DNA from: Owenia fusiformis
Taxonomy: Eukaryota > Annelida > Polychaeta > Sabellida > Oweniidae
Direction: 5' to 3'
Length of the DNA: 64,000 bases
NCBI GenBank assembly: GCA_903813345.2
Contig: CAIIXF020000006.1
Span: forward strand, 40,680,848 to 40,744,847
Shown: positions 1 through 64,000 of the stretch, in pieces
Position numbering within the stretch: the stretch's first letter is position 1
Layout: each line of letters opens with the position of its first letter
Translations under genes and position numbers: made by a program
The notes under the pieces: model-generated
The model's input: the letters and a program-made list of their open reading frames with translations, nothing else
The model's database searches: none
Told to the model about the DNA's origin: nothing

Positions 1-81
1 ATGCAGAAAGAATGGATATGATGGGAAAACACAAATAACATAATTACAGAAAAATATAACAACTATCATGAAAATAATATA

Positions 82-464
82 CTGGGTGGGCCAAAAAAAC
101 CACCCACCTAGCCTACATCATACAGCATTGAGGATGCATGGTTCAAAAACTGAATGAAAACAATATATAATATCCAATTATGAAAGACTCATGACAATGT
201 TGCAATTTTTAACTGAACAGTAAAATATGGTAGAAATAGGCTATTGTTCGCAAAATCGATTTAAAATTGAAAAGTGTTTTTTGACCCCCATGTCACATAA
301 TTAGTTATATTTCTATATAGGGTCGTTGAAAATGGTGCTATTATATATCATTTTGTTGCAAATTAAATTATCTTTAAAATGGTATATCATTGTTGGTGTA
401 CATGTTAAAAAATAAATATTTATCAGGAATAATGGCTAGGGGGGTGTTTTTTTGGCCCACCCTG
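82..464. mobile_element. TA-flanked MITE, Tc1/mariner-type ends
   Basis: The ends are imperfect inverted copies (CTGGGTGGGCCAAAAAAAC on the left, GTTTTTTTGGCCCACCCTG on the right) and TA flanks both sides. No transposase ORF is visible, so it looks non-autonomous. Assignment to Tc1/mariner rests only on the TA duplication and the CAGGGTG-like end. Confidence 0.7.
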
Positions 465-889
465 TATGTATTGTTATTTGTGTTCTTTCCCTATATCCAT
501 GTTTTCTGCAATTATTCAATTACATGTAGACATATTCGAGAAAGCAATGGGCATTGAACCTCAGTGCCTACGCTTGTGCATACACCTGTACATAATTACA
601 ATAGAATTCAATGTATAACTTGATGTGATAATAAGCTACTCGTAGTTTGACTATATTGTGATTAATTAACATGGAGCGTTGAACTCATGCTCCTAAGTCT
701 GAATTGTGGAATTCTTCCTGTTGCAGAGTATCACAGGAAACAAATGTTAGAAAGTGTTAAGCGAAACAAATTAAGAAAATGTAAACTCCCACTAGAATTC
801 TGGGGTTTAATTATTAGCAATATGCAGCCGTCAATTTTCAATTTTGAAACTGAGTACATGTCAAAATTATAATTATGACTATAAGAGCT
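465..889. other. Non-coding flank, nothing recognised
   Basis: AT-rich sequence between two MITE-like elements. A short plus-strand ORF around 687-872 follows a pyrimidine-rich AG, but its composition and length give no reason to call an exon. Confidence 0.5.
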
Positions 890-1270
890 TACCAAAAATT
901 TCAAAAAGGCCCTACTTTTAATGTCCTGTTTAAGAGCCCCTATTCTCATTGAAAATGGATTCTACCAATTCTCTCCCACATGAATCCACTTGTTGAGACT
1001 CGGTAAACTTGAGTTCTTCTGAGATAATGAAGATTTTGTATCTATACCTCTTATATCATAGTACAAGCATACACGGCGATCTGAGTTAGGCCAACTGTAT
1101 CCAAGTATCCAATTATATGTCAAGGCAATACACCCTTGCTGAAATCCTCATTTTCTCAGAAGAACTCTACTAGATTCATGTTGGATAGTATTACTAGAGT
1201 TCATTATCAATCGTAAGAAAGAGGGTTCTTAAACAGGACATTGGGCTTACTTTTTAAAACTTTTTGTTGG
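890..1270. mobile_element. Foldback (long inverted-repeat) element
   Basis: The left arm holds AATGTCCTGTTTAAGAGCCC near 920 and GAGTTCTTCTGAGA near 1012. The right arm holds the inverted counterparts in the same order from the outside inward, near 1222-1242 and 1155-1168. Arms are about 130-150 bp with indels. It looks like a decayed MITE; no target duplication could be fixed. Confidence 0.55.
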
Positions 1271-1362
1271 CTCTAGTATGTTCTTTTAATTTGTTTTGCC
1301 TGTTCTCAGGAATTATAATGGAACTCTACTCAATTCCAATTTTGATTGGAAATATCACTGTA

Positions 1363-3519
1363 TTACCCAGAATTCTCCTCAGCATCTACATATGATTCAT
1401 CTTCTGGGACTGAATGGTGCTGGGATGCATCATCAGGCTTTGTTTGCTGTAAAATTGGCAAAACCTTCTTTCTTTTATTTATCTGCGATGTCATATCATT
1501 ATCCCGTATTTTCCCAACAAAGGCCTTCCAGCGTTTTGCAAGGATTGCCATACTCGCAACATGACGCATTCTGTTCGTTTCCAACTCTTCAGATAATGTT
1601 GGAAGCATCTCCTCATCGAGCATGGGCTTCACAATTGATTGCCTTGGAGATGATAAGGGAGATATGGGTCTCCTGGGAGATGATAAAGGAGATCTCATCC
1701 TGAGATTGGGCAAGGATTTGTTCAGTATACAAGGCTCATCCTCTTCCTCTTCAGAGCTCTCAGCTATGGAATTCAAACTATTAAGACTACGTGAAAAAGG
1801 AGTTTGTGGGATTCCTAATCCATTATTTGCATCATCACTTTGTGCTTTAATATGAGTCTCAGCAAATGAAAATGGCTTCATTTTTGTTTCGGCTTCATCC
1901 ACTTTTTTATTTTTTACTTTTCCTGCCAAGTTTATTTCTGGCTTCATCCTTTTAGTAAACAACCTTTCTTGTTTAATTTTAGGAATCACTTTGTTCAAAT
2001 CATCAACTATGACGGTTACTTCTGATTTGTTTTGGTTTATTTTCCTTTTCCATTTTGTTGCCATGGCAACAACTGATGCAGTATGTCTAAAACTCGAGTC
2101 TTTTAAAGGTTTATCAGTACCAGTTAACTTGTTATATTCTCTTATGCCATTTGACAATGTTTCCAGTGTAATGTTCAACAGGTCCGGTTCTGTCTTAGCA
2201 ATTTTAGTAAAAAGACGATCTTCTTTAATTGGTGATTTACTAGGTGATATCTCTTGCTTTGTGTTCAATGTTTTTTGCTGGCTCTTTTTGCCAATTCTTG
2301 AAAATGCATCAGAAAGAGAACTGCTTCTTTTTCTTAATTTGCCATTTGTTTTATGAACAGGACTTTTTGCCTGTTTATTTTCATCATCCACAAAACAAGA
2401 ACCCCAAGCATCTTGTGTTCCTTTTTTGAGTTTTGTAGAAATGATTTCACTGACAGACTCACTTCTTTTTCTAAAGATGGTCCTAAATCCATTGTCATAT
2501 TTTTGAGTCTTTTCACTGGTATCATACAATCCAATATCAGTATCAGGGTTGCCATATAAAACTGCCAAAGATTTTGAACGTAGAAGTTTAGGTTTAGATT
2601 CTTTGAAATCCCTGTTTTTATCTTTAGCAGGCATGTTATCACCTTTACTTGGTCTTGGTTCAAAGACTATTTCATCTAAACAAGTAAGCTTAGTTTTTCT
2701 ATGTGGAATATTATCAATACTGTCAACTTCATCATTGTCAATAGACTCCATTCTAGTTGGTACCTCATCACCAGGGTTATACTTAATGCCAAGACTAACA
2801 ATTTCATCAGTTGAAGAGTTGTTCTTCTCAAAATCAACAGATGTTAACTGGTTTTCTTTCTTAGTTGATTTCAACAGGGATCTGAATGCATTCCTGATGA
2901 ATAATTTTGTGAATTTGGCTTGATGTGAAATTCTTGGTTTCTGATGTGTCCTGATAGAATCAGTTGCTATACTACTTATCTCATCGATTGTTTCACTTGA
3001 GCCATACACTTTAGCGCCATTCCTAACATGTTGTTTGTCAGATGCAATATTATCTGGTATATTTGATTTATCCTTTGATTGTGACAATTCCCTCTGTTCA
3101 TGTAATCCTATTGCGGCTAGGATTTCATCAGTGTCAACATTACTTTTCAACGTTCTTCTTTTCGATTTACTCCTAGATGTTTTGACATTCTTCCCTATTG
3201 AGACATTTCTTTCTCGTTTTGATTTTGATGAGGGATAACGTTTTACTTTGCCATATGCTTGTGTGGTATGTGCCCGGACTCTCTGAAATGCCTTCTGAAT
3301 AGCAGTCCATTTATTCGCCTTTATTGAAGTTGTTGCACTGTCATCTTCATCATGTTCATCTCTATGAGCATCCTTAACATTGCCTGATTCAATATAGCTA
3401 TCTCTTGATATGTCACTGAGTTCAAGGTCATTTTCTGGAGATGGTTCTTGTGTTGGTTCAATGCATTCAACATTTCTAGATTCATTAATATCATCATGTT
3501 TCTCGCCCCCTTCTGCCAT
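1363..3519 (-). CDS. Uncharacterised Ser/Lys-rich protein, intron-free ORF (718 aa)
   Basis: A 2157-bp uninterrupted reading frame in AT-rich DNA is very unlikely by chance, so this is probably a real gene or one very large exon. The start ATG follows an AT-rich leader and the stop is a TAA. The protein is hydrophilic, rich in Ser, Lys, Asp and Glu, and has no signal peptide, membrane segment or recognised catalytic motif. Two related segments stand out: FRHTASVVAMATKWK near residue 476 and MRHVASMAILAKRWK near residue 651, sharing RH-x-AS-x2-A-x-A-[TK][KR]WK. Basic Ser clusters (RKRSESVSE, RKRSSSLSD) near the middle look like phosphorylation or nuclear-localisation sites, which is inference. 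It lies on the same strand as KIF14, downstream of the last KIF14 exon seen, so it may be an independent gene or nested in a KIF14 intron. I cannot name it. Confidence 0.7.
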   Translation of the reverse strand: MAEGGEKHDDINESRNVECIEPTQEPSPENDLELSDISRDSYIESGNVKDAHRDEHDEDDSATTSIKANKWTAIQKAFQRVRAHTTQAYGKVKRYPSSKSKRERNVSIGKNVKTSRSKSKRRTLKSNVDTDEILAAIGLHEQRELSQSKDKSNIPDNIASDKQHVRNGAKVYGSSETIDEISSIATDSIRTHQKPRISHQAKFTKLFIRNAFRSLLKSTKKENQLTSVDFEKNNSSTDEIVSLGIKYNPGDEVPTRMESIDNDEVDSIDNIPHRKTKLTCLDEIVFEPRPSKGDNMPAKDKNRDFKESKPKLLRSKSLAVLYGNPDTDIGLYDTSEKTQKYDNGFRTIFRKRSESVSEIISTKLKKGTQDAWGSCFVDDENKQAKSPVHKTNGKLRKRSSSLSDAFSRIGKKSQQKTLNTKQEISPSKSPIKEDRLFTKIAKTEPDLLNITLETLSNGIREYNKLTGTDKPLKDSSFRHTASVVAMATKWKRKINQNKSEVTVIVDDLNKVIPKIKQERLFTKRMKPEINLAGKVKNKKVDEAETKMKPFSFAETHIKAQSDDANNGLGIPQTPFSRSLNSLNSIAESSEEEEDEPCILNKSLPNLRMRSPLSSPRRPISPLSSPRQSIVKPMLDEEMLPTLSEELETNRMRHVASMAILAKRWKAFVGKIRDNDMTSQINKRKKVLPILQQTKPDDASQHHSVPEDESYVDAEENSG

Positions 3520-4496
3520 ATCAATTTACACTTTGACACTTTTTCAAATAATTTGCATTTAATGATTAATTTATATATAAATATGATAATGATTAAGTTC
3601 CTTTGGCAGCAATTGCAAGTATTTTACTGGCAAATGTTTCAAATCAGTTGATACAAGCAGAACGCTGGCAAGAATGTTTGTAATGTCATAGCAATACTAT
3701 GATCTCCATAGCAATATTATGATGCCCATAGAGATATTTTGAAGTTCGTAGATAAAGTATGATGTTCTTTTCTTGGCTTTCAAGCCTGTGTAAATCTCTC
3801 ACATTTCTTCATTTGAATTCAGTGTGTTGATTGGAATGAAGGCCTAGTATTAAATCCTACTTATACATAACAGGTGCCTCCTAATGAATTGTATATTAAG
3901 TCTGACTGTTTGTTAAGCAAGAAATCTGAGAATCCACCTGTATTGTATTGCATTATATATATGATTGGGAATATCTCTATAGGAATTTGTGTAGTGTCAT
4001 TAAATATTCCAATTAGGTCTTCATATCACTTGTAGAGTTAATTACTATCTTATTAACACTCTCTCCCTGAGATTTTCTCTTCTTTTTTGTATTAAATATT
4101 CATGATCTCTTGGCATCCACAGAGGGTTAATGAAAATCAGGGTTTATAAATAATAAATATCATTGCAGGGTGTAAATAATTAAAAACCTGGGATATAATA
4201 GTAACTGGAGAAGGTCTCAGGCAATCCCCAAAGGTAACATTCCCCAAACATGCTCAATATATATGAAATTGCTTAATATATATAAGACATTGTTGCATAT
4301 GGAGAATGGAGAGTATCGCGAAACAATAAAGATATGACCATGAAAATACTGCATGAAATAATAACAGAAGGACATTTGCAAAAACTTCAATCTGCAATAT
4401 ACTAATACTGAGAGACTCGCTTTTGGACATAATAAAGATTTCATCTCTCCAAGTAATACAGTTTTTTGTGCCTGTAAAACAATTCTCTGCACTCAC
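3520..4496. other. Non-coding stretch, no exon recognised
   Basis: AT-rich DNA between the orphan ORF and the last visible KIF14 exon. I looked on the minus strand for the coiled-coil exons that should follow the KIF14 FHA region and found none with a convincing acceptor, donor and frame. Confidence 0.5.
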
Positions 4497-4604
4497 TTTG
4501 CATTCTGGACTCTGAGGAGCTCCTGTCTGGCGAATTCAAAGTCTTTCACTTGCAACTGGGTGCTTGATTTGCGACCTTTATCAACTTCAGATGGATGGTT
4601 TAGT
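4497..4604 (-). CDS. KIF14: KIF14 exon 14 (FHA end, start of stalk)
   Basis: Acceptor tgtttcag|ACTAAAC; donor GCAAA|gtgagt. Encodes [10 protein letters not shown] and [17 protein letters not shown], which joins in phase after HYFR. The next exon should start the coiled coil but was not found. Confidence 0.88.
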
Positions 4605-7600
4605 CTGAAACAATTCAAGGAATTCATGTACAGGGTGGGCAAGAAGTAACGCCGCATGTGTTTTTATTGTGATATAAATAAGGGCATGTGTATCTTTAAA
4701 TCCTGAACACCCTGTACTGTGCTCTTGATAGGGATGCATGTTGTTTACATGAACAATTGCTACTGTTTTCTAATGAATGTTCAATGGTTTTTCTAAATAA
4801 TCCTACTCATCCATTTCTCTCAATTAGCTAATTGCAATTTCTCAAGGCTGTCATTGCAAACTGCATCATCTTTAATATCATGTTACATCAACCTTAAAGG
4901 CAAATTAGCATGAACACATCTATACTAATATATCATAATTTTGCAATTAACTAAGTAAGCATTTGAAGAAACATTTAAACATTCCAACATCCTTTAATGC
5001 TAGAATAAGAGTTAAATCAGTGAAAAGATAATACAGACATCCTCATTTATTTTCATGAGGACAACTGTCTAAATCTTTGACTGAATTAAATAAGTAATTA
5101 CTTAAGTTATGCACATTAAAACCTCTATATCTAAATACTACTATCATCTAAACAAGTTTTCTTGTCCCATTTTTTCATTTCCCAAACTTAAATGTTAATA
5201 TTTACACTACTGATCCATGTATTTTGGCTCCATTGTGTTGGAATTAGACAGGGTTTACTATACAGCAATTCAATACAATACAAGGTGGTAAAAAACAATG
5301 GAAACCTTTACGCTTTTTCTTCATATGTTTGGCATTTTAAGAAATAACTCCCTGACATTCTACACATTTGTACATCATTCTATTTTCTTCCAGCTTTAAT
5401 ATATTTTTGATAGTTACAATGTTACAGCACTTGAAGAACATGCTCTAATGGCCACTATTGCACTGTAGGCAAACCTGCACCCATCTTCAAAAATGTCCCT
5501 ACCTGTGGGGATTCGGCAAAGAAACAGTGTATGAGAATGACTTCAGGACAATTGCAGATCTCAGAAGTGAGACCACCCGTGTCATTCAGGCCATACCTGC
5601 TGTGGAATGCAGTCGGATCATTGACAACTGTGCAGGTTTGCCTACAGCTTGATAATGCACAAACTTGAAGCATGTTGTTCAAAGTGCTGTGATATTGTGA
5701 TCATCAGTCTGATGGTAATCAAATATGGTAGGCTGATACGAAATTGAATGATGTACACATGTGTCAAATACCATAAATGATGTACAATGTGTCAAATACC
5801 ATGAATGATGTACAATGTGTCAAATACCATGAATGATGTACAAATGTGTCAAATACCATGAATGGTGTATAAATGTAGCAAATACCATGAATGATGTACA
5901 GATGTGTCAAATACCATGAATGATGTACAAATGTGTCAAATACCATGAATGATGTACAAATGTGTCAAATACCATGAATGGTGTATAAATGTAGCAAATA
6001 CCATGAATGATGTACAGATGTGTCAAATACCATGAATGGTGTATAAATGTAGCAAATACCATGAATGATGTACAGATGTGTCAAATACCATGAATGATGT
6101 ACAAATGTGTCAAATACCATGAATGGTGTATAAATGTAGCAAATACCATGAATGATGTACACATGTGTCAAATACCATAAATGATGTACAATGTGTCAAG
6201 TACCATGAATGATGTACAATGTGTCAAATACCATGAATGATGTACAAATGTGTCAAATACAATGAATGATGTACAAATGTGTCAAATACCATGAATGATG
6301 TACAAATTGTGTCAAATACCATGAATGATGTACAAATATGTCAAATACCATGAATGGTGTACAAATGTGTCAAATACCATGAATGATGTACAAATGTGTC
6401 AAATACCATGAATGATGGACAAATGTGTCAAATACCATGAATGGTGTATAAATGTAGCAAATACCATGGATGATGTACAAATGTGTCAAATACCATGAAT
6501 GATGTACAAATGTGTCAAATGCCATGAATGATGTACACATGTGTCAAATACCATATATGATGTACAATGTGTCAAGTACCATGAATGATGTACAATGTGT
6601 CAAATACCATGAATGATGTACACATGTGTCAAATACCATGAATGATGTACAAATGTGTCAAATACCATGAATGATGTACAAATGTGTCAAATACCATGAA
6701 TGATGTACACATGTGTCAAATACCATGAATGATGTACACATGTGTCAAATACTATAAATGATGTACAATGTGTCAAGTACCATGAATGATGTACAATATG
6801 TCAAATACCATGAATGATGTACAAATTGTGTCAAATACCATGAATGATGGACAAATGTGTCAAATACCATGAATGATGTACAAATGTGTCAAATACCATG
6901 AATGGTGTATAAATGTAGCAAATACCATGAATGGTGTACAGATGTGTCAAATACCATGAATGGTGTATAAATGTAGCAAATACCATGAATGATGTACAGA
7001 TGTGTCAAATACCATGAATGATGTACAAATGTGTCAAATACCATGAATGGTGTATAAATGTAGCAAATGCCATGAATGATGTACACATGTGTCAAATACC
7101 ATAAATGATGTACAATGTGTCAAATACCATGAATGATGTACAAATGTGTCAAATACCATGAATGGTGTATAAATGTTGCAAATACAATGAATGATGTACA
7201 AATGTGTCAAATACCATGAATGATGTACAAATTGTGTCAAATACCATGAATGATGGACAAATGTGTCAAATACCATGAATGATGTACAGATGTGTCAAAT
7301 ACCATGAATGGTGTATAAATGTAGCAAATACCATGAATGATGTACAGATGTGTCAAATACCATGAATAATGTACAAATGTGTCAATTACCATGAATGGTG
7401 TATAAATGTAGCAAATACCATGAATGATGTACACATGTGTCAAATACCATAAATGATGTACAATGTGTCAAGTACCATGAATGATGTACAATGTGTCAAA
7501 TACCATGAATGATGTACAAATGTGTCAAATACAATGAATGATGTACAAATTGTGTCAAATACCATGAATGATGGACAAATGTGTCAAATACCATGAATGA

Positions 7601-10600
7601 TGTACAGATGTGTCAAATACCATGAATGGTGTATAAATGTAGCAAATACCATGAATGATGTACAGATGTGTCAAATACCATGAATAATGTACAAATGTGT
7701 CAAATACCATGAATGGTGTATAAATGTAGCAAATACCATGAATGATGTACACATGTGTCAAATACCATAAATGATGTACAATGTGTCAAGTACCATGAAT
7801 GATGTACAATGTGTCAAATACCATGAATGATGTACAAATGTGTCAAATACAATGAATGATGTACAAATGTGTCAAATACCATGAATGATGTACAAATTGT
7901 GACAAATACCATGAATGATGTACAAATATGTCAAATACCATGACTGGTGTACAAATGTGTCAAATACCATGAATGATGTACAAATGTGTCAAATACCATG
8001 AATGATGTACAACTGTGTCAAATACCATGAATGGTGTATAAATGTTGCAAATACAATGAATGATGTACAAATGTGTCAAATACCATGAATGATGTACAAA
8101 TGTGTCAAATGCCATGAATGATGTACACATGTGTCAAATACCATAAATGATGTACACTGTGTCAAGTACCATGAATGATGTACAATGTGTCAAATACCAT
8201 GAATGATGTACACATGTGTCAAATACCATGAATGATGTACAAATGTGTCAAATACCATGAATGATGTACAAATGTGTCAAATACAATGAATGATGTACAA
8301 ATGTGTCAAATACCATGAATGATGTACAAATTGTGTCAAATACCATGAATGATGTACAAATATGTCAAATACCATGAATGGTGTACAAATGTGTCAAATA
8401 CCATGAATGATGTACAAATGTGTCAAATACTATGAATGATGGACAAATGTGTCAAATACCATGAATGGTGTATAAATGTAGCAAATACCATGGATGATGT
8501 ACAAATGTGTCAAATACCATGAATGATGTACAAATGTGTCAAATGCCATGAATGATGTACACATGTGTCAAATACCATAAATGATGTACAATGTGTCAAG
8601 TACCATGAATGATGTACAATATGTCAAATACCATGAATGATGTACAAATTGTGTCAAATACCATGAATGATGGACAAATGTGTCAAATACCATGAATGGT
8701 GTACAAATGTGTCAAATACAATGAATGGTGTACAAATGTGTCAAATACCATGAATGATGTACAAATGTGTCAAATACCATGAATGGTGTACAAATGTGTC
8801 AAATACCATGAATGATGTACAAATGTGTCAAATACCATGAATGATGGACAAATGTATCAAATACCATGAATGATGTACCAATGTGTCAAATACCAGGAAA
8901 TAATTTCTTGAAATGACGAAAGCATGCAGGGTTTCCATTTTTTGACCACCCTGTAAAATAACTCTAAACATTAATAACATTAAACTAAACAAATGGAACA
9001 GAATGAAACAAGTTATATATTCTCACACATTATCAATTATATTTTGTACTTCTAATGGGTGGATGAACCTGAAAGTGCAGTGAACATTCAATTCCCAACT
9101 CAGAATGAATTACAACATATTATTTCAAAATAATGTTCACTTTTGCTTTATTAACATGTTATTTCAAAATAATGTTCACTTTTGCTTTTCTAACATGTTA
9201 TTTCAAATTAATGTTCACTTTTGCTTTATTAACATGTTATTCCAAAATAATGTTCACTTTTGCTTTTCTAACATGTTATTTCAAAATAATGTTCACTTTT
9301 GCTTTATTAACATGTTATTCCAAAATAATGTTCACTTTTGCTTTTCTAACATGTTATTTCAAAATAATGTTCACTTTTGCTTTTCTAACATGTTATTTCA
9401 AAATAATGTTCACTTTTGCTTTATTAACAAGTTATTCCAAATTAATGTTCACTTTTGCTTTTCTAACATGTTATTCCAAAATAATGTTCACTTTTGCTTT
9501 ATTAACATGTTATTTCAAAATAATGTTCACTTTTGCTTTATTAACATGTTATTCCAAAATAATGTTCACTTTTGCTTTTCTAACATGTTATTTCAGAATA
9601 ATATTCACTTCTGAGTGAGTAGCTAAGTGCCTATATGATTTAAGGCACACTGCGATTTATGGAGGATAAAATGGTTGAAAATAACATTGTTCTGGCTATA
9701 AATGTGATTGCCTGGTCTTAAACCTTCTCTGGTGAATCTATCTTATAATCCATGATTTTATTGATCAAAAATATGTTATGAATTTGTCCGATATCTGCTA
9801 AGATATGGTGTGTATATTTATGTTGATTATTAAATTACAAAATAGGTAGGGTAAACACCCTATGCAGACGGAGCCTGTGAGAAATATTGGGTGCAGCATG
9901 AATGAGCTGAGGGTGCTGAATGAATGGTCATTTTTGAATTTAGATATGTGATATTTCTGAAACTAACCCATTTTGGGTCTTCAAATATATCCATGTGTGT
10001 AGTTGACACCTAATATCAATCAAATTGTGAAAATAGTAGACCAATTCATTCTATAGAGACGCAGTAAGCATTAAATTCATGCTGCACCAAATATTCCTCA
10101 CAGGCTTCGTCTGCATAGGGTGGTAAAAAATAAGTCAAAGTCATTTCATCTTGTCCCAAAAGCAATGTTTATGTACCAGCGAACACCTCTCTTGATTGAA
10201 CACCTGTCCCTGTCCAAAGTGAATATGTTTTCTCAAAAGTTTTGCTAATTGGCTTAATATATCATAGGAAATTAAAATTAACTGAAGTAATAGTAATATA
10301 TCATATGAAAGTATACTCACCTGAAGTAATATATCATATGAAAGTATACTCACCTGAAGTAATGGTCTCCTCCTAATATAACTCTGTCTCCCTAAAATTG
10401 AGAAAAAATTAATTTATTTTGGCTCATGAATAACATTTCTTCAAGGTACTCACAAAATTTCTGTAGTGTCTGCCAAAATGTCTTAAAAATGGCGGACCTT
10501 AACTTCAAATTAAAACCTGTCAATTGCGACATGAATTAAATATGAAATGTACATAAATAATCAAACTTGAAATTACAGTAATTGTACTTAATAACATTTT

Positions 10601-13600
10601 GTTCTGCATGAATTGGCTGACTCAAGGCTACATAATGACAAACAAAATATTACTTATTTATCATTACAGACATAAAATTACTTATTGGAAATAAATAAAT
10701 GTTAAACTGTTGCGAATCACTTTGTTCTTAATTCCTAGCAACTAATCAATGAATGTTAATTGGATAATTGCTTATCAGTTGTTTGAGGTGAGTTTTTGAC
10801 TGAGGAGATAGCTTTGATCATTGTGTGACCAGAAAACACAAGGGAAATTGGTTGCTCTCTTTCTAGGTTTTCAAAGTACATGTAAGGTGTGTATAGAGCT
10901 GAAATAATTGTCATGGAGTATCATACTTCTTACTATATTCTGTTATAATTAATTAAATAAAATATTACTTATTTTCTACAATTGGGCCTATAACAAAGTA
11001 GCAGTAAAACCTGCTTAATTGGACCACTCTGAAATGGGAACACCTCTCAATATGAACACTCTAGTGATGTTAATATTAGATTATGTGTTGTGTAAACACT
11101 TGTATGATACTAACATGGTGTAGAGTGATCTTCTTGAATATGCTGTCCCCATTAACATAACATGGGGCATCTTTAATGGGACTTATAGTGAGATACTTAC
11201 ATGGTGTAGAGTGGTCTTTTTGAATATGCTGTCCCCATTAACATAACATGGGGCATCTTTAATGGGACTTATAGTGAGATACTTACATGGTGTAGAGTGG
11301 TCTTCTTGAATATGCTGTCCCCATTAACATAACATCGGGCATCTTTAATGGGACTTATAGTGAGATACTTACATGGTGTAGAGTGGTCTTCTTGAATATG
11401 CTGTCAACATTAACATAACATGGGGCATCTTTAATGGGACTTATAGTGAGATACTTGCATGGTGCAGAGTGGTCTTCTTGAATATGCTGTCCCCATTAAC
11501 ATAACATGGGGCATCTTTAATGGGACTTATAGTGAGATACTTACATGGTGTAGAGTGGTCTTCTTGAATATGCTGTCAACATTAACATAACATGGGGCAT
11601 CTTTAATGGGACTTATAGTGAGATACTTGCATGGTGCAGAGTGGTCTTCTTGAATATGCTGTCCCCATTAACATAACATGGGGCATCTTTAATGGGACTT
11701 ATAGTGAGATACTTACTAAGGGTCCCACGATACATTATGAAACGATACGATACGTATCTCGATACTCAGGTCACGATACGAGCAACGATACGATACATAA
11801 TAGTGTAGTTGAACCGGGGGAGGGGGGGGGGGGGGGGTGGGGGGTGAAAAACTGACGTAGCTGAGGTCGAGTTGAAAGTCTATCACTAGCTGTGACATTT
11901 GATTAAGATGCAGCATAAAAACTATTGTCAAGTATCAAGCCTACCTGCTGTATAGTAGCCAGCTATGCATATTTTGCAATATTTTTTGAAGTCCGGCTGT
12001 GCTTTCCCTTTACTGAGGAATGTTACAAGTACAAGTACAGTAGATTTTCTATTATATTATTATCTATTATATTTCTATTCTATTTTCTACCCATGTTTGA
12101 TATTTACACAGCCATAATTCTATCAATTGTTTTCAAAAATTTCAAAAATTTTCAATTTCTAAACTCCGGTCAACATTAATACTCCGAACGTAAATATTGT
12201 TCGTTTTTTTATTAGAGTTATCAATATTAGTAGGCAATTTTTAACGCGGCGTTCTATCGAATAAAAAGATTATATTTATTCATACTAAATTGTCAAAAAG
12301 TATATAGAATAATTATAAAACAAAGTACGTTGATATACGATGACATAGAAGACAGTGTCTTCAAGACACGATTTATTTGTTCGCATTTTGACTGTCAATC
12401 CGCTAAGCATTCTGTTCGCATTTATACACCATCTTGGGGGTGTCATGTCCAGCGAGAAACCAAACAGAAAATATAAGAACAATTTCTCAAAAAAGTCAAA
12501 TATTCAGTAAATTTCGGCAAAATATGATGGATTTCAGGTATGTTAATAATATTTTTGGTGTATCGATATTTGAGTCTTCGTATCGATACGCTCGTATCGT
12601 CACCAAACGAGCCGATGCATCGATATATCGATGAATCGCGGGACCCCTAATACTTACATGACGTAGAGTCGTCTTCTTGAATATGTTGTCCCCATTAACA
12701 TAACATGGGGCATCTTTAATTGAACTTCAATGCAAGTGAGATACTTACATGGTGTAGAGTGGTCTTCTTGAATATGCTGTCCCCATTAACATAACATGGG
12801 GCATCTTTAATGGGACTTTAATAATAGTGAGATACTTACATGGTGTAGAGTGGTCTTCTTGAATATGCTGTCCCCATTAACATAACATGGGGCATCTTTA
12901 ATGGAACTTATAGTGAGATATTCACATGATGTAGAGTCGTCTTCTTGAATATGTTGTCCCCATTAACATAACATGGGGCATCTTTAATGGAACTTATAGT
13001 GAGATACTCACATGATGTAGAGTCGTCTTCTTGAATATGCTGTCCCCATTAACATAACATGTGGCATCTTTAATGGAACTTATAGTGAGATACTTACATG
13101 ATGTAGAGTGGTCTTCTTGAATATGCTGTCCCCATTAACATAACATGTGGCATCTTTAATGGAACTTGTAGTGAGATACTTACATGATGTAGAGTGGTCT
13201 TCTTGAATATGTTGTCCCCATTAACATAACACGAGGCATCTTTAATGGGACTTATAGTGAGATACTTGCATGGTGTAGAGTGGTCTTCTTGAATATGCTG
13301 TCCCCATTAACATAACATGTGGCATCTTTAATGGAACTTATAGTGAGATACTTACATGATGTAGAGTGGTCTTCTTGAATATGTTGTCCCCATTAACATA
13401 ACATGAGGCATCTTTAATGGGACTTATAGTGAGATACTTACATGATGTAGAGTCGTCTTCTTGAATATGCTGTCCCCATTAACATAACATGTGGCATCTT
13501 TAATGGAACTTATAGTGAGATACTTACATGATGTAGAGTGGTCTTCTTGAATATGTTGTCCCCATTAACATAACATGAGGCATCTTTAATGGGACTTATA

Positions 13601-16600
13601 GTGAGATACTTGCATGGTGTAGAGTGGTCTTCTTGAATATGCTGTCCCCATTAACATAACATGAGGCATCTTTAATGGGACTTATAGTGAGATACTTACA
13701 TGATGTAGAGTGGTCTTCTTGAATATGCTGTCCCCATTAACATAACATGGGGCATCTTTAATGGGACTGATCATGACCACCTTTTCTGTGTAATCAAACT
13801 TGCTGGAATATAAATAGGTTCTATTATAAGACTCTTTACACAATTTAATTGTAACTTTAGCATTGTTTCTATTATTTCAGATGACCTTTTACATTTTTAG
13901 AGTAAAATTAAGAAATAGTCAATGAATTTTGTCATTTCTGTTTCAATGTGAATGACAGAAATGAAATATAGAATAAAAGGTCCAAAGTAGCTAACCAATG
14001 ATCATTTGCAATAAGTGCACCATTCAACTGTATATCATGACTGGACATATCCGCTAGTCTGCCCACCCTAGTGGTGCCCTCTTTTAGGATATAAAGTAAC
14101 ATCTCAGACAACTGCGGGTCCTCATTGAGATTCACAAGGCTTGGTAGTCTGTTGTCGATCTTGAACGAGATTCCAGATTTCTGAAAAAAGAATATGTTTT
14201 CCTTATAAAAATAAATAGGCTTTGTTGTTTTATTAAATGAAATTAGAACAATTGGATGGTGTGTTGTAGTATTTATTGCCATATAATTCAAATGCTGGGT
14301 TCTAATGGATTTATTGGTAAAACAAATTCTAGGTCCTGTAGATTTCTGAATACAAGAGGAACAATGCCTTGGTGACAAAAATTTATTAAATAGATGTACA
14401 AATGTAAAATAATGACTGCCCCCTGCATGGTCAATGTCAAATTAACAGTAACACAGGCATTTACAATTAAGTATTTGTTAACCTCTTGAATCCCAGGCTC
14501 TAAAATTGGCATGAAACCAGAGAATTTTTCATTTTTTGCCACCTTTTGACATTTTATTACATACCTATACAACTTTAGATGCTCAGCTTAGTAAAATTGG
14601 ACGGCAGAGATCATTTCTACACGTTTTAAAACAATTTTTGTGTAAATTGGATGAAAATTGTTCAAATGAGAGCAATTTTTGTGAAAAGTTTTGTGACGGA
14701 TTTTCTCGTCCCTCTGGGCACCAGTCTTATTTCATTTGTGACGGATATATCCGTCACTCTGGGTATTCAAGAGGTTAATATTAGATCAATATCTGTTCGG
14801 CCTTGAAATCATACAGAAAGTGTGCTAATTTATAAAGTAAAACAAAAACACATTTGTTTTGTCTGAAAATTAAGATAAAATATATCAAGCCAATCAAATA
14901 GGCTTCAACTTAGTAATGGGGTTAAATCATATTTAAACTTAGTGTCAGAAATTAATACTGAAATGCAATGCAAATGCAAGGCAAATGCAATGCAATTGCA
15001 AGGCAAAATGAACTCAGGGACTGGCAAAAAGTGTTGGATTGGCAGGTGTTAACATTAACAAAGGATGCCTATAGCAGAAAAAGTGTCAAGTCAAAAAAGT
15101 GTTCACATTGAGAGGTGTTCAGATGTACAGATTTGATTGTTTGCACAGTATACACAAATCTGAAGTCGCAAAATTAATTATACAATGTTAAACATTTCCT
15201 CATGATCATGCAAATCAATACATATGAATAATGATAAATCATATAATTATTGCAAATTACCCATGCATTCGCATAAATCACCCCAACTAACTGTTAACTT
15301 TATTTCATTTGTATTGTCAATAATACATAAGCTTAGGACAAAACCCAAAAAGGTTAAAATGAGAATTAATTTGACAGCATTATTACTAATTCTGACATTG
15401 ATTCAAATCTCGAATGCAATGAAAGAAAAGAAAAACAAAGAGAAGAAAGCTGTATGGAAGGAAAAGCAATACAGAAGAGAAAAGTCAAAGGGAATTAAAA
15501 GGCCACAAGTAGCAGATTTGGAGCAATATGCTGTCCTGATGGCATGCCCTTGGAAACGAGCATTTGTGCGGAATAAGCGACCAGTCAAATGCGAGGAGAA
15601 TGCAGATTGTCCAAATGCTTTCTTTTGCCAGAAAGTCGTGAATCCGTTAAATATGACACAGAAAATTGGTTACAGTGTTTGCTGCAGGTCATTTAGTTTA
15701 AAATAATTATATTTCTTTCATCTAAGTCATGAATTTTTCAAAACAAAACCCAATTTTATTCAGTAATAATGAGTCAGAGAGAGGAGATTTAAAAAACTGT
15801 TTCATTTTGAGATCTTGTATTCAATCTTGTATTTCATATGACTGATTGTGAATCAAAAGTTTTTAAAATGAAAAATGCAGATAAAATACCAATATTTCAA
15901 GAAAGGTTTTCAAAAACATTTTATCATTTGATTTGTTTATATATTCTGGGTAGCCCTACCATTACTGGCCTTCTTTTTATAAACCATTGATGTATTCTTG
16001 CTATATGAAATAATGGACACCTCTGTTCCAGGTTTACCAACCACTTGTGCAGATATCCAGCCAAGAACATTATTCCACATAGCTCCAGAGAGTATGTGGC
16101 ATGTGCCAATAATAGCAACTGCCCTGAGGATTACATGTGCCATATTAATAAGGATTACTCCCTATGTTGCCCCATGCCAGGCTCAGAGGTCTTCATGGAA
16201 GGAGGTAATGGTTGCTTTAGCAATTTTTAATCATAAAGGATACAGGAAGATGGGGTCAAGTAACAATGTTGGAATGCTTTGAAGGGACACTTAAGGCCTA
16301 CTAAAGACCAATATAACAGGAAATGAGGCCTGATTTAGGCCAATATAACAGGAAATGAGGCCTGATTTAGGCCAATATGACAGCAAATGAGGCCTGAAAT
16401 AGACCAATATAAAGGAAAATAAGATCTGCTTAAAATTCCTACATTTAAAGGTGAAAGGAAATAGGCCTGGTAAAAGTAAATGTGCTTTGAGGTTGGAAAG
16501 ACCTGTTTAAGTACACATGAAATGAGATATGGGTCAACCTAAAAGCCTCTGTTCAGAATAGTCCCATTGTTGAAAGACATGTTGAAGCCCATCCCCATTC

Positions 16601-19600
16601 AAATGGAGATAAGGCAGAGTCATATAATTTACATCTATACATCTAATACAGCAGTTTGCACTTGTATTTTAATTAATAACAATGAAAGATTGACAGGAAA
16701 ATATGACAGGAAATGGCAAGTTTAGTGTTTGAAAACTGATTTAATATTTACATATTTACAGAGACTTATCCTCTGCCCCTACAGTTTCAGGATGTATAGT
16801 AAATGGTAGTATGGTAGAGGCCGGGTACAAGTCTATATCAGAGGCCATATGTACGACATGTGAATGTAAAGCACAAGAGATGGTGTGTACGTCTCATCCT
16901 GACTGTGCGTGTGAATATAATAACATCACATATGCCAACATGGACCAATTCCTGGATGGGGACTGTTCAACATGCACATGCATGAAAGGAACGGTAAATA
17001 TAGGATTTTTAAATAAGGACCATTTAATTAAGAGCACCCATAGAATCAGAAATATAGAGGCAAGGTATTATATATGGGTGATCTTTGTGGTTGAATTTGT
17101 TTAGAAAACTGAGAGAGTTTAAATATTGAAACTATAACTCAAATTGTCAAATATGTGTACATATTTAATACAATTAAATTAATGTTTATCATTTATTCAA
17201 GAAAATATGAAGAAAATTGTTACAACATAGCATTTATAATATATTTATAGATTTAATGAGTCAGAAAGTTGATCAATATAAACTATGAAAACAAATGATA
17301 AGAGGAAACATAAATCAAACATAAACTATTACATATACTTTGTCTTGGCTTAAAATGGCTCGATACGTGTATTTCAGACTAAAATGTATTAGCTGGTTGT
17401 TTATTTAACAAACAACTCAATATTAAAAGTGTCACATCTGACATTATAAAGCTAATTAAGAAAATCTCAATGGAGTTTCAAAGCAGATCACATACATAAT
17501 AGGTGACAAATAGTAAAACCTGCTTTAGTGAACACTTCTCTAGTGAACATCCCTTCTAAGCACATATTCCATTGAGTTCTGTGTAACATTGCCTCTCTGT
17601 AGTGAACATATACCTTAATAATGAACACATTTTTGTGGCTCAATATGTGTTCACTGTACACACTGTACTAGTTTCACTGTACAGAACAGTATTAGTTAAC
17701 TTCTTTTAACTATCTTCCCCAGTTTTACACAGTTTTGGTAAGAATACAAATTGTGTGATTTTTTCGAATGGTTCCTTTAGACTAAGTTCATCTTAACTTT
17801 GGAAATCATGAAAAATATTTTTTGCCAGTTTTGAAATGTTTTTTTCAAAATTGATGAAATCAAAATTCTACAATTGCAGAAGTCAAGGAAAATTGTGAAA
17901 TGCTGATAAAATTCTGAATAATCATTTCATTTGGCACAATATAGAAAATACTGGTTTATGAATTATTTCAGGTGACTTGCATTGAGAATAGATGTGATTC
18001 CTGTGATATTAAAGGCTATGGCACGATATCCCACCTTCAGTCCATTTACGTTAACACAACATGCGAATCCTGCAATTGCACTAATGGACGCCTTTCATGT
18101 ACCAACGATCCAGCTTGTGAATGTAATGATAATGGCAAAAAGTACAATCATGGCTCAAAAGTGAATTCAAATGATATATGCGAGGATTGTACATGTGCCT
18201 TTGGAAATGTGACGTGTGAGCCTCATAAAAAATGCAGGTGTCGCCACGATGGCAACATATTAGCTCACGGAGAAAGTGTGACTGATTTTGACGGCTGTAC
18301 AATATGTTATTGTAATAATAAGAAAGTGTCTTGTCCCAAACGACCGCAATGTGACACGTGTATTCATGATGGAAAGGAATATAAGCCTGGAAAGAGCTAT
18401 ATGACATCAGATAGATGTCAGTGGTGTGTTTGTGTAACAAGAGAGAAGAGTATTTGTAGGATCATAAACAGAAAACACCCAAAATGTCAAAATGTAAAAC
18501 AGGCAAGCCTAAATGAAATTGAAAGTGATATATGGCTAAAAGAAACTCAGGTATTGCTAAATAAAACTGGAATATGGCTAAACGAAACTGGAATGTGGCT
18601 AAACGAAACAGAGATATGGTTAAATGAAAATGAGATTAATATTTAAGTTCCTGGTTCAGAATATTTTATAGAATCTCTAAATAAATAGATAAATATGCTT
18701 TCCATTATCTTACATGTGTTATTAAATTCAACACTAAACGATGTCAACAGTCGTCTCCTTGAATGTTAAGGACAGTAAAACCTCTTAAGTGGAACACCTC
18801 TATAAAGTGAAACACCCTCTTAGGTGGAACACCTCTATAAAGTGGAACACCCTCTTAGGTGGAACACCCTCTTAGGTGGAACACCCTCTTTAGTGGAACA
18901 CCCTCTTAGGTGGAACACCTCTATAAAGTGAAACACCCTCTTAGGTGGAACACCTCTATAAAGTGGAACACCCTCTTAGGTGGAACACCCTCTTAGGTGG
19001 AACACCTCTATAAAGTGGAACACCAACTTAAGTGGAACACCTCTATAAAGTGGAACACCCTCTTAGGTGGAACAGCTCTATAAAGTGGAACACCCTCTTT
19101 AGTGGAACACCTCTATAAAGTGGAACACCCTCTTAGGTGGAACATCTCTATAAAGTGGAACACCCTCTTAGGTGGAACACCCTCTTAGGTGGAACACCTC
19201 TATAAAGTGGAACACCCTCTTAGGTGGAACACCTCTATAAAGTGGAACACCCTCTTAGGTGGAACACCTCTATAAAGTGGAACACCCTCTTTAGTGGAAC
19301 ACCCTCTTAGGTGGAACACCTCTATAAAGTGGAACACCCTCTTAGGTGGAACACCTCTATAAAGTGGAACACCCTCTTAGGTGGAACACCCTCTTAGGTG
19401 GAACACCTCTATAAAGTGGAACACCCTCTTTAGTGGAACACCCTCTTTAGTGGAACACCCTCTTAGGTGGAACACCTCTATAAAGTGGAACACCCTCTTA
19501 GGTGGAACACCTCTACCAGTGGAACACCCTCTTAGGTGGAACACCCTCTTAGGTGGAACACCCTCTTAGGTGGAACACCTCTATAAAGTGGAACACCCTC

Positions 19601-22600
19601 TTAGGTGGAACATCTCTATAAAGTGGAACACCCTCTTTAGTGGAACACATCTATAAAGTGGAACACCTCTATAAAGTGGAACACCCTCTTAGGTGGAACA
19701 TCTCTATAAAGTGGAACACCCTCTTAGGTGGAACATCTCTATAAAGTGGAACACCCTCTTTAGTGGAACACCTCTATAAAGTGGAACACCCTCTTAGATG
19801 AAACACCTCTATAAAGTGGAACACCCTCTTTAGTGGAACACCTCTATAAAGTGGAACACCCTCTTAGGTGAAACACCTCTTTAAAGTGGAACATCCTCTT
19901 AGGTGGAACACCTCTATAAAGTGGAACACCCTCTTAGGTGAAACACCTCTATAAAGTGGAACACCCTCTTGAGTGGAACACCCTCTTAGGTGGAACACCT
20001 CTATAAAGTGGAACACCTGAAACAGGGTTTAGGTTTTCATATACATTAAATTTTGGTACAACTTCATTTTTATATCACATTGATTTAGGTTTTAAGATAT
20101 ATGTTATTGTTCTATACATTTGATGTACATCATTTCTATTCTTTATTCTTCTTTAGTTCACTTGCACTCAATACGTGATATCATTCATAAATAACATTAA
20201 AATCTTGGCTCTTTTCATATTGTTATGTCTTTTCTATCATGAAAGTTCCAATTCCCATAAAGGAGGATTTTTAAGTCCAGTATATTCTACTTTATAACAT
20301 AATCTACTTGCTTTTCTATTGGTTCAAATGTTGGTTCCTTAGGGGAACCAACATTTGCCTCCATTTAAAGGAGGTTTAGGAAGTCCAGTAGATTTTGATT
20401 TGATATTATCTTTAATTTGTTCATTATTGGTTCATTTATTTGGTAATTATGGGAAATTATTATTCGCCTCCTTTTTGGAACCTTCCCTGTGGAACTTTCC
20501 ATACTTTCGGACTTTTCTTGATTATCATCTCAGAATATCATGATCAGAACAGTTTTTACTACGGCACAACATACTGATTAAACTAAACTCAATGTAAAGA
20601 TTGGATTTTGATAATGAAATAATAAACGTTTAGGACTTTAACTTTAAGAATTTTATGTTACTTTATTCGAACTTAAAAAAACTGTTTCACACCCTCTTGA
20701 GTGGAACACCTCTTTAAAGTGGAACACCCTCTTAGGTGGAACACCTCTATAAAGTGAAACATCCTCATAAGTTGAACACTTTTTAAAGTTCAGTTCCCCA
20801 CCAATCCTTGAATCAATTCTTATGTGTTTTGCATCATACACCAACTAAGCAAAGATATTTTAAGATAAAGCTTACCATATCAATTTAATATTCTATTAGC
20901 AATCACTTCAAGGGTTCCGCACAATCTGCCTGACTGCTAATGGCAATCACTTTTTATAATACACTTAGTAATGAACTTGGAGAAACAAGTTTGACTATTG
21001 GACATTGTATGGACTGAATGTCAATTGAATGGACTGAATTCAAAAATATGTTAAATTGTGCAATCACGTTTTTGACATTAGTCATGAACCCTGACTCTCA
21101 ACTCCTTATATTGAACCTTATCAATTGATTTATATGCATTTCCTTACCTCCTAATGTTGAACCTTTTCAATTGATTTATATGCATTTCCTTACCTCCAAA
21201 TGTTGAACTTCTTCTTTCTTTCTATTTTCTGCTTGTTTTATCCTCTCCTGCCAAGTCCTTGTTGCTTCTAGCATCTCGTGTTCTTTCAGTGCTAACTTGT
21301 CTTTTAGTGTGTTAATCTCTGCTAAACTAGCCATGTGGAGGTCATCATCTCCCACTGTTCCAGTCATTCCCCTTAGCTTATCTATCTCTGCTCTAAGCTC
21401 TATAAGACATGAACAATGTTTCAAATACAATGCAATGGGTGTACGCATGCCCAAGTCTGTTATCTGCTAGACTGGCCATGTGGAGGTCATCATCTCCCAC
21501 TGTTCAAGTCATTCCCCTTAGCTTATCTATCTCTGCTCTAAGCTCTACAAGACATGAACAATGTTTCAAATACAATTTACTAGGTGTACACATGCCCAAG
21601 TCTGTTATCTGCTAGACTGGCCATGTGGAGGTCGTCATCTCCCACTGTTCCAGTCATTCCCCTTAGCTTATCTATCTCTGCTCTAAGCTCTACAAGACAT
21701 GAACAATGTTTCAAATACAATTCACTAGGTGTACGCATGCCCAAGTCTGTTATCTGCTAGACTGGTCATGTGGAGGTCATCATCTCCCACTGTCCCCGTC
21801 ATTCCCCTTAGCTTATCTATCTCTGCTCTAAGCTCTATAAGACATGAACAATGTTTCAAATACAATGCAATGGGTGTACGCATGCCCAAGTCTGTTATCT
21901 GCTAGACTGGCCATGTGGAGGTCATCATCTCCCACTGTTCAAGTCATTCCCCTTAGCTTATCTATCTCTGCTCTAAGCTCTATAAGACATGAACAATGTT
22001 TCAAATACAATGCAATGGGTGTACACATGCCCAAGTCTGTTATCTGCTAGACTGGTCATGTGGAGGTCATCATCTCCCACTGTTCTAGTAGTTAACATGC
22101 ATATCATCATTCATCATTCAGTCCTTACAGTTAACATGCATATCGTCATTCATCATACAGTCCTTATAGTTAACATGCATATCATCATTCATCATAAAGT
22201 CCTTACAGTTAACATGCATATCATCATTCATCATACAGTCCTTACAGTTAACATGCATATCATCATTCATCATACAGTCCTTACAGTTAACATGCATATC
22301 ATCATTCATCATACAGTCCTTAAAGTTAACATGCATATCATCATTCATCATACAGTCCTTACAGTTAACATGCATATCATCATTCATCATACAGTCCTTA
22401 CAGTTAACATGCATATCATCATTCATCATACAGTCCTTACAGTTAACATGCATATCATCATTCATCATACAGTCCTTACAGTTAACATGCATATCATCAT
22501 TCATCATACAGTCCTTACAGTTAACATGCATATCATCATTCATCATACAGTCCTTACAGTTAACATGCATATCATCATTCATCATACAGTCCTTAAAGTT

Positions 22601-25600
22601 AACATGCATATCATCATTCATCATACAGTCCTTACAGTTAACATGCATATCATCATTCATCATACAGTCCTCACAGTTAACATGCATATCATCATTCATC
22701 ATACAGTCCTTATAGTTAACATGCATATCATCATTCATCATACAGTCCTTACAGTTAACATGCATATCATCATTCATCATACAGTCCTTACAGTTAACAT
22801 GCATATCATCATTCATCATACAGTCCTCACAGTTAACATGCATGTCATCATTCATCATACAGTCCTTACAGTTAACATGCATATCATCATTCATCATACA
22901 GTCCTTATAGTTAACATGCATATCATCATTCATCATACAGTCCTCACAGTTAACATGCATATCATCATTCATCATACAGTCCTTATAGTTAACATGCATA
23001 TCATCATTCATCCTACAGTCCTTACAGTCAACATGCATATCATCATTCATCCTACAGTCCTTACAGTCAACATGCATATCATCATTCATCATACAGTCCT
23101 TACAGTTAACATGCATATCATCATTCATCATACAGTCCTTACAGTTAACATGCATATCATCATTCATCATACAGTCCTTACAGTTAACATGCATATCATC
23201 ATTCATCATACAGTCCTTACAGTTAACATGCATATCATCATTCATCATACAGTCCTTACAGTTAACATGCATATCATCATTCATCATACAGTCCTTACAG
23301 TTAACATGCATATCATCATTCATCATACAGTCCTTACAGTTAACATGCATATCATCATTCATCATACAGTCCTTACAGTTAACATGCATCATTCATCATA
23401 CAGTCCTTACCTCTGATAATCCTTGCTTTAGGGTCTTCATTCACATGTACTTGGTTAACGATGGTTCTCGCTTGCTTTGCATAACGTAATGTGCTTAGTG
23501 ACTCCTCCATGTGGGTATTAGAGGGACTAATTGTAGCAATCATAGCAGTCTTGGAGTTGCCACCTAGACTTTCTTTCAACAGCCTGCAATACAGTACAAT
23601 ATGAAAACATTGATGTCACCTTCATACACAACTTCATGCCTAACTTCATAACTGCCTGCTTTAATTGTTTAGACAGCTCTGTACTCATAGTTTGTGTTAT
23701 AAGTCATATATTGGAGTAGGTCACCCCTTCTCAAATATATATTTTACCCAAATCTACAGCTTTAAAGAGGATACAGCTTGGAAAGTCATTAGTTAAAGTA
23801 GTAAAACAGCACATACCATGTTAAGACAGAGTCCCTGTAAGGAATGAATATTTTCTTTTTCTTGTTGCTCATTGTAGATCTTTCAGCAAGGAGAGAGATC
23901 ACTTTACCCAATGTCATCAGAGATTTGTTTATACTTGCACCTTCCTGAAAATGTGTATGTACACCCTATTTTAGCAAAACATATAGTACAATGCATGAAT
24001 GTTAGAAATTTCAAAAATGGATAAGAAGGGCAGTTCAATCACTGTGACTTCTTACTATTCTTCGGTCCAAAATTTCCCTTAGCGTTTTTTAAGTTAAATA
24101 AAAAACAATGATGAAGTTATCACTTAGTTATTTAGTTTTTTGAACATATTGATATTAAGGTAAAGTTGCACTTCATTCCTGATGAAACTGTTGAAATATT
24201 GACTTAATTCAAGCTTGATAACTAGTGAAGGTTATGCTTCGCATTTAATTTCTCACCCTGGCCTTGTAAAAGTTGCACCTACCCTGAGCCTGTCCCCTGT
24301 TGTTCCAGCAGAGGCCTGTCTCTCACTCCCAGCCAAATCAACCAGATTCACTTTACTTGTAATTGAATGTTCATGTTCATCTCCTTCTAAAGTCTCAGTC
24401 TAAAAGCAAAGAGATAATTTTATGTAACCTACCCGTGTTTGAGTCATGACAATATGGTAAATACAGAGTGAGACATATTAATGTAACCTACCCGTGTTTG
24501 AGTCTTGACAATGGTAAATACAGATTGAGATATATAAAACCTACCCGTGTTTGAGTCATGACAATGGTAAATACAGAGTGAGATATATAAAACCTACCCG
24601 TGTTTGAGTCATGACAATGGTAAATACAGAGTGAGATATATAAAACCTACCCGTGTTTGAGTCATGACAATGGTAAATACAGAGTGAGATATATCAATGT
24701 AACCTACCCGTGTTTGAGTCATGACAATGGTAAATACAGAGTGAGATATATAAAACCTACCCGTGTTTGAGTCATGACAATGGTAAATACAGAGTGAGAT
24801 ATATAAAACCTACCCGTGTTTGAGTCATGACAATGGTAAATACAGAGTGAGATATATTAATGTAACCTACCCGTGTTTGAGTCATGACAATGGTAAATAC
24901 AGAGTGAGATATATAAAACCTACCCGTGTTTGAGTCATGACAATGGTAAGTACAGAGTGAGATATATTAATGTAACCTACCCGTGTTTGAGTCATGACAA
25001 TGGTAAATACAGAGTGAGATATATAAAACCTACCCGTGTTTGAGTCATGACAATGGTAAATACAGAGTGAGATATATTAATGTAACCTACCCGTGTTTGA
25101 GTCATGACAATGGTAAATACAGAGTGAGATATATAACTGTAACCTACCCGTGTTTGAGTCATGACAATGGTAAATACAGAGTGAGATATATAACCATGAC
25201 CTACCCGTGTTTGAGTCATGACAATGGTAAATACAGAGTGAGATATATAACCATGACCTACCCGTGTTTGAGTCATGACAATGGTAAATACAGAGTGAGA
25301 TATATAACCGTGACCTACCCGTGTTTGAGTCATGACAATGGTGAATACAGAGTGAGATCTGCTGCTCTTGTCATTCATCCCAGTGGAAGCAGTGGCCCTC
25401 TGTCTGTTCCCAAGGCTGATCCAGCTCTGTATGTCTTCAAAGGAGTCCACAACGTAGGTTGAGAGACCTTCTACATATGGTCCTAGGGCAGGGTGCTCAC
25501 GTACCTTCAGCTACAAAGAATAGAAACAATGACATAAAAATGTAAAAGGATCCCTGAATTGTATACGTTTTCTAATCGAAAGCTTTTGTGCCTAACCCTA

Positions 25601-28600
25601 AGGTCTCTATACGTCGATAACACCTGTTCTGAGGTCTATATTAAGATACGCAAATGAACTCACCAAAATTTTTCGAATCTTCATTTTGACCTGCCATTAT
25701 GACGTCACACATTACTCATATTACCAGGTTCAGTGTCGCCAAATATACACTGGGTGAAATATTGACTTTGTTCACATTTTAAAATGACAAATGACATTGT
25801 CCCATGGGCCAGTGCTTAAGCTGCACCATTAATAAAAATGAGAGCGCATTATTAAATAAAATGTGACATACAGGGTGCTTCATATGTATGCACCCCCATA
25901 AACTCATGCATGTAACATTGCTACCCTATCATGTTTTACATCATTTTGTTCGTTATGGAAAGTTAAACTAGATTGCAAAGTTTCAGAATCCATAATGCAA
26001 CATAATGTATCAAAGTTTCCAGATAGGGGGAGGGCTATTTCTGGTTATTTTTGGGCTCAGTCCGGTGATCTGTTCACTTTGTCTCGTACCCATTTTCAGT
26101 GAAAAAAGTCACACCAGGGTCCCTGGCCTCCCTATAAACAACTACAGCAAGACTCCTATCTATATATCTTTGTGCATAACTGTCACAGACGTGTGGACTG
26201 AACTTTGCCATGACAACAACTGTTAGAAATGTGTAATACAGAAACTAAATTTTTCCTTTAAATTGCCCTCGAAATGACCAAAAATTCCCCTTGAAAAAAC
26301 CTGTATCAACATACTTTAATACATTGTATCTTTTTCTGGGACACCTCTGGATTCTGAAATGTTGCAATCTTATATAACTTTCCATAAGGACATGATATGA
26401 GTTAAAGGGAGGAGGGTGTGCATACATATGAAACACCCTGTAATCTACCATATGAAATAATACTCACATTTGTTTTCCTTCCAGTCTTGTCTTTAGATGA
26501 GCCCAGGAGGTCATGTATCTTCTCATTGTAGATCTCAAAGAAGCTGATTTCAACATTAATCTTCAACTGAAAACAAATGCTGAATATATTAAAAGCATGC
26601 AAATACTCGTCACATGTATTGATGTGGTGTTCTATGTATTGATGTGGTGTTCTACTTACAAACATATCTCCAATTTAAACATATAACAGTTTTACAAAAA
26701 AAATATCTAATTTCCCTACACTAGTCATATACCCTCCTCCCTTGTTCATCAATTTATAAATATTTACACAGAGTTCATCATGGAAACTTAAAACCAATTA
26801 ATATCTGATTATTATATAGACAAGATGTCACAAAAACAGATAAGGCATATATTTCAAGAACATTGATTATCATTAACTCCCCCCACATCCCACCTGACTG
26901 GGAGATGGACAATTTCATACATCCCTTTCAAACTGTTGACTGTATATCAATTTGTGGACTACCTCAATATAAAAAAAACTTACATTTTCATCTTCCATGG
27001 ATTCTTTTCTAATAAAGAGATCCTCACTGAAGCGAGGAATGATTCCAACCTCTTCGCCATGTCCCATTATACTGCAAAGGAACAACATATTTATACAATA
27101 CTATTCATTGAGGAATGATTCCAACCTCTTCGCCATGTCCCATTATACTGCAAAGGAACAACATATTTATACAATACTATTCATTGAGGAATGATTCCAA
27201 CCTCTTCGCCATGTCCCATTATACTGCAAAGGAACAACATATTTATACAATACTATTCATTGAGGAATGATTCCAACCTCTTTGCCATGTCCCATTATAC
27301 TGCAAAGGAACAACATATTTATACAATACTATTCATTGAGGAATGATTCCAATATTATGCTGCAAAGGAACAAACAAATACGTAAACTGCACCTTATCTT
27401 GATAAAATACCAAAGGGCAACTGTTAAAAAATTTGGAATTGTGGCATGTTTTTCCTTAAAGTAAAGGGCTAACTAACAACAGATAATAGTTAAACATACA
27501 AAAGGTTTCATCTAAAACTAGATGATGGCAACTCTGCGGAGTAGCAAATCCCAACGAACAAAATATCAATAACCGAATTCCAATCAATTATACTCATTAC
27601 TTTGGTTAAAATTGAAAAATTTAGATTTTAGAATTGCGAATTCCTGCAAAGCAGCCATTTTGAATTTTCTGAGGTACAAATCTGAAAAATAATACCATAA
27701 TTGTGATCTACTCCAAAATTCCTTCAATTTGAGTATTATATAGCCATACGTTGAAGGGATCGAAAAATTATTGCGAAATCGTACATTAGACGGCCATTTT
27801 GAATTTTACGAGGCTCGAATCAGAAAAAAGATACAATATTTGCAATCTACTCTTAATTGCCTTTCATTTGAGTATAATAAAGCTATACTTCAGAAAGATC
27901 TAAAAATTAGCGAAAATTTCTGTTTTACTGACCCCCCATACATGGCCCCTGGGGGTCAGGATGAAAAACACTGAATATATGTGAAATAGATAGATGTTGC
28001 GAATATACTACCAAAATTTCAAACAATAATATTAATTACTTTGGTTTAGAATGAAAAATTTATGATTTTTGCGAAAAAGTCCCGTCATTTTTAAAGCAGT
28101 GGCCATCTTGAAAAAATCCATTTTGAATTTTCTGAGGTAAAAATCTGAAAAATATTACCATAATTGTGATCTACTCCAAAATTCCTTCAATTTGAGTATT
28201 ATATAGCCATACTTTGAAGGGATCGAAAAATTATTGCGAAATCTAACATTAGACGGCCATTTTGAATTTTACGAGGCTCGAATCAGAAAAAAGATACAAT
28301 ATTTGCAATCTATTCTTAATTGCCTTTCATTTGAGTATAATAAAGCTATACTTCAGAAAGATCTAAAAATTAGCGAAAATTTCTGTTTTCCTGACCCCCC
28401 ATACACGGCCCCTGGGGGTCAGGATGAAAAACACGGAATATATGTGAAATAGATAGATGTTGCGAATATACTACCAAAATTTCAAACAATAATATTAATT
28501 ACTTTGGTTTAGAATGAAAAATTTATGATTTTTGCGAAAAAGTCCCGTCATTTTTAAAGCAGCAGCCATCTTGAAATTTTTTTTTTTTGAGTAAAACTAT

Positions 28601-31600
28601 TCATCAATATACATCTTTCCACCAAATATGAAGAAAATCCGTCAACTAATATTTGAGTTATCTTCCGGACGGACAGACGGACGGACGGACGGAGGGCTTC
28701 ACTATATCCCTACCGAACTTCGTTCGTTGGGATAATAAAACATATTTCTATTCATGGCTACTTTAGTAGACCCATAGGAAAACAAAATTTTACTGATATG
28801 ATTCATGAGTGAGTTGTAAAAACAAAGCTAGAAATAATGGAATTTTTTGTGAGATAATATGGATCAACTAGGCTATGGTAAGACTTCTTCCGCTTCTGCT
28901 TTTTATATTTATTTCTACAATATACATATACGTTGAAAGTTTAAAAGATCATACATAATTCAATTTAGCGCAATTGCAAATCTATTGAAGAAAGCAGAAA
29001 AGCCAATTTGGATTAAGTCAGACTTATGCTGTTCTTAATTTTGGATTATTGTGATCAAGTAAACTTTCATAGTAGATACAGTTCTAGTATTTTAAATAAT
29101 ATTTTCATATTGGAAACAAATCTCCTGAAGATTAAATAGAGCTGGTAATTGGAAGTATGGACCAGCTATCAGGATCTGAGAGCAGCTCTTTAAAATGAAA
29201 TTGAAATGTACCATGTACTTACGTATATGATTTCCCACTACCAGTCTGGCCATATGCAAACAAGCAGGTGTTGTAGCCCTCATAGACCTTTCCCAGAAGT
29301 GGCTCAGCCAAGGAGGAGTACACATGATCTTGGGAGGCAAAGTCCCCATTAATAGGGTTAAAGGACCAGAAGGAGTAGTCATATGCAAAGTGATGGTTAG
29401 AGCCATTCTCAGCTGTTACTGTTGTTTGGTTGCCATCCATTGAAACAACACACTTAATTGCAGGATCCATCTGTTCCCTACAATAACAATATAAAGTCCC
29501 CATTAATAGGGTTAAAGGACCAGAAAGAGTAGTCATATGCAAAGTGATGGTTAGAGCCATTCTCAGCTGTTACTGTTGTTTGGTTGCCATCCATTGAAAC
29601 AACACACTTAATTGCAGGATCCATCTGTTCCCTACAATAACAATATAAAGTCCCCATTAATAGGGTTAAAGGACCAGAAAGAGTAGTCATATGCAAAGTG
29701 ATGGTTAGAGCCATTCTCAGCTGTTACTGTTGTTTGGTTGCCATCCATTGAAACAACACACTTAATTGCAGGATCCATCTGTTCCCTACAATAACAATAT
29801 AAAGTCCCCATTAATAGGCTTAAAGGACCAGAAAGAGTAGTCATATGCAAAGTGATGGTTAGAGCCACTCTCAGCTGTTACTGTTGTTTGGTTGCCATCC
29901 ATTGAAACAACACACTTAATTGCAGGATCCATCTGTTCCCTACAATAACAATATAAAGTCCCCACTATAGGGTTAAAGGACCAGAAAGAGTAGTCATATG
30001 CAAAGTGATGGTTAGAGCCATTCTCAGCTGTTACTGTTGTTTGGTTGCCATCCATTGAAACAACACACTTAATTGCAGGATCCATCTGTTCCCTACAATA
30101 ACAATATAAAGTCCCCACTATAGGGTTAAAGGACCAGAAAGAGTAGTCATATGCAAAGTGATGGTTAGAGCCACTCTCAGCTGTTACTGTTGTTTGGTTG
30201 CCATCCATTGAAACAACACACTTAATTGCAGGATCCATCTGTTCCCTACAATAACAATATAAAGTCCCCATTAATAGGCTTAAAGGACCAGAAAGAGTAG
30301 TCATATGCAAAGTGATGGTGAGAGCCATTCTCAGCTGTTACTGTTGTTTGGTTGCCATCCATTGAAACAACACACTTAATTGCAGGATCCATCTGTTCCC
30401 TACAATAACAATATAAAGTCCCCATTAATAGGGTTAAAGGACCAGAAAGAGTAGTCATATGCAAAGTGATGGTTAGAGCCATTCTCAGCTGTTACTGTTG
30501 TTTGGTTGCCATCCATTATATGCAAAGTGATGGTGAGAGCCATTCTCAGCTGTTGCTGTTGTTTGGTTGCCATCCATTGAAACAACACACTTAACTGCAG
30601 GGTCCATCTGTTCCCTACAATAACAATATAAAGTCCCCATTAATAGGCTTAAAGGACCAGAAAGAGTAGTCATATGCAAAGTGATGGTGAGAGCCATTCT
30701 CAGCTGTTACTGTTGTTTGGTTGCCATCCATTGAAACAACACACTTAACTGCAGGGTCCATCTGTTCCCTATAATAACAATATAAAGTCCCCATTAATAC
30801 TGCTTAAAGGACCAGAAAGAGTAGTCATATGCAAAGTGATGGTGAGAGCCATTCTCAGCTGTTACTGTTGTTTGGTTGCCATCCATTGAAACAACACATT
30901 TAACTGAAGGGTCCATCTGTTCCCTACAATAACAATATAAAGTCCCCATTAATAGGCTTAAAGGACCAGAAAGAGTAGTCATATGCAAAGTGATGGTGAG
31001 AGCCATTCTCAGCTGTTACTGTTGTTTGGTTGCCATCCATTGAAACAACACATTTAACTGAAGGGTCCATCTGTTCCCTACAATAACAATATAAAGTCCC
31101 CATTAATAGGCTTAAAGGACCAGAAAGAGTAGTCATATGCAAAGTGATGGTGAGAGCCATTCTCAGCTGTTACTGTTGTTTGGTTGCCATCCATTGAAAC
31201 AACACATTTAACTGAAGGGTCCATCTGTTCCCTACAATAACAATATAAAGTCCCCATTAATAGGCTTAAAGGACCAGAAAGAGTAGTCATATGCAAAGTG
31301 ATGGTGAGAGCCATTCTCAGCTGTTACTGTTGTTTGGTTGCCATCCATTGAAACAACACACTTAATTGCAGGATCCATCTGCCTAGGGTCTAGGTAAATC
31401 ATAAGGGATCTTTTTTGGGAAATTTGCCTAGAACAAGCAATATTTATCTGAGGAATTTTAACCTTAACCCTTTCACAACGATGGGCTCCATATGGAGCCC
31501 TATTACGTAATACCTTTCAGGACGATAGGCTCCTTTTGGCACCATTATTTTTATTTATATACATCAATGAAATGATAATTCTCCAATTCTACTCAGTATT

Positions 31601-34600
31601 TTTACACCAAATTTTGACAAGTTGTTCTAATACGATAGTCCTTACTAAAAAATGTATTTCAGTGATAAAATTTAAGGTATAGGTCCCTGGGCATAGGTAA
31701 TTTTCAGTTTTCCCCTAAAAACTGCTCTTACTTATCCGTCACCAGGGCCAACATTTTCCTCTTATATTCACGTCGGGAAAGGGTTAAAAGAGAGTATTTC
31801 AGTTCTGCAGAGATTCCAATATATTAATACATTTATTTTGTTGATTATGGTAACTATCTACCAAATTCAATTTAAGAAAAACAACAGGATACAATAGTCT
31901 ACCTGGCATTGAATGGTCTCACTCTAACTGCAACAGTGATGCTGCAGCTATCTTCTCCGTCATAGTCATCTACCATGCATGAACTGCCACGCTTCGATTT
32001 AACAGAGCCACCTAAAATACAAGCAGACACTTGTTTAGTAACAATGATTATGCTCAGTAGAGTAAAACACACTTCGGGGAATTGGGGTGAATTATAGATA
32101 GAAGTAAAACATGCTTCAGGGAATTGGTGTGAATTATAGATAGAAGTAAAACACACTTCAGAGAATTGGGGTGAATTATAGATAGAAGTAAAGCACGCTT
32201 CAGGGAATTGGGGTGAATTATAGATAGAAGTAAAACACACTTCAGAGAATTAGGGTGAATTACAGGGTGTCCGGAAAGTAAAGATACAAATGCTCTCATT
32301 TCAAGAGATTTACTTGTTATAAGATTAAATTGCTACAGATTGTAAAATAACATTATAAGAATATATCCTACAACTATCATGACTTTTAGTTTGAAAATGA
32401 AAAAGTTATGGTTGTTATGGTAACGAGAGTCGAGGGTAAGTGGAGCAACGTCACAACTGTGCTCTACAAATCTCTTTCCTTCTCATATGATCTTGGCACT
32501 CCACTCTCTATTCCTATATTATATCAAATTATGTACCACAACAGCATAGGGAGTAGTAATGTAACATTATTTGATCATTTTATATTTCTACTATCATTGA
32601 ATATTCAGTATTTTCCCCATTATCTAAACATTCTTGATGCATCTTGACAGGCTATTCAGACTTGACAAAACCGCTGCTGTCCACCTCTCAGATTGCTGAT
32701 AACATTGGCTTCCAGCTGAGTCTCATTTGTATCTTGAATTTTTTACAAATATTGCTTTCAAATGGTCATTAAAGGTAGAAGTCTAAAGAGGCTTTATCAG
32801 GGGAATATGGGTTTAATGTCAAGACTCCATTGTAAGATTTGTTTTTTGCTTAATGAATTGGTGCATTGTGGAGATGCAATATTGACTTTCCTACTAATGG
32901 CCAAGGACCATTCTTCTAGGCACTTGCATAATATTTCTTTCATTATACTGGTTAGTGACATAACATAGTTCTGATATGTAGTAATCACATCATTATATGA
33001 AAGAAAACACTATGGCAGCAATAATATAATAATGAACAAAACAAAACATAGATAGAAAATACAACAAAAAACACTGTTTCAATGGTTGTCTTTTGGCAAT
33101 TTTTCACTTTTTAGCGTTGTTCTGGAACTGCTCCGCATACCCCTCACATCTGTAACTATAACAACCGTAACTTAAACACATTTAGACTATATGTAATGAA
33201 AATTAGTAGATATATTGTAATATTGTTTCTCTACAATCTGTAGCAATTTCATTTCAAAAAACCCAAATTTCTTAAAATAAGAGCATTTGTATCTTTACTT
33301 TCCGGACACCCTGTATAGATAGAAGTAAAGCATGCTTCAGAGAATTGGGGTGAATTATAGATAGAAGTAAAACACACTTCGGGGAATTGGAGTGAATTAT
33401 AGATAGAAGTAAAACACATTTTGGGGAATTGGGGTGAATTATAGATAGAAGTAAAACATGCTTCAGGGAATTGAGGTGAACTATAGATAGAAGTAAAACA
33501 TGCTTCAGGTAATTGGGGTGAATTTAAGTAAAACACACTTCAGGGAATTGGAGTGAATTATAGATAGAAGTAAAACACACTTTGGGGAATTGGGGTGAAT
33601 TATAGATAGAAGTAAAACACACTTCGGGGAATTGGGGTGAATTATAGATAGAAGTAAAACACACTTCAGGGAATTGGGGTGAATTATAGATAGAAGTAAA
33701 ACACACTTCAGAGAATTGGGGTGAATTATAGATAGAAGTAAAACACACTTCGGGGAATTGGAGTGAATTATAGATAGAAGTAAAACACACTTTGGGGAAT
33801 TGGGGTGAACTATAGATAGAAGTAAAACATGCTTCAGGGAATTGGGGTGAATTATAGATAGAAGTAAAGCATGCTTCAGGGAATTGGGGTGAACTATAGA
33901 ATAGATAGAAGTAAAACACACTTTGGGGAATTGGGGTGAACTATAGATAGAAGTAAAACACACTTCGGGGAATTGGGATGAATTATAGATAGAAGTAAAG
34001 CATGCTTCAGGGAATTGGGGTGAACTATAGAATAGATAGAAGTAAAACACGCTTCAGGGAATTGGGGTGAACTATAGATAGAAGTAAAACATGCTTCAAA
34101 AAATTAGGGTGAATTATAGATAGAAGTAAAACACACTTCGGGGAATTGGGGTGAATTATAGATAGAAGTAAAACACACTTCAGAGAATTTGGGTGAATTA
34201 TAGATAGAAGTAAAACACACTTCGGGGAATTGGAGTGAATTATAGATAGAAGTAAAACACACTTCGGGGAATTGGGGTGAATTATAGATAGAAGTAAAAC
34301 ACACTTCAGGGAATTGGGGTGAATTATAGATAGAAGTAAAACACACTTTGGGGAATTGGGGTGAATTATAGATAGAAGTAAAACACACTTCAGGGAATTG
34401 GGGTGAATTATAGATAGAAGTAAAACATGCTTCGGGGAATTGGGGTGAACTATAGATAGAAGTAAAACATGCTTCAGGGTATTGGGGTGAATTATAGGTA
34501 GAAGTAAAGCACGCTTCAGGGAATTGGGGTGAATTATAGATAGAAGTAAAACATGCTTCAGGGAATAGGGGTGAACTATAGATAGAAGTAAAACATGCTT

Positions 34601-37277
34601 CAGGGAATTTGGGTGAATTATAGATAGAAGTAAAACACACTTCGGAAAATTGGGGTGAACTATAGATAGAAGTAAAACATGCTTCAGGGAATTGGGGTGA
34701 ACTATAGATAGAAGTAAAACACACTTCGGGGAATTGGGGTGAATTATAGATAGAAGTAAAACAAGCCTCGGGGAATTGGGGTAAACTATAGATAGAAGTA
34801 AAACACACTTCGGGGAATTGGGGTGAATTATAGATAGAAGTAAAGCACGCTTCAGGGAATTGGGGTGAACTATAGATAGAAGTAAAACACACTTTGGGGA
34901 ATTGGGGTGAATTATAGATAGAAGTAAAACATGCTTCAGGGAATTGGGGTGAATTATAGATAGAAGTAAAACACACTTCGGGGAATTGGAGTGAATTATA
35001 GATAGAAGTAAAACACACTTTGGGGAATTGGGGTGAATTATAGATAGAAGTAAAACACACTTCAGGGAATTGGGGTGAATTATAGATAGAAGTAAAACAC
35101 ACTTTGGGGAATTGGGGTGAATTATAGATAGAAGTAAAACACACTTCAGGGAATTGGGGTGAATTATAGATAGAAGTAAAACAAGCCTCGGGGAATTGGG
35201 GTGAATTATAGATAGAAGTAAAACACACTTCGGGGAATTGGGGTGAATTATAAATAGAAGTAAAACATGCTTCAGGGAATTGGGGTGAATTATAGATAGA
35301 AGTAAAACATGCTTCAGGGAATTGGGGTGAATTATAGATAGAAGGCTGTGATATCTCACGATGGTGAATTATAGATAGAAGTAAAAGTGTAATTCAGATC
35401 CTCAGTTGAATCAATAATATATTTACTGAACCAATTTTTTTCAAAATTTAAATCCAATCAACATTCTGATAATCTACACTTAATGGCAAACACACAGTAT
35501 TTATTCAATTTATTGATGTACACAAATATGTTTTAGTTACCAAAAACTTTTTGAACACCATCAACATTTCATATTCATTTCATATTAGACAATCAACTGA
35601 TTAAGGGTGTCCAGAAATGAGGATTTTTTTTCTAATCATTCAGAACATTTGGGGTTTCATTCCTTTCATTGATATGACCTCATCAGCAAAATATTAGCTT
35701 CCAACTCCAATGGCTTCCTTTTTGGAATCGGACCTCAAAATCTGAAATTATGGGTCAAAATCACATTTTAGCAGGGTGTTGCATGATTGCTCAAGTCTAT
35801 CAAAATGAGTTGCCCCTGTGCCCAGTGGTGACACAGGTTGGTACAAGTCTCCTGATGTAATTTTACTAAAATTGATCAAGGTTTAGACCTCCCCCGGCCC
35901 CTACCATGATTTGTTTTCAGTCAAACCCCTGTCACTGGTACAGAATGGCCACTCTGTGTCCCCGATTATTCAAAAGTATATAGCTCAATATCCAGTTATT
36001 TCACACAACATGCGGTGGTAATATGGTTGTTAGATATGTGCAATATCAGGCTTCTAGCTTTGTTGGAATGAGTATGAGTGAAATTGCACCAGGTGACTTG
36101 TACCAACCTGTGTCACCACTGAGCACATGGGAAACTCATTCCGATAGACTCAAGGGAAATTATGAAACAACCTGCTAAATGTGATTTTGACTCTTAATTT
36201 TGAGGTCCAATTCCAAAAAGGAAGCCATTAGAGTTGGAGGCTAATATTTTGCAGATTAGCTCATATCAATCATAGGAATAAAACCCCAAATGTGCTTTAA
36301 TGATCGGGGAAAAAAACTAATTTCTGGACACCCTACAACTGATACAAATCTCTTATTCATGAATGTACAGTTTCAAAAAACTTGAGTTTATTTTACTTAC
36401 TCAATGCAAGTGGTGTCTCAAATTGTACTTGGTTGAAACATTCGGGTGTACCAGTGCTCATTTTCTCCCAAGTTAACCTATTTTACTTACCCAATGCAAG
36501 TGGTGTCTCAAATTGTACTTGGTTGAAACATTCGGGTGTACCAGTGCTCATTTTCTCCCAAGTTAACCTATTTTACTTACCCAATGCAAGTGGTGTCTCA
36601 AATTGTACTTGGTTGAAACATTCGGGTGTACCAGTGCTCATTTTCTCCCAAGTTAACCTATTTTACTTACCCAATGCAAGTGGTGTCTCAAATTGTACTT
36701 GGTTGAAACATTCGGGTGTACCAGTGCTCATTTTCTCCCAAGTTAACCTATTTTACTTACCCAATGCAAGTGGTGTCTCAAATTGTACTTGGTTGAAACA
36801 TTCGGGTGTACCAGTGCCCATTTTCTCCCAAGTTAACCTCTTGGTTGGAGTTTTACTTGGAGTTTTCATTGTAGCTGGTATAGAGTGCCTGGATGCTGTT
36901 TTGGTTTTTGGAGTCGAAGAGTCATTTGTAATATCTGAGTTCAGCTTTTTAACTAATGTTACATCTCTTTCATTTCTCTCTTTATTCAGTTTTGTTTGGC
37001 CAAATATGGACACAATTTCTGAGACACTTCGTCTGTCTTCGATATCTTCATTGTCGTTATCTGGTATATTTTCCGAGATATCCTGTAATTTTTGTTGTAA
37101 AGGAGCCCCTGGTTTGATTCTTGTTGGGGTCTGGGTGCCCCCAAATGACGTCTCAATTACCTCCTCATTGAACTTGACACGTGGTTTATTCACTGACGGG
37201 GAGTGAATATTTTCTAAGTTTGTCTTGCCAGGAACTCCTGGGAGAATTCTCTTGTTCTTTCTTATTGCGCTAGACAT
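4497..37277 (-). CDS. KIF14: KIF14-like kinesin-3 motor protein, 14 exons visible, 3' part not seen
   Basis: Fourteen exons with GT-AG borders and fully compatible phases encode about 772 residues. Residues 1-190 are a low-complexity extension before the motor, typical of KIF14. The motor follows: VAVRVRPF near 200, P-loop [10 protein letters not shown] near 285-294, switch [10 protein letters not shown] in exon 6, switch II DLAGSER in exon 7, and a KIF14-type YDYSFWSF segment in exon 3. A short helical neck region (exon 10) leads to an FHA domain (exons 11-13; VNLNEDP, TRVGR, DHYFR) and the start of the stalk ([11 protein letters not shown]). KIF14 of other animals is a microtubule motor at the central spindle and midbody that binds PRC1 and citron kinase in cytokinesis. 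The coiled-coil and C-terminal regions are missing, so they lie beyond the window, in undetected exons, or are lost. Most introns carry tandem arrays anchored on the exon borders. Confidence 0.93.
4605..5280. other. KIF14 intron segment, one tiny MITE
   Basis: AT-rich intron DNA. Apart from the element at 4631-4714 I see nothing that looks like a gene, array or RNA. Confidence 0.5.
4631..4714. mobile_element. 84-bp TA-flanked MITE
   Basis: Begins CAGGGTGGGCAAG, ends GAACACCCTG, with TA on both sides. It is probably an internally deleted Tc1/mariner-type element. Confidence 0.6.
5458..5652 (+). pseudogene. Mariner-type transposase C-terminal remnant
   Basis: The fragment reads LWG-x3-ETVY-x4-FRTI-x-DLR then a helix with [10 protein letters not shown], matching the usual C-terminal tail of mariner/DDE_3 transposases. 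The catalytic DDE/D part is absent, so it is dead. Confidence 0.65.
5752..8895. repeat. About 105-copy minisatellite, 29-31 bp unit
   Basis: Unit approximates AATACCATGAATGATGTACA plus AATGTGTCAA. Variants (GGTGTATAAATGTAGC, ATGGACAAATG, CATAAATGATGTACAATG) recur in the same order every 320-400 bp, for example near 6161, 7085, 7431, 7749, 8125 and 8565, so there is a higher-order layer. It contains no exon sequence of KIF14. Confidence 0.95.
9105..9615. repeat. 39-bp minisatellite, about 13 copies
   Basis: Unit approximates AACATGTTATTTCAAAATAA followed by TGTTCACTTTTGCTTTATT. Two alternating variants end TTTATT or TTTTCT. All three frames of one strand are partly open only because the unit is a multiple of three. 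Confidence 0.95.
9857..10122. mobile_element. 266-bp MITE with ~50-bp inverted ends
   Basis: Ends CACCCTATGCAGACGGAGCC and the inverse of GGCTTCGTCTGCATAGGGTG pair over about 50 bp. A possible 5-bp duplication GTAAA flanks it (9852-9856 and 10123-10127). Superfamily not determined. Confidence 0.65.
10302..10360. repeat. 34-bp duplication across the KIF14 exon 13 donor
   Basis: The string ATGAAAGTATACTCACCTGA, which spans the minus-strand donor, occurs twice 34 bp apart, with a further partial copy upstream. It is a minimal version of the junction-spanning arrays seen elsewhere. Confidence 0.8.
10354..10391 (-). CDS. KIF14: KIF14 exon 13 (FHA domain, short exon)
   Basis: Acceptor aattttag|GGAGAC; donor TTCAG|gtgagt. 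A 38-bp exon encoding [13 protein letters not shown], the end of a kinesin-3 FHA domain. The donor border is duplicated once 34 bp further downstream. Confidence 0.92.
10392..11100. other. KIF14 intron segment with dispersed-repeat fragment
   Basis: AT-rich intron DNA. A fragment GCAGTAAAACCTGCTTAATT near 11001 belongs to a dispersed family also seen near 17510, 18775 and 58540. No coding signal. Confidence 0.5.
11105..11716 (-). repeat. 86-bp array over KIF14 exon 12 donor, distal block
   Basis: About seven copies. Read on the minus strand, each unit holds [19 protein letters not shown] of exon 12, then the CAT|gtaagt donor and about 25 bp of intron. Copies lack the exon's acceptor and first codons. 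The block is separated from the proximal one by a hAT-like insertion. Confidence 0.95.
11717..12649. mobile_element. hAT-like non-autonomous element inserted in an array
   Basis: The 933-bp insert begins TAAGGGTCCCACGATAC and ends GAATCGCGGGACCCCTA, imperfect inverted ends, and is flanked by a perfect 8-bp duplication ATACTTAC (11709-11716 and 12650-12657). Eight-base duplications and TAGGG-type ends are typical of hAT. Subterminal CGATACGATAC-type repeats sit at both ends. A G-run lies at about 11816-11846. No transposase remnant was recognised. Confidence 0.85.
12650..13770 (-). repeat. 86-bp array over KIF14 exon 12 donor, proximal block
   Basis: About 13 copies of the same unit, ending in the authentic exon 12. 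Copies differ mainly at GGTG/GATG near the donor and at GGGG/GTGG in the codon for Pro, and these variants alternate between neighbouring copies. Confidence 0.95.
13700..13802 (-). CDS. KIF14: KIF14 exon 12 (FHA domain, middle)
   Basis: Acceptor atattccag|CAAGTT; donor CATCAT|gtaagt; one base plus 34 codons. Encodes [20 protein letters not shown] and the TTLHH end of the strand pair. Its phases match exons 11 and 13. About 20 partial copies of this exon with donor lie downstream. Confidence 0.88.
13803..13995. other. KIF14 intron 11
   Basis: Short intron with no array, bounded by the exon 11 donor and the exon 12 acceptor. Confidence 0.8.
13996..14180 (-). CDS. KIF14: KIF14 exon 11 (FHA domain, first part)
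   Basis: Acceptor ttttttcag|AAATCT; donor TCATTG|gttagc. Encodes [20 protein letters not shown] and TRVGR, hallmarks of kinesin-3 FHA domains. It follows exon 10 in phase 0, so the 7-kb intron between them needs no further KIF14 exon. Confidence 0.93.
14482..14774. mobile_element. TTAA-flanked MITE, piggyBac-like
   Basis: TTAA at 14478-14481 and 14775-14778 flanks inverted ends CCTCTTGAATCCCAG and CTGGGTATTCAAGAGG. A subterminal palindrome GTGACGGATATATCCGTCAC lies near the right end. TTAA targeting suggests piggyBac (or Kolobok). Confidence 0.7.
14775..15358. other. Upstream region of the nested VWC gene
   Basis: AT-rich, includes a short GCAAATGCAATGCAA-type repeat near 14960-15005 and GTGTTGGATTGGCAGGTGTT fragments near 15030. 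The promoter and 5' UTR of the VWC gene should lie here, but no TATA box can be singled out. Confidence 0.4.
15359..15687 (+). CDS. VWC gene exon 1 (signal peptide, basic segment, Cys module 1)
   Basis: ATG at 15359 is chosen because it starts the hydrophobic signal peptide; an in-frame upstream ATG at 15224 would put about 45 polar residues before it. Donor TGCAG|gtcatt is a non-consensus but acceptable GT site. Ends in phase 2. Confidence 0.8.
15359..18646 (+). CDS. Secreted Cys-rich protein with six VWC-like repeats, four exons, nested in KIF14
   Basis: Exons 15359-15687, 16032-16204, 16791-16993 and 17972-18646 join in frame to about 459 residues. Residues 1-20 ([20 protein letters not shown]) are a signal peptide, followed by a very basic stretch (KEKKNKEKK to KGIKR). 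Two related small Cys modules follow ([13 protein letters not shown] to [18 protein letters not shown] to YSLCC). Then come six repeats of 35-42 residues with the C-x2-C-x-C-x6-C-x4-5-C spacing of von Willebrand factor C modules, as in chordin or kielin-type extracellular proteins. The tail has five heptads like IWLNETG carrying NKT/NET glycosylation sequons. It probably acts outside the cell; binding of BMP-type ligands is only a family-based possibility. The whole gene sits antisense in KIF14 intron 10. Confidence 0.85.
16032..16204 (+). CDS. VWC gene exon 2 (Cys module 2)
   Basis: Acceptor ctgttccag|GTTTACC; donor GGAG|gtaatg. Encodes LCRYPAKN and [13 protein letters not shown] to YSLCCP, a duplicate of the module in exon 1. 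Confidence 0.8.
16294..16415. repeat. Three-copy 42-bp tandem repeat in VWC intron 2
   Basis: Unit approximates CCAATATAACAGGAAATGAG plus GCCTGATTTAGG. It lies within the intron and does not reach a splice site. Confidence 0.8.
16791..16993 (+). CDS. VWC gene exon 3 (VWC repeats 1-2)
   Basis: Acceptor either ccctacag|TTTCAG (16785) or tttcag|GATGT (16791); both keep frame, differing by two codons (VS). Encodes [13 protein letters not shown] and [10 protein letters not shown]. Donor AACG|gtaaat, phase 0. Confidence 0.82.
16994..17971. other. VWC gene intron 3
   Basis: AT-rich intron with one AGTAAAACCTGCTTTAGTGA dispersed-repeat fragment at 17512-17660 (GTGAACA motifs). No further exon is needed because exon 3 and exon 4 are both in phase 0. 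Confidence 0.6.
17972..18646 (+). CDS. VWC gene exon 4 (VWC repeats 2-6 and heptad tail)
   Basis: Acceptor atttcag|GTGACT; stop TAA at 18644. Encodes most of repeats 2 to 6 (CESCNC, CEDCTC, CTICYC, CQWCVC cores) and the heptad tail. A 21-bp coding repeat underlies the heptads at about 18525-18635. Confidence 0.88.
   Translation: MTCIENRCDSCDIKGYGTISHLQSIYVNTTCESCNCTNGRLSCTNDPACECNDNGKKYNHGSKVNSNDICEDCTCAFGNVTCEPHKKCRCRHDGNILAHGESVTDFDGCTICYCNNKKVSCPKRPQCDTCIHDGKEYKPGKSYMTSDRCQWCVCVTREKSICRIINRKHPKCQNVKQASLNEIESDIWLKETQVLLNKTGIWLNETGMWLNETEIWLNENEINI
18680..18685 (+). promoter_or_regulatory. Polyadenylation signal of the VWC gene
   Basis: AATAAA 34 bases after the stop codon; a second overlapping candidate is in the following AAATAAATAG context. 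Confidence 0.6.
18766..20017. repeat. Short-unit minisatellite (AAGTGGAACACC family), main block
   Basis: Mixed 18-20 bp units GTGGAACACCTCTATAAA and GTGGAACACCCTCTTAG alternate irregularly, roughly 65 copies. The array starts from a dispersed-repeat head ACAGTAAAACCTCTTAAGTG. It lies between the VWC gene end and KIF14 exon 10. Confidence 0.95.
20018..20689. mobile_element. 672-bp insertion in the minisatellite
   Basis: Short inverted ends TGAAACAG and CTGTTTCA border a unique segment, and CACC is duplicated on both sides (20014-20017 and 20690-20693), after which the array resumes. An internal partial direct repeat (AAAGGAGG, AAGTCCAGTA) is visible. Superfamily unknown. Confidence 0.6.
20690..20790. 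repeat. Minisatellite resumed after the insertion
   Basis: Four to five more degenerate GTGGAACACC units, ending near AGTTGAACACTTTTTAAAG. Confidence 0.85.
20791..21115. other. KIF14 intron segment, nothing recognised
   Basis: AT-rich intron DNA without repeats or coding signal. Confidence 0.5.
21116..21205 (-). repeat. 47-bp duplication across the KIF14 exon 10 donor
   Basis: TTGATTTATATGCATTTCCT followed by TACCTCC occurs twice; both copies hold the last codons and the gtaagg donor. Only the higher-coordinate copy is joined to the full exon. Confidence 0.85.
21194..21399 (-). CDS. KIF14: KIF14 exon 10 (neck coiled coil)
   Basis: Acceptor tcttatag|AGCTTAG; donor TTGGAG|gtaagg; 68 codons. 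Encodes [14 protein letters not shown] followed by charged helix [20 protein letters not shown], the neck region before the FHA domain. The 5' border is copied in a 145-bp array and the donor border is duplicated once. Confidence 0.92.
21380..22090 (-). repeat. 145-bp array over the KIF14 exon 10 acceptor
   Basis: About five units. Each carries about 50 bp of intron, the tcttatag acceptor and the first 70-90 bases of exon 10 ([20 protein letters not shown]). Only the lowest-coordinate copy continues into the full exon. Confidence 0.93.
22091..23410 (-). repeat. 39-bp array starting exactly at the KIF14 exon 9 donor
   Basis: About 33 units; on the minus strand each reads GTAAGGACTGTATGATGAAT then GATGATATGCATGTTAACT, so the 5' splice site is the first base of the unit. 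Long open frames on both strands exist only because 39 is a multiple of three. Confidence 0.96.
23411..23583 (-). CDS. KIF14: KIF14 exon 9 (motor end)
   Basis: Acceptor tattgcag|GCTGTT; donor CAGAG|gtaagg. Encodes [20 protein letters not shown] and [20 protein letters not shown], the last motor helix and neck. A 39-bp array starts exactly at the donor. Confidence 0.94.
23584..23816. other. KIF14 intron 8
   Basis: Short plain intron, no array. Confidence 0.8.
23817..23944 (-). CDS. KIF14: KIF14 exon 8
   Basis: Acceptor attttcag|GAAGGT; donor ACATG|gtatgt. Encodes [19 protein letters not shown] and [11 protein letters not shown], the relay helix to loop 12 region. A KKKK insertion before FIPYRDS is basic and variable in the family. 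Confidence 0.94.
23945..24282. other. KIF14 intron 7
   Basis: Plain AT-rich intron, no array seen. Confidence 0.8.
24283..24399 (-). CDS. KIF14: KIF14 exon 7 (switch II)
   Basis: Acceptor tgcttttag|ACTGAG; donor CTCAGG|gtaggt; 39 codons in phase 0. Encodes [14 protein letters not shown], the switch II region. Confidence 0.94.
24420..25340 (-). repeat. 53-60 bp array over the KIF14 exon 6 donor
   Basis: About 16 units. Each holds the last coding bases of exon 6 ([11 protein letters not shown]), the CGG|gtaggt donor and a short intron piece that is either AAAACC or longer (TTAATGTAACC). The authentic exon is the highest-coordinate copy. Confidence 0.95.
25319..25510 (-). CDS. KIF14: KIF14 exon 6 (switch I)
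   Basis: Acceptor ctttgtag|CTGAAG; donor ACACGG|gtaggt; 64 codons in phase 0. Contains [15 protein letters not shown] and the switch I motif [19 protein letters not shown]. The last dozen codons plus donor are repeated downstream about 16 times. Confidence 0.94.
25871..26440. mobile_element. 570-bp TA-flanked MITE in KIF14 intron 5
   Basis: Ends CAGGGTGCTTCATATGTATG and the inverse CATACATATGAAACACCCTG, with TA on both sides. No transposase seen. Confidence 0.8.
26468..26566 (-). CDS. KIF14: KIF14 exon 5
   Basis: Acceptor gttttcag|TTGAAG; donor ACAAAT|gtgagt; 33 codons in phase 0. Contains the kinesin motif [14 protein letters not shown]. No array lies at either border. Confidence 0.94.
26984..27071 (-). 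CDS. KIF14: KIF14 exon 4
   Basis: Acceptor ctttgcag|TATAATGG; donor GAAAAT|gtaagt. It encodes [20 protein letters not shown], the segment that follows the P-loop in kinesin-3 motors. The acceptor half is repeated upstream in a 76-bp array. Confidence 0.93.
27035..27365 (-). repeat. 76-bp array over the KIF14 exon 4 acceptor
   Basis: Four to five units, each with an acceptor (ctttgcag) and the first 30 or so coding bases of exon 4 ([10 protein letters not shown]) preceded by AATAGTATTGTATAAATATG. The authentic exon is the lowest-coordinate copy. Confidence 0.93.
27548..28733. mobile_element. Interspersed element with inverted ends and internal duplication
   Basis: ATCCCAACGAAC at the left and its inverse GTTCGTTGGGAT at the right mark the ends. 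The inside holds a near-identical direct duplication of about 450 bp (about 27640-28080 and 28110-28550) and an (ACGG)n tract at about 28667-28693. Short frames in the two copies are open but look unrelated to known proteins. Confidence 0.6.
28734..29222. other. KIF14 intron 3, exon-proximal segment
   Basis: AT-rich intron DNA, no array at the exon 3 donor. Confidence 0.6.
29223..29477 (-). CDS. KIF14: KIF14 exon 3 (P-loop exon)
   Basis: Acceptor attgtag|GGAACAG; donor TATAC|gtaagt. It encodes [31 protein letters not shown] and the nucleotide-binding loop [10 protein letters not shown]. The 5' two-thirds, with its acceptor, is tandemly copied upstream (29478-31390); only this last copy carries the P-loop. 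Confidence 0.95.
29478..31390 (-). repeat. 154-bp array over the KIF14 exon 3 acceptor
   Basis: About 12 units. Each carries the attgtag|GGAACAG acceptor and roughly the first 46 codons of exon 3 (EQMDP to INGDF). Differences are few: NGS/SGS, SNHH/SHHH, PAIK/PSVK. One hybrid copy near 30515 has an internal deletion, and two near 29960 and 30115 read PIVG in place of PINGDF. No copy reaches the P-loop. Confidence 0.96.
31468..31783. mobile_element. TTAA-flanked MITE, piggyBac-like
   Basis: TTAA at 31464-31467 and 31784-31787 flanks CCCTTTCACAACG and the inverted CGTCGGGAAAGGG. The end type CCCTTTC next to TTAA is common for piggyBac-derived MITEs. Confidence 0.75.
31903..32011 (-). CDS. KIF14: KIF14 exon 2 (motor start)
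   Basis: Acceptor tattttag|GTGGC; donor GCCAG|gtagac. It ends in the first motor strand, [14 protein letters not shown]. The 109-bp length keeps the frame between exon 1 (phase 1) and exon 3 (phase 2). Confidence 0.92.
32055..32262. repeat. 42-bp minisatellite, distal block
   Basis: Unit approximates GAATTATAGATAGAAGTAAA then ACACACTTCGGGGAATTGGG and GT. About five copies before a transposon interrupts it. It lies in KIF14 intron 1, 40 bp from the exon 2 acceptor, and contains no exon sequence. Confidence 0.95.
32263..33313. mobile_element. 1.05-kb TA-flanked transposon inside the 42-bp array
   Basis: Ends CAGGGTGTCCGGAAAGTAAA and its inverse pair over about 33 bp (through GATACAAATGCTCT). 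The insertion duplicated a TA in GAATTATAGATAG of the array. Its length is that of a small Tc1/mariner element, but the reading frames are broken and no DDE motif was recognised. Confidence 0.82.
33314..35385. repeat. 42-bp minisatellite, main block
   Basis: About 49 copies of the same unit, with CACACTTCGG, CATGCTTCAG and CACACTTTGG variants mixed irregularly. A final copy near 35360 follows a short unique piece. The long minus-strand frames are by-products of the 42-bp unit. Confidence 0.95.
35602..36335. mobile_element. Long-inverted-repeat element, hAT-like
   Basis: Arms of about 240 bp pair (TAAGGGTGTCCAGAAATGAG at the left; AATTTCTGGACACCCTA at the right, with the GGAAGCCATT segment in both arms). 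The 8-bp duplication CAACTGAT flanks it at 35594-35601 and 36336-36343. Eight bases and TA-GGG ends suggest hAT. Confidence 0.78.
36382..36840 (-). repeat. 90-bp array over the KIF14 exon 1 donor
   Basis: Five units, nearly identical. Each carries the last 15 or so codons of exon 1 ([17 protein letters not shown]), the TTGG|gtaagt donor and a short intron piece. Reading through any donor meets TAA at once, so the exon-proximal donor is the one expected to be used. Confidence 0.95.
36761..37277 (-). CDS. KIF14: KIF14 exon 1 (N-terminal extension)
   Basis: Starts with ATG ([10 protein letters not shown]) and gives 172 codons plus one base. The sequence is polar, Pro/Thr/Ser-rich and contains basic SRHSIPAT and [10 protein letters not shown] segments, as expected of the non-motor head region of KIF14. 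The donor reads TTGG|gtaagt and the phase (one base, G) fits exon 2. This donor is the exon-proximal copy of a 90-bp array at 36382-36840. Confidence 0.85.
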
Positions 37278-38060
37278 TGTAGATATTGTGCATCACTGTT
37301 TGAAGTATGACGATTCTGAAAATATTTAATTCAGGATGTCAATCATATCATTCCCTGTTGTGTCTGTCATGAAAGATATTCTAGTTTGTCAATGATTTTT
37401 ATCATGTTTGAGAAAAAACACAAATGACACTATTAAATGTATGAAAGCATACTAAATAATTGGGAGGTAAGTTACTGGTATGTATTTCTTATTTTTAAAG
37501 TCTGGTAATTGTACAGTGTGCATTCCTATTGCCTTGGACTGTATGCTTACAAATTATGTAGACAAAATGAAAAAGTGAACAATTTCCATCTGCAATTATT
37601 CCAGGGCTTAAAAGGAATATTGAACTATAGCAATGACTGAACATTGCAATTTGATTAAAGTTCCTGGGATGAGATCAAAAGACCTTGACCATACCTTTTT
37701 TTTATTAACAATCAACGGAACATTAACCACCATTTCTCAACTTGAAGATTTCTGGTCAGAATAAGTCACCTTTACTTGAATCCATTTACATTTAGAATGA
37801 ATTGTCTGTTTTTGTCACTTTCAAAACCCTCGTCATTGTCAGTCAGATCAATGTACAAAATTGTCACTTGCAAAAAATTTATTTGTCACATTTGTTCGTT
37901 TTTAAATACCCAAAAGTCACATTTAGTCACAGTTTTAGAGGCCAGGTCACCTTGTCACATACCACTTGAGAAGCCTCATCTGTAGATGAAAGAAGGGGAG
38001 TTCACAGGTCTCCGAATGAGGGTGCGATGGCACTCCCTACCCTTATTTTCTTTGTATAAA
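37278..38060. other. Upstream region of KIF14
   Basis: AT-rich DNA that should hold the KIF14 promoter and 5' UTR. No unambiguous TATA box or CpG-rich block stands out. Confidence 0.4.
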
Positions 38061-38714
38061 AAACCTCGTACCCACATACATAGGGCATAATATAGTCTTT
38101 GAAGGGTTCAATTTTAAAATATTAAAATTATTCGATTTCCATCTATGCTGAATTGTAGATGCATTATAATGCACTCGTATGCTTACGTATGTCTTATAGA
38201 TCCAACATTTGTCTAGTCATAAAATAAGCCCAGAATTGCCAAATTTTTTTTCATTGCGATCCTTCATCAAAATTGCGCAACTGAAATGCTCGTTAGCTAG
38301 AAGCAATCTACACTAAAATCAGTTTTTATTTGCTGAGGAAGTCGTCTAAAGGTGTCACTATATTGCCACATTTAGATTGCATTACAATTTTGTCTTATTG
38401 TGTGTACCGCTCTCCCAAGCATTCAACTATGGGAACCAGATAGCAAATCATCATCCACAGTTATTCATCGTTCAGTGCAGTTTTATTAGAGAATGGATTT
38501 AATATTAGTATCCGTGTATTGTGGTGGTAAATAGCAAAAACATTGGGAAAACATGAATTAGTAAGCCAGCCAACCTTTGAGGGTAAGCCAGATCATTGTT
38601 GCGTCAATGGCTCAAAATATTTATTGAGCTACTACTGATATAAAAAGAAATAAAAACTGGGTCAGCGAAAGAAGCAAAAAGTATAATCTAGACACAGAAA
38701 TAAAGAATTACATC

Positions 38715-38781
38715 CTTAGGGGGATTCGAACTCAGTACCATGTGCGTAGCAGCTTGGGACGCTAACCACTAGACTAACAGT
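38715..38781 (-). mobile_element. tRNA-derived sequence (SINE head or tRNA pseudogene)
   Basis: Minus strand shows an A-box-like TAGTCTAGTGGTTA and a B-box-like GTTCGAATCCCC about 35 bases apart. The anticodon arm does not fold cleanly, and a T-rich tail follows, so a SINE is more likely than a working tRNA. Confidence 0.5.
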
Positions 38782-38863
38782 GAACGATTAAATAACAGTG
38801 AAAGTAGTGGATTTATTTTTGAAAATGTCGGCACTCTAGAAAATCCACATAGGGGCCACTTAA

Positions 38864-39248
38864 AGTCCATTTCACTGCTTCACTTCGTCAGTAGAACGGC
38901 AAAAATAAGAAATTGGGAGACCATTCTGCAATTATATATGGAAAACTGTATTCCTATTGTACATGAATGACATTTGTATATCTTGGATTGCTTCTAGTTT
39001 GGCTTATAAAGTGTGTGGCCTTTTATATTTGGATGCTTCTCTGCCATGTTATTTTCAATAAGATTAACATGGCTGAAATTCTTCAAATTACAAGACGGCA
39101 CAGGCTTATTGCACAAAAAACTAAAAAATCTGAAATATACAAATGTCATTCATGTACATTATGAATATACTTTTCCATAATTGCACAATGGTCTCCCAAT
39201 TTCTTATTTTTGCCGTTCTACTGACGAAATGAAGCAGTGAAATGGACT
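38864..39248. mobile_element. 385-bp foldback palindrome
   Basis: Arms of about 118 bp: AGTCCATTTCACTGCTTCAC at the left and its inverse GAAGCAGTGAAATGGACT at the right, with matching inner parts (GGGAGACCATT, CATTCATGTACAT) around a 140-bp spacer. Confidence 0.8.
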
Positions 39249-39567
39249 CTACGTACTTACTCTTCCGAGCTGACAGAAGTCAGCTCTGGGAACTTCCGTT
39301 GGCATTGCAATGAAGAGAATAAATTGAGCGCATGCGCAAAAAATTAAGAATGGTGCGCGCCGGAACAGAATTTCTCCAATTTAACTGCAAATTACACAAC
39401 AAATAGAACTTGTTGACACCACGCGCTAAAAAAAGGGCAAGTAATATTCAATTATCTTCGTTGGGGAAAAACGCTTCACACGCCGGTATATTCTAACGGT
39501 GTGTCAGCTGGCTTTTGAGCCAGCTGTGTTCAGTAACTACGTACCGACATTTTCTCGGTCCTCTATC

Positions 39568-41671
39568 CACGGAGCGGTAGGCAAACTGCGCGCCTACTAT
39601 GCACGCAGTTTGGAACACTGACAAACTGCGCGCCTATTCACAAAATGACAGACAGGGAGGACACGACTCCCAAGAGGATGGAAATTACTGGAAATACTAG
39701 GCTAGTTTTGGTTTTCAGACAGTACCAAGATGTGGAGACTAACTTAATTCATACGTAGCACTCGATTTTTTTCCCGATGCATATCTAGTTATCTCAAAAT
39801 AAGGTTCCCAAGGAGCTTTCGTGTTAAAATTATACAGTGTTGCGTCATATAATGTCTGTTTTTCGTAGTTTGACGTTTATTCAGCCCTTGTGTTTGCATA
39901 TTCTGAAAGATATAGGATTGCTGCACATGGTTTAAGTAATATAGTTTGTTTGTTAAACAGTGACAAGCCATTAACGTGATTTTATTTTTTTCGCTGTCAA
40001 ACTGCGTGCATACTTTCACGTGGATTTCACAAACTGCGTGCCTAATATTTACAAACTGCGCGCCTATATTTACAAACTGGGCGCCTAATTTGCAAGCTGT
40101 GTGCAAGTTTGTTGTGTATTTTCAGAAAACGTAAACGCCACTCACTAAACCTGTCCCTATATAAAAAGAAACCAAAGTCTGACCCTAACAAAAATGTAGA
40201 TAACAAGGGCGCATCTTCAAAAACCATGACACCCCCTTCAGAATTAAACAAGATGTTATTTTAAAACGCACCAATGAAGAAAAGGAAACCAATCAAGAAA
40301 CCAAAGAGGCGATTATTTAAAGGTACCAAAAACATTAAAAGACTGTGAAAACCTCTTGCCCGATGTCCTCTCAAACCTTAAAAGAAATAGTATATTGTGT
40401 CAACCCTTCCTTCTTTGGATTTATCAGGCTAGTATACTATACATGTACTGCAGTCGGGACATTCAAGTATTACTTCCTTTGGTATGCTATAAAATAGACT
40501 CGGAACTATTGTATCCCCAAAAATTCAAAGATTTAAGTGAAAAAGTTTTGAATTTCTGAATTTTTGCTCGTCATGCATGCATGGTCACTTATTTATGGTA
40601 ACATGGGTAATAAGTTTCAAGTCGAAAGAGTGAGATTGTTGTAAATATCTTTTTCTTACTTATGTTGCTAAAACTGTGAATTTTATAGCATTTTATAATG
40701 AGGAATTCATTGAATTCTAAGAAATGGCTTTTTGGACTGCATCAATCAAAAATATAAATAAAAAAGGATTCAAAATATATTTAGACAATTTTTATGAACG
40801 AATTGTATTTATGTTGCACCATGCATCATGCACCATGTTAGTTTGAAATAAAGTAGTAAAATAGGCACTTCGGCACTTCGATGGGGACTAGGCGGGGGCC
40901 ACCTGGGTGTCTTTTAGTAGGACCCCAATAGAACAAAACCATTTTCATGAGATTTTTGAACTCAACTCTATATGATGAAGTCGAATTATTGCATCAATTT
41001 TTTATTAAATCATATAGAGAAGAACAAAATAAAATATAAATATGTACATTTCCACTGGTTGTCAACCATCAACCCAATTTTAGTTTTTGATTTATTTGAA
41101 CCTTTTCAATCTCTACCTTTTCAACTTACTTACGTACTCCCATGAAATCACATGGGCCTGCATTACTGAGAAGTCATCGATAATATGCACGCAGTTTGGA
41201 AGAGTAGGCACGCAGTTTGTGATTTCTGGCTAAAATAGGCGCGCAGTTTGTGTTTTATTACTTCTTTCTGTCATGTTCATCTGTTTTAATACGAAATATT
41301 TTGTATTGTACGGGAAAACTGGGTTGAGCTTTACCTGTGAATCAAAACCCAAGTGTTTTATATTTCTGTGAAACGTGCGATATCAACTTATGTATCGGTG
41401 ATCGAAAAATCGATGTCAATTTTTTGTATTAATCTGCTTATATTTTTAAACCTACATTCATCTGGACATGCATTTCGCTATCACATGGTTGAATCATATA
41501 ATCGCCACCGAATGGACGTGTTGAATTAAAAACAAATTCATAATAAATGTCTTAAAATGACGTTTGAAAACACAGACTCCAACTTTTATGATGCAATGTT
41601 GATAGGCGCGCAGTTTGTTAGTCTTTCAAACTGCGTGCATAGTAGGCAAGCAGTTTGGCTACCGCACCGTG
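39568..41671. mobile_element. 2.1-kb DNA transposon with CACGG ends and 5-bp duplication
   Basis: Left end CACGGAGCGGTAGGCAAACT and inverse right end CACGGTGCGGTAGCCAAACT match over about 70 bp. CTATC flanks both sides (39563-39567 and 41672-41676). The motif CAAACTGCGCGCCTA recurs about seven times in the left 530 bp, mostly in one direction, and about six times in the right 490 bp, mostly reversed. The middle has no intact ORF; a short basic fragment near 40120-40320 (KRKRHSLNLSLYKKKPK) may be a coding relic. Confidence 0.72.
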
Positions 41672-41820
41672 CTATCTGGCCCAACTAAGTTTAGGTGACA
41701 ATAGAGTGACGACAATTGTACCCAAGCAAATACTCACTGGGCAGTCTCCAGTACCGATATGTGTCGGTACGGGAGACAGTCCGTTTAAAAATTGAACCCT
41801 TCAAAGATGTACGTGGGTAC

Positions 41821-43801
41821 GTGGATACAAGGCTCAGTCGGTAGCCTTTAGTTTAGCTTTAGCAAGCTTGTATTTCTTGACTTTTTGTGTGTCTTTGCCT
41901 TTTGGATTGAAAAGATAGATTCAATTTCAATTTGCTTCGATTTCACTATTCTGTTGATTTTGTGTTCACAATTACAGCTAAATGTGAAGAAATTTGTGTC
42001 ATAACAAATTATTTAATCTTTATTTGTATCAATATCACATGAACCTGACTAAAATATATAAAACGAACCTTACCTAAAATTATTTTCTCCAAAAAAATTC
42101 GAACCTGCCGCAACTTTGATTTGATTGGTTGACCTTTGTTGACCTCAGCTAAAAGTTTGGATTGTTTTTTAGAAGGTAACCAATGTTAAATATCATACAA
42201 TTTTTCTTTGGCAGATAAATTATATACAATTGTAGCTTTGAAATGTAATTCTGTGTATTAGATGTCGATATTTGATGTAGAAAACCTGATCTGAATATCA
42301 AAACCCATTGCGCATATTCACTGCCCATCTCAAGGTCAAACAAATTGGAGGCATGTCAAAATTTCCCAAATTCTACATAAATACACAGATTTGAGCTTTG
42401 CCTTTTACACTGATGTTGAATAATAGACATAGTAAACGGAATAAAATATAACATCTGCTCGACCTAGAAAACATTCCATTGCTATGGATTTTGATGGGAA
42501 GGGGACTACGCTTTCTATTTTAATCTCCGGTAAGATTTTCAGTTTCATTTCATTTTTCAAAAAATTGAAATAACCACAGATATTGGCCAGATCGTTTTTT
42601 AGTAGGATCTCATAGACTCAAAGAATAATACAGAACATGCGTCACTAAATTGGAAAATTTCAAAAAAAAGTTACCACCTTTCAAAACGTTCCTTATACAA
42701 AATGGTACCTGCTTCCCTGTGACAGATTTTGCACTTATTTTAGAGCTGAGTTCTTCATCTTTCTATTTATACTTGTTTGGTTCGAGTAAATAACCTATGG
42801 ATGCAGTTATTTGACTTTTAATACGGCGAATATTTTTCACGAGATCCAGACTCTTGTGTGTCCAAATATCATTGTACTGATGACGTCATATTTCTGGAAT
42901 CACGGGAGCACCATTCAGATTTGGACAGACAAGAGTCCGGCGATAAATTATCACTGTTTTGGCCTCTTATCAACGTAGTATTGCTTGAATAACGGTCATT
43001 GGTGATAAAAAAGTTAAAAATAACCAAGACACTTCGAATGAGGTATGATTTGTCTCATATTTTTTAGAAATGGCTACACAATCGTCATTTTAAAATTTGA
43101 AATTTTCTGAGGTGTCTCATCTTGAGGAATATTCATTGAGCTAGGCTACTGATCCTACTACAAAAGAATCTGGCCGGGATCTATGGAAATATCGAGCCTA
43201 GATCTATTTCTTGAAAATCAATTGATGAATTATTTCACAGATCCGGAGCCAGATCCATATGGATATTTATTTTTTATCATTTTCTGGGCATACACAGCCA
43301 ATATAATTCGGCGTTGTTCAGCATCGGAAAAATTCAGCGCTGTTCCAACACCATTTCGGCACCGTTCCCAGGCCCTTAACCAGGCATACGCGAGGGTACG
43401 CAGTTGCGTACCCTAAATGATGTAGAAGTTCCCAATTACACAATCTGATATCGCTCAGAACGCACCATTTAAGGTCTAAAATCAAAAATTTTCAGAGGTG
43501 GATGTCCCCGGACCCCCTTGTTTTGCTCTGCCTTCGGCCTCGCGTACCTGCTATCAAAATCCTAGTTACGGCACTGGTTCCGGCACCGAAACCTTTCGAC
43601 ACCAAAATTTACTACCGGACTAGTCAGTCCATTTGGTGCCGAAACGGCACCGAAATTTGGCACCGAAATGGTGTCGAAAATCAGATTGCATTTTGGGGGT
43701 GTAAACGACCAAAGTATGCAAGAAAAAATAAATATCCAAATGAGAAAACCACCATTCGACGGTCGGATTTATTTGACTATCCCAAAATATGACCCCCATA
43801 C
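41821..43801. other. Intergenic DNA between KIF14 and the CUB gene
   Basis: AT-rich, no convincing exon. A short inverted pair (AGACTCTTGTGTGTCCAAAT near 42849 and GATTTGGACAGACAAGAGTC near 42918) may be a MITE relic. Text-like repeats of GGCACCG occur near 43350-43680. Confidence 0.45.
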
Positions 43802-45562
43802 CAGGCCCGTAAGACACTTTTCTCCAAGGGGGGTGCGGTTTTTAGCTTACTAAAGAGAATATAAAATTGTCAATTTTTTACCGCGTAAATCAAATCGCGT
43901 AAGACAGAGGGGGGGGGGTCAGTTACTCCCTATATTGGTTTGGAATTGACAAATGCAACATCCAAACGTTCCAATTGTTTTGTGGGGGGTATGAGGAGTG
44001 GTCCACTCCCCCTAGAAAATTTTACAGTTTTGAGATGCTATTTGGTGCTTCCTGGGCACTTTCAAAGTGTAAGTTTCTAAGTTAGTAGTACGCCACCACC
44101 ACAAGATTAAGAGTTGTGTGAATAAAAAACCGAGCATTCAGGGGGGTCTGGGGGTTGTCCCCCAGGAAAATTTTGAAATTTGCTTGTATTTGGAGCGAAT
44201 TTGGAACCATCTGGTATGCCTGTGCGTTATGAGTCAATAAGAAAAATGTGAATTTTTTTTCAAATTCTTTTGGGGTGTCAGAGAAGATGAGAGGGTGAAG
44301 TTGGTTGGGGTGCCAGTAGGGGAGCAAGGGATGTCCCCCAGAAACATTGACCATATCAAGGTGCTATTTGATGATGTCTGGGCACTTAAAAAATGTCTGA
44401 AACAATACATGAAATTCAGAATATTTATTTTGTTTTGTGGGGGATGTAAGGGGTAGCTAACTCTCCTAGAAAATTTTACAATTTAAAGATGATTTTTGGT
44501 GCTTCTGGGCACTTTTAAAGGTATTAGTTAATAAAAACATTGAAAAACAATCACAATTTTTTCAAATTTTGGGGGTGTCAAAGAGGGGGGAGAGGGGTGC
44601 CAGAGGGGGAGGTGGGGCTGGGGTGTCAGAGGGGGAGCAAGTGTTTGTCCCCCATATCAAAACTTACAATACCAAGGTGCTATTCCATTAGAAGTTTGGG
44701 CACTTTAAAAGTGATTGTGCCTAAAAGCGCATATTTCACAAGAAAATTTTACAATTTTAAGATGCTATTTGGTGCTTTCTGGGCACTTTCAAAATGTATG
44801 AGTCAATAAAAAAATTTGAAAAATCTCATCCCAAATTTTTTTTTGGGGGGGGGGGTGTTAAGGGGGGGGGGGGCTGCCAGATGGGGAGGGGGAGTGGGGA
44901 TGCCAGAGGGCGAGTAAGTGTTAGTCTTCCAGAATCATTAACTTTATCAAGGAGCTATTTGATGATGTCTGGGCAATTTAAAAGTGTCTGAGACAATACA
45001 TAAAACAAATTCAGAACTTTTCCATTGTTTTGTTTGGGGTGTGAGGGGTGGCCCACTCCCCCTAGAAAATTTTACAATTTTACGACGCTATTTGGTGCTT
45101 TCTGGGCATTTTCAAATTGTATGAGTCAATTAAAGAATTTGAGAAAATCAAAAATTTTTTTTTGGGGGGGGTCAAGAGGGGGGGCGCCAGAGGGGGGGGG
45201 GGGTCAAGGGGGGCGCCAGAGGGGGGGGTTATGCAAGTGCAAGATGCAAGAGGGGGAGCAAGTCCCCCAGAAACACCAACTATATCAAAGAGCTATTTGA
45301 TGATGTCTGGGCACTTTAAAAGTGTCTGGGACAAAACACTAAAATAAATTTAGAACTTTTCCATTGTTTTGTGGGGGGTGTGAGGGGTGGCAAATACCCC
45401 TAGAAAATTTTACAATTTTAAGATGCTATTTGGTGCTTTCTGGGTACTTTCAAAGTGTATGAGTCAATGATTGAGTCAAATTTTTTTCAAATTTATTTTG
45501 GGGGGTAACAAAGGGGGGTGCGGTTGCACCCATCGCACCCCCCCCCCCATCTGACGGCCCTG
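43802..45562. mobile_element. 1.76-kb element with internal ~300-bp tandem units
   Basis: CAGGCCCGTAAGAC at the left and the inverse of TCTGACGGCCCTG at the right, with CATAC duplicated on each side (43797-43801 and 45563-45567). Inside, about five degenerate units share TAGAAAATTTTACAATTTTA, GCTATTTGGTGCTTTCTGGG and G-rich spacers. G-runs of 8-12 are frequent. No ORF of note. Confidence 0.6.
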
Positions 45563-46821
45563 CATACTGACCTTTATCTCTACCATCTCTCAAGTTACTT
45601 AGGTCCAAAGCCTTTTCTATATTCCGGCTTTGAGTGATTGTAACAGCTGACCTGGTAATTCAATATTTGTAAATCAATGATCATGGTGACACACGTTGCG
45701 CATTTGTTACAGTATAATTATATGAAACACTGCATACATTTGCAGAGTGTCAGCTCATATCCCCATCTTAATCGATGTCGATGTCTCTGATGTGACGTCA
45801 TCTGGAGTGGCTTTACACTCTCAGAAAAGACATTCGACTTTGGGAATAAACATAACATTTGAACACTGGAATACATGTAGCTGAAACACTCCATATTAAA
45901 ATTACGCTCACCTATTTTGTGCTTTTATCAACAAACACTTTCATATATGTGTGGCTTTAGTGATTGGAGATGGAGCTAACAACAGTATGCATCGTTTGAG
46001 GCATGACATGTTATAATTTATTGATAACCAAAATCAAGGAAATAAAAATTTTCCAAAGATTTGTGTCTTGTCCTGGAGAATATTCATTGAGCCTAGACAC
46101 CAAGAAGAGGTATCTGGCAGAGGTCCTTGAATTATATTGAATTTTCATTTCCGCAATTTGAGATTGCCAAAACTTGTCCTCAAAGGAGAACTTAGCAAAA
46201 ATGAATGTTAGAATAGTTTGAGGTACATTTAAGAAGCTATATGCTCATGCCAAAAAATATTAACCTTGTAATGACCCGATAGAGGGCGCCTTGGGGGTAA
46301 GACTAACTAACGAGCTTACAGAAATGAAAGAAATTGTGCTAAATCCAATGCTCAGTGTGGGAATTTAACTTAAGACACTTGGATCCAAAGACTGATGCTC
46401 TATCAACTGAGCAACAAGGCTATCAAGGCTTATTAAGCCACTTGAACTGGGCTGTACTTTGTAGCAACTTGCTATTAAGGGTCCTTACACTATGTCTCCC
46501 CCCCTTGAAAAGACCATGCTCTTGTGATGAACCCTTCTTTCCCTAGCAGTGACTTACCACACACATGGGTGGTGCAAAAGATATAACCATTGCTTTGATT
46601 CCACATCTGCCACCAATGTAATGACCAGAAGGTGCATTAGGGGAAATACTAAGGCCTGTAACTAAGTTGTCAGCATTGCTACACTTCTGGGTTGGCATGG
46701 GTCATTAATAATATGTACTTGTAGTAATGTTATGGTCCTCTTAGGATGGTCCTAATTTTACACTTGGTCATCCTTAAAATGTTTAGCTATTTTACATTTT
46801 GCACATTGTTTCTCATTTCAG
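45563..46821. other. Upstream region of the CUB gene
   Basis: No coding signal apart from the tRNA-like stretch at 46358-46418. The first exon and promoter of the CUB gene should lie here or further upstream, but I could not place a start codon with a compatible phase-1 donor. Confidence 0.4.
46358..46418 (-). mobile_element. tRNA-derived sequence
   Basis: Minus strand reads TTGCTCAGTTGATAGAGCAT (a tRNA D-arm) then a degraded anticodon arm and AAGTTAAATTCCCAC in place of the B box. Likely a SINE relic. Confidence 0.45.
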
Positions 46822-46854
46822 TATTCCTGACACATCTTGCTGTTGCATTTCAAG
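46822..46854 (+). CDS. CUB gene exon A (signal peptide end)
   Basis: 33 bp, acceptor tttcag|TATTCC, donor TTTCAAG|gtaaac. Encodes FLTHLAVAFQ. It needs an upstream exon ending in phase 1. Confidence 0.65.
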
Positions 46855-49800
46855 GTAAACATTTATGTTATTCTATTTTACTGTAACTGTAAATCTTGTA
46901 TTCTGTTGCATTTCAAGGTAAACATTTATGTTATTCTATTTTACTCTGTAACTGTAAATCTTGTATTCTGTTGCATTTCAAAGTAAACATTTATGTTATT
47001 CTATTTTACTGTAACTGTAAATCTTGTATTCTGTTGCATTTCAAGGTAAACATTTATGTTATTCTATTTTACTGTAACTGTACATCTTGTATTCTGTTGC
47101 ATTTCAAGGTTAACATTTATGTTATTCTGTTGTTCTGTAACTGGAGTAAATCTTGTATTCTGAATTGCTCTTATTCATGGAAAAGTCATCTACAGTGTAT
47201 ATGTGTAAATGTAGATCTCAAACTCTTGTAAAAAGGTTGGATCCATTGTTTGGCCTACAATTTAGTTTGCAGAAGAGGAATGGAAGAAAAACTTTATTGC
47301 TTGGACTTACATTTACATGTAAGATTGGAGAAAACAAACATTGCCAGTCCAGTTTATGAGTATCTATATTTTGTGAATGATGAAGGGGGGGTTTCTAATG
47401 ATACTGTACTATTTCTTATGCTTAAATACAGCGCCATCATGTGGTGGCATCCTCAACAAAACAGAGGGCTCTGCAAGCATTTCTGATGTCCCCCCTAATA
47501 CAACATGCACATGGACCCTTGATTTGGGCAAGCTGAAGAAAGGCCAAGTATATATTACATTTAAAGACGTCAGCCTAATTCATGGACAAGATTTCCTCGT
47601 TATACTGGACAACACTGGGAATGTGAATCTCACTGGGGATCAAGGTACACTTTGTATTATGGATGGCTTCATAACAATTAATTAATGTTTAATTGAATAG
47701 GCTGTGATAAACATGTATAAACTCCATCTATACTTTGAATCAATATTTTATTTGAATATCTGAGGCAAATTGATAATCGGAGGTTTTTTATGTAAATCAT
47801 TTGTTAATGGTGACAGAAAAAAGAAAACAGTATGTGTCATCCTTTGTACAACGATTATGTACAAGTTGTACATGTTAACCCACAGGCTAAAGAGGATTCT
47901 TGTGCTTCTACTGCCATCTTAACATATATTCTTGTGCTACTACTGCCATCTTTACAGATATTCTTGTGCTACTACTGCCATCTTTACAGATATTCTTGTG
48001 CTACTACTACCATCTTTACAGATATTCTTGTGCTACTACTGCCATCTTTACATATATTCTTGTGCTACTACTACCATCTTTACAGATATTCTTGTGCTAC
48101 TACTGCCATCTTTACAGATATTCTTGTGCTACTACTGCCATCTTTGCAGATATTCTTGTGCTACTACTGCCATCTTTACAGATATTCTTGTGCTTCTACT
48201 GCCATCTTTACAGATATTCTTGTGCTACTACTGCCATCTTTGCAGATATTCTTGTGCTACTACTGCCATCTTTGCAGATATTCTTGTGCTACTACTGCCA
48301 TCTTTACAGATATTCTTGTGCTACTACTGCCATCTTTGCAGATATCTATGTGTGAATCGTATTGGCTTTGGGACATTCCTTTTTTCAGATACATATTATC
48401 CTTTTCTGATACTTTTCTATTATTTTCAGATACTTTTCTATTATTTCAGATACATTTTTGTATGTGGGGACATCAAGTCAGACTGTGATTTCTCTAAAGA
48501 TTGGCAGCAACAACATTACCACTCATCCTAGGACATTGGCATTTGAATACAATCAGGATGGTATGTAGTCAATGATATTTATGCATATTAATAGAATAGG
48601 ATTAAACCTAACCACTCATCCCAGGATATTGAAATTTGAGTACAATCAGGATGGTATGTAGTCAATGATATGTGTGCATATCAATAGAATAGGATTAACA
48701 CTAACCACTCATCATAGGACATTGGCATTTGAATACAATCAGGATGGTATGTAGTCATGGATATGTGTGCATATTAATAGAATAGGATTAACACTAACCA
48801 CTCATCATAGGACATTGGCATTTGAATACAATCAGGATGGTATGTAGTCATGGATATGTATGCATGTTAATAGAATAGGATTAACACTAACCACTCATCA
48901 TAGGACATTGGCATTTGAATACAATCAGGATGGTATGTAGTCATGGATATGTATGCATGTTAATAGAATAGGATTAACACTAACCACTCATCCTAGGACA
49001 TTGGCATTTGAATACAATCAGGATGGTATGTAGTCATGGATATGTATGCATGTTAATAGAATAGGATTAACACTAACCACTCATCCTAGGACATTGGCAT
49101 TTGAATACAATCAGGATGGTATGTAGTCATGGATATGTATGCATGTTAATAGAATAGGATTAACACTAACCACTCATCCTAGGACATTGGCATTTGAATA
49201 CAATCAGGATGGTATGTAGTCATGGATATGTATGCATGTTAATAGAATAGGATTAAACCTAACCACTCATCCCAGGATATTGAAATTTGAGTACAATCAG
49301 GATGCTATGTGCAGTATGCATATTAACAGGATATCCCATCACTTCTAGTGGATATCATTTTTATCTACGCATGGTGTACAATTTTTTATCCTTTGACTTT
49401 TTGTTACCATTTCATCCATTCCAAAAATTACTTACATGAATTTTTAACAATAACATGAGTTAAACCTTAAAGTAGTTCTAGAAATTAACTGGTATTTAAA
49501 ACTAGTTTGTTTCTTATTGCAGAATGTAAGCAGAACTTGGTTGAAGGGTCAGGTTCATTTAGATCACCGTACCACTCAAATGCAGGGACATTACAATGTA
49601 CATATACAATACTAGGACTACCTGATACATTAAATGTCCTGTCATTCACTGACTTTTCACTAAAGAAAGGCTTTGTTGATGTGCGTGATGGTCCGACAAC
49701 TGAATCTCCACTCTTAAGAAATTTTACAGGTCTGTATTTAGAAGTTCTTTTGAAGATGCACCCTTTTTACCCTCTCTTTCCTTCATGTTCCTTTAAATTC

Positions 49801-52800
49801 ATGCAAGAGCCCACACAGAAGGGCATATTACATGAAAATGTTATTAGTTTAATCTCACTTGAGAAATGTTATTTGTAATGCCTTGTTTAGTACCTTTAAC
49901 AAATTGTCACGGTTTTGCAATGATTTGCAACTTACCAAGGTGGTGATATTTTGCATTTATTACAGAGAAGTCAGGTCCAGCTGATGTCATATCATCTACA
50001 CAGATCATAATGGTTGAGACAACTCTCTCCATGGGACAACCAAATAACAGCTTTGTGATGTCCTACACTCCAAGCACTGAAGGTACAATTTAGGTGGTCA
50101 TTTGCATTCATATGTTAATAAATAAATGAAACAAAATATTACCAGTTGAATGTATATTTCACTTTGCTGTTTATACTTGAATATTTGCATATTTCTAGGT
50201 TGTTCCAAAGTTGTAAAACTTGTAGATACCATCACAGTTACCAGCCCAGGTTATGAATTTAACGCCAACTATACAAACAATCTCAATTGTAATTGGCTAA
50301 TCACAGGGCCTGCCAACCAATCATTGGGTATCACAATTGACAACTTTGACATCGGGCCAAACGCTGATAGATTAACATTATATGATGGCTTATCCAAACT
50401 TTCTCCCATATTAGGAAGTTATTTTTACGACACAGGAATATCAAACAAAGGTTAGAGATTTTAAAGTCTACATTTTGTGTCATTTAGTGATAACTCGCAT
50501 TTAGCTTTGATGTTTGAAATGAAATAAAAAAGTTTTGTGTGTTTCTCATAGGACGTTGCCTCTCACGCAGATGGTTATAAGAATTTTTTTTAAAAGTGAT
50601 AGGATTAGATTAATCCAATGGGATTTAAATAATGAAAAATTGTAAAAGTAGTGCTGAGTATTTATGATTTCAATCTTCAGGATCTGGTCTGGTGAGCACA
50701 GACAACAGTTTACTGATCAACTTCCAGTCTGACAGTATGAGAACAGCTAGAGGTTTCAGTATCACAGTTCGGACACAGCCTTATGGTGGTGTGTTCACTG
50801 ACAGTGGAACTATATCCTGGATGTGGAAGAGCACAACCTCTGCACCTAAGATCATTGATATTTTAAATGATACCTGGTACTACTTGTTGAAAGTGCCAGA
50901 CAACCAACAGGTGTGTATATCCTTACAGCATAATTTTGGCAAGCTCATGTTAGGTTTTAAATATTATGTTGATTAATGCTTTATTTTTATGTACATGTTT
51001 TTAGGTATATGTGACATTTGATGATGATAGACTCATGTTCCCTACAGCTTCTGTTGATTGCTACAGTGGAAGTAGCGACACTGACCTTCATGTGGGGCAC
51101 TTCACGTAAGTTTATTTTTCAATGTACCTTAAAAATGCATATCTATTAGAGATATGTTCATCCCCTAGCAGACGGACTTAGGTACAATGTAGAACAAATA
51201 ATTCCAGTTTTAGATCAAATGGTAGAGCAAATATAATCTACACAAAGTCTTATTTTCATGTATAGGCAACCTTACCAAATATTCTGCATATCATATTCTA
51301 GAGTCATTTCTAAGTTTTGTGTCATTCAAAGCAAATTACCTTTAACACCGGCCCTTTCATGATAGCGATTTTATTTGGAAGAAAGATAGAATTAAAAGAA
51401 AAACTACAATATTAAAAATTAAAAATGGTGGTTTGGGCTTAATAGATGTTGAAACAAAGATAATGTCATTAAAAGCAAGTTGGGTGAAAAGAATACAAGA
51501 TGATGACACATCATGGATTGATATTCCAAAATATTATATCAAATAGTGTGGTTTAAAAATTGATGATTTTATAAAAACACATTTTACCAAAGATACAAAA
51601 CTGCCTATGCCATTGTTTTATAGAGAAATCTTTTTAGCTTTTAATAAATGTAGAACTAGAAAAGATCAAAATCTAATAGGAGAAATATTTTGGCTAAATG
51701 AATCTTTTAAAATTAAAAATGAAGTGGTACACAACATAAAATGGATATATAGTGGATTTATATATGTTAAAGATTTCTATGATGAAAATGGAACCTTCTA
51801 TAATGAAAAGTATATAAAAAACAAACTTGTTAACAAAAGAAATTGGATGATAGAATACATTCTTATAAAAGCCTGTATAACAAATGTGATGAATAAGTAT
51901 GATACTACAAAAGTAAAATATACAAACATAAAATATATAGGAAAACTTTCCTTTTAGGAAATAATAAATGGATTAAATTAGAAGAGATGAAAACAAATAT
52001 GCTATATGATATATTGATAAAAAGTAAACAAGAACGAAATGTTTTAGAAAAATATTGGAGTAATATCTTTAGTATTCCTCATGATAAAACGTTTTATGAT
52101 AAAATATATTCCTTGAAAATAACAAGCATGAAATACAAAAAGTATGCTGAATTCAACTTTAAATTACTTCACAACATTTTAGCATGTGGAAGTGAGATAT
52201 GTAGATGGAACTCTAATATTAACCAAAATTGTTCAAAATGTAATATAATTCAAAATGCAAAACATCTTATTTTTGAATGTAAGCAAGTAGAAACACTATG
52301 GAAGGATGTGGAAAAAATATTGAAATGTAAAATACTCTGGAAACATTTTATTCTGGGTTTTTATTGCATGGAAAGTGATATTATAGCATTTAGAAATTTA
52401 ATACTTACTATTATAGGTTACACAATGTATTCGACATGGGTAAAATTGTCGGAAGAAAGGAATAAATATGAAAATGTCCACTTCAAATCAAAAATTGCAT
52501 CCAATTTAAAGATTTACGCAAACTGTGTAAATGAAAATGAAAAAGTAAATCATTATTTAGATCAATTTATTAAAAAATTTATATCATAAATATGTTTTTT
52601 TTTGGTGAAGCTCTATATATTTAAATGTTCTATGTATTTGTAGAAATTGCATGTATTTTTGTATGCTTTTGAATGTATTTGTTTTGTAAATATGTTATGT
52701 TGAAATAAATGTAAATAAAATAAAAAAAATAAATAAATAAAAAATGATAGCCATTCTCCATTTTACAGATCACTGGGTTCCCCATTCAAGGATGTGTTCT

Positions 52801-55800
52801 CCAATAGCAACACTGTAAAGCAAATTACCTTTAACACCGGCCCTTTCACTACATGTATAGCCATTCTCTATTTTACAGATCACTGGGTGCCCCATTCACG
52901 GATGTGTTCTCCAATAGCAACAAGATGCTTCTGGTCTTTAGGAACTTCTATGGGAGACAACACATTCAGGCTAACTTTTCAGCTATTTCACAAGGTTTGT
53001 CCTACAGTATAGTCTCCTATTTATGTTATAATGGTGTTTGGGCCTCTTATGTTAGGTATGAATTTCTATGGGAGACAACACATTCAGGCTAACTTTACAG
53101 CTATTTCACAAGGTTTGTCCTACAGTATAGTCTCCTATTTACATGTATGTTATAATGGTGTTTGGGCCTCTTATGTTAGGTAGGAACTTCTATGGGAGAC
53201 AACACATTCAGGCTTACTTTACAGCTATTTCACAAGGTTTGTCCTACAGTATAGTCTCCTATTTATGTTATAATGGTGTTTGGGCCTCTTATGTTAGGTA
53301 GGAACTTCTATGGGAGACAACACATTCAGGCTTACTTTACAGGTATTTCACAAGGTTTGTCCTACAGTATAGTCTCCTATTTATGTTATAATGGTGTTTG
53401 GGCCTCTTATGTTAGGTATGAATTTCTATGGGAGACAACACATTCAGGCTAACTTTACAGCTATTTCACAAGGTTTGTCCTACAGTATAGTCTCCTATTT
53501 ATGTTATAATGGTGTTTTGGCCTCTTATGTTAGGTATGAATTTCTATGGGAGACAACACATTCAGGCTAACTTTACAGCTATTTCACAAGGTTTGTCCTA
53601 CAGTATAGTCTCCTATTTACATGTATGTTATAATGGTGTTTGGGCCTCTTATGTTAGGTAGGAACTTCTATGGGAGACAACACATTCAGGCTTACTTTAC
53701 AGCTATTTCACAAGGTTTGTCCTACAGTATAGTCTCCTATTTATGTTATAATGGTGTTTGGGCCTCTTATGTTAGGTAGGAACTTCTATGGGAGACAACA
53801 CATTCAGGCTTACTTTACAGGTATTTCACAAGGTTTGTCCTACAGTATAGTCTCCTATTTATGTTATAATGGTGTTTGGGCCTCTTATGTTAGGTATGAA
53901 TTTCTATGGGAGACAACACATTCAGGCTAACTTTACAGCTATTTCACAAGGTTTGTCCTACAGTATAGTCTCCTATTTATGTTATAATGGTGTTTGGGCC
54001 TCTTATGTTAGGTATGAATTTCTATGGGAGACAACACATTCAGGCTAACTTTACAGCTATTTCACAAGGTTTGTCCTACAGTATAGTCTCCTATTTACAT
54101 GTATGTTATAATGGTGTTTGGGCCTCTTATGTTAGGTAGGAACTTCTATGGGAGACAACACATTCAGGCTTACTTTACAGCTATTTCACAAGGTTTGTCC
54201 TACAGTATAGTCTCCTATTTATGTTATAATGGTGTTTGGGCCTCTTATGTTAGGTAGGAACTTCTATGGGAGACAACACATTCAGGCTAACTTTACAGCT
54301 ATTTCACAAGGTTTGTCCTACAGTATAGTCTCCTATTTATGTTATAATGGTGTTTGGGCCTCTTATGTTTGGTATGAATTTCTATGGGAGACAACACATT
54401 CAGGCTAACTTTACAGCTATTTCACAAGGTTTGTCCTACAGTATAGTCTCCTATTTATGTTATAATGGTGTTTTGGCCTCTTATGTTAGGTAGGAACTTC
54501 TAAGGGAGACAACACATTCAGGCTTACTTTACAGGTATTTCACAAGGTTTGTCCTACAGTATAGTCTCCTATTTATGTTATAATGGTGTTTGGGCCTCTT
54601 ATGTTAGGTATGAATTTCTATGGGAGACAACACATTCAGGCTAACTTTACAGCTATTTCACAAGGTTTGTCCTACAGTATAGTCTCCTATTTATGTTATA
54701 ATGGTGTTTGGGCCTCTTATGTTAGGTATGAATTTCTATGGGAGACAACACATTCAGGCTAACTTTACAGCTATTTCACAAGGTTTGTCCTACAGTATAG
54801 TCTCCTATTTATGTTATAATGGTGTTTTGGCCTCTTATGTTAGGTAGGAACTTCTAAGGGAGACAACACATTCAGGCTTACTTTACAGGTATTTCACAAG
54901 GTTTGTCCTACAGTATAGTCTCCTATTTATGTTATAATGGTGTTTGGGTCTCTTATGTTAGGTATGAATTTCTATGGGAGACAACACATCCAGGCTAACT
55001 ACATGTATTTCACAAGGTTTGCACTATAATGTGGTCTCCTATTTATACTGAACATTCATGAATAGTATTACTGTTCTCTGGGTATTGCACACTACCCTAC
55101 CACGTGACCACATTTAAAAATGATACAGGGTACGGTTAAGTTGCAAATGAAGCGGGTATTCTCTATCTTTGTCCATTGGGCTTTTCTGGTAATAATACGT
55201 TGCAAACTGCTCGATGAATCTATACAATGTATAGTAGAACACTTAGAATATGTGTAAAATCTAGTAAACATTCAGAACTATGGAAATAAACAAACGTCCT
55301 CCATTTGCAACTTCCCTGTAGCCTGTACTTCTTTTAAAGGAATACAGGATACAGTATGGGGGTATAGTAGTGTGTATTGTTCGTGTGCGATTTAATTTCG
55401 CTTTGTTCGCGAATGTAGTAAAATCGCGAACATTTATCTTCGCAAAATTTGTCTTTTAAATCCCTTGGGATTTGACCCAGGACTTTTGATGTTTTGTTCG
55501 GTGTAAAACGTTTCGTCCAGTGTTGTTGGGCGATTATTCAAAAAAGGCCTATAATGTCTAACATTTTGAATTGGCTTATTAGGCCAACAAAGGCAAGAAC
55601 TGTTGACGACAATGATATCCTACAAATTGAAGTTGAAAAAGCCATTCAAGAATATTCCCCTAAACGTGGGAAATACAAACATTATTCGGATTCTGAACGG
55701 GCTAAAATAGCCAGATACGCATTGATTCACGGTAGGCCTAATCGGAAAAAAATTCAACTTGTGCAATCCGCGAAATGTCATCAATTCAAATCTGCGAAAT

Positions 55801-58800
55801 TAAATAGCCGCAAAATTTATAGCGTCGAAATTTACCGAAGTACAGTACCTATTTAGATAAGCAATTGTTGATGGCTTTATGAAATTAATTAATGAGGTTT
55901 TTGTATCTGCCATTCCAAACAATATTACTTTTACATGTAAATGGGCCATTGGTGTTCAGCCACTGTATAATCTTTTCTCCGACTCTGTCCAGTGCTGCCC
56001 TCTTTAAATTTATCAAAACTTTATACCTGTGTTTATTATTATTATTATTTTATAGGAAGCCATGTGAATGCATTTGGAAGCAGTGGCTCAGTTATTATGA
56101 AGAATTCTGTACAGATGAACCAATCCACATTGCTGATTCAACCAATCAATATAACAGGTGACTTTATTTAACTAAAACAATTAATTTCAAAACTCCTGCC
56201 TCTCATTGATTCATGTTCACTATTATTAATGAATGTTAGTTAGTCATTAGTGAATGAAGCATTACATGTACCTTTTACATTCGTTCAACTTCACTACTTA
56301 AAAGAGAGCTTTAAGTTGTCATTCAGTTTACAATAAATCTCTATCACTGAGCCAGTCAGAGTTCGTGGATAAAATGGATGACTTTCTATATATGATCATA
56401 TTTTCTGACACTATCGTGGAGCTAATGAGCTTGCATTTAGCACGTGCTCCTTCCAGTTCGCTGATTGGTTGAGAAAAGGTCAGCGTGGTAGGTTTGAAAT
56501 GATTTATGACCCGGGTTGTCACAGGCACTGGTCGCCGGGTGGGGCTGCTAAACTGTTATATAGTCTATACTAGGCAGCGGGTAGTTTATAACTAGACTGC
56601 GCGCAGGGTAATGAAGCATTGGTTAAAAGGAGGGTATATGTACATCACTTATGTCTTCATATTTCAGATCTAATATCATTAGAAATCATAAACTTAAATT
56701 TGGAGCCCAATGCAACTGTGACCATATTTGAAGGACTGTCTGACCAATCAACTAGAATTGTGGCATTAACTGCATTTGTACAAACATTTCCACCCATATA
56801 TGTGAGGCCAAATAAAGGCATAAGGTAGGCGGAAATGTTGGGAATTTTATTTTCTACTGGGTGGGCAATAAAAAATGGGACGCTTTGTATTGTTCTTAGA
56901 AGTACAGGATAAACCATGTGTTGTGTAACAAAAAACTGGGTACTCATTTAGCATGTGACTTACTTCAATATGTTGTAGAAATTGTGTACAGATTTTAATT
57001 TTGATGTGATTCACAGAAAACAATTTTACAATCAATAAGTAATTTCATATCTTTTAAGTGATATTGTATAAAATATTTTGCAATGTGTGAAAAGAATTTA
57101 AGCCCAAGACTTGATGCATTGTGTCTTATTCATTCCACTCAGGCATTGTTTCCTAATCTTTGCTTTCCCGCTGTGTGATCATGCAAAAATTTGAAAACAA
57201 GACCTCAAAGCGGAATGATTGAGCACACAATGCATTGAGTCCAGGGCTTCAACCCTTGACAATATCCTTTTCTCTTAAGGGTTGCTTACATGACTACAAA
57301 CCCTGGACAAGATGAATCTCAGTCTATGGACATATTTACAGTCACATATAGAATTGTACCAGGTTAGTACACTATAATCTAAAAATAAGGTTCAAGGGTT
57401 GCCTATATGACTACAAACCCTGGACAAGATGAATCTCAGTCTATGGACATATTTACAGTCACATATAGAATTGTACCAGGTTAGTACACTACAATCTAAA
57501 AATAAGGTTCAAGGGTTGCCTATATGACTACAAACCCTGGACAAGATGAATCTCAGTCTATGGACATATTTACAGTTACATATAGAATTGTACCAGGTTA
57601 GTACACTATAATCTAAAAATAAGGTTCAAGGGTTGCCTATATGACTACAAACCCTGAACAAGATGAATCTCAGTCTATGGACATATTTACAATCACATAT
57701 AGAATTGTACCAGGTTAGTACACTATAATCTAAAAATAAGGTTCAAGGGTTGCCTATATGACTACAAACCCTGGACAAGATGAATCTCAGTCTATGGTCA
57801 TATTTACAGTCACATATAGAATTGTACCAGGTTAGTACACTATAATCTAAAAATAAGGTTCAATGGTTGCCTATATGACTACAAACCCTGGACAAGATGA
57901 ATCTCAGTCTATGGACATATTTACAGTCACATATAGAATTGTTAAGGTTAGTACACTATAATCTAAAAATAAGGTTCAAGGGTTGCCTATATGACTACAA
58001 ACCCTGGACAAGATGAATCTCAGTCTATGGACATATTTACAGTCACATATAGAATTGTACCAGGTTAGTACACTATAATCTAAAAATAAGGTTCAAGGGT
58101 TGCCTATATGACTACAAACCCTGAACAAGATGAATCTCAGTCTATGGCCATATTTACAATCACATATAGAATTGCACCAGGTTAGTACACTACCAGGTTA
58201 GTACACTATAATATAAAAATAAGGTTCAAGGGTTGCCTATATGACTACAAACCCTGGACAAGATGAATCTCAGTCTATGGACATATTTACAGTCACATAT
58301 AGAATTGTACCAGGTTAGTACACTATAATCTAAAAATAAGGTTCAAGGGTTGCCTATATGACTACAAACCCTGAACAAGATGAATCTCAGTCTATGGACA
58401 TATTTACAATCACATATAGAATTGTACCAGGTTAGTACACTACCAGGTTAGTACACTATAATATAAAAATAAGGTTCAAGGGTTGCCTATATGACTACAA
58501 ACCCTGGACAAGATCATGGGCTTTCAACTATATCTACAGTAAAACCTGTCTAATCCGAACACCCATGGGACCAGCCAAAAGTGTTCAAATTGGCAGGTGT
58601 TCAAATTTCGAGGATATTGTTGGTCGGGGGGGATTTTCATTGTTCAGTCCACTATATTGAACACTTAATACTTAGTCAGAAAACAATACATGTTGTTGAT
58701 GAGTTTATTCTACAATAGGCCTATAGCCTACATGTATATGCTATGTTTTATTTATATTTTGAACAATTTCATTATTTTTGGAAAAATAACTCTTTAATAA

Positions 58801-59660
58801 AAACGGTATTTTTAGCTCACATGGTGAGCTTTTGCAATTGCTACGCTCGCTCGTGCAGATATCATATCCATTCGTGGATAAAAATCATATCACTCATAAA
58901 TCATAGGATATCCTCTATGCATGTATATGATATACTTAAAAATTTTCAGGATGTGGAGGAAACTACAATTCAACAAAGGGAACTATTCTCAGCCCGGGTT
59001 TCCCAAACCTCTACCCCTACAATATGGACTGTTCCTGGTCTATCACCCCTCTGAACAGTAAACTGGTCCACATAACATTTGATGCGTTTCACACAGCCAA
59101 TCAGCATCCAGTTTACATATCCAAGATGATGAATGGTACAAGACAGTTGGTTGGATCATTTAGAGGGAATGACACTCTGTATGATATAATAGGAACAACA
59201 AATGAAAGTTTGGTGTTGAGCTTCTCGTCCAGTGCCCAGAATTCCTTAAAAGACATTGGATCTGGTTTTAAGCTGAGTTACGAGAACATAGGTACATATA
59301 ATTAGTAATAAAAGTTCACTTAAAGTCTTACATCAAGTACTTGCTTCCAAGCAGAGTCCTTTTTTATTAGCACAGTGCTTCTTAAACAATGTTTGGAGTA
59401 ACAGAGATGCTCAATGTAAAATTATTATATAGAAAATACCAATATCGTTTTTTTTCATTTTTATTATTTCCAGATTGTGGTGGTCTGTTGACAAATCTTA
59501 GCAGTTCTAAGACAATCTCCTCCCCAGGCTTCCCTGCCCCTCTCCCTAATGCTACAATCTGTGTGTGGGTGATAGCATTGCCACATAGCACTGGGAACAA
59601 CTCAGCAGTGAATATTGTCAACTTCAGTCTAGATGTCAAGAACTACATTAACAGCACAAG
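46822..59660 (+). CDS. Multi-CUB-domain extracellular protein, 14 exons visible, both ends open
   Basis: Fourteen exons with matching phases give about 750 residues. The first visible exon reads FLTHLAVAFQ, probably the end of a signal peptide. Seven CUB-type units follow. Units 1-3 are each split over two exons (CGGILNKTEG; CKQNLVEGSGSF; CSKVVKLVDT starts). Units 4 and 5 are diverged and lack the first Cys. Unit 6 is encoded by one exon (CGGNYNSTKGTILSPGFPN). Only the first half of unit 7 is seen (CGGLLTNLSSSKTISSPGFP). About twenty N-glycosylation sequons support secretion. CUB proteins mediate extracellular protein or ligand binding; no protease or other domain is visible, so function stays open. 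The start codon and the end after exon 14 were not found. Nine of the introns carry splice-site arrays or repeats. Confidence 0.85.
46842..47150 (+). repeat. 63-bp array over the exon A donor
   Basis: Five units, each beginning TTGCATTTCAAG|gtaaac, the last four exon codons plus donor, then TGTAACTGTAAATCTTG. The first copy belongs to the real exon. Confidence 0.93.
47432..47644 (+). CDS. CUB gene exon B (CUB1, first half)
   Basis: Acceptor aaatacag|CGCCAT; donor CAAG|gtacac. Encodes PSCGGILNKTEG, NTTCTWTLDLG and QVYITFKDVSL, the first Cys pair and core strands of a CUB domain. Confidence 0.88.
47897..48345 (+). repeat. 32-bp array of acceptor-like units upstream of exon C
   Basis: About 14 units of ATCTTTACAGATATTCTTGT plus GCTACTACTGCC. 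Each holds a pyrimidine tract and CAG|ATA, resembling the real exon C acceptor (tttcag|ATACATTTTTG) about 100 bp downstream. It contains no clear CUB coding sequence. Confidence 0.93.
48450..48560 (+). CDS. CUB gene exon C (CUB1, second half)
   Basis: Acceptor atttcag|ATACAT; donor GGATG|gtatgt. Encodes DTFLYVGTSSQTVISLKIGS and ends FEYNQDG. Confidence 0.85.
48515..49310 (+). repeat. 93-bp array over the exon C donor
   Basis: About eight units; each carries the end of exon C (TTHPRTLAFEYNQDG) with its gtatgt donor and about 45 bp of intron. The first copy is the real exon; two copies (near 48620 and 49265) share a diverged form. Confidence 0.94.
49523..49729 (+). CDS. CUB gene exon D (CUB2, first half)
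   Basis: Acceptor attgcag|AATGTA; donor TTTACAG|gtctgt. Encodes CKQNLVEGSGSFRSPYHSNA and LQCTYTILG. Confidence 0.88.
49966..50082 (+). CDS. CUB gene exon E (CUB2, second half)
   Basis: Acceptor attacag|AGAAGT; donor TGAAG|gtacaa. Encodes PADVISSTQIIMVETTLSMG and NSFVMSYTPS. Confidence 0.85.
50199..50450 (+). CDS. CUB gene exon F (CUB3, first half)
   Basis: Acceptor atttctag|GTTGTT; donor CAAAG|gttaga. Encodes CSKVVKLVDTITVTSPGYEF, LNCNWLITGP and LTLYDGLS. Confidence 0.88.
50681..50910 (+). CDS. CUB gene exon G (CUB3 end, CUB4 start)
   Basis: Acceptor tcttcag|GATCTG; donor CAACAG|gtgtgt. Ends CUB3 with LLINFQSDSMRTARGFSITV and starts the next unit with GGVFTDSGTISWMWKS. Confidence 0.87.
51005..51105 (+). 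CDS. CUB gene exon H (CUB4)
   Basis: Acceptor ttttag|GTATAT; donor TTCAC|gtaagt. Encodes VYVTFDDDRLMFPTASVDCY and DTDLHVGHF. Confidence 0.83.
51366..52743 (+). mobile_element. 5'-truncated L1/Tx1-type LINE
   Basis: Only the C-terminal part of the reverse transcriptase polyprotein is present: KNGGLGLIDVETKIMSLKAS, SWVKRIQDDDTSWIDIP, then a Cys-rich region (CSKCNIIQNAKHLIFECKQV) and the end FIKKFIS near 52588, with stops and frameshifts (TAG near 51546, frame change near 51957). An AT-rich 3' tail ends in AAATAAATAAATAA. A 7-bp duplication ATGATAG flanks it (51359-51365 and 52744-52750). Confidence 0.88.
51607..52589 (+). pseudogene. LINE ORF2 C-terminal remnant, frameshifted
   Basis: Two consecutive frames (51607-51957 and 51987-52589) cover the post-reverse-transcriptase region of an L1/Tx1-like ORF2. 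The frameshift between them and the missing 5' part show it is dead. Confidence 0.8.
52879..52994 (+). CDS. CUB gene exon I (CUB4 end)
   Basis: Acceptor ttttacag|ATCACT; donor CACAAG|gtttgt. Encodes SLGAPFTDVFSNSNKMLLVF and GRQHIQANFSAISQ. The upstream duplicate at 52759 lacks most of the exon, so this copy is the one expected in mRNA. Confidence 0.83.
52945..55020 (+). repeat. 118-bp array over the exon I donor, with higher-order periodicity
   Basis: About 17 units, each with the end of exon I (GRQHIQANFTAIS), its gtttgt donor and intron. One unit type carries an extra ACATGT (TTTACATGTATG) near 53138, 53616 and 54094, spaced 478 bp, that is four units. The first copy belongs to exon I and differs at CTTTTCAG against CTTTACAG. 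Confidence 0.95.
55021..56055 (+). other. CUB intron with a transposase fragment
   Basis: Unique intron DNA including the relic at 55494-55760 and CGCGAA-rich patches near 55380-55450 and 55770-55830 that look like subterminal repeats of an element. Confidence 0.5.
55494..55760 (+). pseudogene. DNA-binding N-terminus of a pogo-like transposase (relic)
   Basis: The frame reads KRGKYKHYSDSERAKIARYA, matching the N-terminal helix-turn-helix found in pogo/Tigger-like transposases of invertebrates. The catalytic part is absent. Flanking TACAGTA-type ends (near 55350 and 55843) would fit but do not pair well. Confidence 0.5.
56056..56157 (+). CDS. CUB gene exon J (CUB5)
   Basis: Acceptor ttttatag|GAAGCC; donor ATAACAG|gtgact. 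Encodes GSHVNAFGSSGSVIMKNSVQ and LLIQPINIT. Phase agrees with exons I and K. Confidence 0.78.
56255..56612. mobile_element. Copy of a dispersed repeat, inverted
   Basis: Ends match the direct repeats at 61968 and 63096: ACATTCGTTCAACTTCACTA at the left (inverse of AAGTGAAGTC-AACGAATG) and TAACTAGACTGCGCGCAGGG at the right (inverse of CCCTGCGTGCAGAGTCTAGTT). The interior is unique. Confidence 0.55.
56668..56824 (+). CDS. CUB gene exon K (CUB5)
   Basis: Acceptor atttcag|ATCTAA; donor CATAAG|gtaggc. Encodes DLISLEIINLNLEPNATVTI and IYVRPNKGI. Phase 2 at the end agrees with exon L. Confidence 0.8.
57275..58528 (+). repeat. 117-bp whole-exon array (exon L copies)
   Basis: About ten further copies, each with an AG (aaggttcaag) before the exon, the full 83-bp exon and its gttagt donor. 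The pyrimidine tract of the first copy is missing from the others. Exon L starts in phase 2 and ends in phase 1, so joining two copies would shift the frame. Confidence 0.94.
57280..57362 (+). CDS. CUB gene exon L (CUB5 end)
   Basis: Acceptor ttctcttaag|GGTTGC with a good pyrimidine tract; donor ACCAG|gttagt. Encodes VAYMTTNPGQDESQSMDIFT and YRIVPG. Confidence 0.82.
58529..58640. repeat. Dispersed repeat fragment (AGTAAAACCTG family)
   Basis: Reads ACAGTAAAACCTGTCTAATC and later GTGTTCAAATTGGCAGGTGT, the best preserved of at least four fragments of this family in the window (others near 11001, 17512, 18775). Confidence 0.6.
58950..59291 (+). CDS. CUB gene exon M (complete CUB6)
   Basis: Acceptor attttcag|GATGTG; donor ACATAG|gtacat. 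A full CUB domain in one exon: CGGNYNSTKGTILSPGFPNL, DCSWSITP, LVLSFSSS, FKLSYENI. Confidence 0.9.
59474..59660 (+). CDS. CUB gene exon N (CUB7, first half)
   Basis: Acceptor atttccag|ATTGTG; donor CACAAG|gtacat. Encodes CGGLLTNLSSSKTISSPGFP and CVWVIALPHSTG. Ends in phase 2; the rest of CUB7 was not found. Confidence 0.85.
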
Positions 59661-61215
59661 GTACATTACATATCTTATAAATCACTTTTAATTGGAGAAC
59701 ACCTTCCCTGCCCGCCTCCCTAATGTTACAATGTGTGTGTGGGTGATAGCATTGCCACATAGCACTGGGAACAACTCCGCAGTGAATATTGTCAACTTCA
59801 GTCTAGATGTCAAGAACTACATTAACAGCACAAGGTACATTACATATCTTATAAATCACTTTTAATTGGAGAACACCTTCCCTGCCCATCTCCCTAATGC
59901 TACAATGTGTGTGTGGGTGATAGCATTGCCACATAGCACTGGGAACAACTCCGCAGTGAATATTGTCAACTTCAGTCTAGATGTCAAGAACTACATTAAC
60001 AGCACAAGGTACATTACATATCTTATAAATCACTTTTAATTGGAGAACACCTTCCCTGCCCGCCTCCCTAATGTTACAATGTGTGTGTGGGTGATTGCAT
60101 TGCCACATAGCACTGGGAACAACTCCGCAGTGAATATTGTCAACTTCAGTCTAGATGTCAAGAACTACATTAACAGCACAAGGTACATATCTTATAAATC
60201 ACTTTTAATTGGAGAACACCTTCCCTGCCCCTCTCTCTAATGCTACAATGTGTGTGTGGGTGATAGCATTGCCACATAGCACTGGGAACAACTCCGCAGT
60301 GAATATTGTCAACTTCAGTCTAGATGTCAAGAACTACATTAACAGCACAAGGTACATTACATATCTTATAAATCACTTTTAATTGGAGAACACCTTCCCT
60401 GCCCCTCTCCCTAATGCTACAATCTGTGTGTGGGTGATAGCATTGCCACATAGCACTGGGAACAACTCCGCAGTGAATATTGTCAACTTCAGTCTAGATG
60501 TCAAGAACTACATTAACAGCACAAGGTACATTACATATCTTATAAATCACTTTTAATTGGAGAACACCTTCCCTGCCCATCTCCCTAATGCTACAATGTG
60601 TGTGTGGGTGATAGCATTGCCACATAGCACTGGGAACAACTCCGCAGTGAATATTGTCAACTTCAGTCTAGATGTCAAGAACTACATTAACAGCACAAGG
60701 TACATTACATATCTTATAAATCACTTTTAATTGGAGAACACCTTCCCTGCCCCTCTCCCTAATGCTACAATGTGTGTGTGGGTGATAGCATTGCCACATA
60801 GCACTGGGAACAACTCAGCAGTGAATATTGTCAACTTCAGTCTAGATGTCAAGAACTACATTAACAGCACAAGGTACATTACATATCTTATAAATCACTT
60901 TTAATTGGAGAACACCTTCCCTGCCCGCCTCTCCAATGCTACAATGTGTGTATGGGTGATTGCATTGCCACATAGTACTGGGAACAACTCAGCAGTGAAT
61001 ATTGTCAACTTCAGTCTAGATGTCAAGAACTACATTAACAGCACAAGGTACATATCTTATAAATCACTTTTAATTGGAGAACACCTTCCCTGCCCATCTC
61101 TAATGCTACAATGTGTGTATGGGTGATTGCATTGCCACATAGCACTGGGAACAACTCAGCAGTGAATATTGTCAACTTCAGTCTAGATGTCAAGAACTAC
61201 ATTAACAGCACCACA
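59535..61215 (+). repeat. 170-174 bp array over the exon N donor
   Basis: Ten units with about 125 coding bases of exon N (FPAPLPNATICVWVIALPHS through NSTR), its donor and a short intron. The last copy reads ACAGCACCACAAGAC and runs into unrelated sequence. Small variants (ATT/ATC for I, CCC/CGC, GTACATT/GTACATA) are shared between neighbours. Confidence 0.95.
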
Positions 61216-61487
61216 AGACAAAATCGTATGGAATAACTAGCGATAAGCTAGTTATTAAGCTTGTTATTATGGTCTTACTAGTGGTTATTATTGAGTAATG
61301 GTACAGGTATTCGATATGGTATTGCAGCTTACACTTAAGTAATGGTACACGTATCCTTGGATTTTAGGCCCGAATACCGAAGTTTATTTTTTTAATTATC
61401 GTGTATTATTATTTTGTGTTAATATTAGTTAACCATATAACTATTGGCATGATATGATAACCTTGTTATATTAATATAGCGCATAGG

Positions 61488-61732
61488 CGTAGCCAGGGGG
61501 ATGCGATGTGTGCGATCGCACCCCCCCCTCCATAACCAATGAAAATAGAACCATTAGATAGAAGAAAAAAGTCTTAAAATGCTTTTTATTTGAAGCTTCT
61601 AGCTCGATTTTGAACGAAGTTGCACCAATTTTTGTAAAATTCAAAACAAATCTTCAAAAACATTTTTTATGCCACGATCGCACCCCCCCCCCCCCCCCTC
61701 CCCCCGACTGAAAGCTGGCTACGCCACTGTAA
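61488..61732. mobile_element. Short MITE with GGCGTAGCCAG ends
   Basis: AGGCGTAGCCAGGGGG at the left and the inverse of AGCTGGCTACGCCACT at the right. C/G homopolymer runs (CGCACCCCCCCC) lie inside each end. Confidence 0.55.
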
Positions 61733-61967
61733 CGTGTAATCAATACGCTACATTTTGTATGTTCAATTTGTATACTTAAAACTGTTATTAATCCACAAAT
61801 TTAGATGAAGACAAGATAAAAATTCGAATCAAGAATGAAAAGGTGTCTAAGTATATGATTCTTAAGGGTAATGCATATTTGAATTAAACAGAGGCGGGTT
61901 AATTTATATTGTGCTATGAATTACGCTATTATTCAAAATTGCAGCTAAGATGCCTGTTTTACGATAC

Positions 61968-62047
61968 CCTGCGTGCAGAGTCTAGTTAAACTACACTAAG
62001 ACGAAGCTCTCTTTTAAGAAGTGAAGTCAAACGAATGCAAAGGGTAG
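61968..62047 (+). repeat. 80-bp direct repeat, copy 1
   Basis: Starts CCTGCGTGCAGAGTCTAGTT and ends AAACGAATGCAAAGGGTAG. A second copy lies 1.1 kb downstream and inverted end pieces are near 56260-56610. Confidence 0.7.
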
Positions 62048-62889
62048 TTTTATGAAAAATATCACGGAAGATGTATTCTAGATATCAGTAGTATTCTCAG
62101 AAATTTATTATCCGAAACGGATAACATCTGGCCACTCAGACAAACAATCGCAGACATTGGCTAAGCTTGTTTATTTAACAGTTAGATTTGTTGACTTATC
62201 GATCCGTATTTCAATCGCTCCGGGAAGACGTTCTTTTCACTTTGTATTTGCGTGCAGTGTAATATAAGTTGATACTTTTGTTCAAAAATGTACTTTTAAT
62301 GGCCATTTTATGCCTTTTATTTTCAAATTATGTTTTGTTTGGATGTCAGTGTGAAAAGTCAAGAAACGTCAACCCCGACTTTTAATTGTTTTAAAATGTT
62401 GGTTAATCACTTATGGCAAATCACAAGGTTGATGATGTCAACGGACCATGATCGTGGAAGGCTATCAATATCAGGTGTATATCGCATAGAAAATAAATAT
62501 AGCTAATTTTTCGCACTGATATGATGATGGCTATTCTGGCGAATCGGGTAGATATTTCTCAGTTTTTTCCGGTAATAAAACTATTCATTTCTATCAATTT
62601 TACAAACGGGGTCCTTTGAATGCACATTAAAACTATAAAAGTATTTATTGGGCGTACATACTCGTTCTGTCATGTTACTTACATTTCATTTGCAAGTTGT
62701 CCACATATTAATCCGGCGTTTTGTTTAATCAAATTTCCCGCCCCTTGAGGTTTCCGACTGTAAAACTTAATATTTAATACAAACCAATGCATCAGTTAAT
62801 ATTTTCAGAATACAAATTTTCCATTTTTATTTCTCTGATAGATAAAGTCTCATTTTGCATCTGTTCGTGTATTAAAGAGTATGCTTTTA

Positions 62890-63032
62890 TAATGCCGTGG
62901 TCACATTTGCTCAGATTTTCAGCACCGGCGCCCGGCCGATGAGTATTTTGTTCAAAATTGTATTCAATTCTGAACAAAATACTCAATCGGCCGGGCGCCG
63001 TAATGAAAATCGGAGCAAATGTTACCATTTCC
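62890..63032. repeat. Near-perfect long hairpin
   Basis: Arms of about 62 bp: TGGTCACATTTGCTC to GAGTATTTTGTTCA on the left, and TGAACAAAATACTC to GAGCAAATGTTACCA on the right, with a loop of under 20 bases. The stem includes CGGCGCCCGGCCGAT. Confidence 0.85.
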
Positions 63033-63095
63033 AAGTCATAACTGATGAAAAATCAAATGAGAACATGAACATGGATAATAGGGGAACTATTATGC

Positions 63096-63176
63096 TGCGT
63101 GCAGAGTCTAATTATAAACTACCAGAAGACGAAACTCTCATTAGAGAAGTGAAGTCGAACGAATGCAAAGGGTAGG
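63096..63176 (+). repeat. 80-bp direct repeat, copy 2
   Basis: Starts TGCGTGCAGAGTCTAATTAT and ends TCGAACGAATGCAAAGGGTA. Matches copy 1 throughout with about a dozen differences. Confidence 0.7.
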
Positions 63177-64000
63177 GTACTATAGAAGGGGATCATATAA
63201 AAGCACGATCTATTTCACAACGCCTTTAACTTTTGTTCTTCAACTGTTGCCCTTAGTGCATTTCAAAAATAAAATATCTTAATCTGATTTGTTCCACCAT
63301 TCTTTTCGCTCAGTTCTGCACTATTATTTCCATATGTTGTTTAGGATTATGTCATTTGCGAAATAGCTGTAAGACATTATGAGAATGAATATGGGAGTTT
63401 CCACGATAATGTTGTTCACATGATTTTATACACATACCTGCATAACAATCGGAGACAGAAGTCTTAATATTGTCCAATAAAAAATGAGAATCTAACATTT
63501 AATGATAACAAAAGGATTAATTGCTTAGTTCTCTTTGTTTTAGTCTTTGTTTTCTTAAATGCGGAAGTGTACCAACATCACCTAGATTACATAAGAGAAC
63601 AACTAACAGTCTAAAATTGCTTTTAATTGCAAGTTAATGCATTCCGACCAAAATTTGTATACCTGTAATTGGGGGGGGGGGGGGGGGGCGATGTTACATC
63701 ACATAACTACAACGTTCATATAGAAATATACAATAAGCATGTCCGTGTAAAAGCTAAAATTATAAAAACTCATTTCAAAGTCATTCTGTTCATGGAAGCG
63801 TAAAGTTATGAAAAACAATGCTAAACACTCAAACAAATCGACTTGATTACCTTTGAAAACTTCTTGAGAGGAAATGGACAAATGTATTTTTCTAACTCAT
63901 TAGAACGTATGTCTGATTGAAATACTATTTTTAAATACAAACATAAATGATTTAATCTTGGTCAGAAGTCTGAACATTGTCCAACAAAATAATAAGAATC

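Follow-up and report, generated by a model that had tools for sequence, protein, structure and literature searches.

The closest described counterparts of the structures analysed here come from lancelets. The sections of the lancelet globin paper that deal with them describe tandem repeats across exon-intron borders, on either side, with units of 10–160 bp and with an AG or GT in many, not all, of the copies (PMC3087553). The same sections credit the name "mirages" to earlier work on Adh3, take RT-PCR data to suggest that regular splicing is undisturbed, and propose that introns may be gained from mirages (PMC3087553). PGBD5 is added as a lancelet mirage gene, and TnC cited, in the relevant part of a second paper (PMC3902484). 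In the open-access literature that we searched on such repeats, no mirages outside lancelets were found among the matches listed. We analysed one whole 64,000-nucleotide stretch of DNA (C6:40680848-40744847 of a 498-Mb assembly, 94–158 kb from the end of contig C6), hereafter the window, for which the first-pass annotation had remarked that minisatellites rarely respect exon borders, a remark that misses the published lancelet mirages.

The arrays in the window are probably mirage minisatellites too, in a lineage unrelated to lancelets and on a larger scale. The assembly is made up of twelve large contigs (C1–C12, 31.9–62.2 Mb, 477.5 Mb in sum) and 513 further ones with 20.8 Mb between them. 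Lancelets have many GFP genes; a search of this genome for the GFP family gave no match, as did the same search of the control genomes. One 22-mer resembles miR-1994, a spiralian microRNA, with a single mismatch; miR-1992 and COX1 gave no match, and three Hox genes read on C1 were not diagnostic. They resemble the lancelet mirages (Adh3, globin, TnC, and PGBD5) in having units that span either border and many copies with AG or GT. They differ in that a single array here holds up to 18 copies of its junction and that, within one gene, many borders are affected; undisturbed splicing (suggested by RT-PCR) and haplotype or somatic length differences are described for the lancelet arrays, whereas here we deal with one assembly and predicted junctions. 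Two further systems invite comparison. Intron gain by tandem genomic duplication (PMC4974935, for example) likewise supplies a gene with second copies of its splice signals, whereas the arrays here enlarge introns that look pre-existing. Ordinary intronic minisatellites have the same unit identity as border-spanning arrays (median match 95% for spanning arrays and 96% for non-spanning ones with units of at least 50 bp in our sample of other genes), but the spanning unit holds coding sequence and a splice site.

Two genes in the window carry the arrays. The minus-strand gene is KIF14: its exon E6 piece has solved KIF14 motor domains as best match (E 2e-28, against 2.6e-18 for KIF13B), and three of its exon pieces score above the Pfam kinesin cut-off. 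The plus-strand gene has CUB domains. Four of its pieces were tested: two score above the cut-off, at E 8.7e-15 and 7.1e-8, a third falls slightly below it, and the fourth has no match. Exon numbering of both genes may not equal that used previously. Junctions were predicted from reading frames combined with a splice-site matrix rather than from transcript data; kinesin exons of this genome served to train the matrix (93 kinesin hits in fetched loci, hits with an internal stop excluded), and splice calls scoring below 5 were left out. Tandem Repeats Finder (TRF) returned 70 rows for the window, in which the main arrays make up 36% of the bases, or 38% of the span described by the first-pass annotation. 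The arrays are listed below by position in the window.

36389..36839, minus strand: KIF14 E1 donor array, 90-bp unit, 5 copies; first intron base 36760
29339..31381, minus strand: KIF14 E3 acceptor array, 154-bp unit, about 13 copies; first exon base 29477; the exon, with a Kinesin domain, is intact at the downstream end
27034..27352, minus strand: KIF14 E4 acceptor array, 76-bp unit, 4.2 copies; junction 27071
24424..25358, minus strand: KIF14 E6 donor array, 57-bp unit, 16.9 copies; donor 25318, assumed to be the first of 17 equal sites; exon with the KIF14 match
22090..23410, minus strand: KIF14 E9-E10 intron array, donor side, 39-bp unit, 34 copies; starts at the first base of the intron
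21318..22089, minus strand: KIF14 E10 acceptor array, 145-bp unit, 5.3 copies; junction 21399, adjoining the 39-bp array
21102..21208, minus strand: KIF14 E10 donor array, 46-bp unit, 2.3 copies; junction 21193
12650..13768, minus strand: KIF14 E13 donor array, 86-bp unit, 12.9 copies; junction 13699
11106..11716, minus strand: far 86-bp array, unit as in the E13 donor array, 7.1 copies; about 0.9 kb from that array, with no authentic junction
10255..10363, minus strand: 33-bp array near 10.3 kb; donor-like sites 10353 and 10320, exon putative
46840..47162, plus strand: CUB exon A donor array, 63-bp unit, 5 copies; junction 46855
48382..48458, plus strand: CUB exon C acceptor array, 21-bp unit, 3.7 copies; predicted acceptor 48450, near-equal site 48430
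48518..49310, plus strand: CUB exon C donor array, 93-bp unit, 8.5 copies; junction 48561
52747..52922, plus strand: CUB exon I acceptor duplication, two 66-bp copies at a spacing of 110; acceptor 52879, upstream copy 52769
52939..55046, plus strand: CUB exon I donor array, 118-bp unit, 17.7 copies; junction 52995
57277..58514, plus strand: CUB exon L donor array, 117-bp unit, about 10 copies; junction 57363, with a possible acceptor at 57280 (score 6.5) in its first bases
59529..61211, plus strand: CUB exon N donor array, 174-bp unit, 9.7 copies; junction 59661, CUB match slightly below the cut-off

The window holds other elements as well. Plus-strand reading frames at 15206-18643, with VWC domains in the last of them, are apparently a nested gene: they fall between KIF14 E10 and E12, which are encoded on the opposite strand. 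Between CUB exons, a reverse-transcriptase-like remnant is seen at 51346-52586 (weak zf-RVT match at 51903-52586, below cut-off). A 29-bp unit repeated about 109 times occupies 5745-8899, with no link to a known exon.

The earlier observation of at least 14 splice junctions at tandem arrays in the two genes holds, apart from one exon. Among the 47 predicted window junctions, 13 lie inside arrays (the donors of KIF14 E1, E6, E10, and E13 and of CUB exons A, C, I, L, and N; the acceptors of KIF14 E3, E4, and E10 and of CUB exon C). A 14th, the KIF14 E9 donor, coincides with the base at which its array begins, and the acceptor of CUB exon I, outside the 47, is duplicated in two copies that are 95% identical. 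That exon, near 10.3 kb and previously taken as the last of KIF14, is putative; a fitting donor-like site stands at 10353 and recurs at 10320 (8.0 each). The site at 10320, an AG|GT at a 33-bp repeat boundary, also scores 11.3 as an acceptor. Both border types are hit, with nine donor and three acceptor arrays in the decoy count given below (the E9 and far 86-bp arrays uncounted here) and the C and I acceptors in addition. Ten of the 11 arrays with a unit of at least 50 bp and at least 2.5 copies include a predicted junction, and the eleventh shares the unit of one that does. As reported before, one complete exon is found at the end of the array each time, namely the outer end. This regularity had been read as a clue to mechanism, which it is not: when a border-spanning segment is tandemly copied, the copy that stays attached to the remaining exon sequence can only be terminal. 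We defined the authentic site as the copy joined to the complete exon, which by necessity heads a donor array and closes an acceptor array. A complete exon at the end of the array is thus forced by geometry; it points to no mechanism and is no separate finding.

We then counted the copies of each junction with a 30-base probe over 14 array entries, the C and I acceptor duplications lying outside this count. The window holds 105 extra junction copies: the GT or AG is retained in 100, 93 come to within 1 bit of the authentic site's score, and no copy surpasses that score by more than 0.5 bit. The KIF14 E9 array yields no extra copies with this probe because its unit has no exon part. In the pooled decoys, slightly fewer of the exonic columns than of the intronic ones vary (73/779 versus 55/394, P 0.02), with individual arrays differing in direction; decoy variability is heterogeneous between arrays and gives no clean signature. 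At 24995-25510, the reading frame through the 57-bp unit (19 codons) remains open over several copies past E6, so that use of a later donor would add 19-residue repeats to the motor domain without a stop. Intron length was measured for 18 introns: nine consist of array over 53–100% of their length and measure 577–4,749 bp, and the other nine measure 116–957 bp. The E6 donor array occupies 97% of the E6-E7 intron. The E9-E10 intron (2,011 bp) is 100% array, a 39-bp array running from the donor and directly abutting the 145-bp array that ends across the acceptor. From a hand reading of one unit of each, this intron looks as though it was about 98 nt long before growth, its two halves having been amplified separately.

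To place the window in the context of its genome, we sampled 67 stretches (296,917 bases) around Pfam-hit exons, 31 of kinesin, 20 of myosin, and 16 of dynein genes. Arrays cover 7.4% of these bases and 1.8% of coding hit bases (811/46,116), a shortage expected from purifying selection. Of 61 sampled arrays, 11 include a predicted junction; the 397 junctions predicted there are a lower bound, since exons without Pfam model hits are uncounted and several kinesin, myosin, and dynein exons outside the fetched stretches were left out. One sampled locus (L030, C2:23266359-23269174) is another strong mirage in an unrelated place: a kinesin exon start is repeated in 17.9 copies at a 159-bp spacing. 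A different arrangement was seen at C9:37986009-37994334, where 12 separate matches to one myosin-head stretch (about profile positions 18-84) follow one another at irregular spacing. This looks like a cluster of alternative exons, of the kind present in insect muscle myosin.

We propose that the arrays probably arose by ordinary minisatellite growth of border-spanning units, tolerated since only the outermost copy completes the exon, with lengthening of the introns. A segment of roughly 20–175 bp straddling an exon-intron border would first be duplicated; the usual processes of minisatellite growth (slippage, template switching, or unequal exchange) would then multiply and homogenise its copies, which would accumulate on the intron side. 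The sole copy on an exon with a proper acceptor and donor would be the outermost, first in donor arrays and last in acceptor arrays. Because exon definition could still choose this copy, splicing would stay correct, the mRNA would be unchanged, and the array would be tolerated as nearly neutral. The net result would be longer introns and a load of full-strength decoy splice sites. Selection that tolerates duplications leaving one intact exon had been suggested in the first-pass annotation, and this part of its interpretation fits well. Minisatellite growth with tolerance by exon definition accounts for the anatomy but leaves the excess of spanning units unexplained: under tolerance alone, junctions should show no excess, but spanning units occur at about twice the random rate in the sample and far above it in the window.

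The other part of that interpretation was a process amplifying DNA from splice sites. Here, transcription, R-loops, or splicing-linked template switching would preferentially duplicate border-spanning segments, which we regard as rather unlikely. The evidence for it comes from a null in which each array is collapsed to one unit and the units are placed at random; this null was made the main test after the sample result of the circular-shift null (below) was known. In the sample, the 11 of 61 spanning arrays compare with 5.0 expected when all arrays are taken (P 0.008), 9 of 34 with 3.4 for units of at least 25 bp and at least 2.5 copies (P 0.004), and 7 of 20 with 2.8 for units of at least 50 bp (P 0.012). 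Without L030, which was fetched though already known to be repeated, the count is 10 of 60 versus 4.85 (P 0.017). Barring wholly exonic placements gives P values of 0.014, 0.007, and 0.018 for the three filters; with a GC preference estimated from the intron-only arrays included as well, they become 0.020, 0.012, and 0.028, the expected count for the 11 of 61 ranging from 5.0 to 5.8 across corrections. In the window, with an automatic list made as in the sample, 13 of 28 arrays span a junction versus 2.1 expected, 11 of 22 versus 1.5 (at least 25 bp and 2.5 copies), and 10 of 11 versus 1.1 (at least 50 bp). For this list, abutting arrays at 21318-23410 were merged into one and the array at 18780-20018 was taken at period 35, TRF also reporting 87. 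A hand-picked list of 22 window arrays (12/22 versus 2.2; 11/11 versus 1.3) was dropped in its favour, small arrays being missing from it and split ones joined.

Several observations speak against such targeting. The window had been picked for these arrays, which bears on its higher proportion than the sample under the same filter (10/11 versus 7/20, Fisher P 0.007). The sample effect is about twofold on 11 events, and under the widest filter kinesin alone falls below 0.05 (5/29 versus 2.1, P 0.048; myosin 2/22 versus 1.1, P 0.32; dynein 4/10 versus 1.8, P 0.08). Intron-only arrays show no gradient towards junctions in comparison with random positions (mean percentile 0.48, n = 50, P 0.76), and with donor and acceptor sides both hit, no one signal is prominent. 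Outside the window, the excess of spanning units is therefore modest, about twofold, and unexplained, with no hotspot around junctions; it lends the idea of a process amplifying from splice sites modest support (corrected P 0.02). Two other properties of the arrays were considered. Copies are more alike in spanning than in all non-spanning arrays, both in the sample (median match 95% versus 85.5%, P 0.04) and in the window (means 95.75 versus 89.75, P 0.015, on hand-picked rows), but no such difference is seen against sampled non-spanning arrays with units of at least 30 bp (P 0.28); we make no claim about age. Unit length is a multiple of three in 11 of 22 cases versus 7.3 expected, which is not significant (P 0.08).

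Chance overlap appears improbable. Arrays in a region with many minisatellites and short introns, close to the end of a chromosome, would simply meet junctions at the rate predicted by coverage, and array coverage is indeed 38% of the described span against 7.4% of the sample, with the window close to the end of C6. When arrays are slid as they stand (circular shift), the window shows no excess (13 of 47 junctions in arrays versus 17.2 expected), and the first 51 sampled loci, kinesin and myosin, are depleted (7/267 versus 17.6; kinesin 5/161 versus 11.2, myosin 2/106 versus 6.5). This null is unfair, however, because an array grown from one unit cannot hold several old junctions, and collapsed window units give the 13 of 28 versus 2.1 reported above. 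The verdict on enrichment hinges on which null is used, and the earlier claim that arrays sit at exon borders beyond chance is accordingly borne out by the collapsed null and not by the circular shift. Intron gain through tandem duplication of AG|GT-containing exon segments (the Rogers model), with the arrays as new introns, is very improbable, given that the units hold one border plus intron sequence and so resemble growth of an existing intron, even though the E6-E7 and E9-E10 introns are almost or wholly array and the AG|GT at 10320 scores as acceptor and donor alike.

In the papers that we found, mirages are reported from a handful of lancelet genes. Their dense occurrence here, in what is probably another lineage and with a sampled frequency, opens three questions to testing: how the splicing machinery passes over as many as 16 decoys of equal strength in one intron, whether arrays drive intron growth, and whether duplications favour splice junctions. 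Gene predictors may also call spurious exons in such arrays. We consider it doubtful that a junction-tied process, such as co-transcriptional template switching, repeatedly seeds minisatellites at exon-intron borders, and does so separately in the lancelet lineage and in this probable spiralian; if it does, mirages would be a general way, overlooked so far, for introns to grow and new splice sites to arise.
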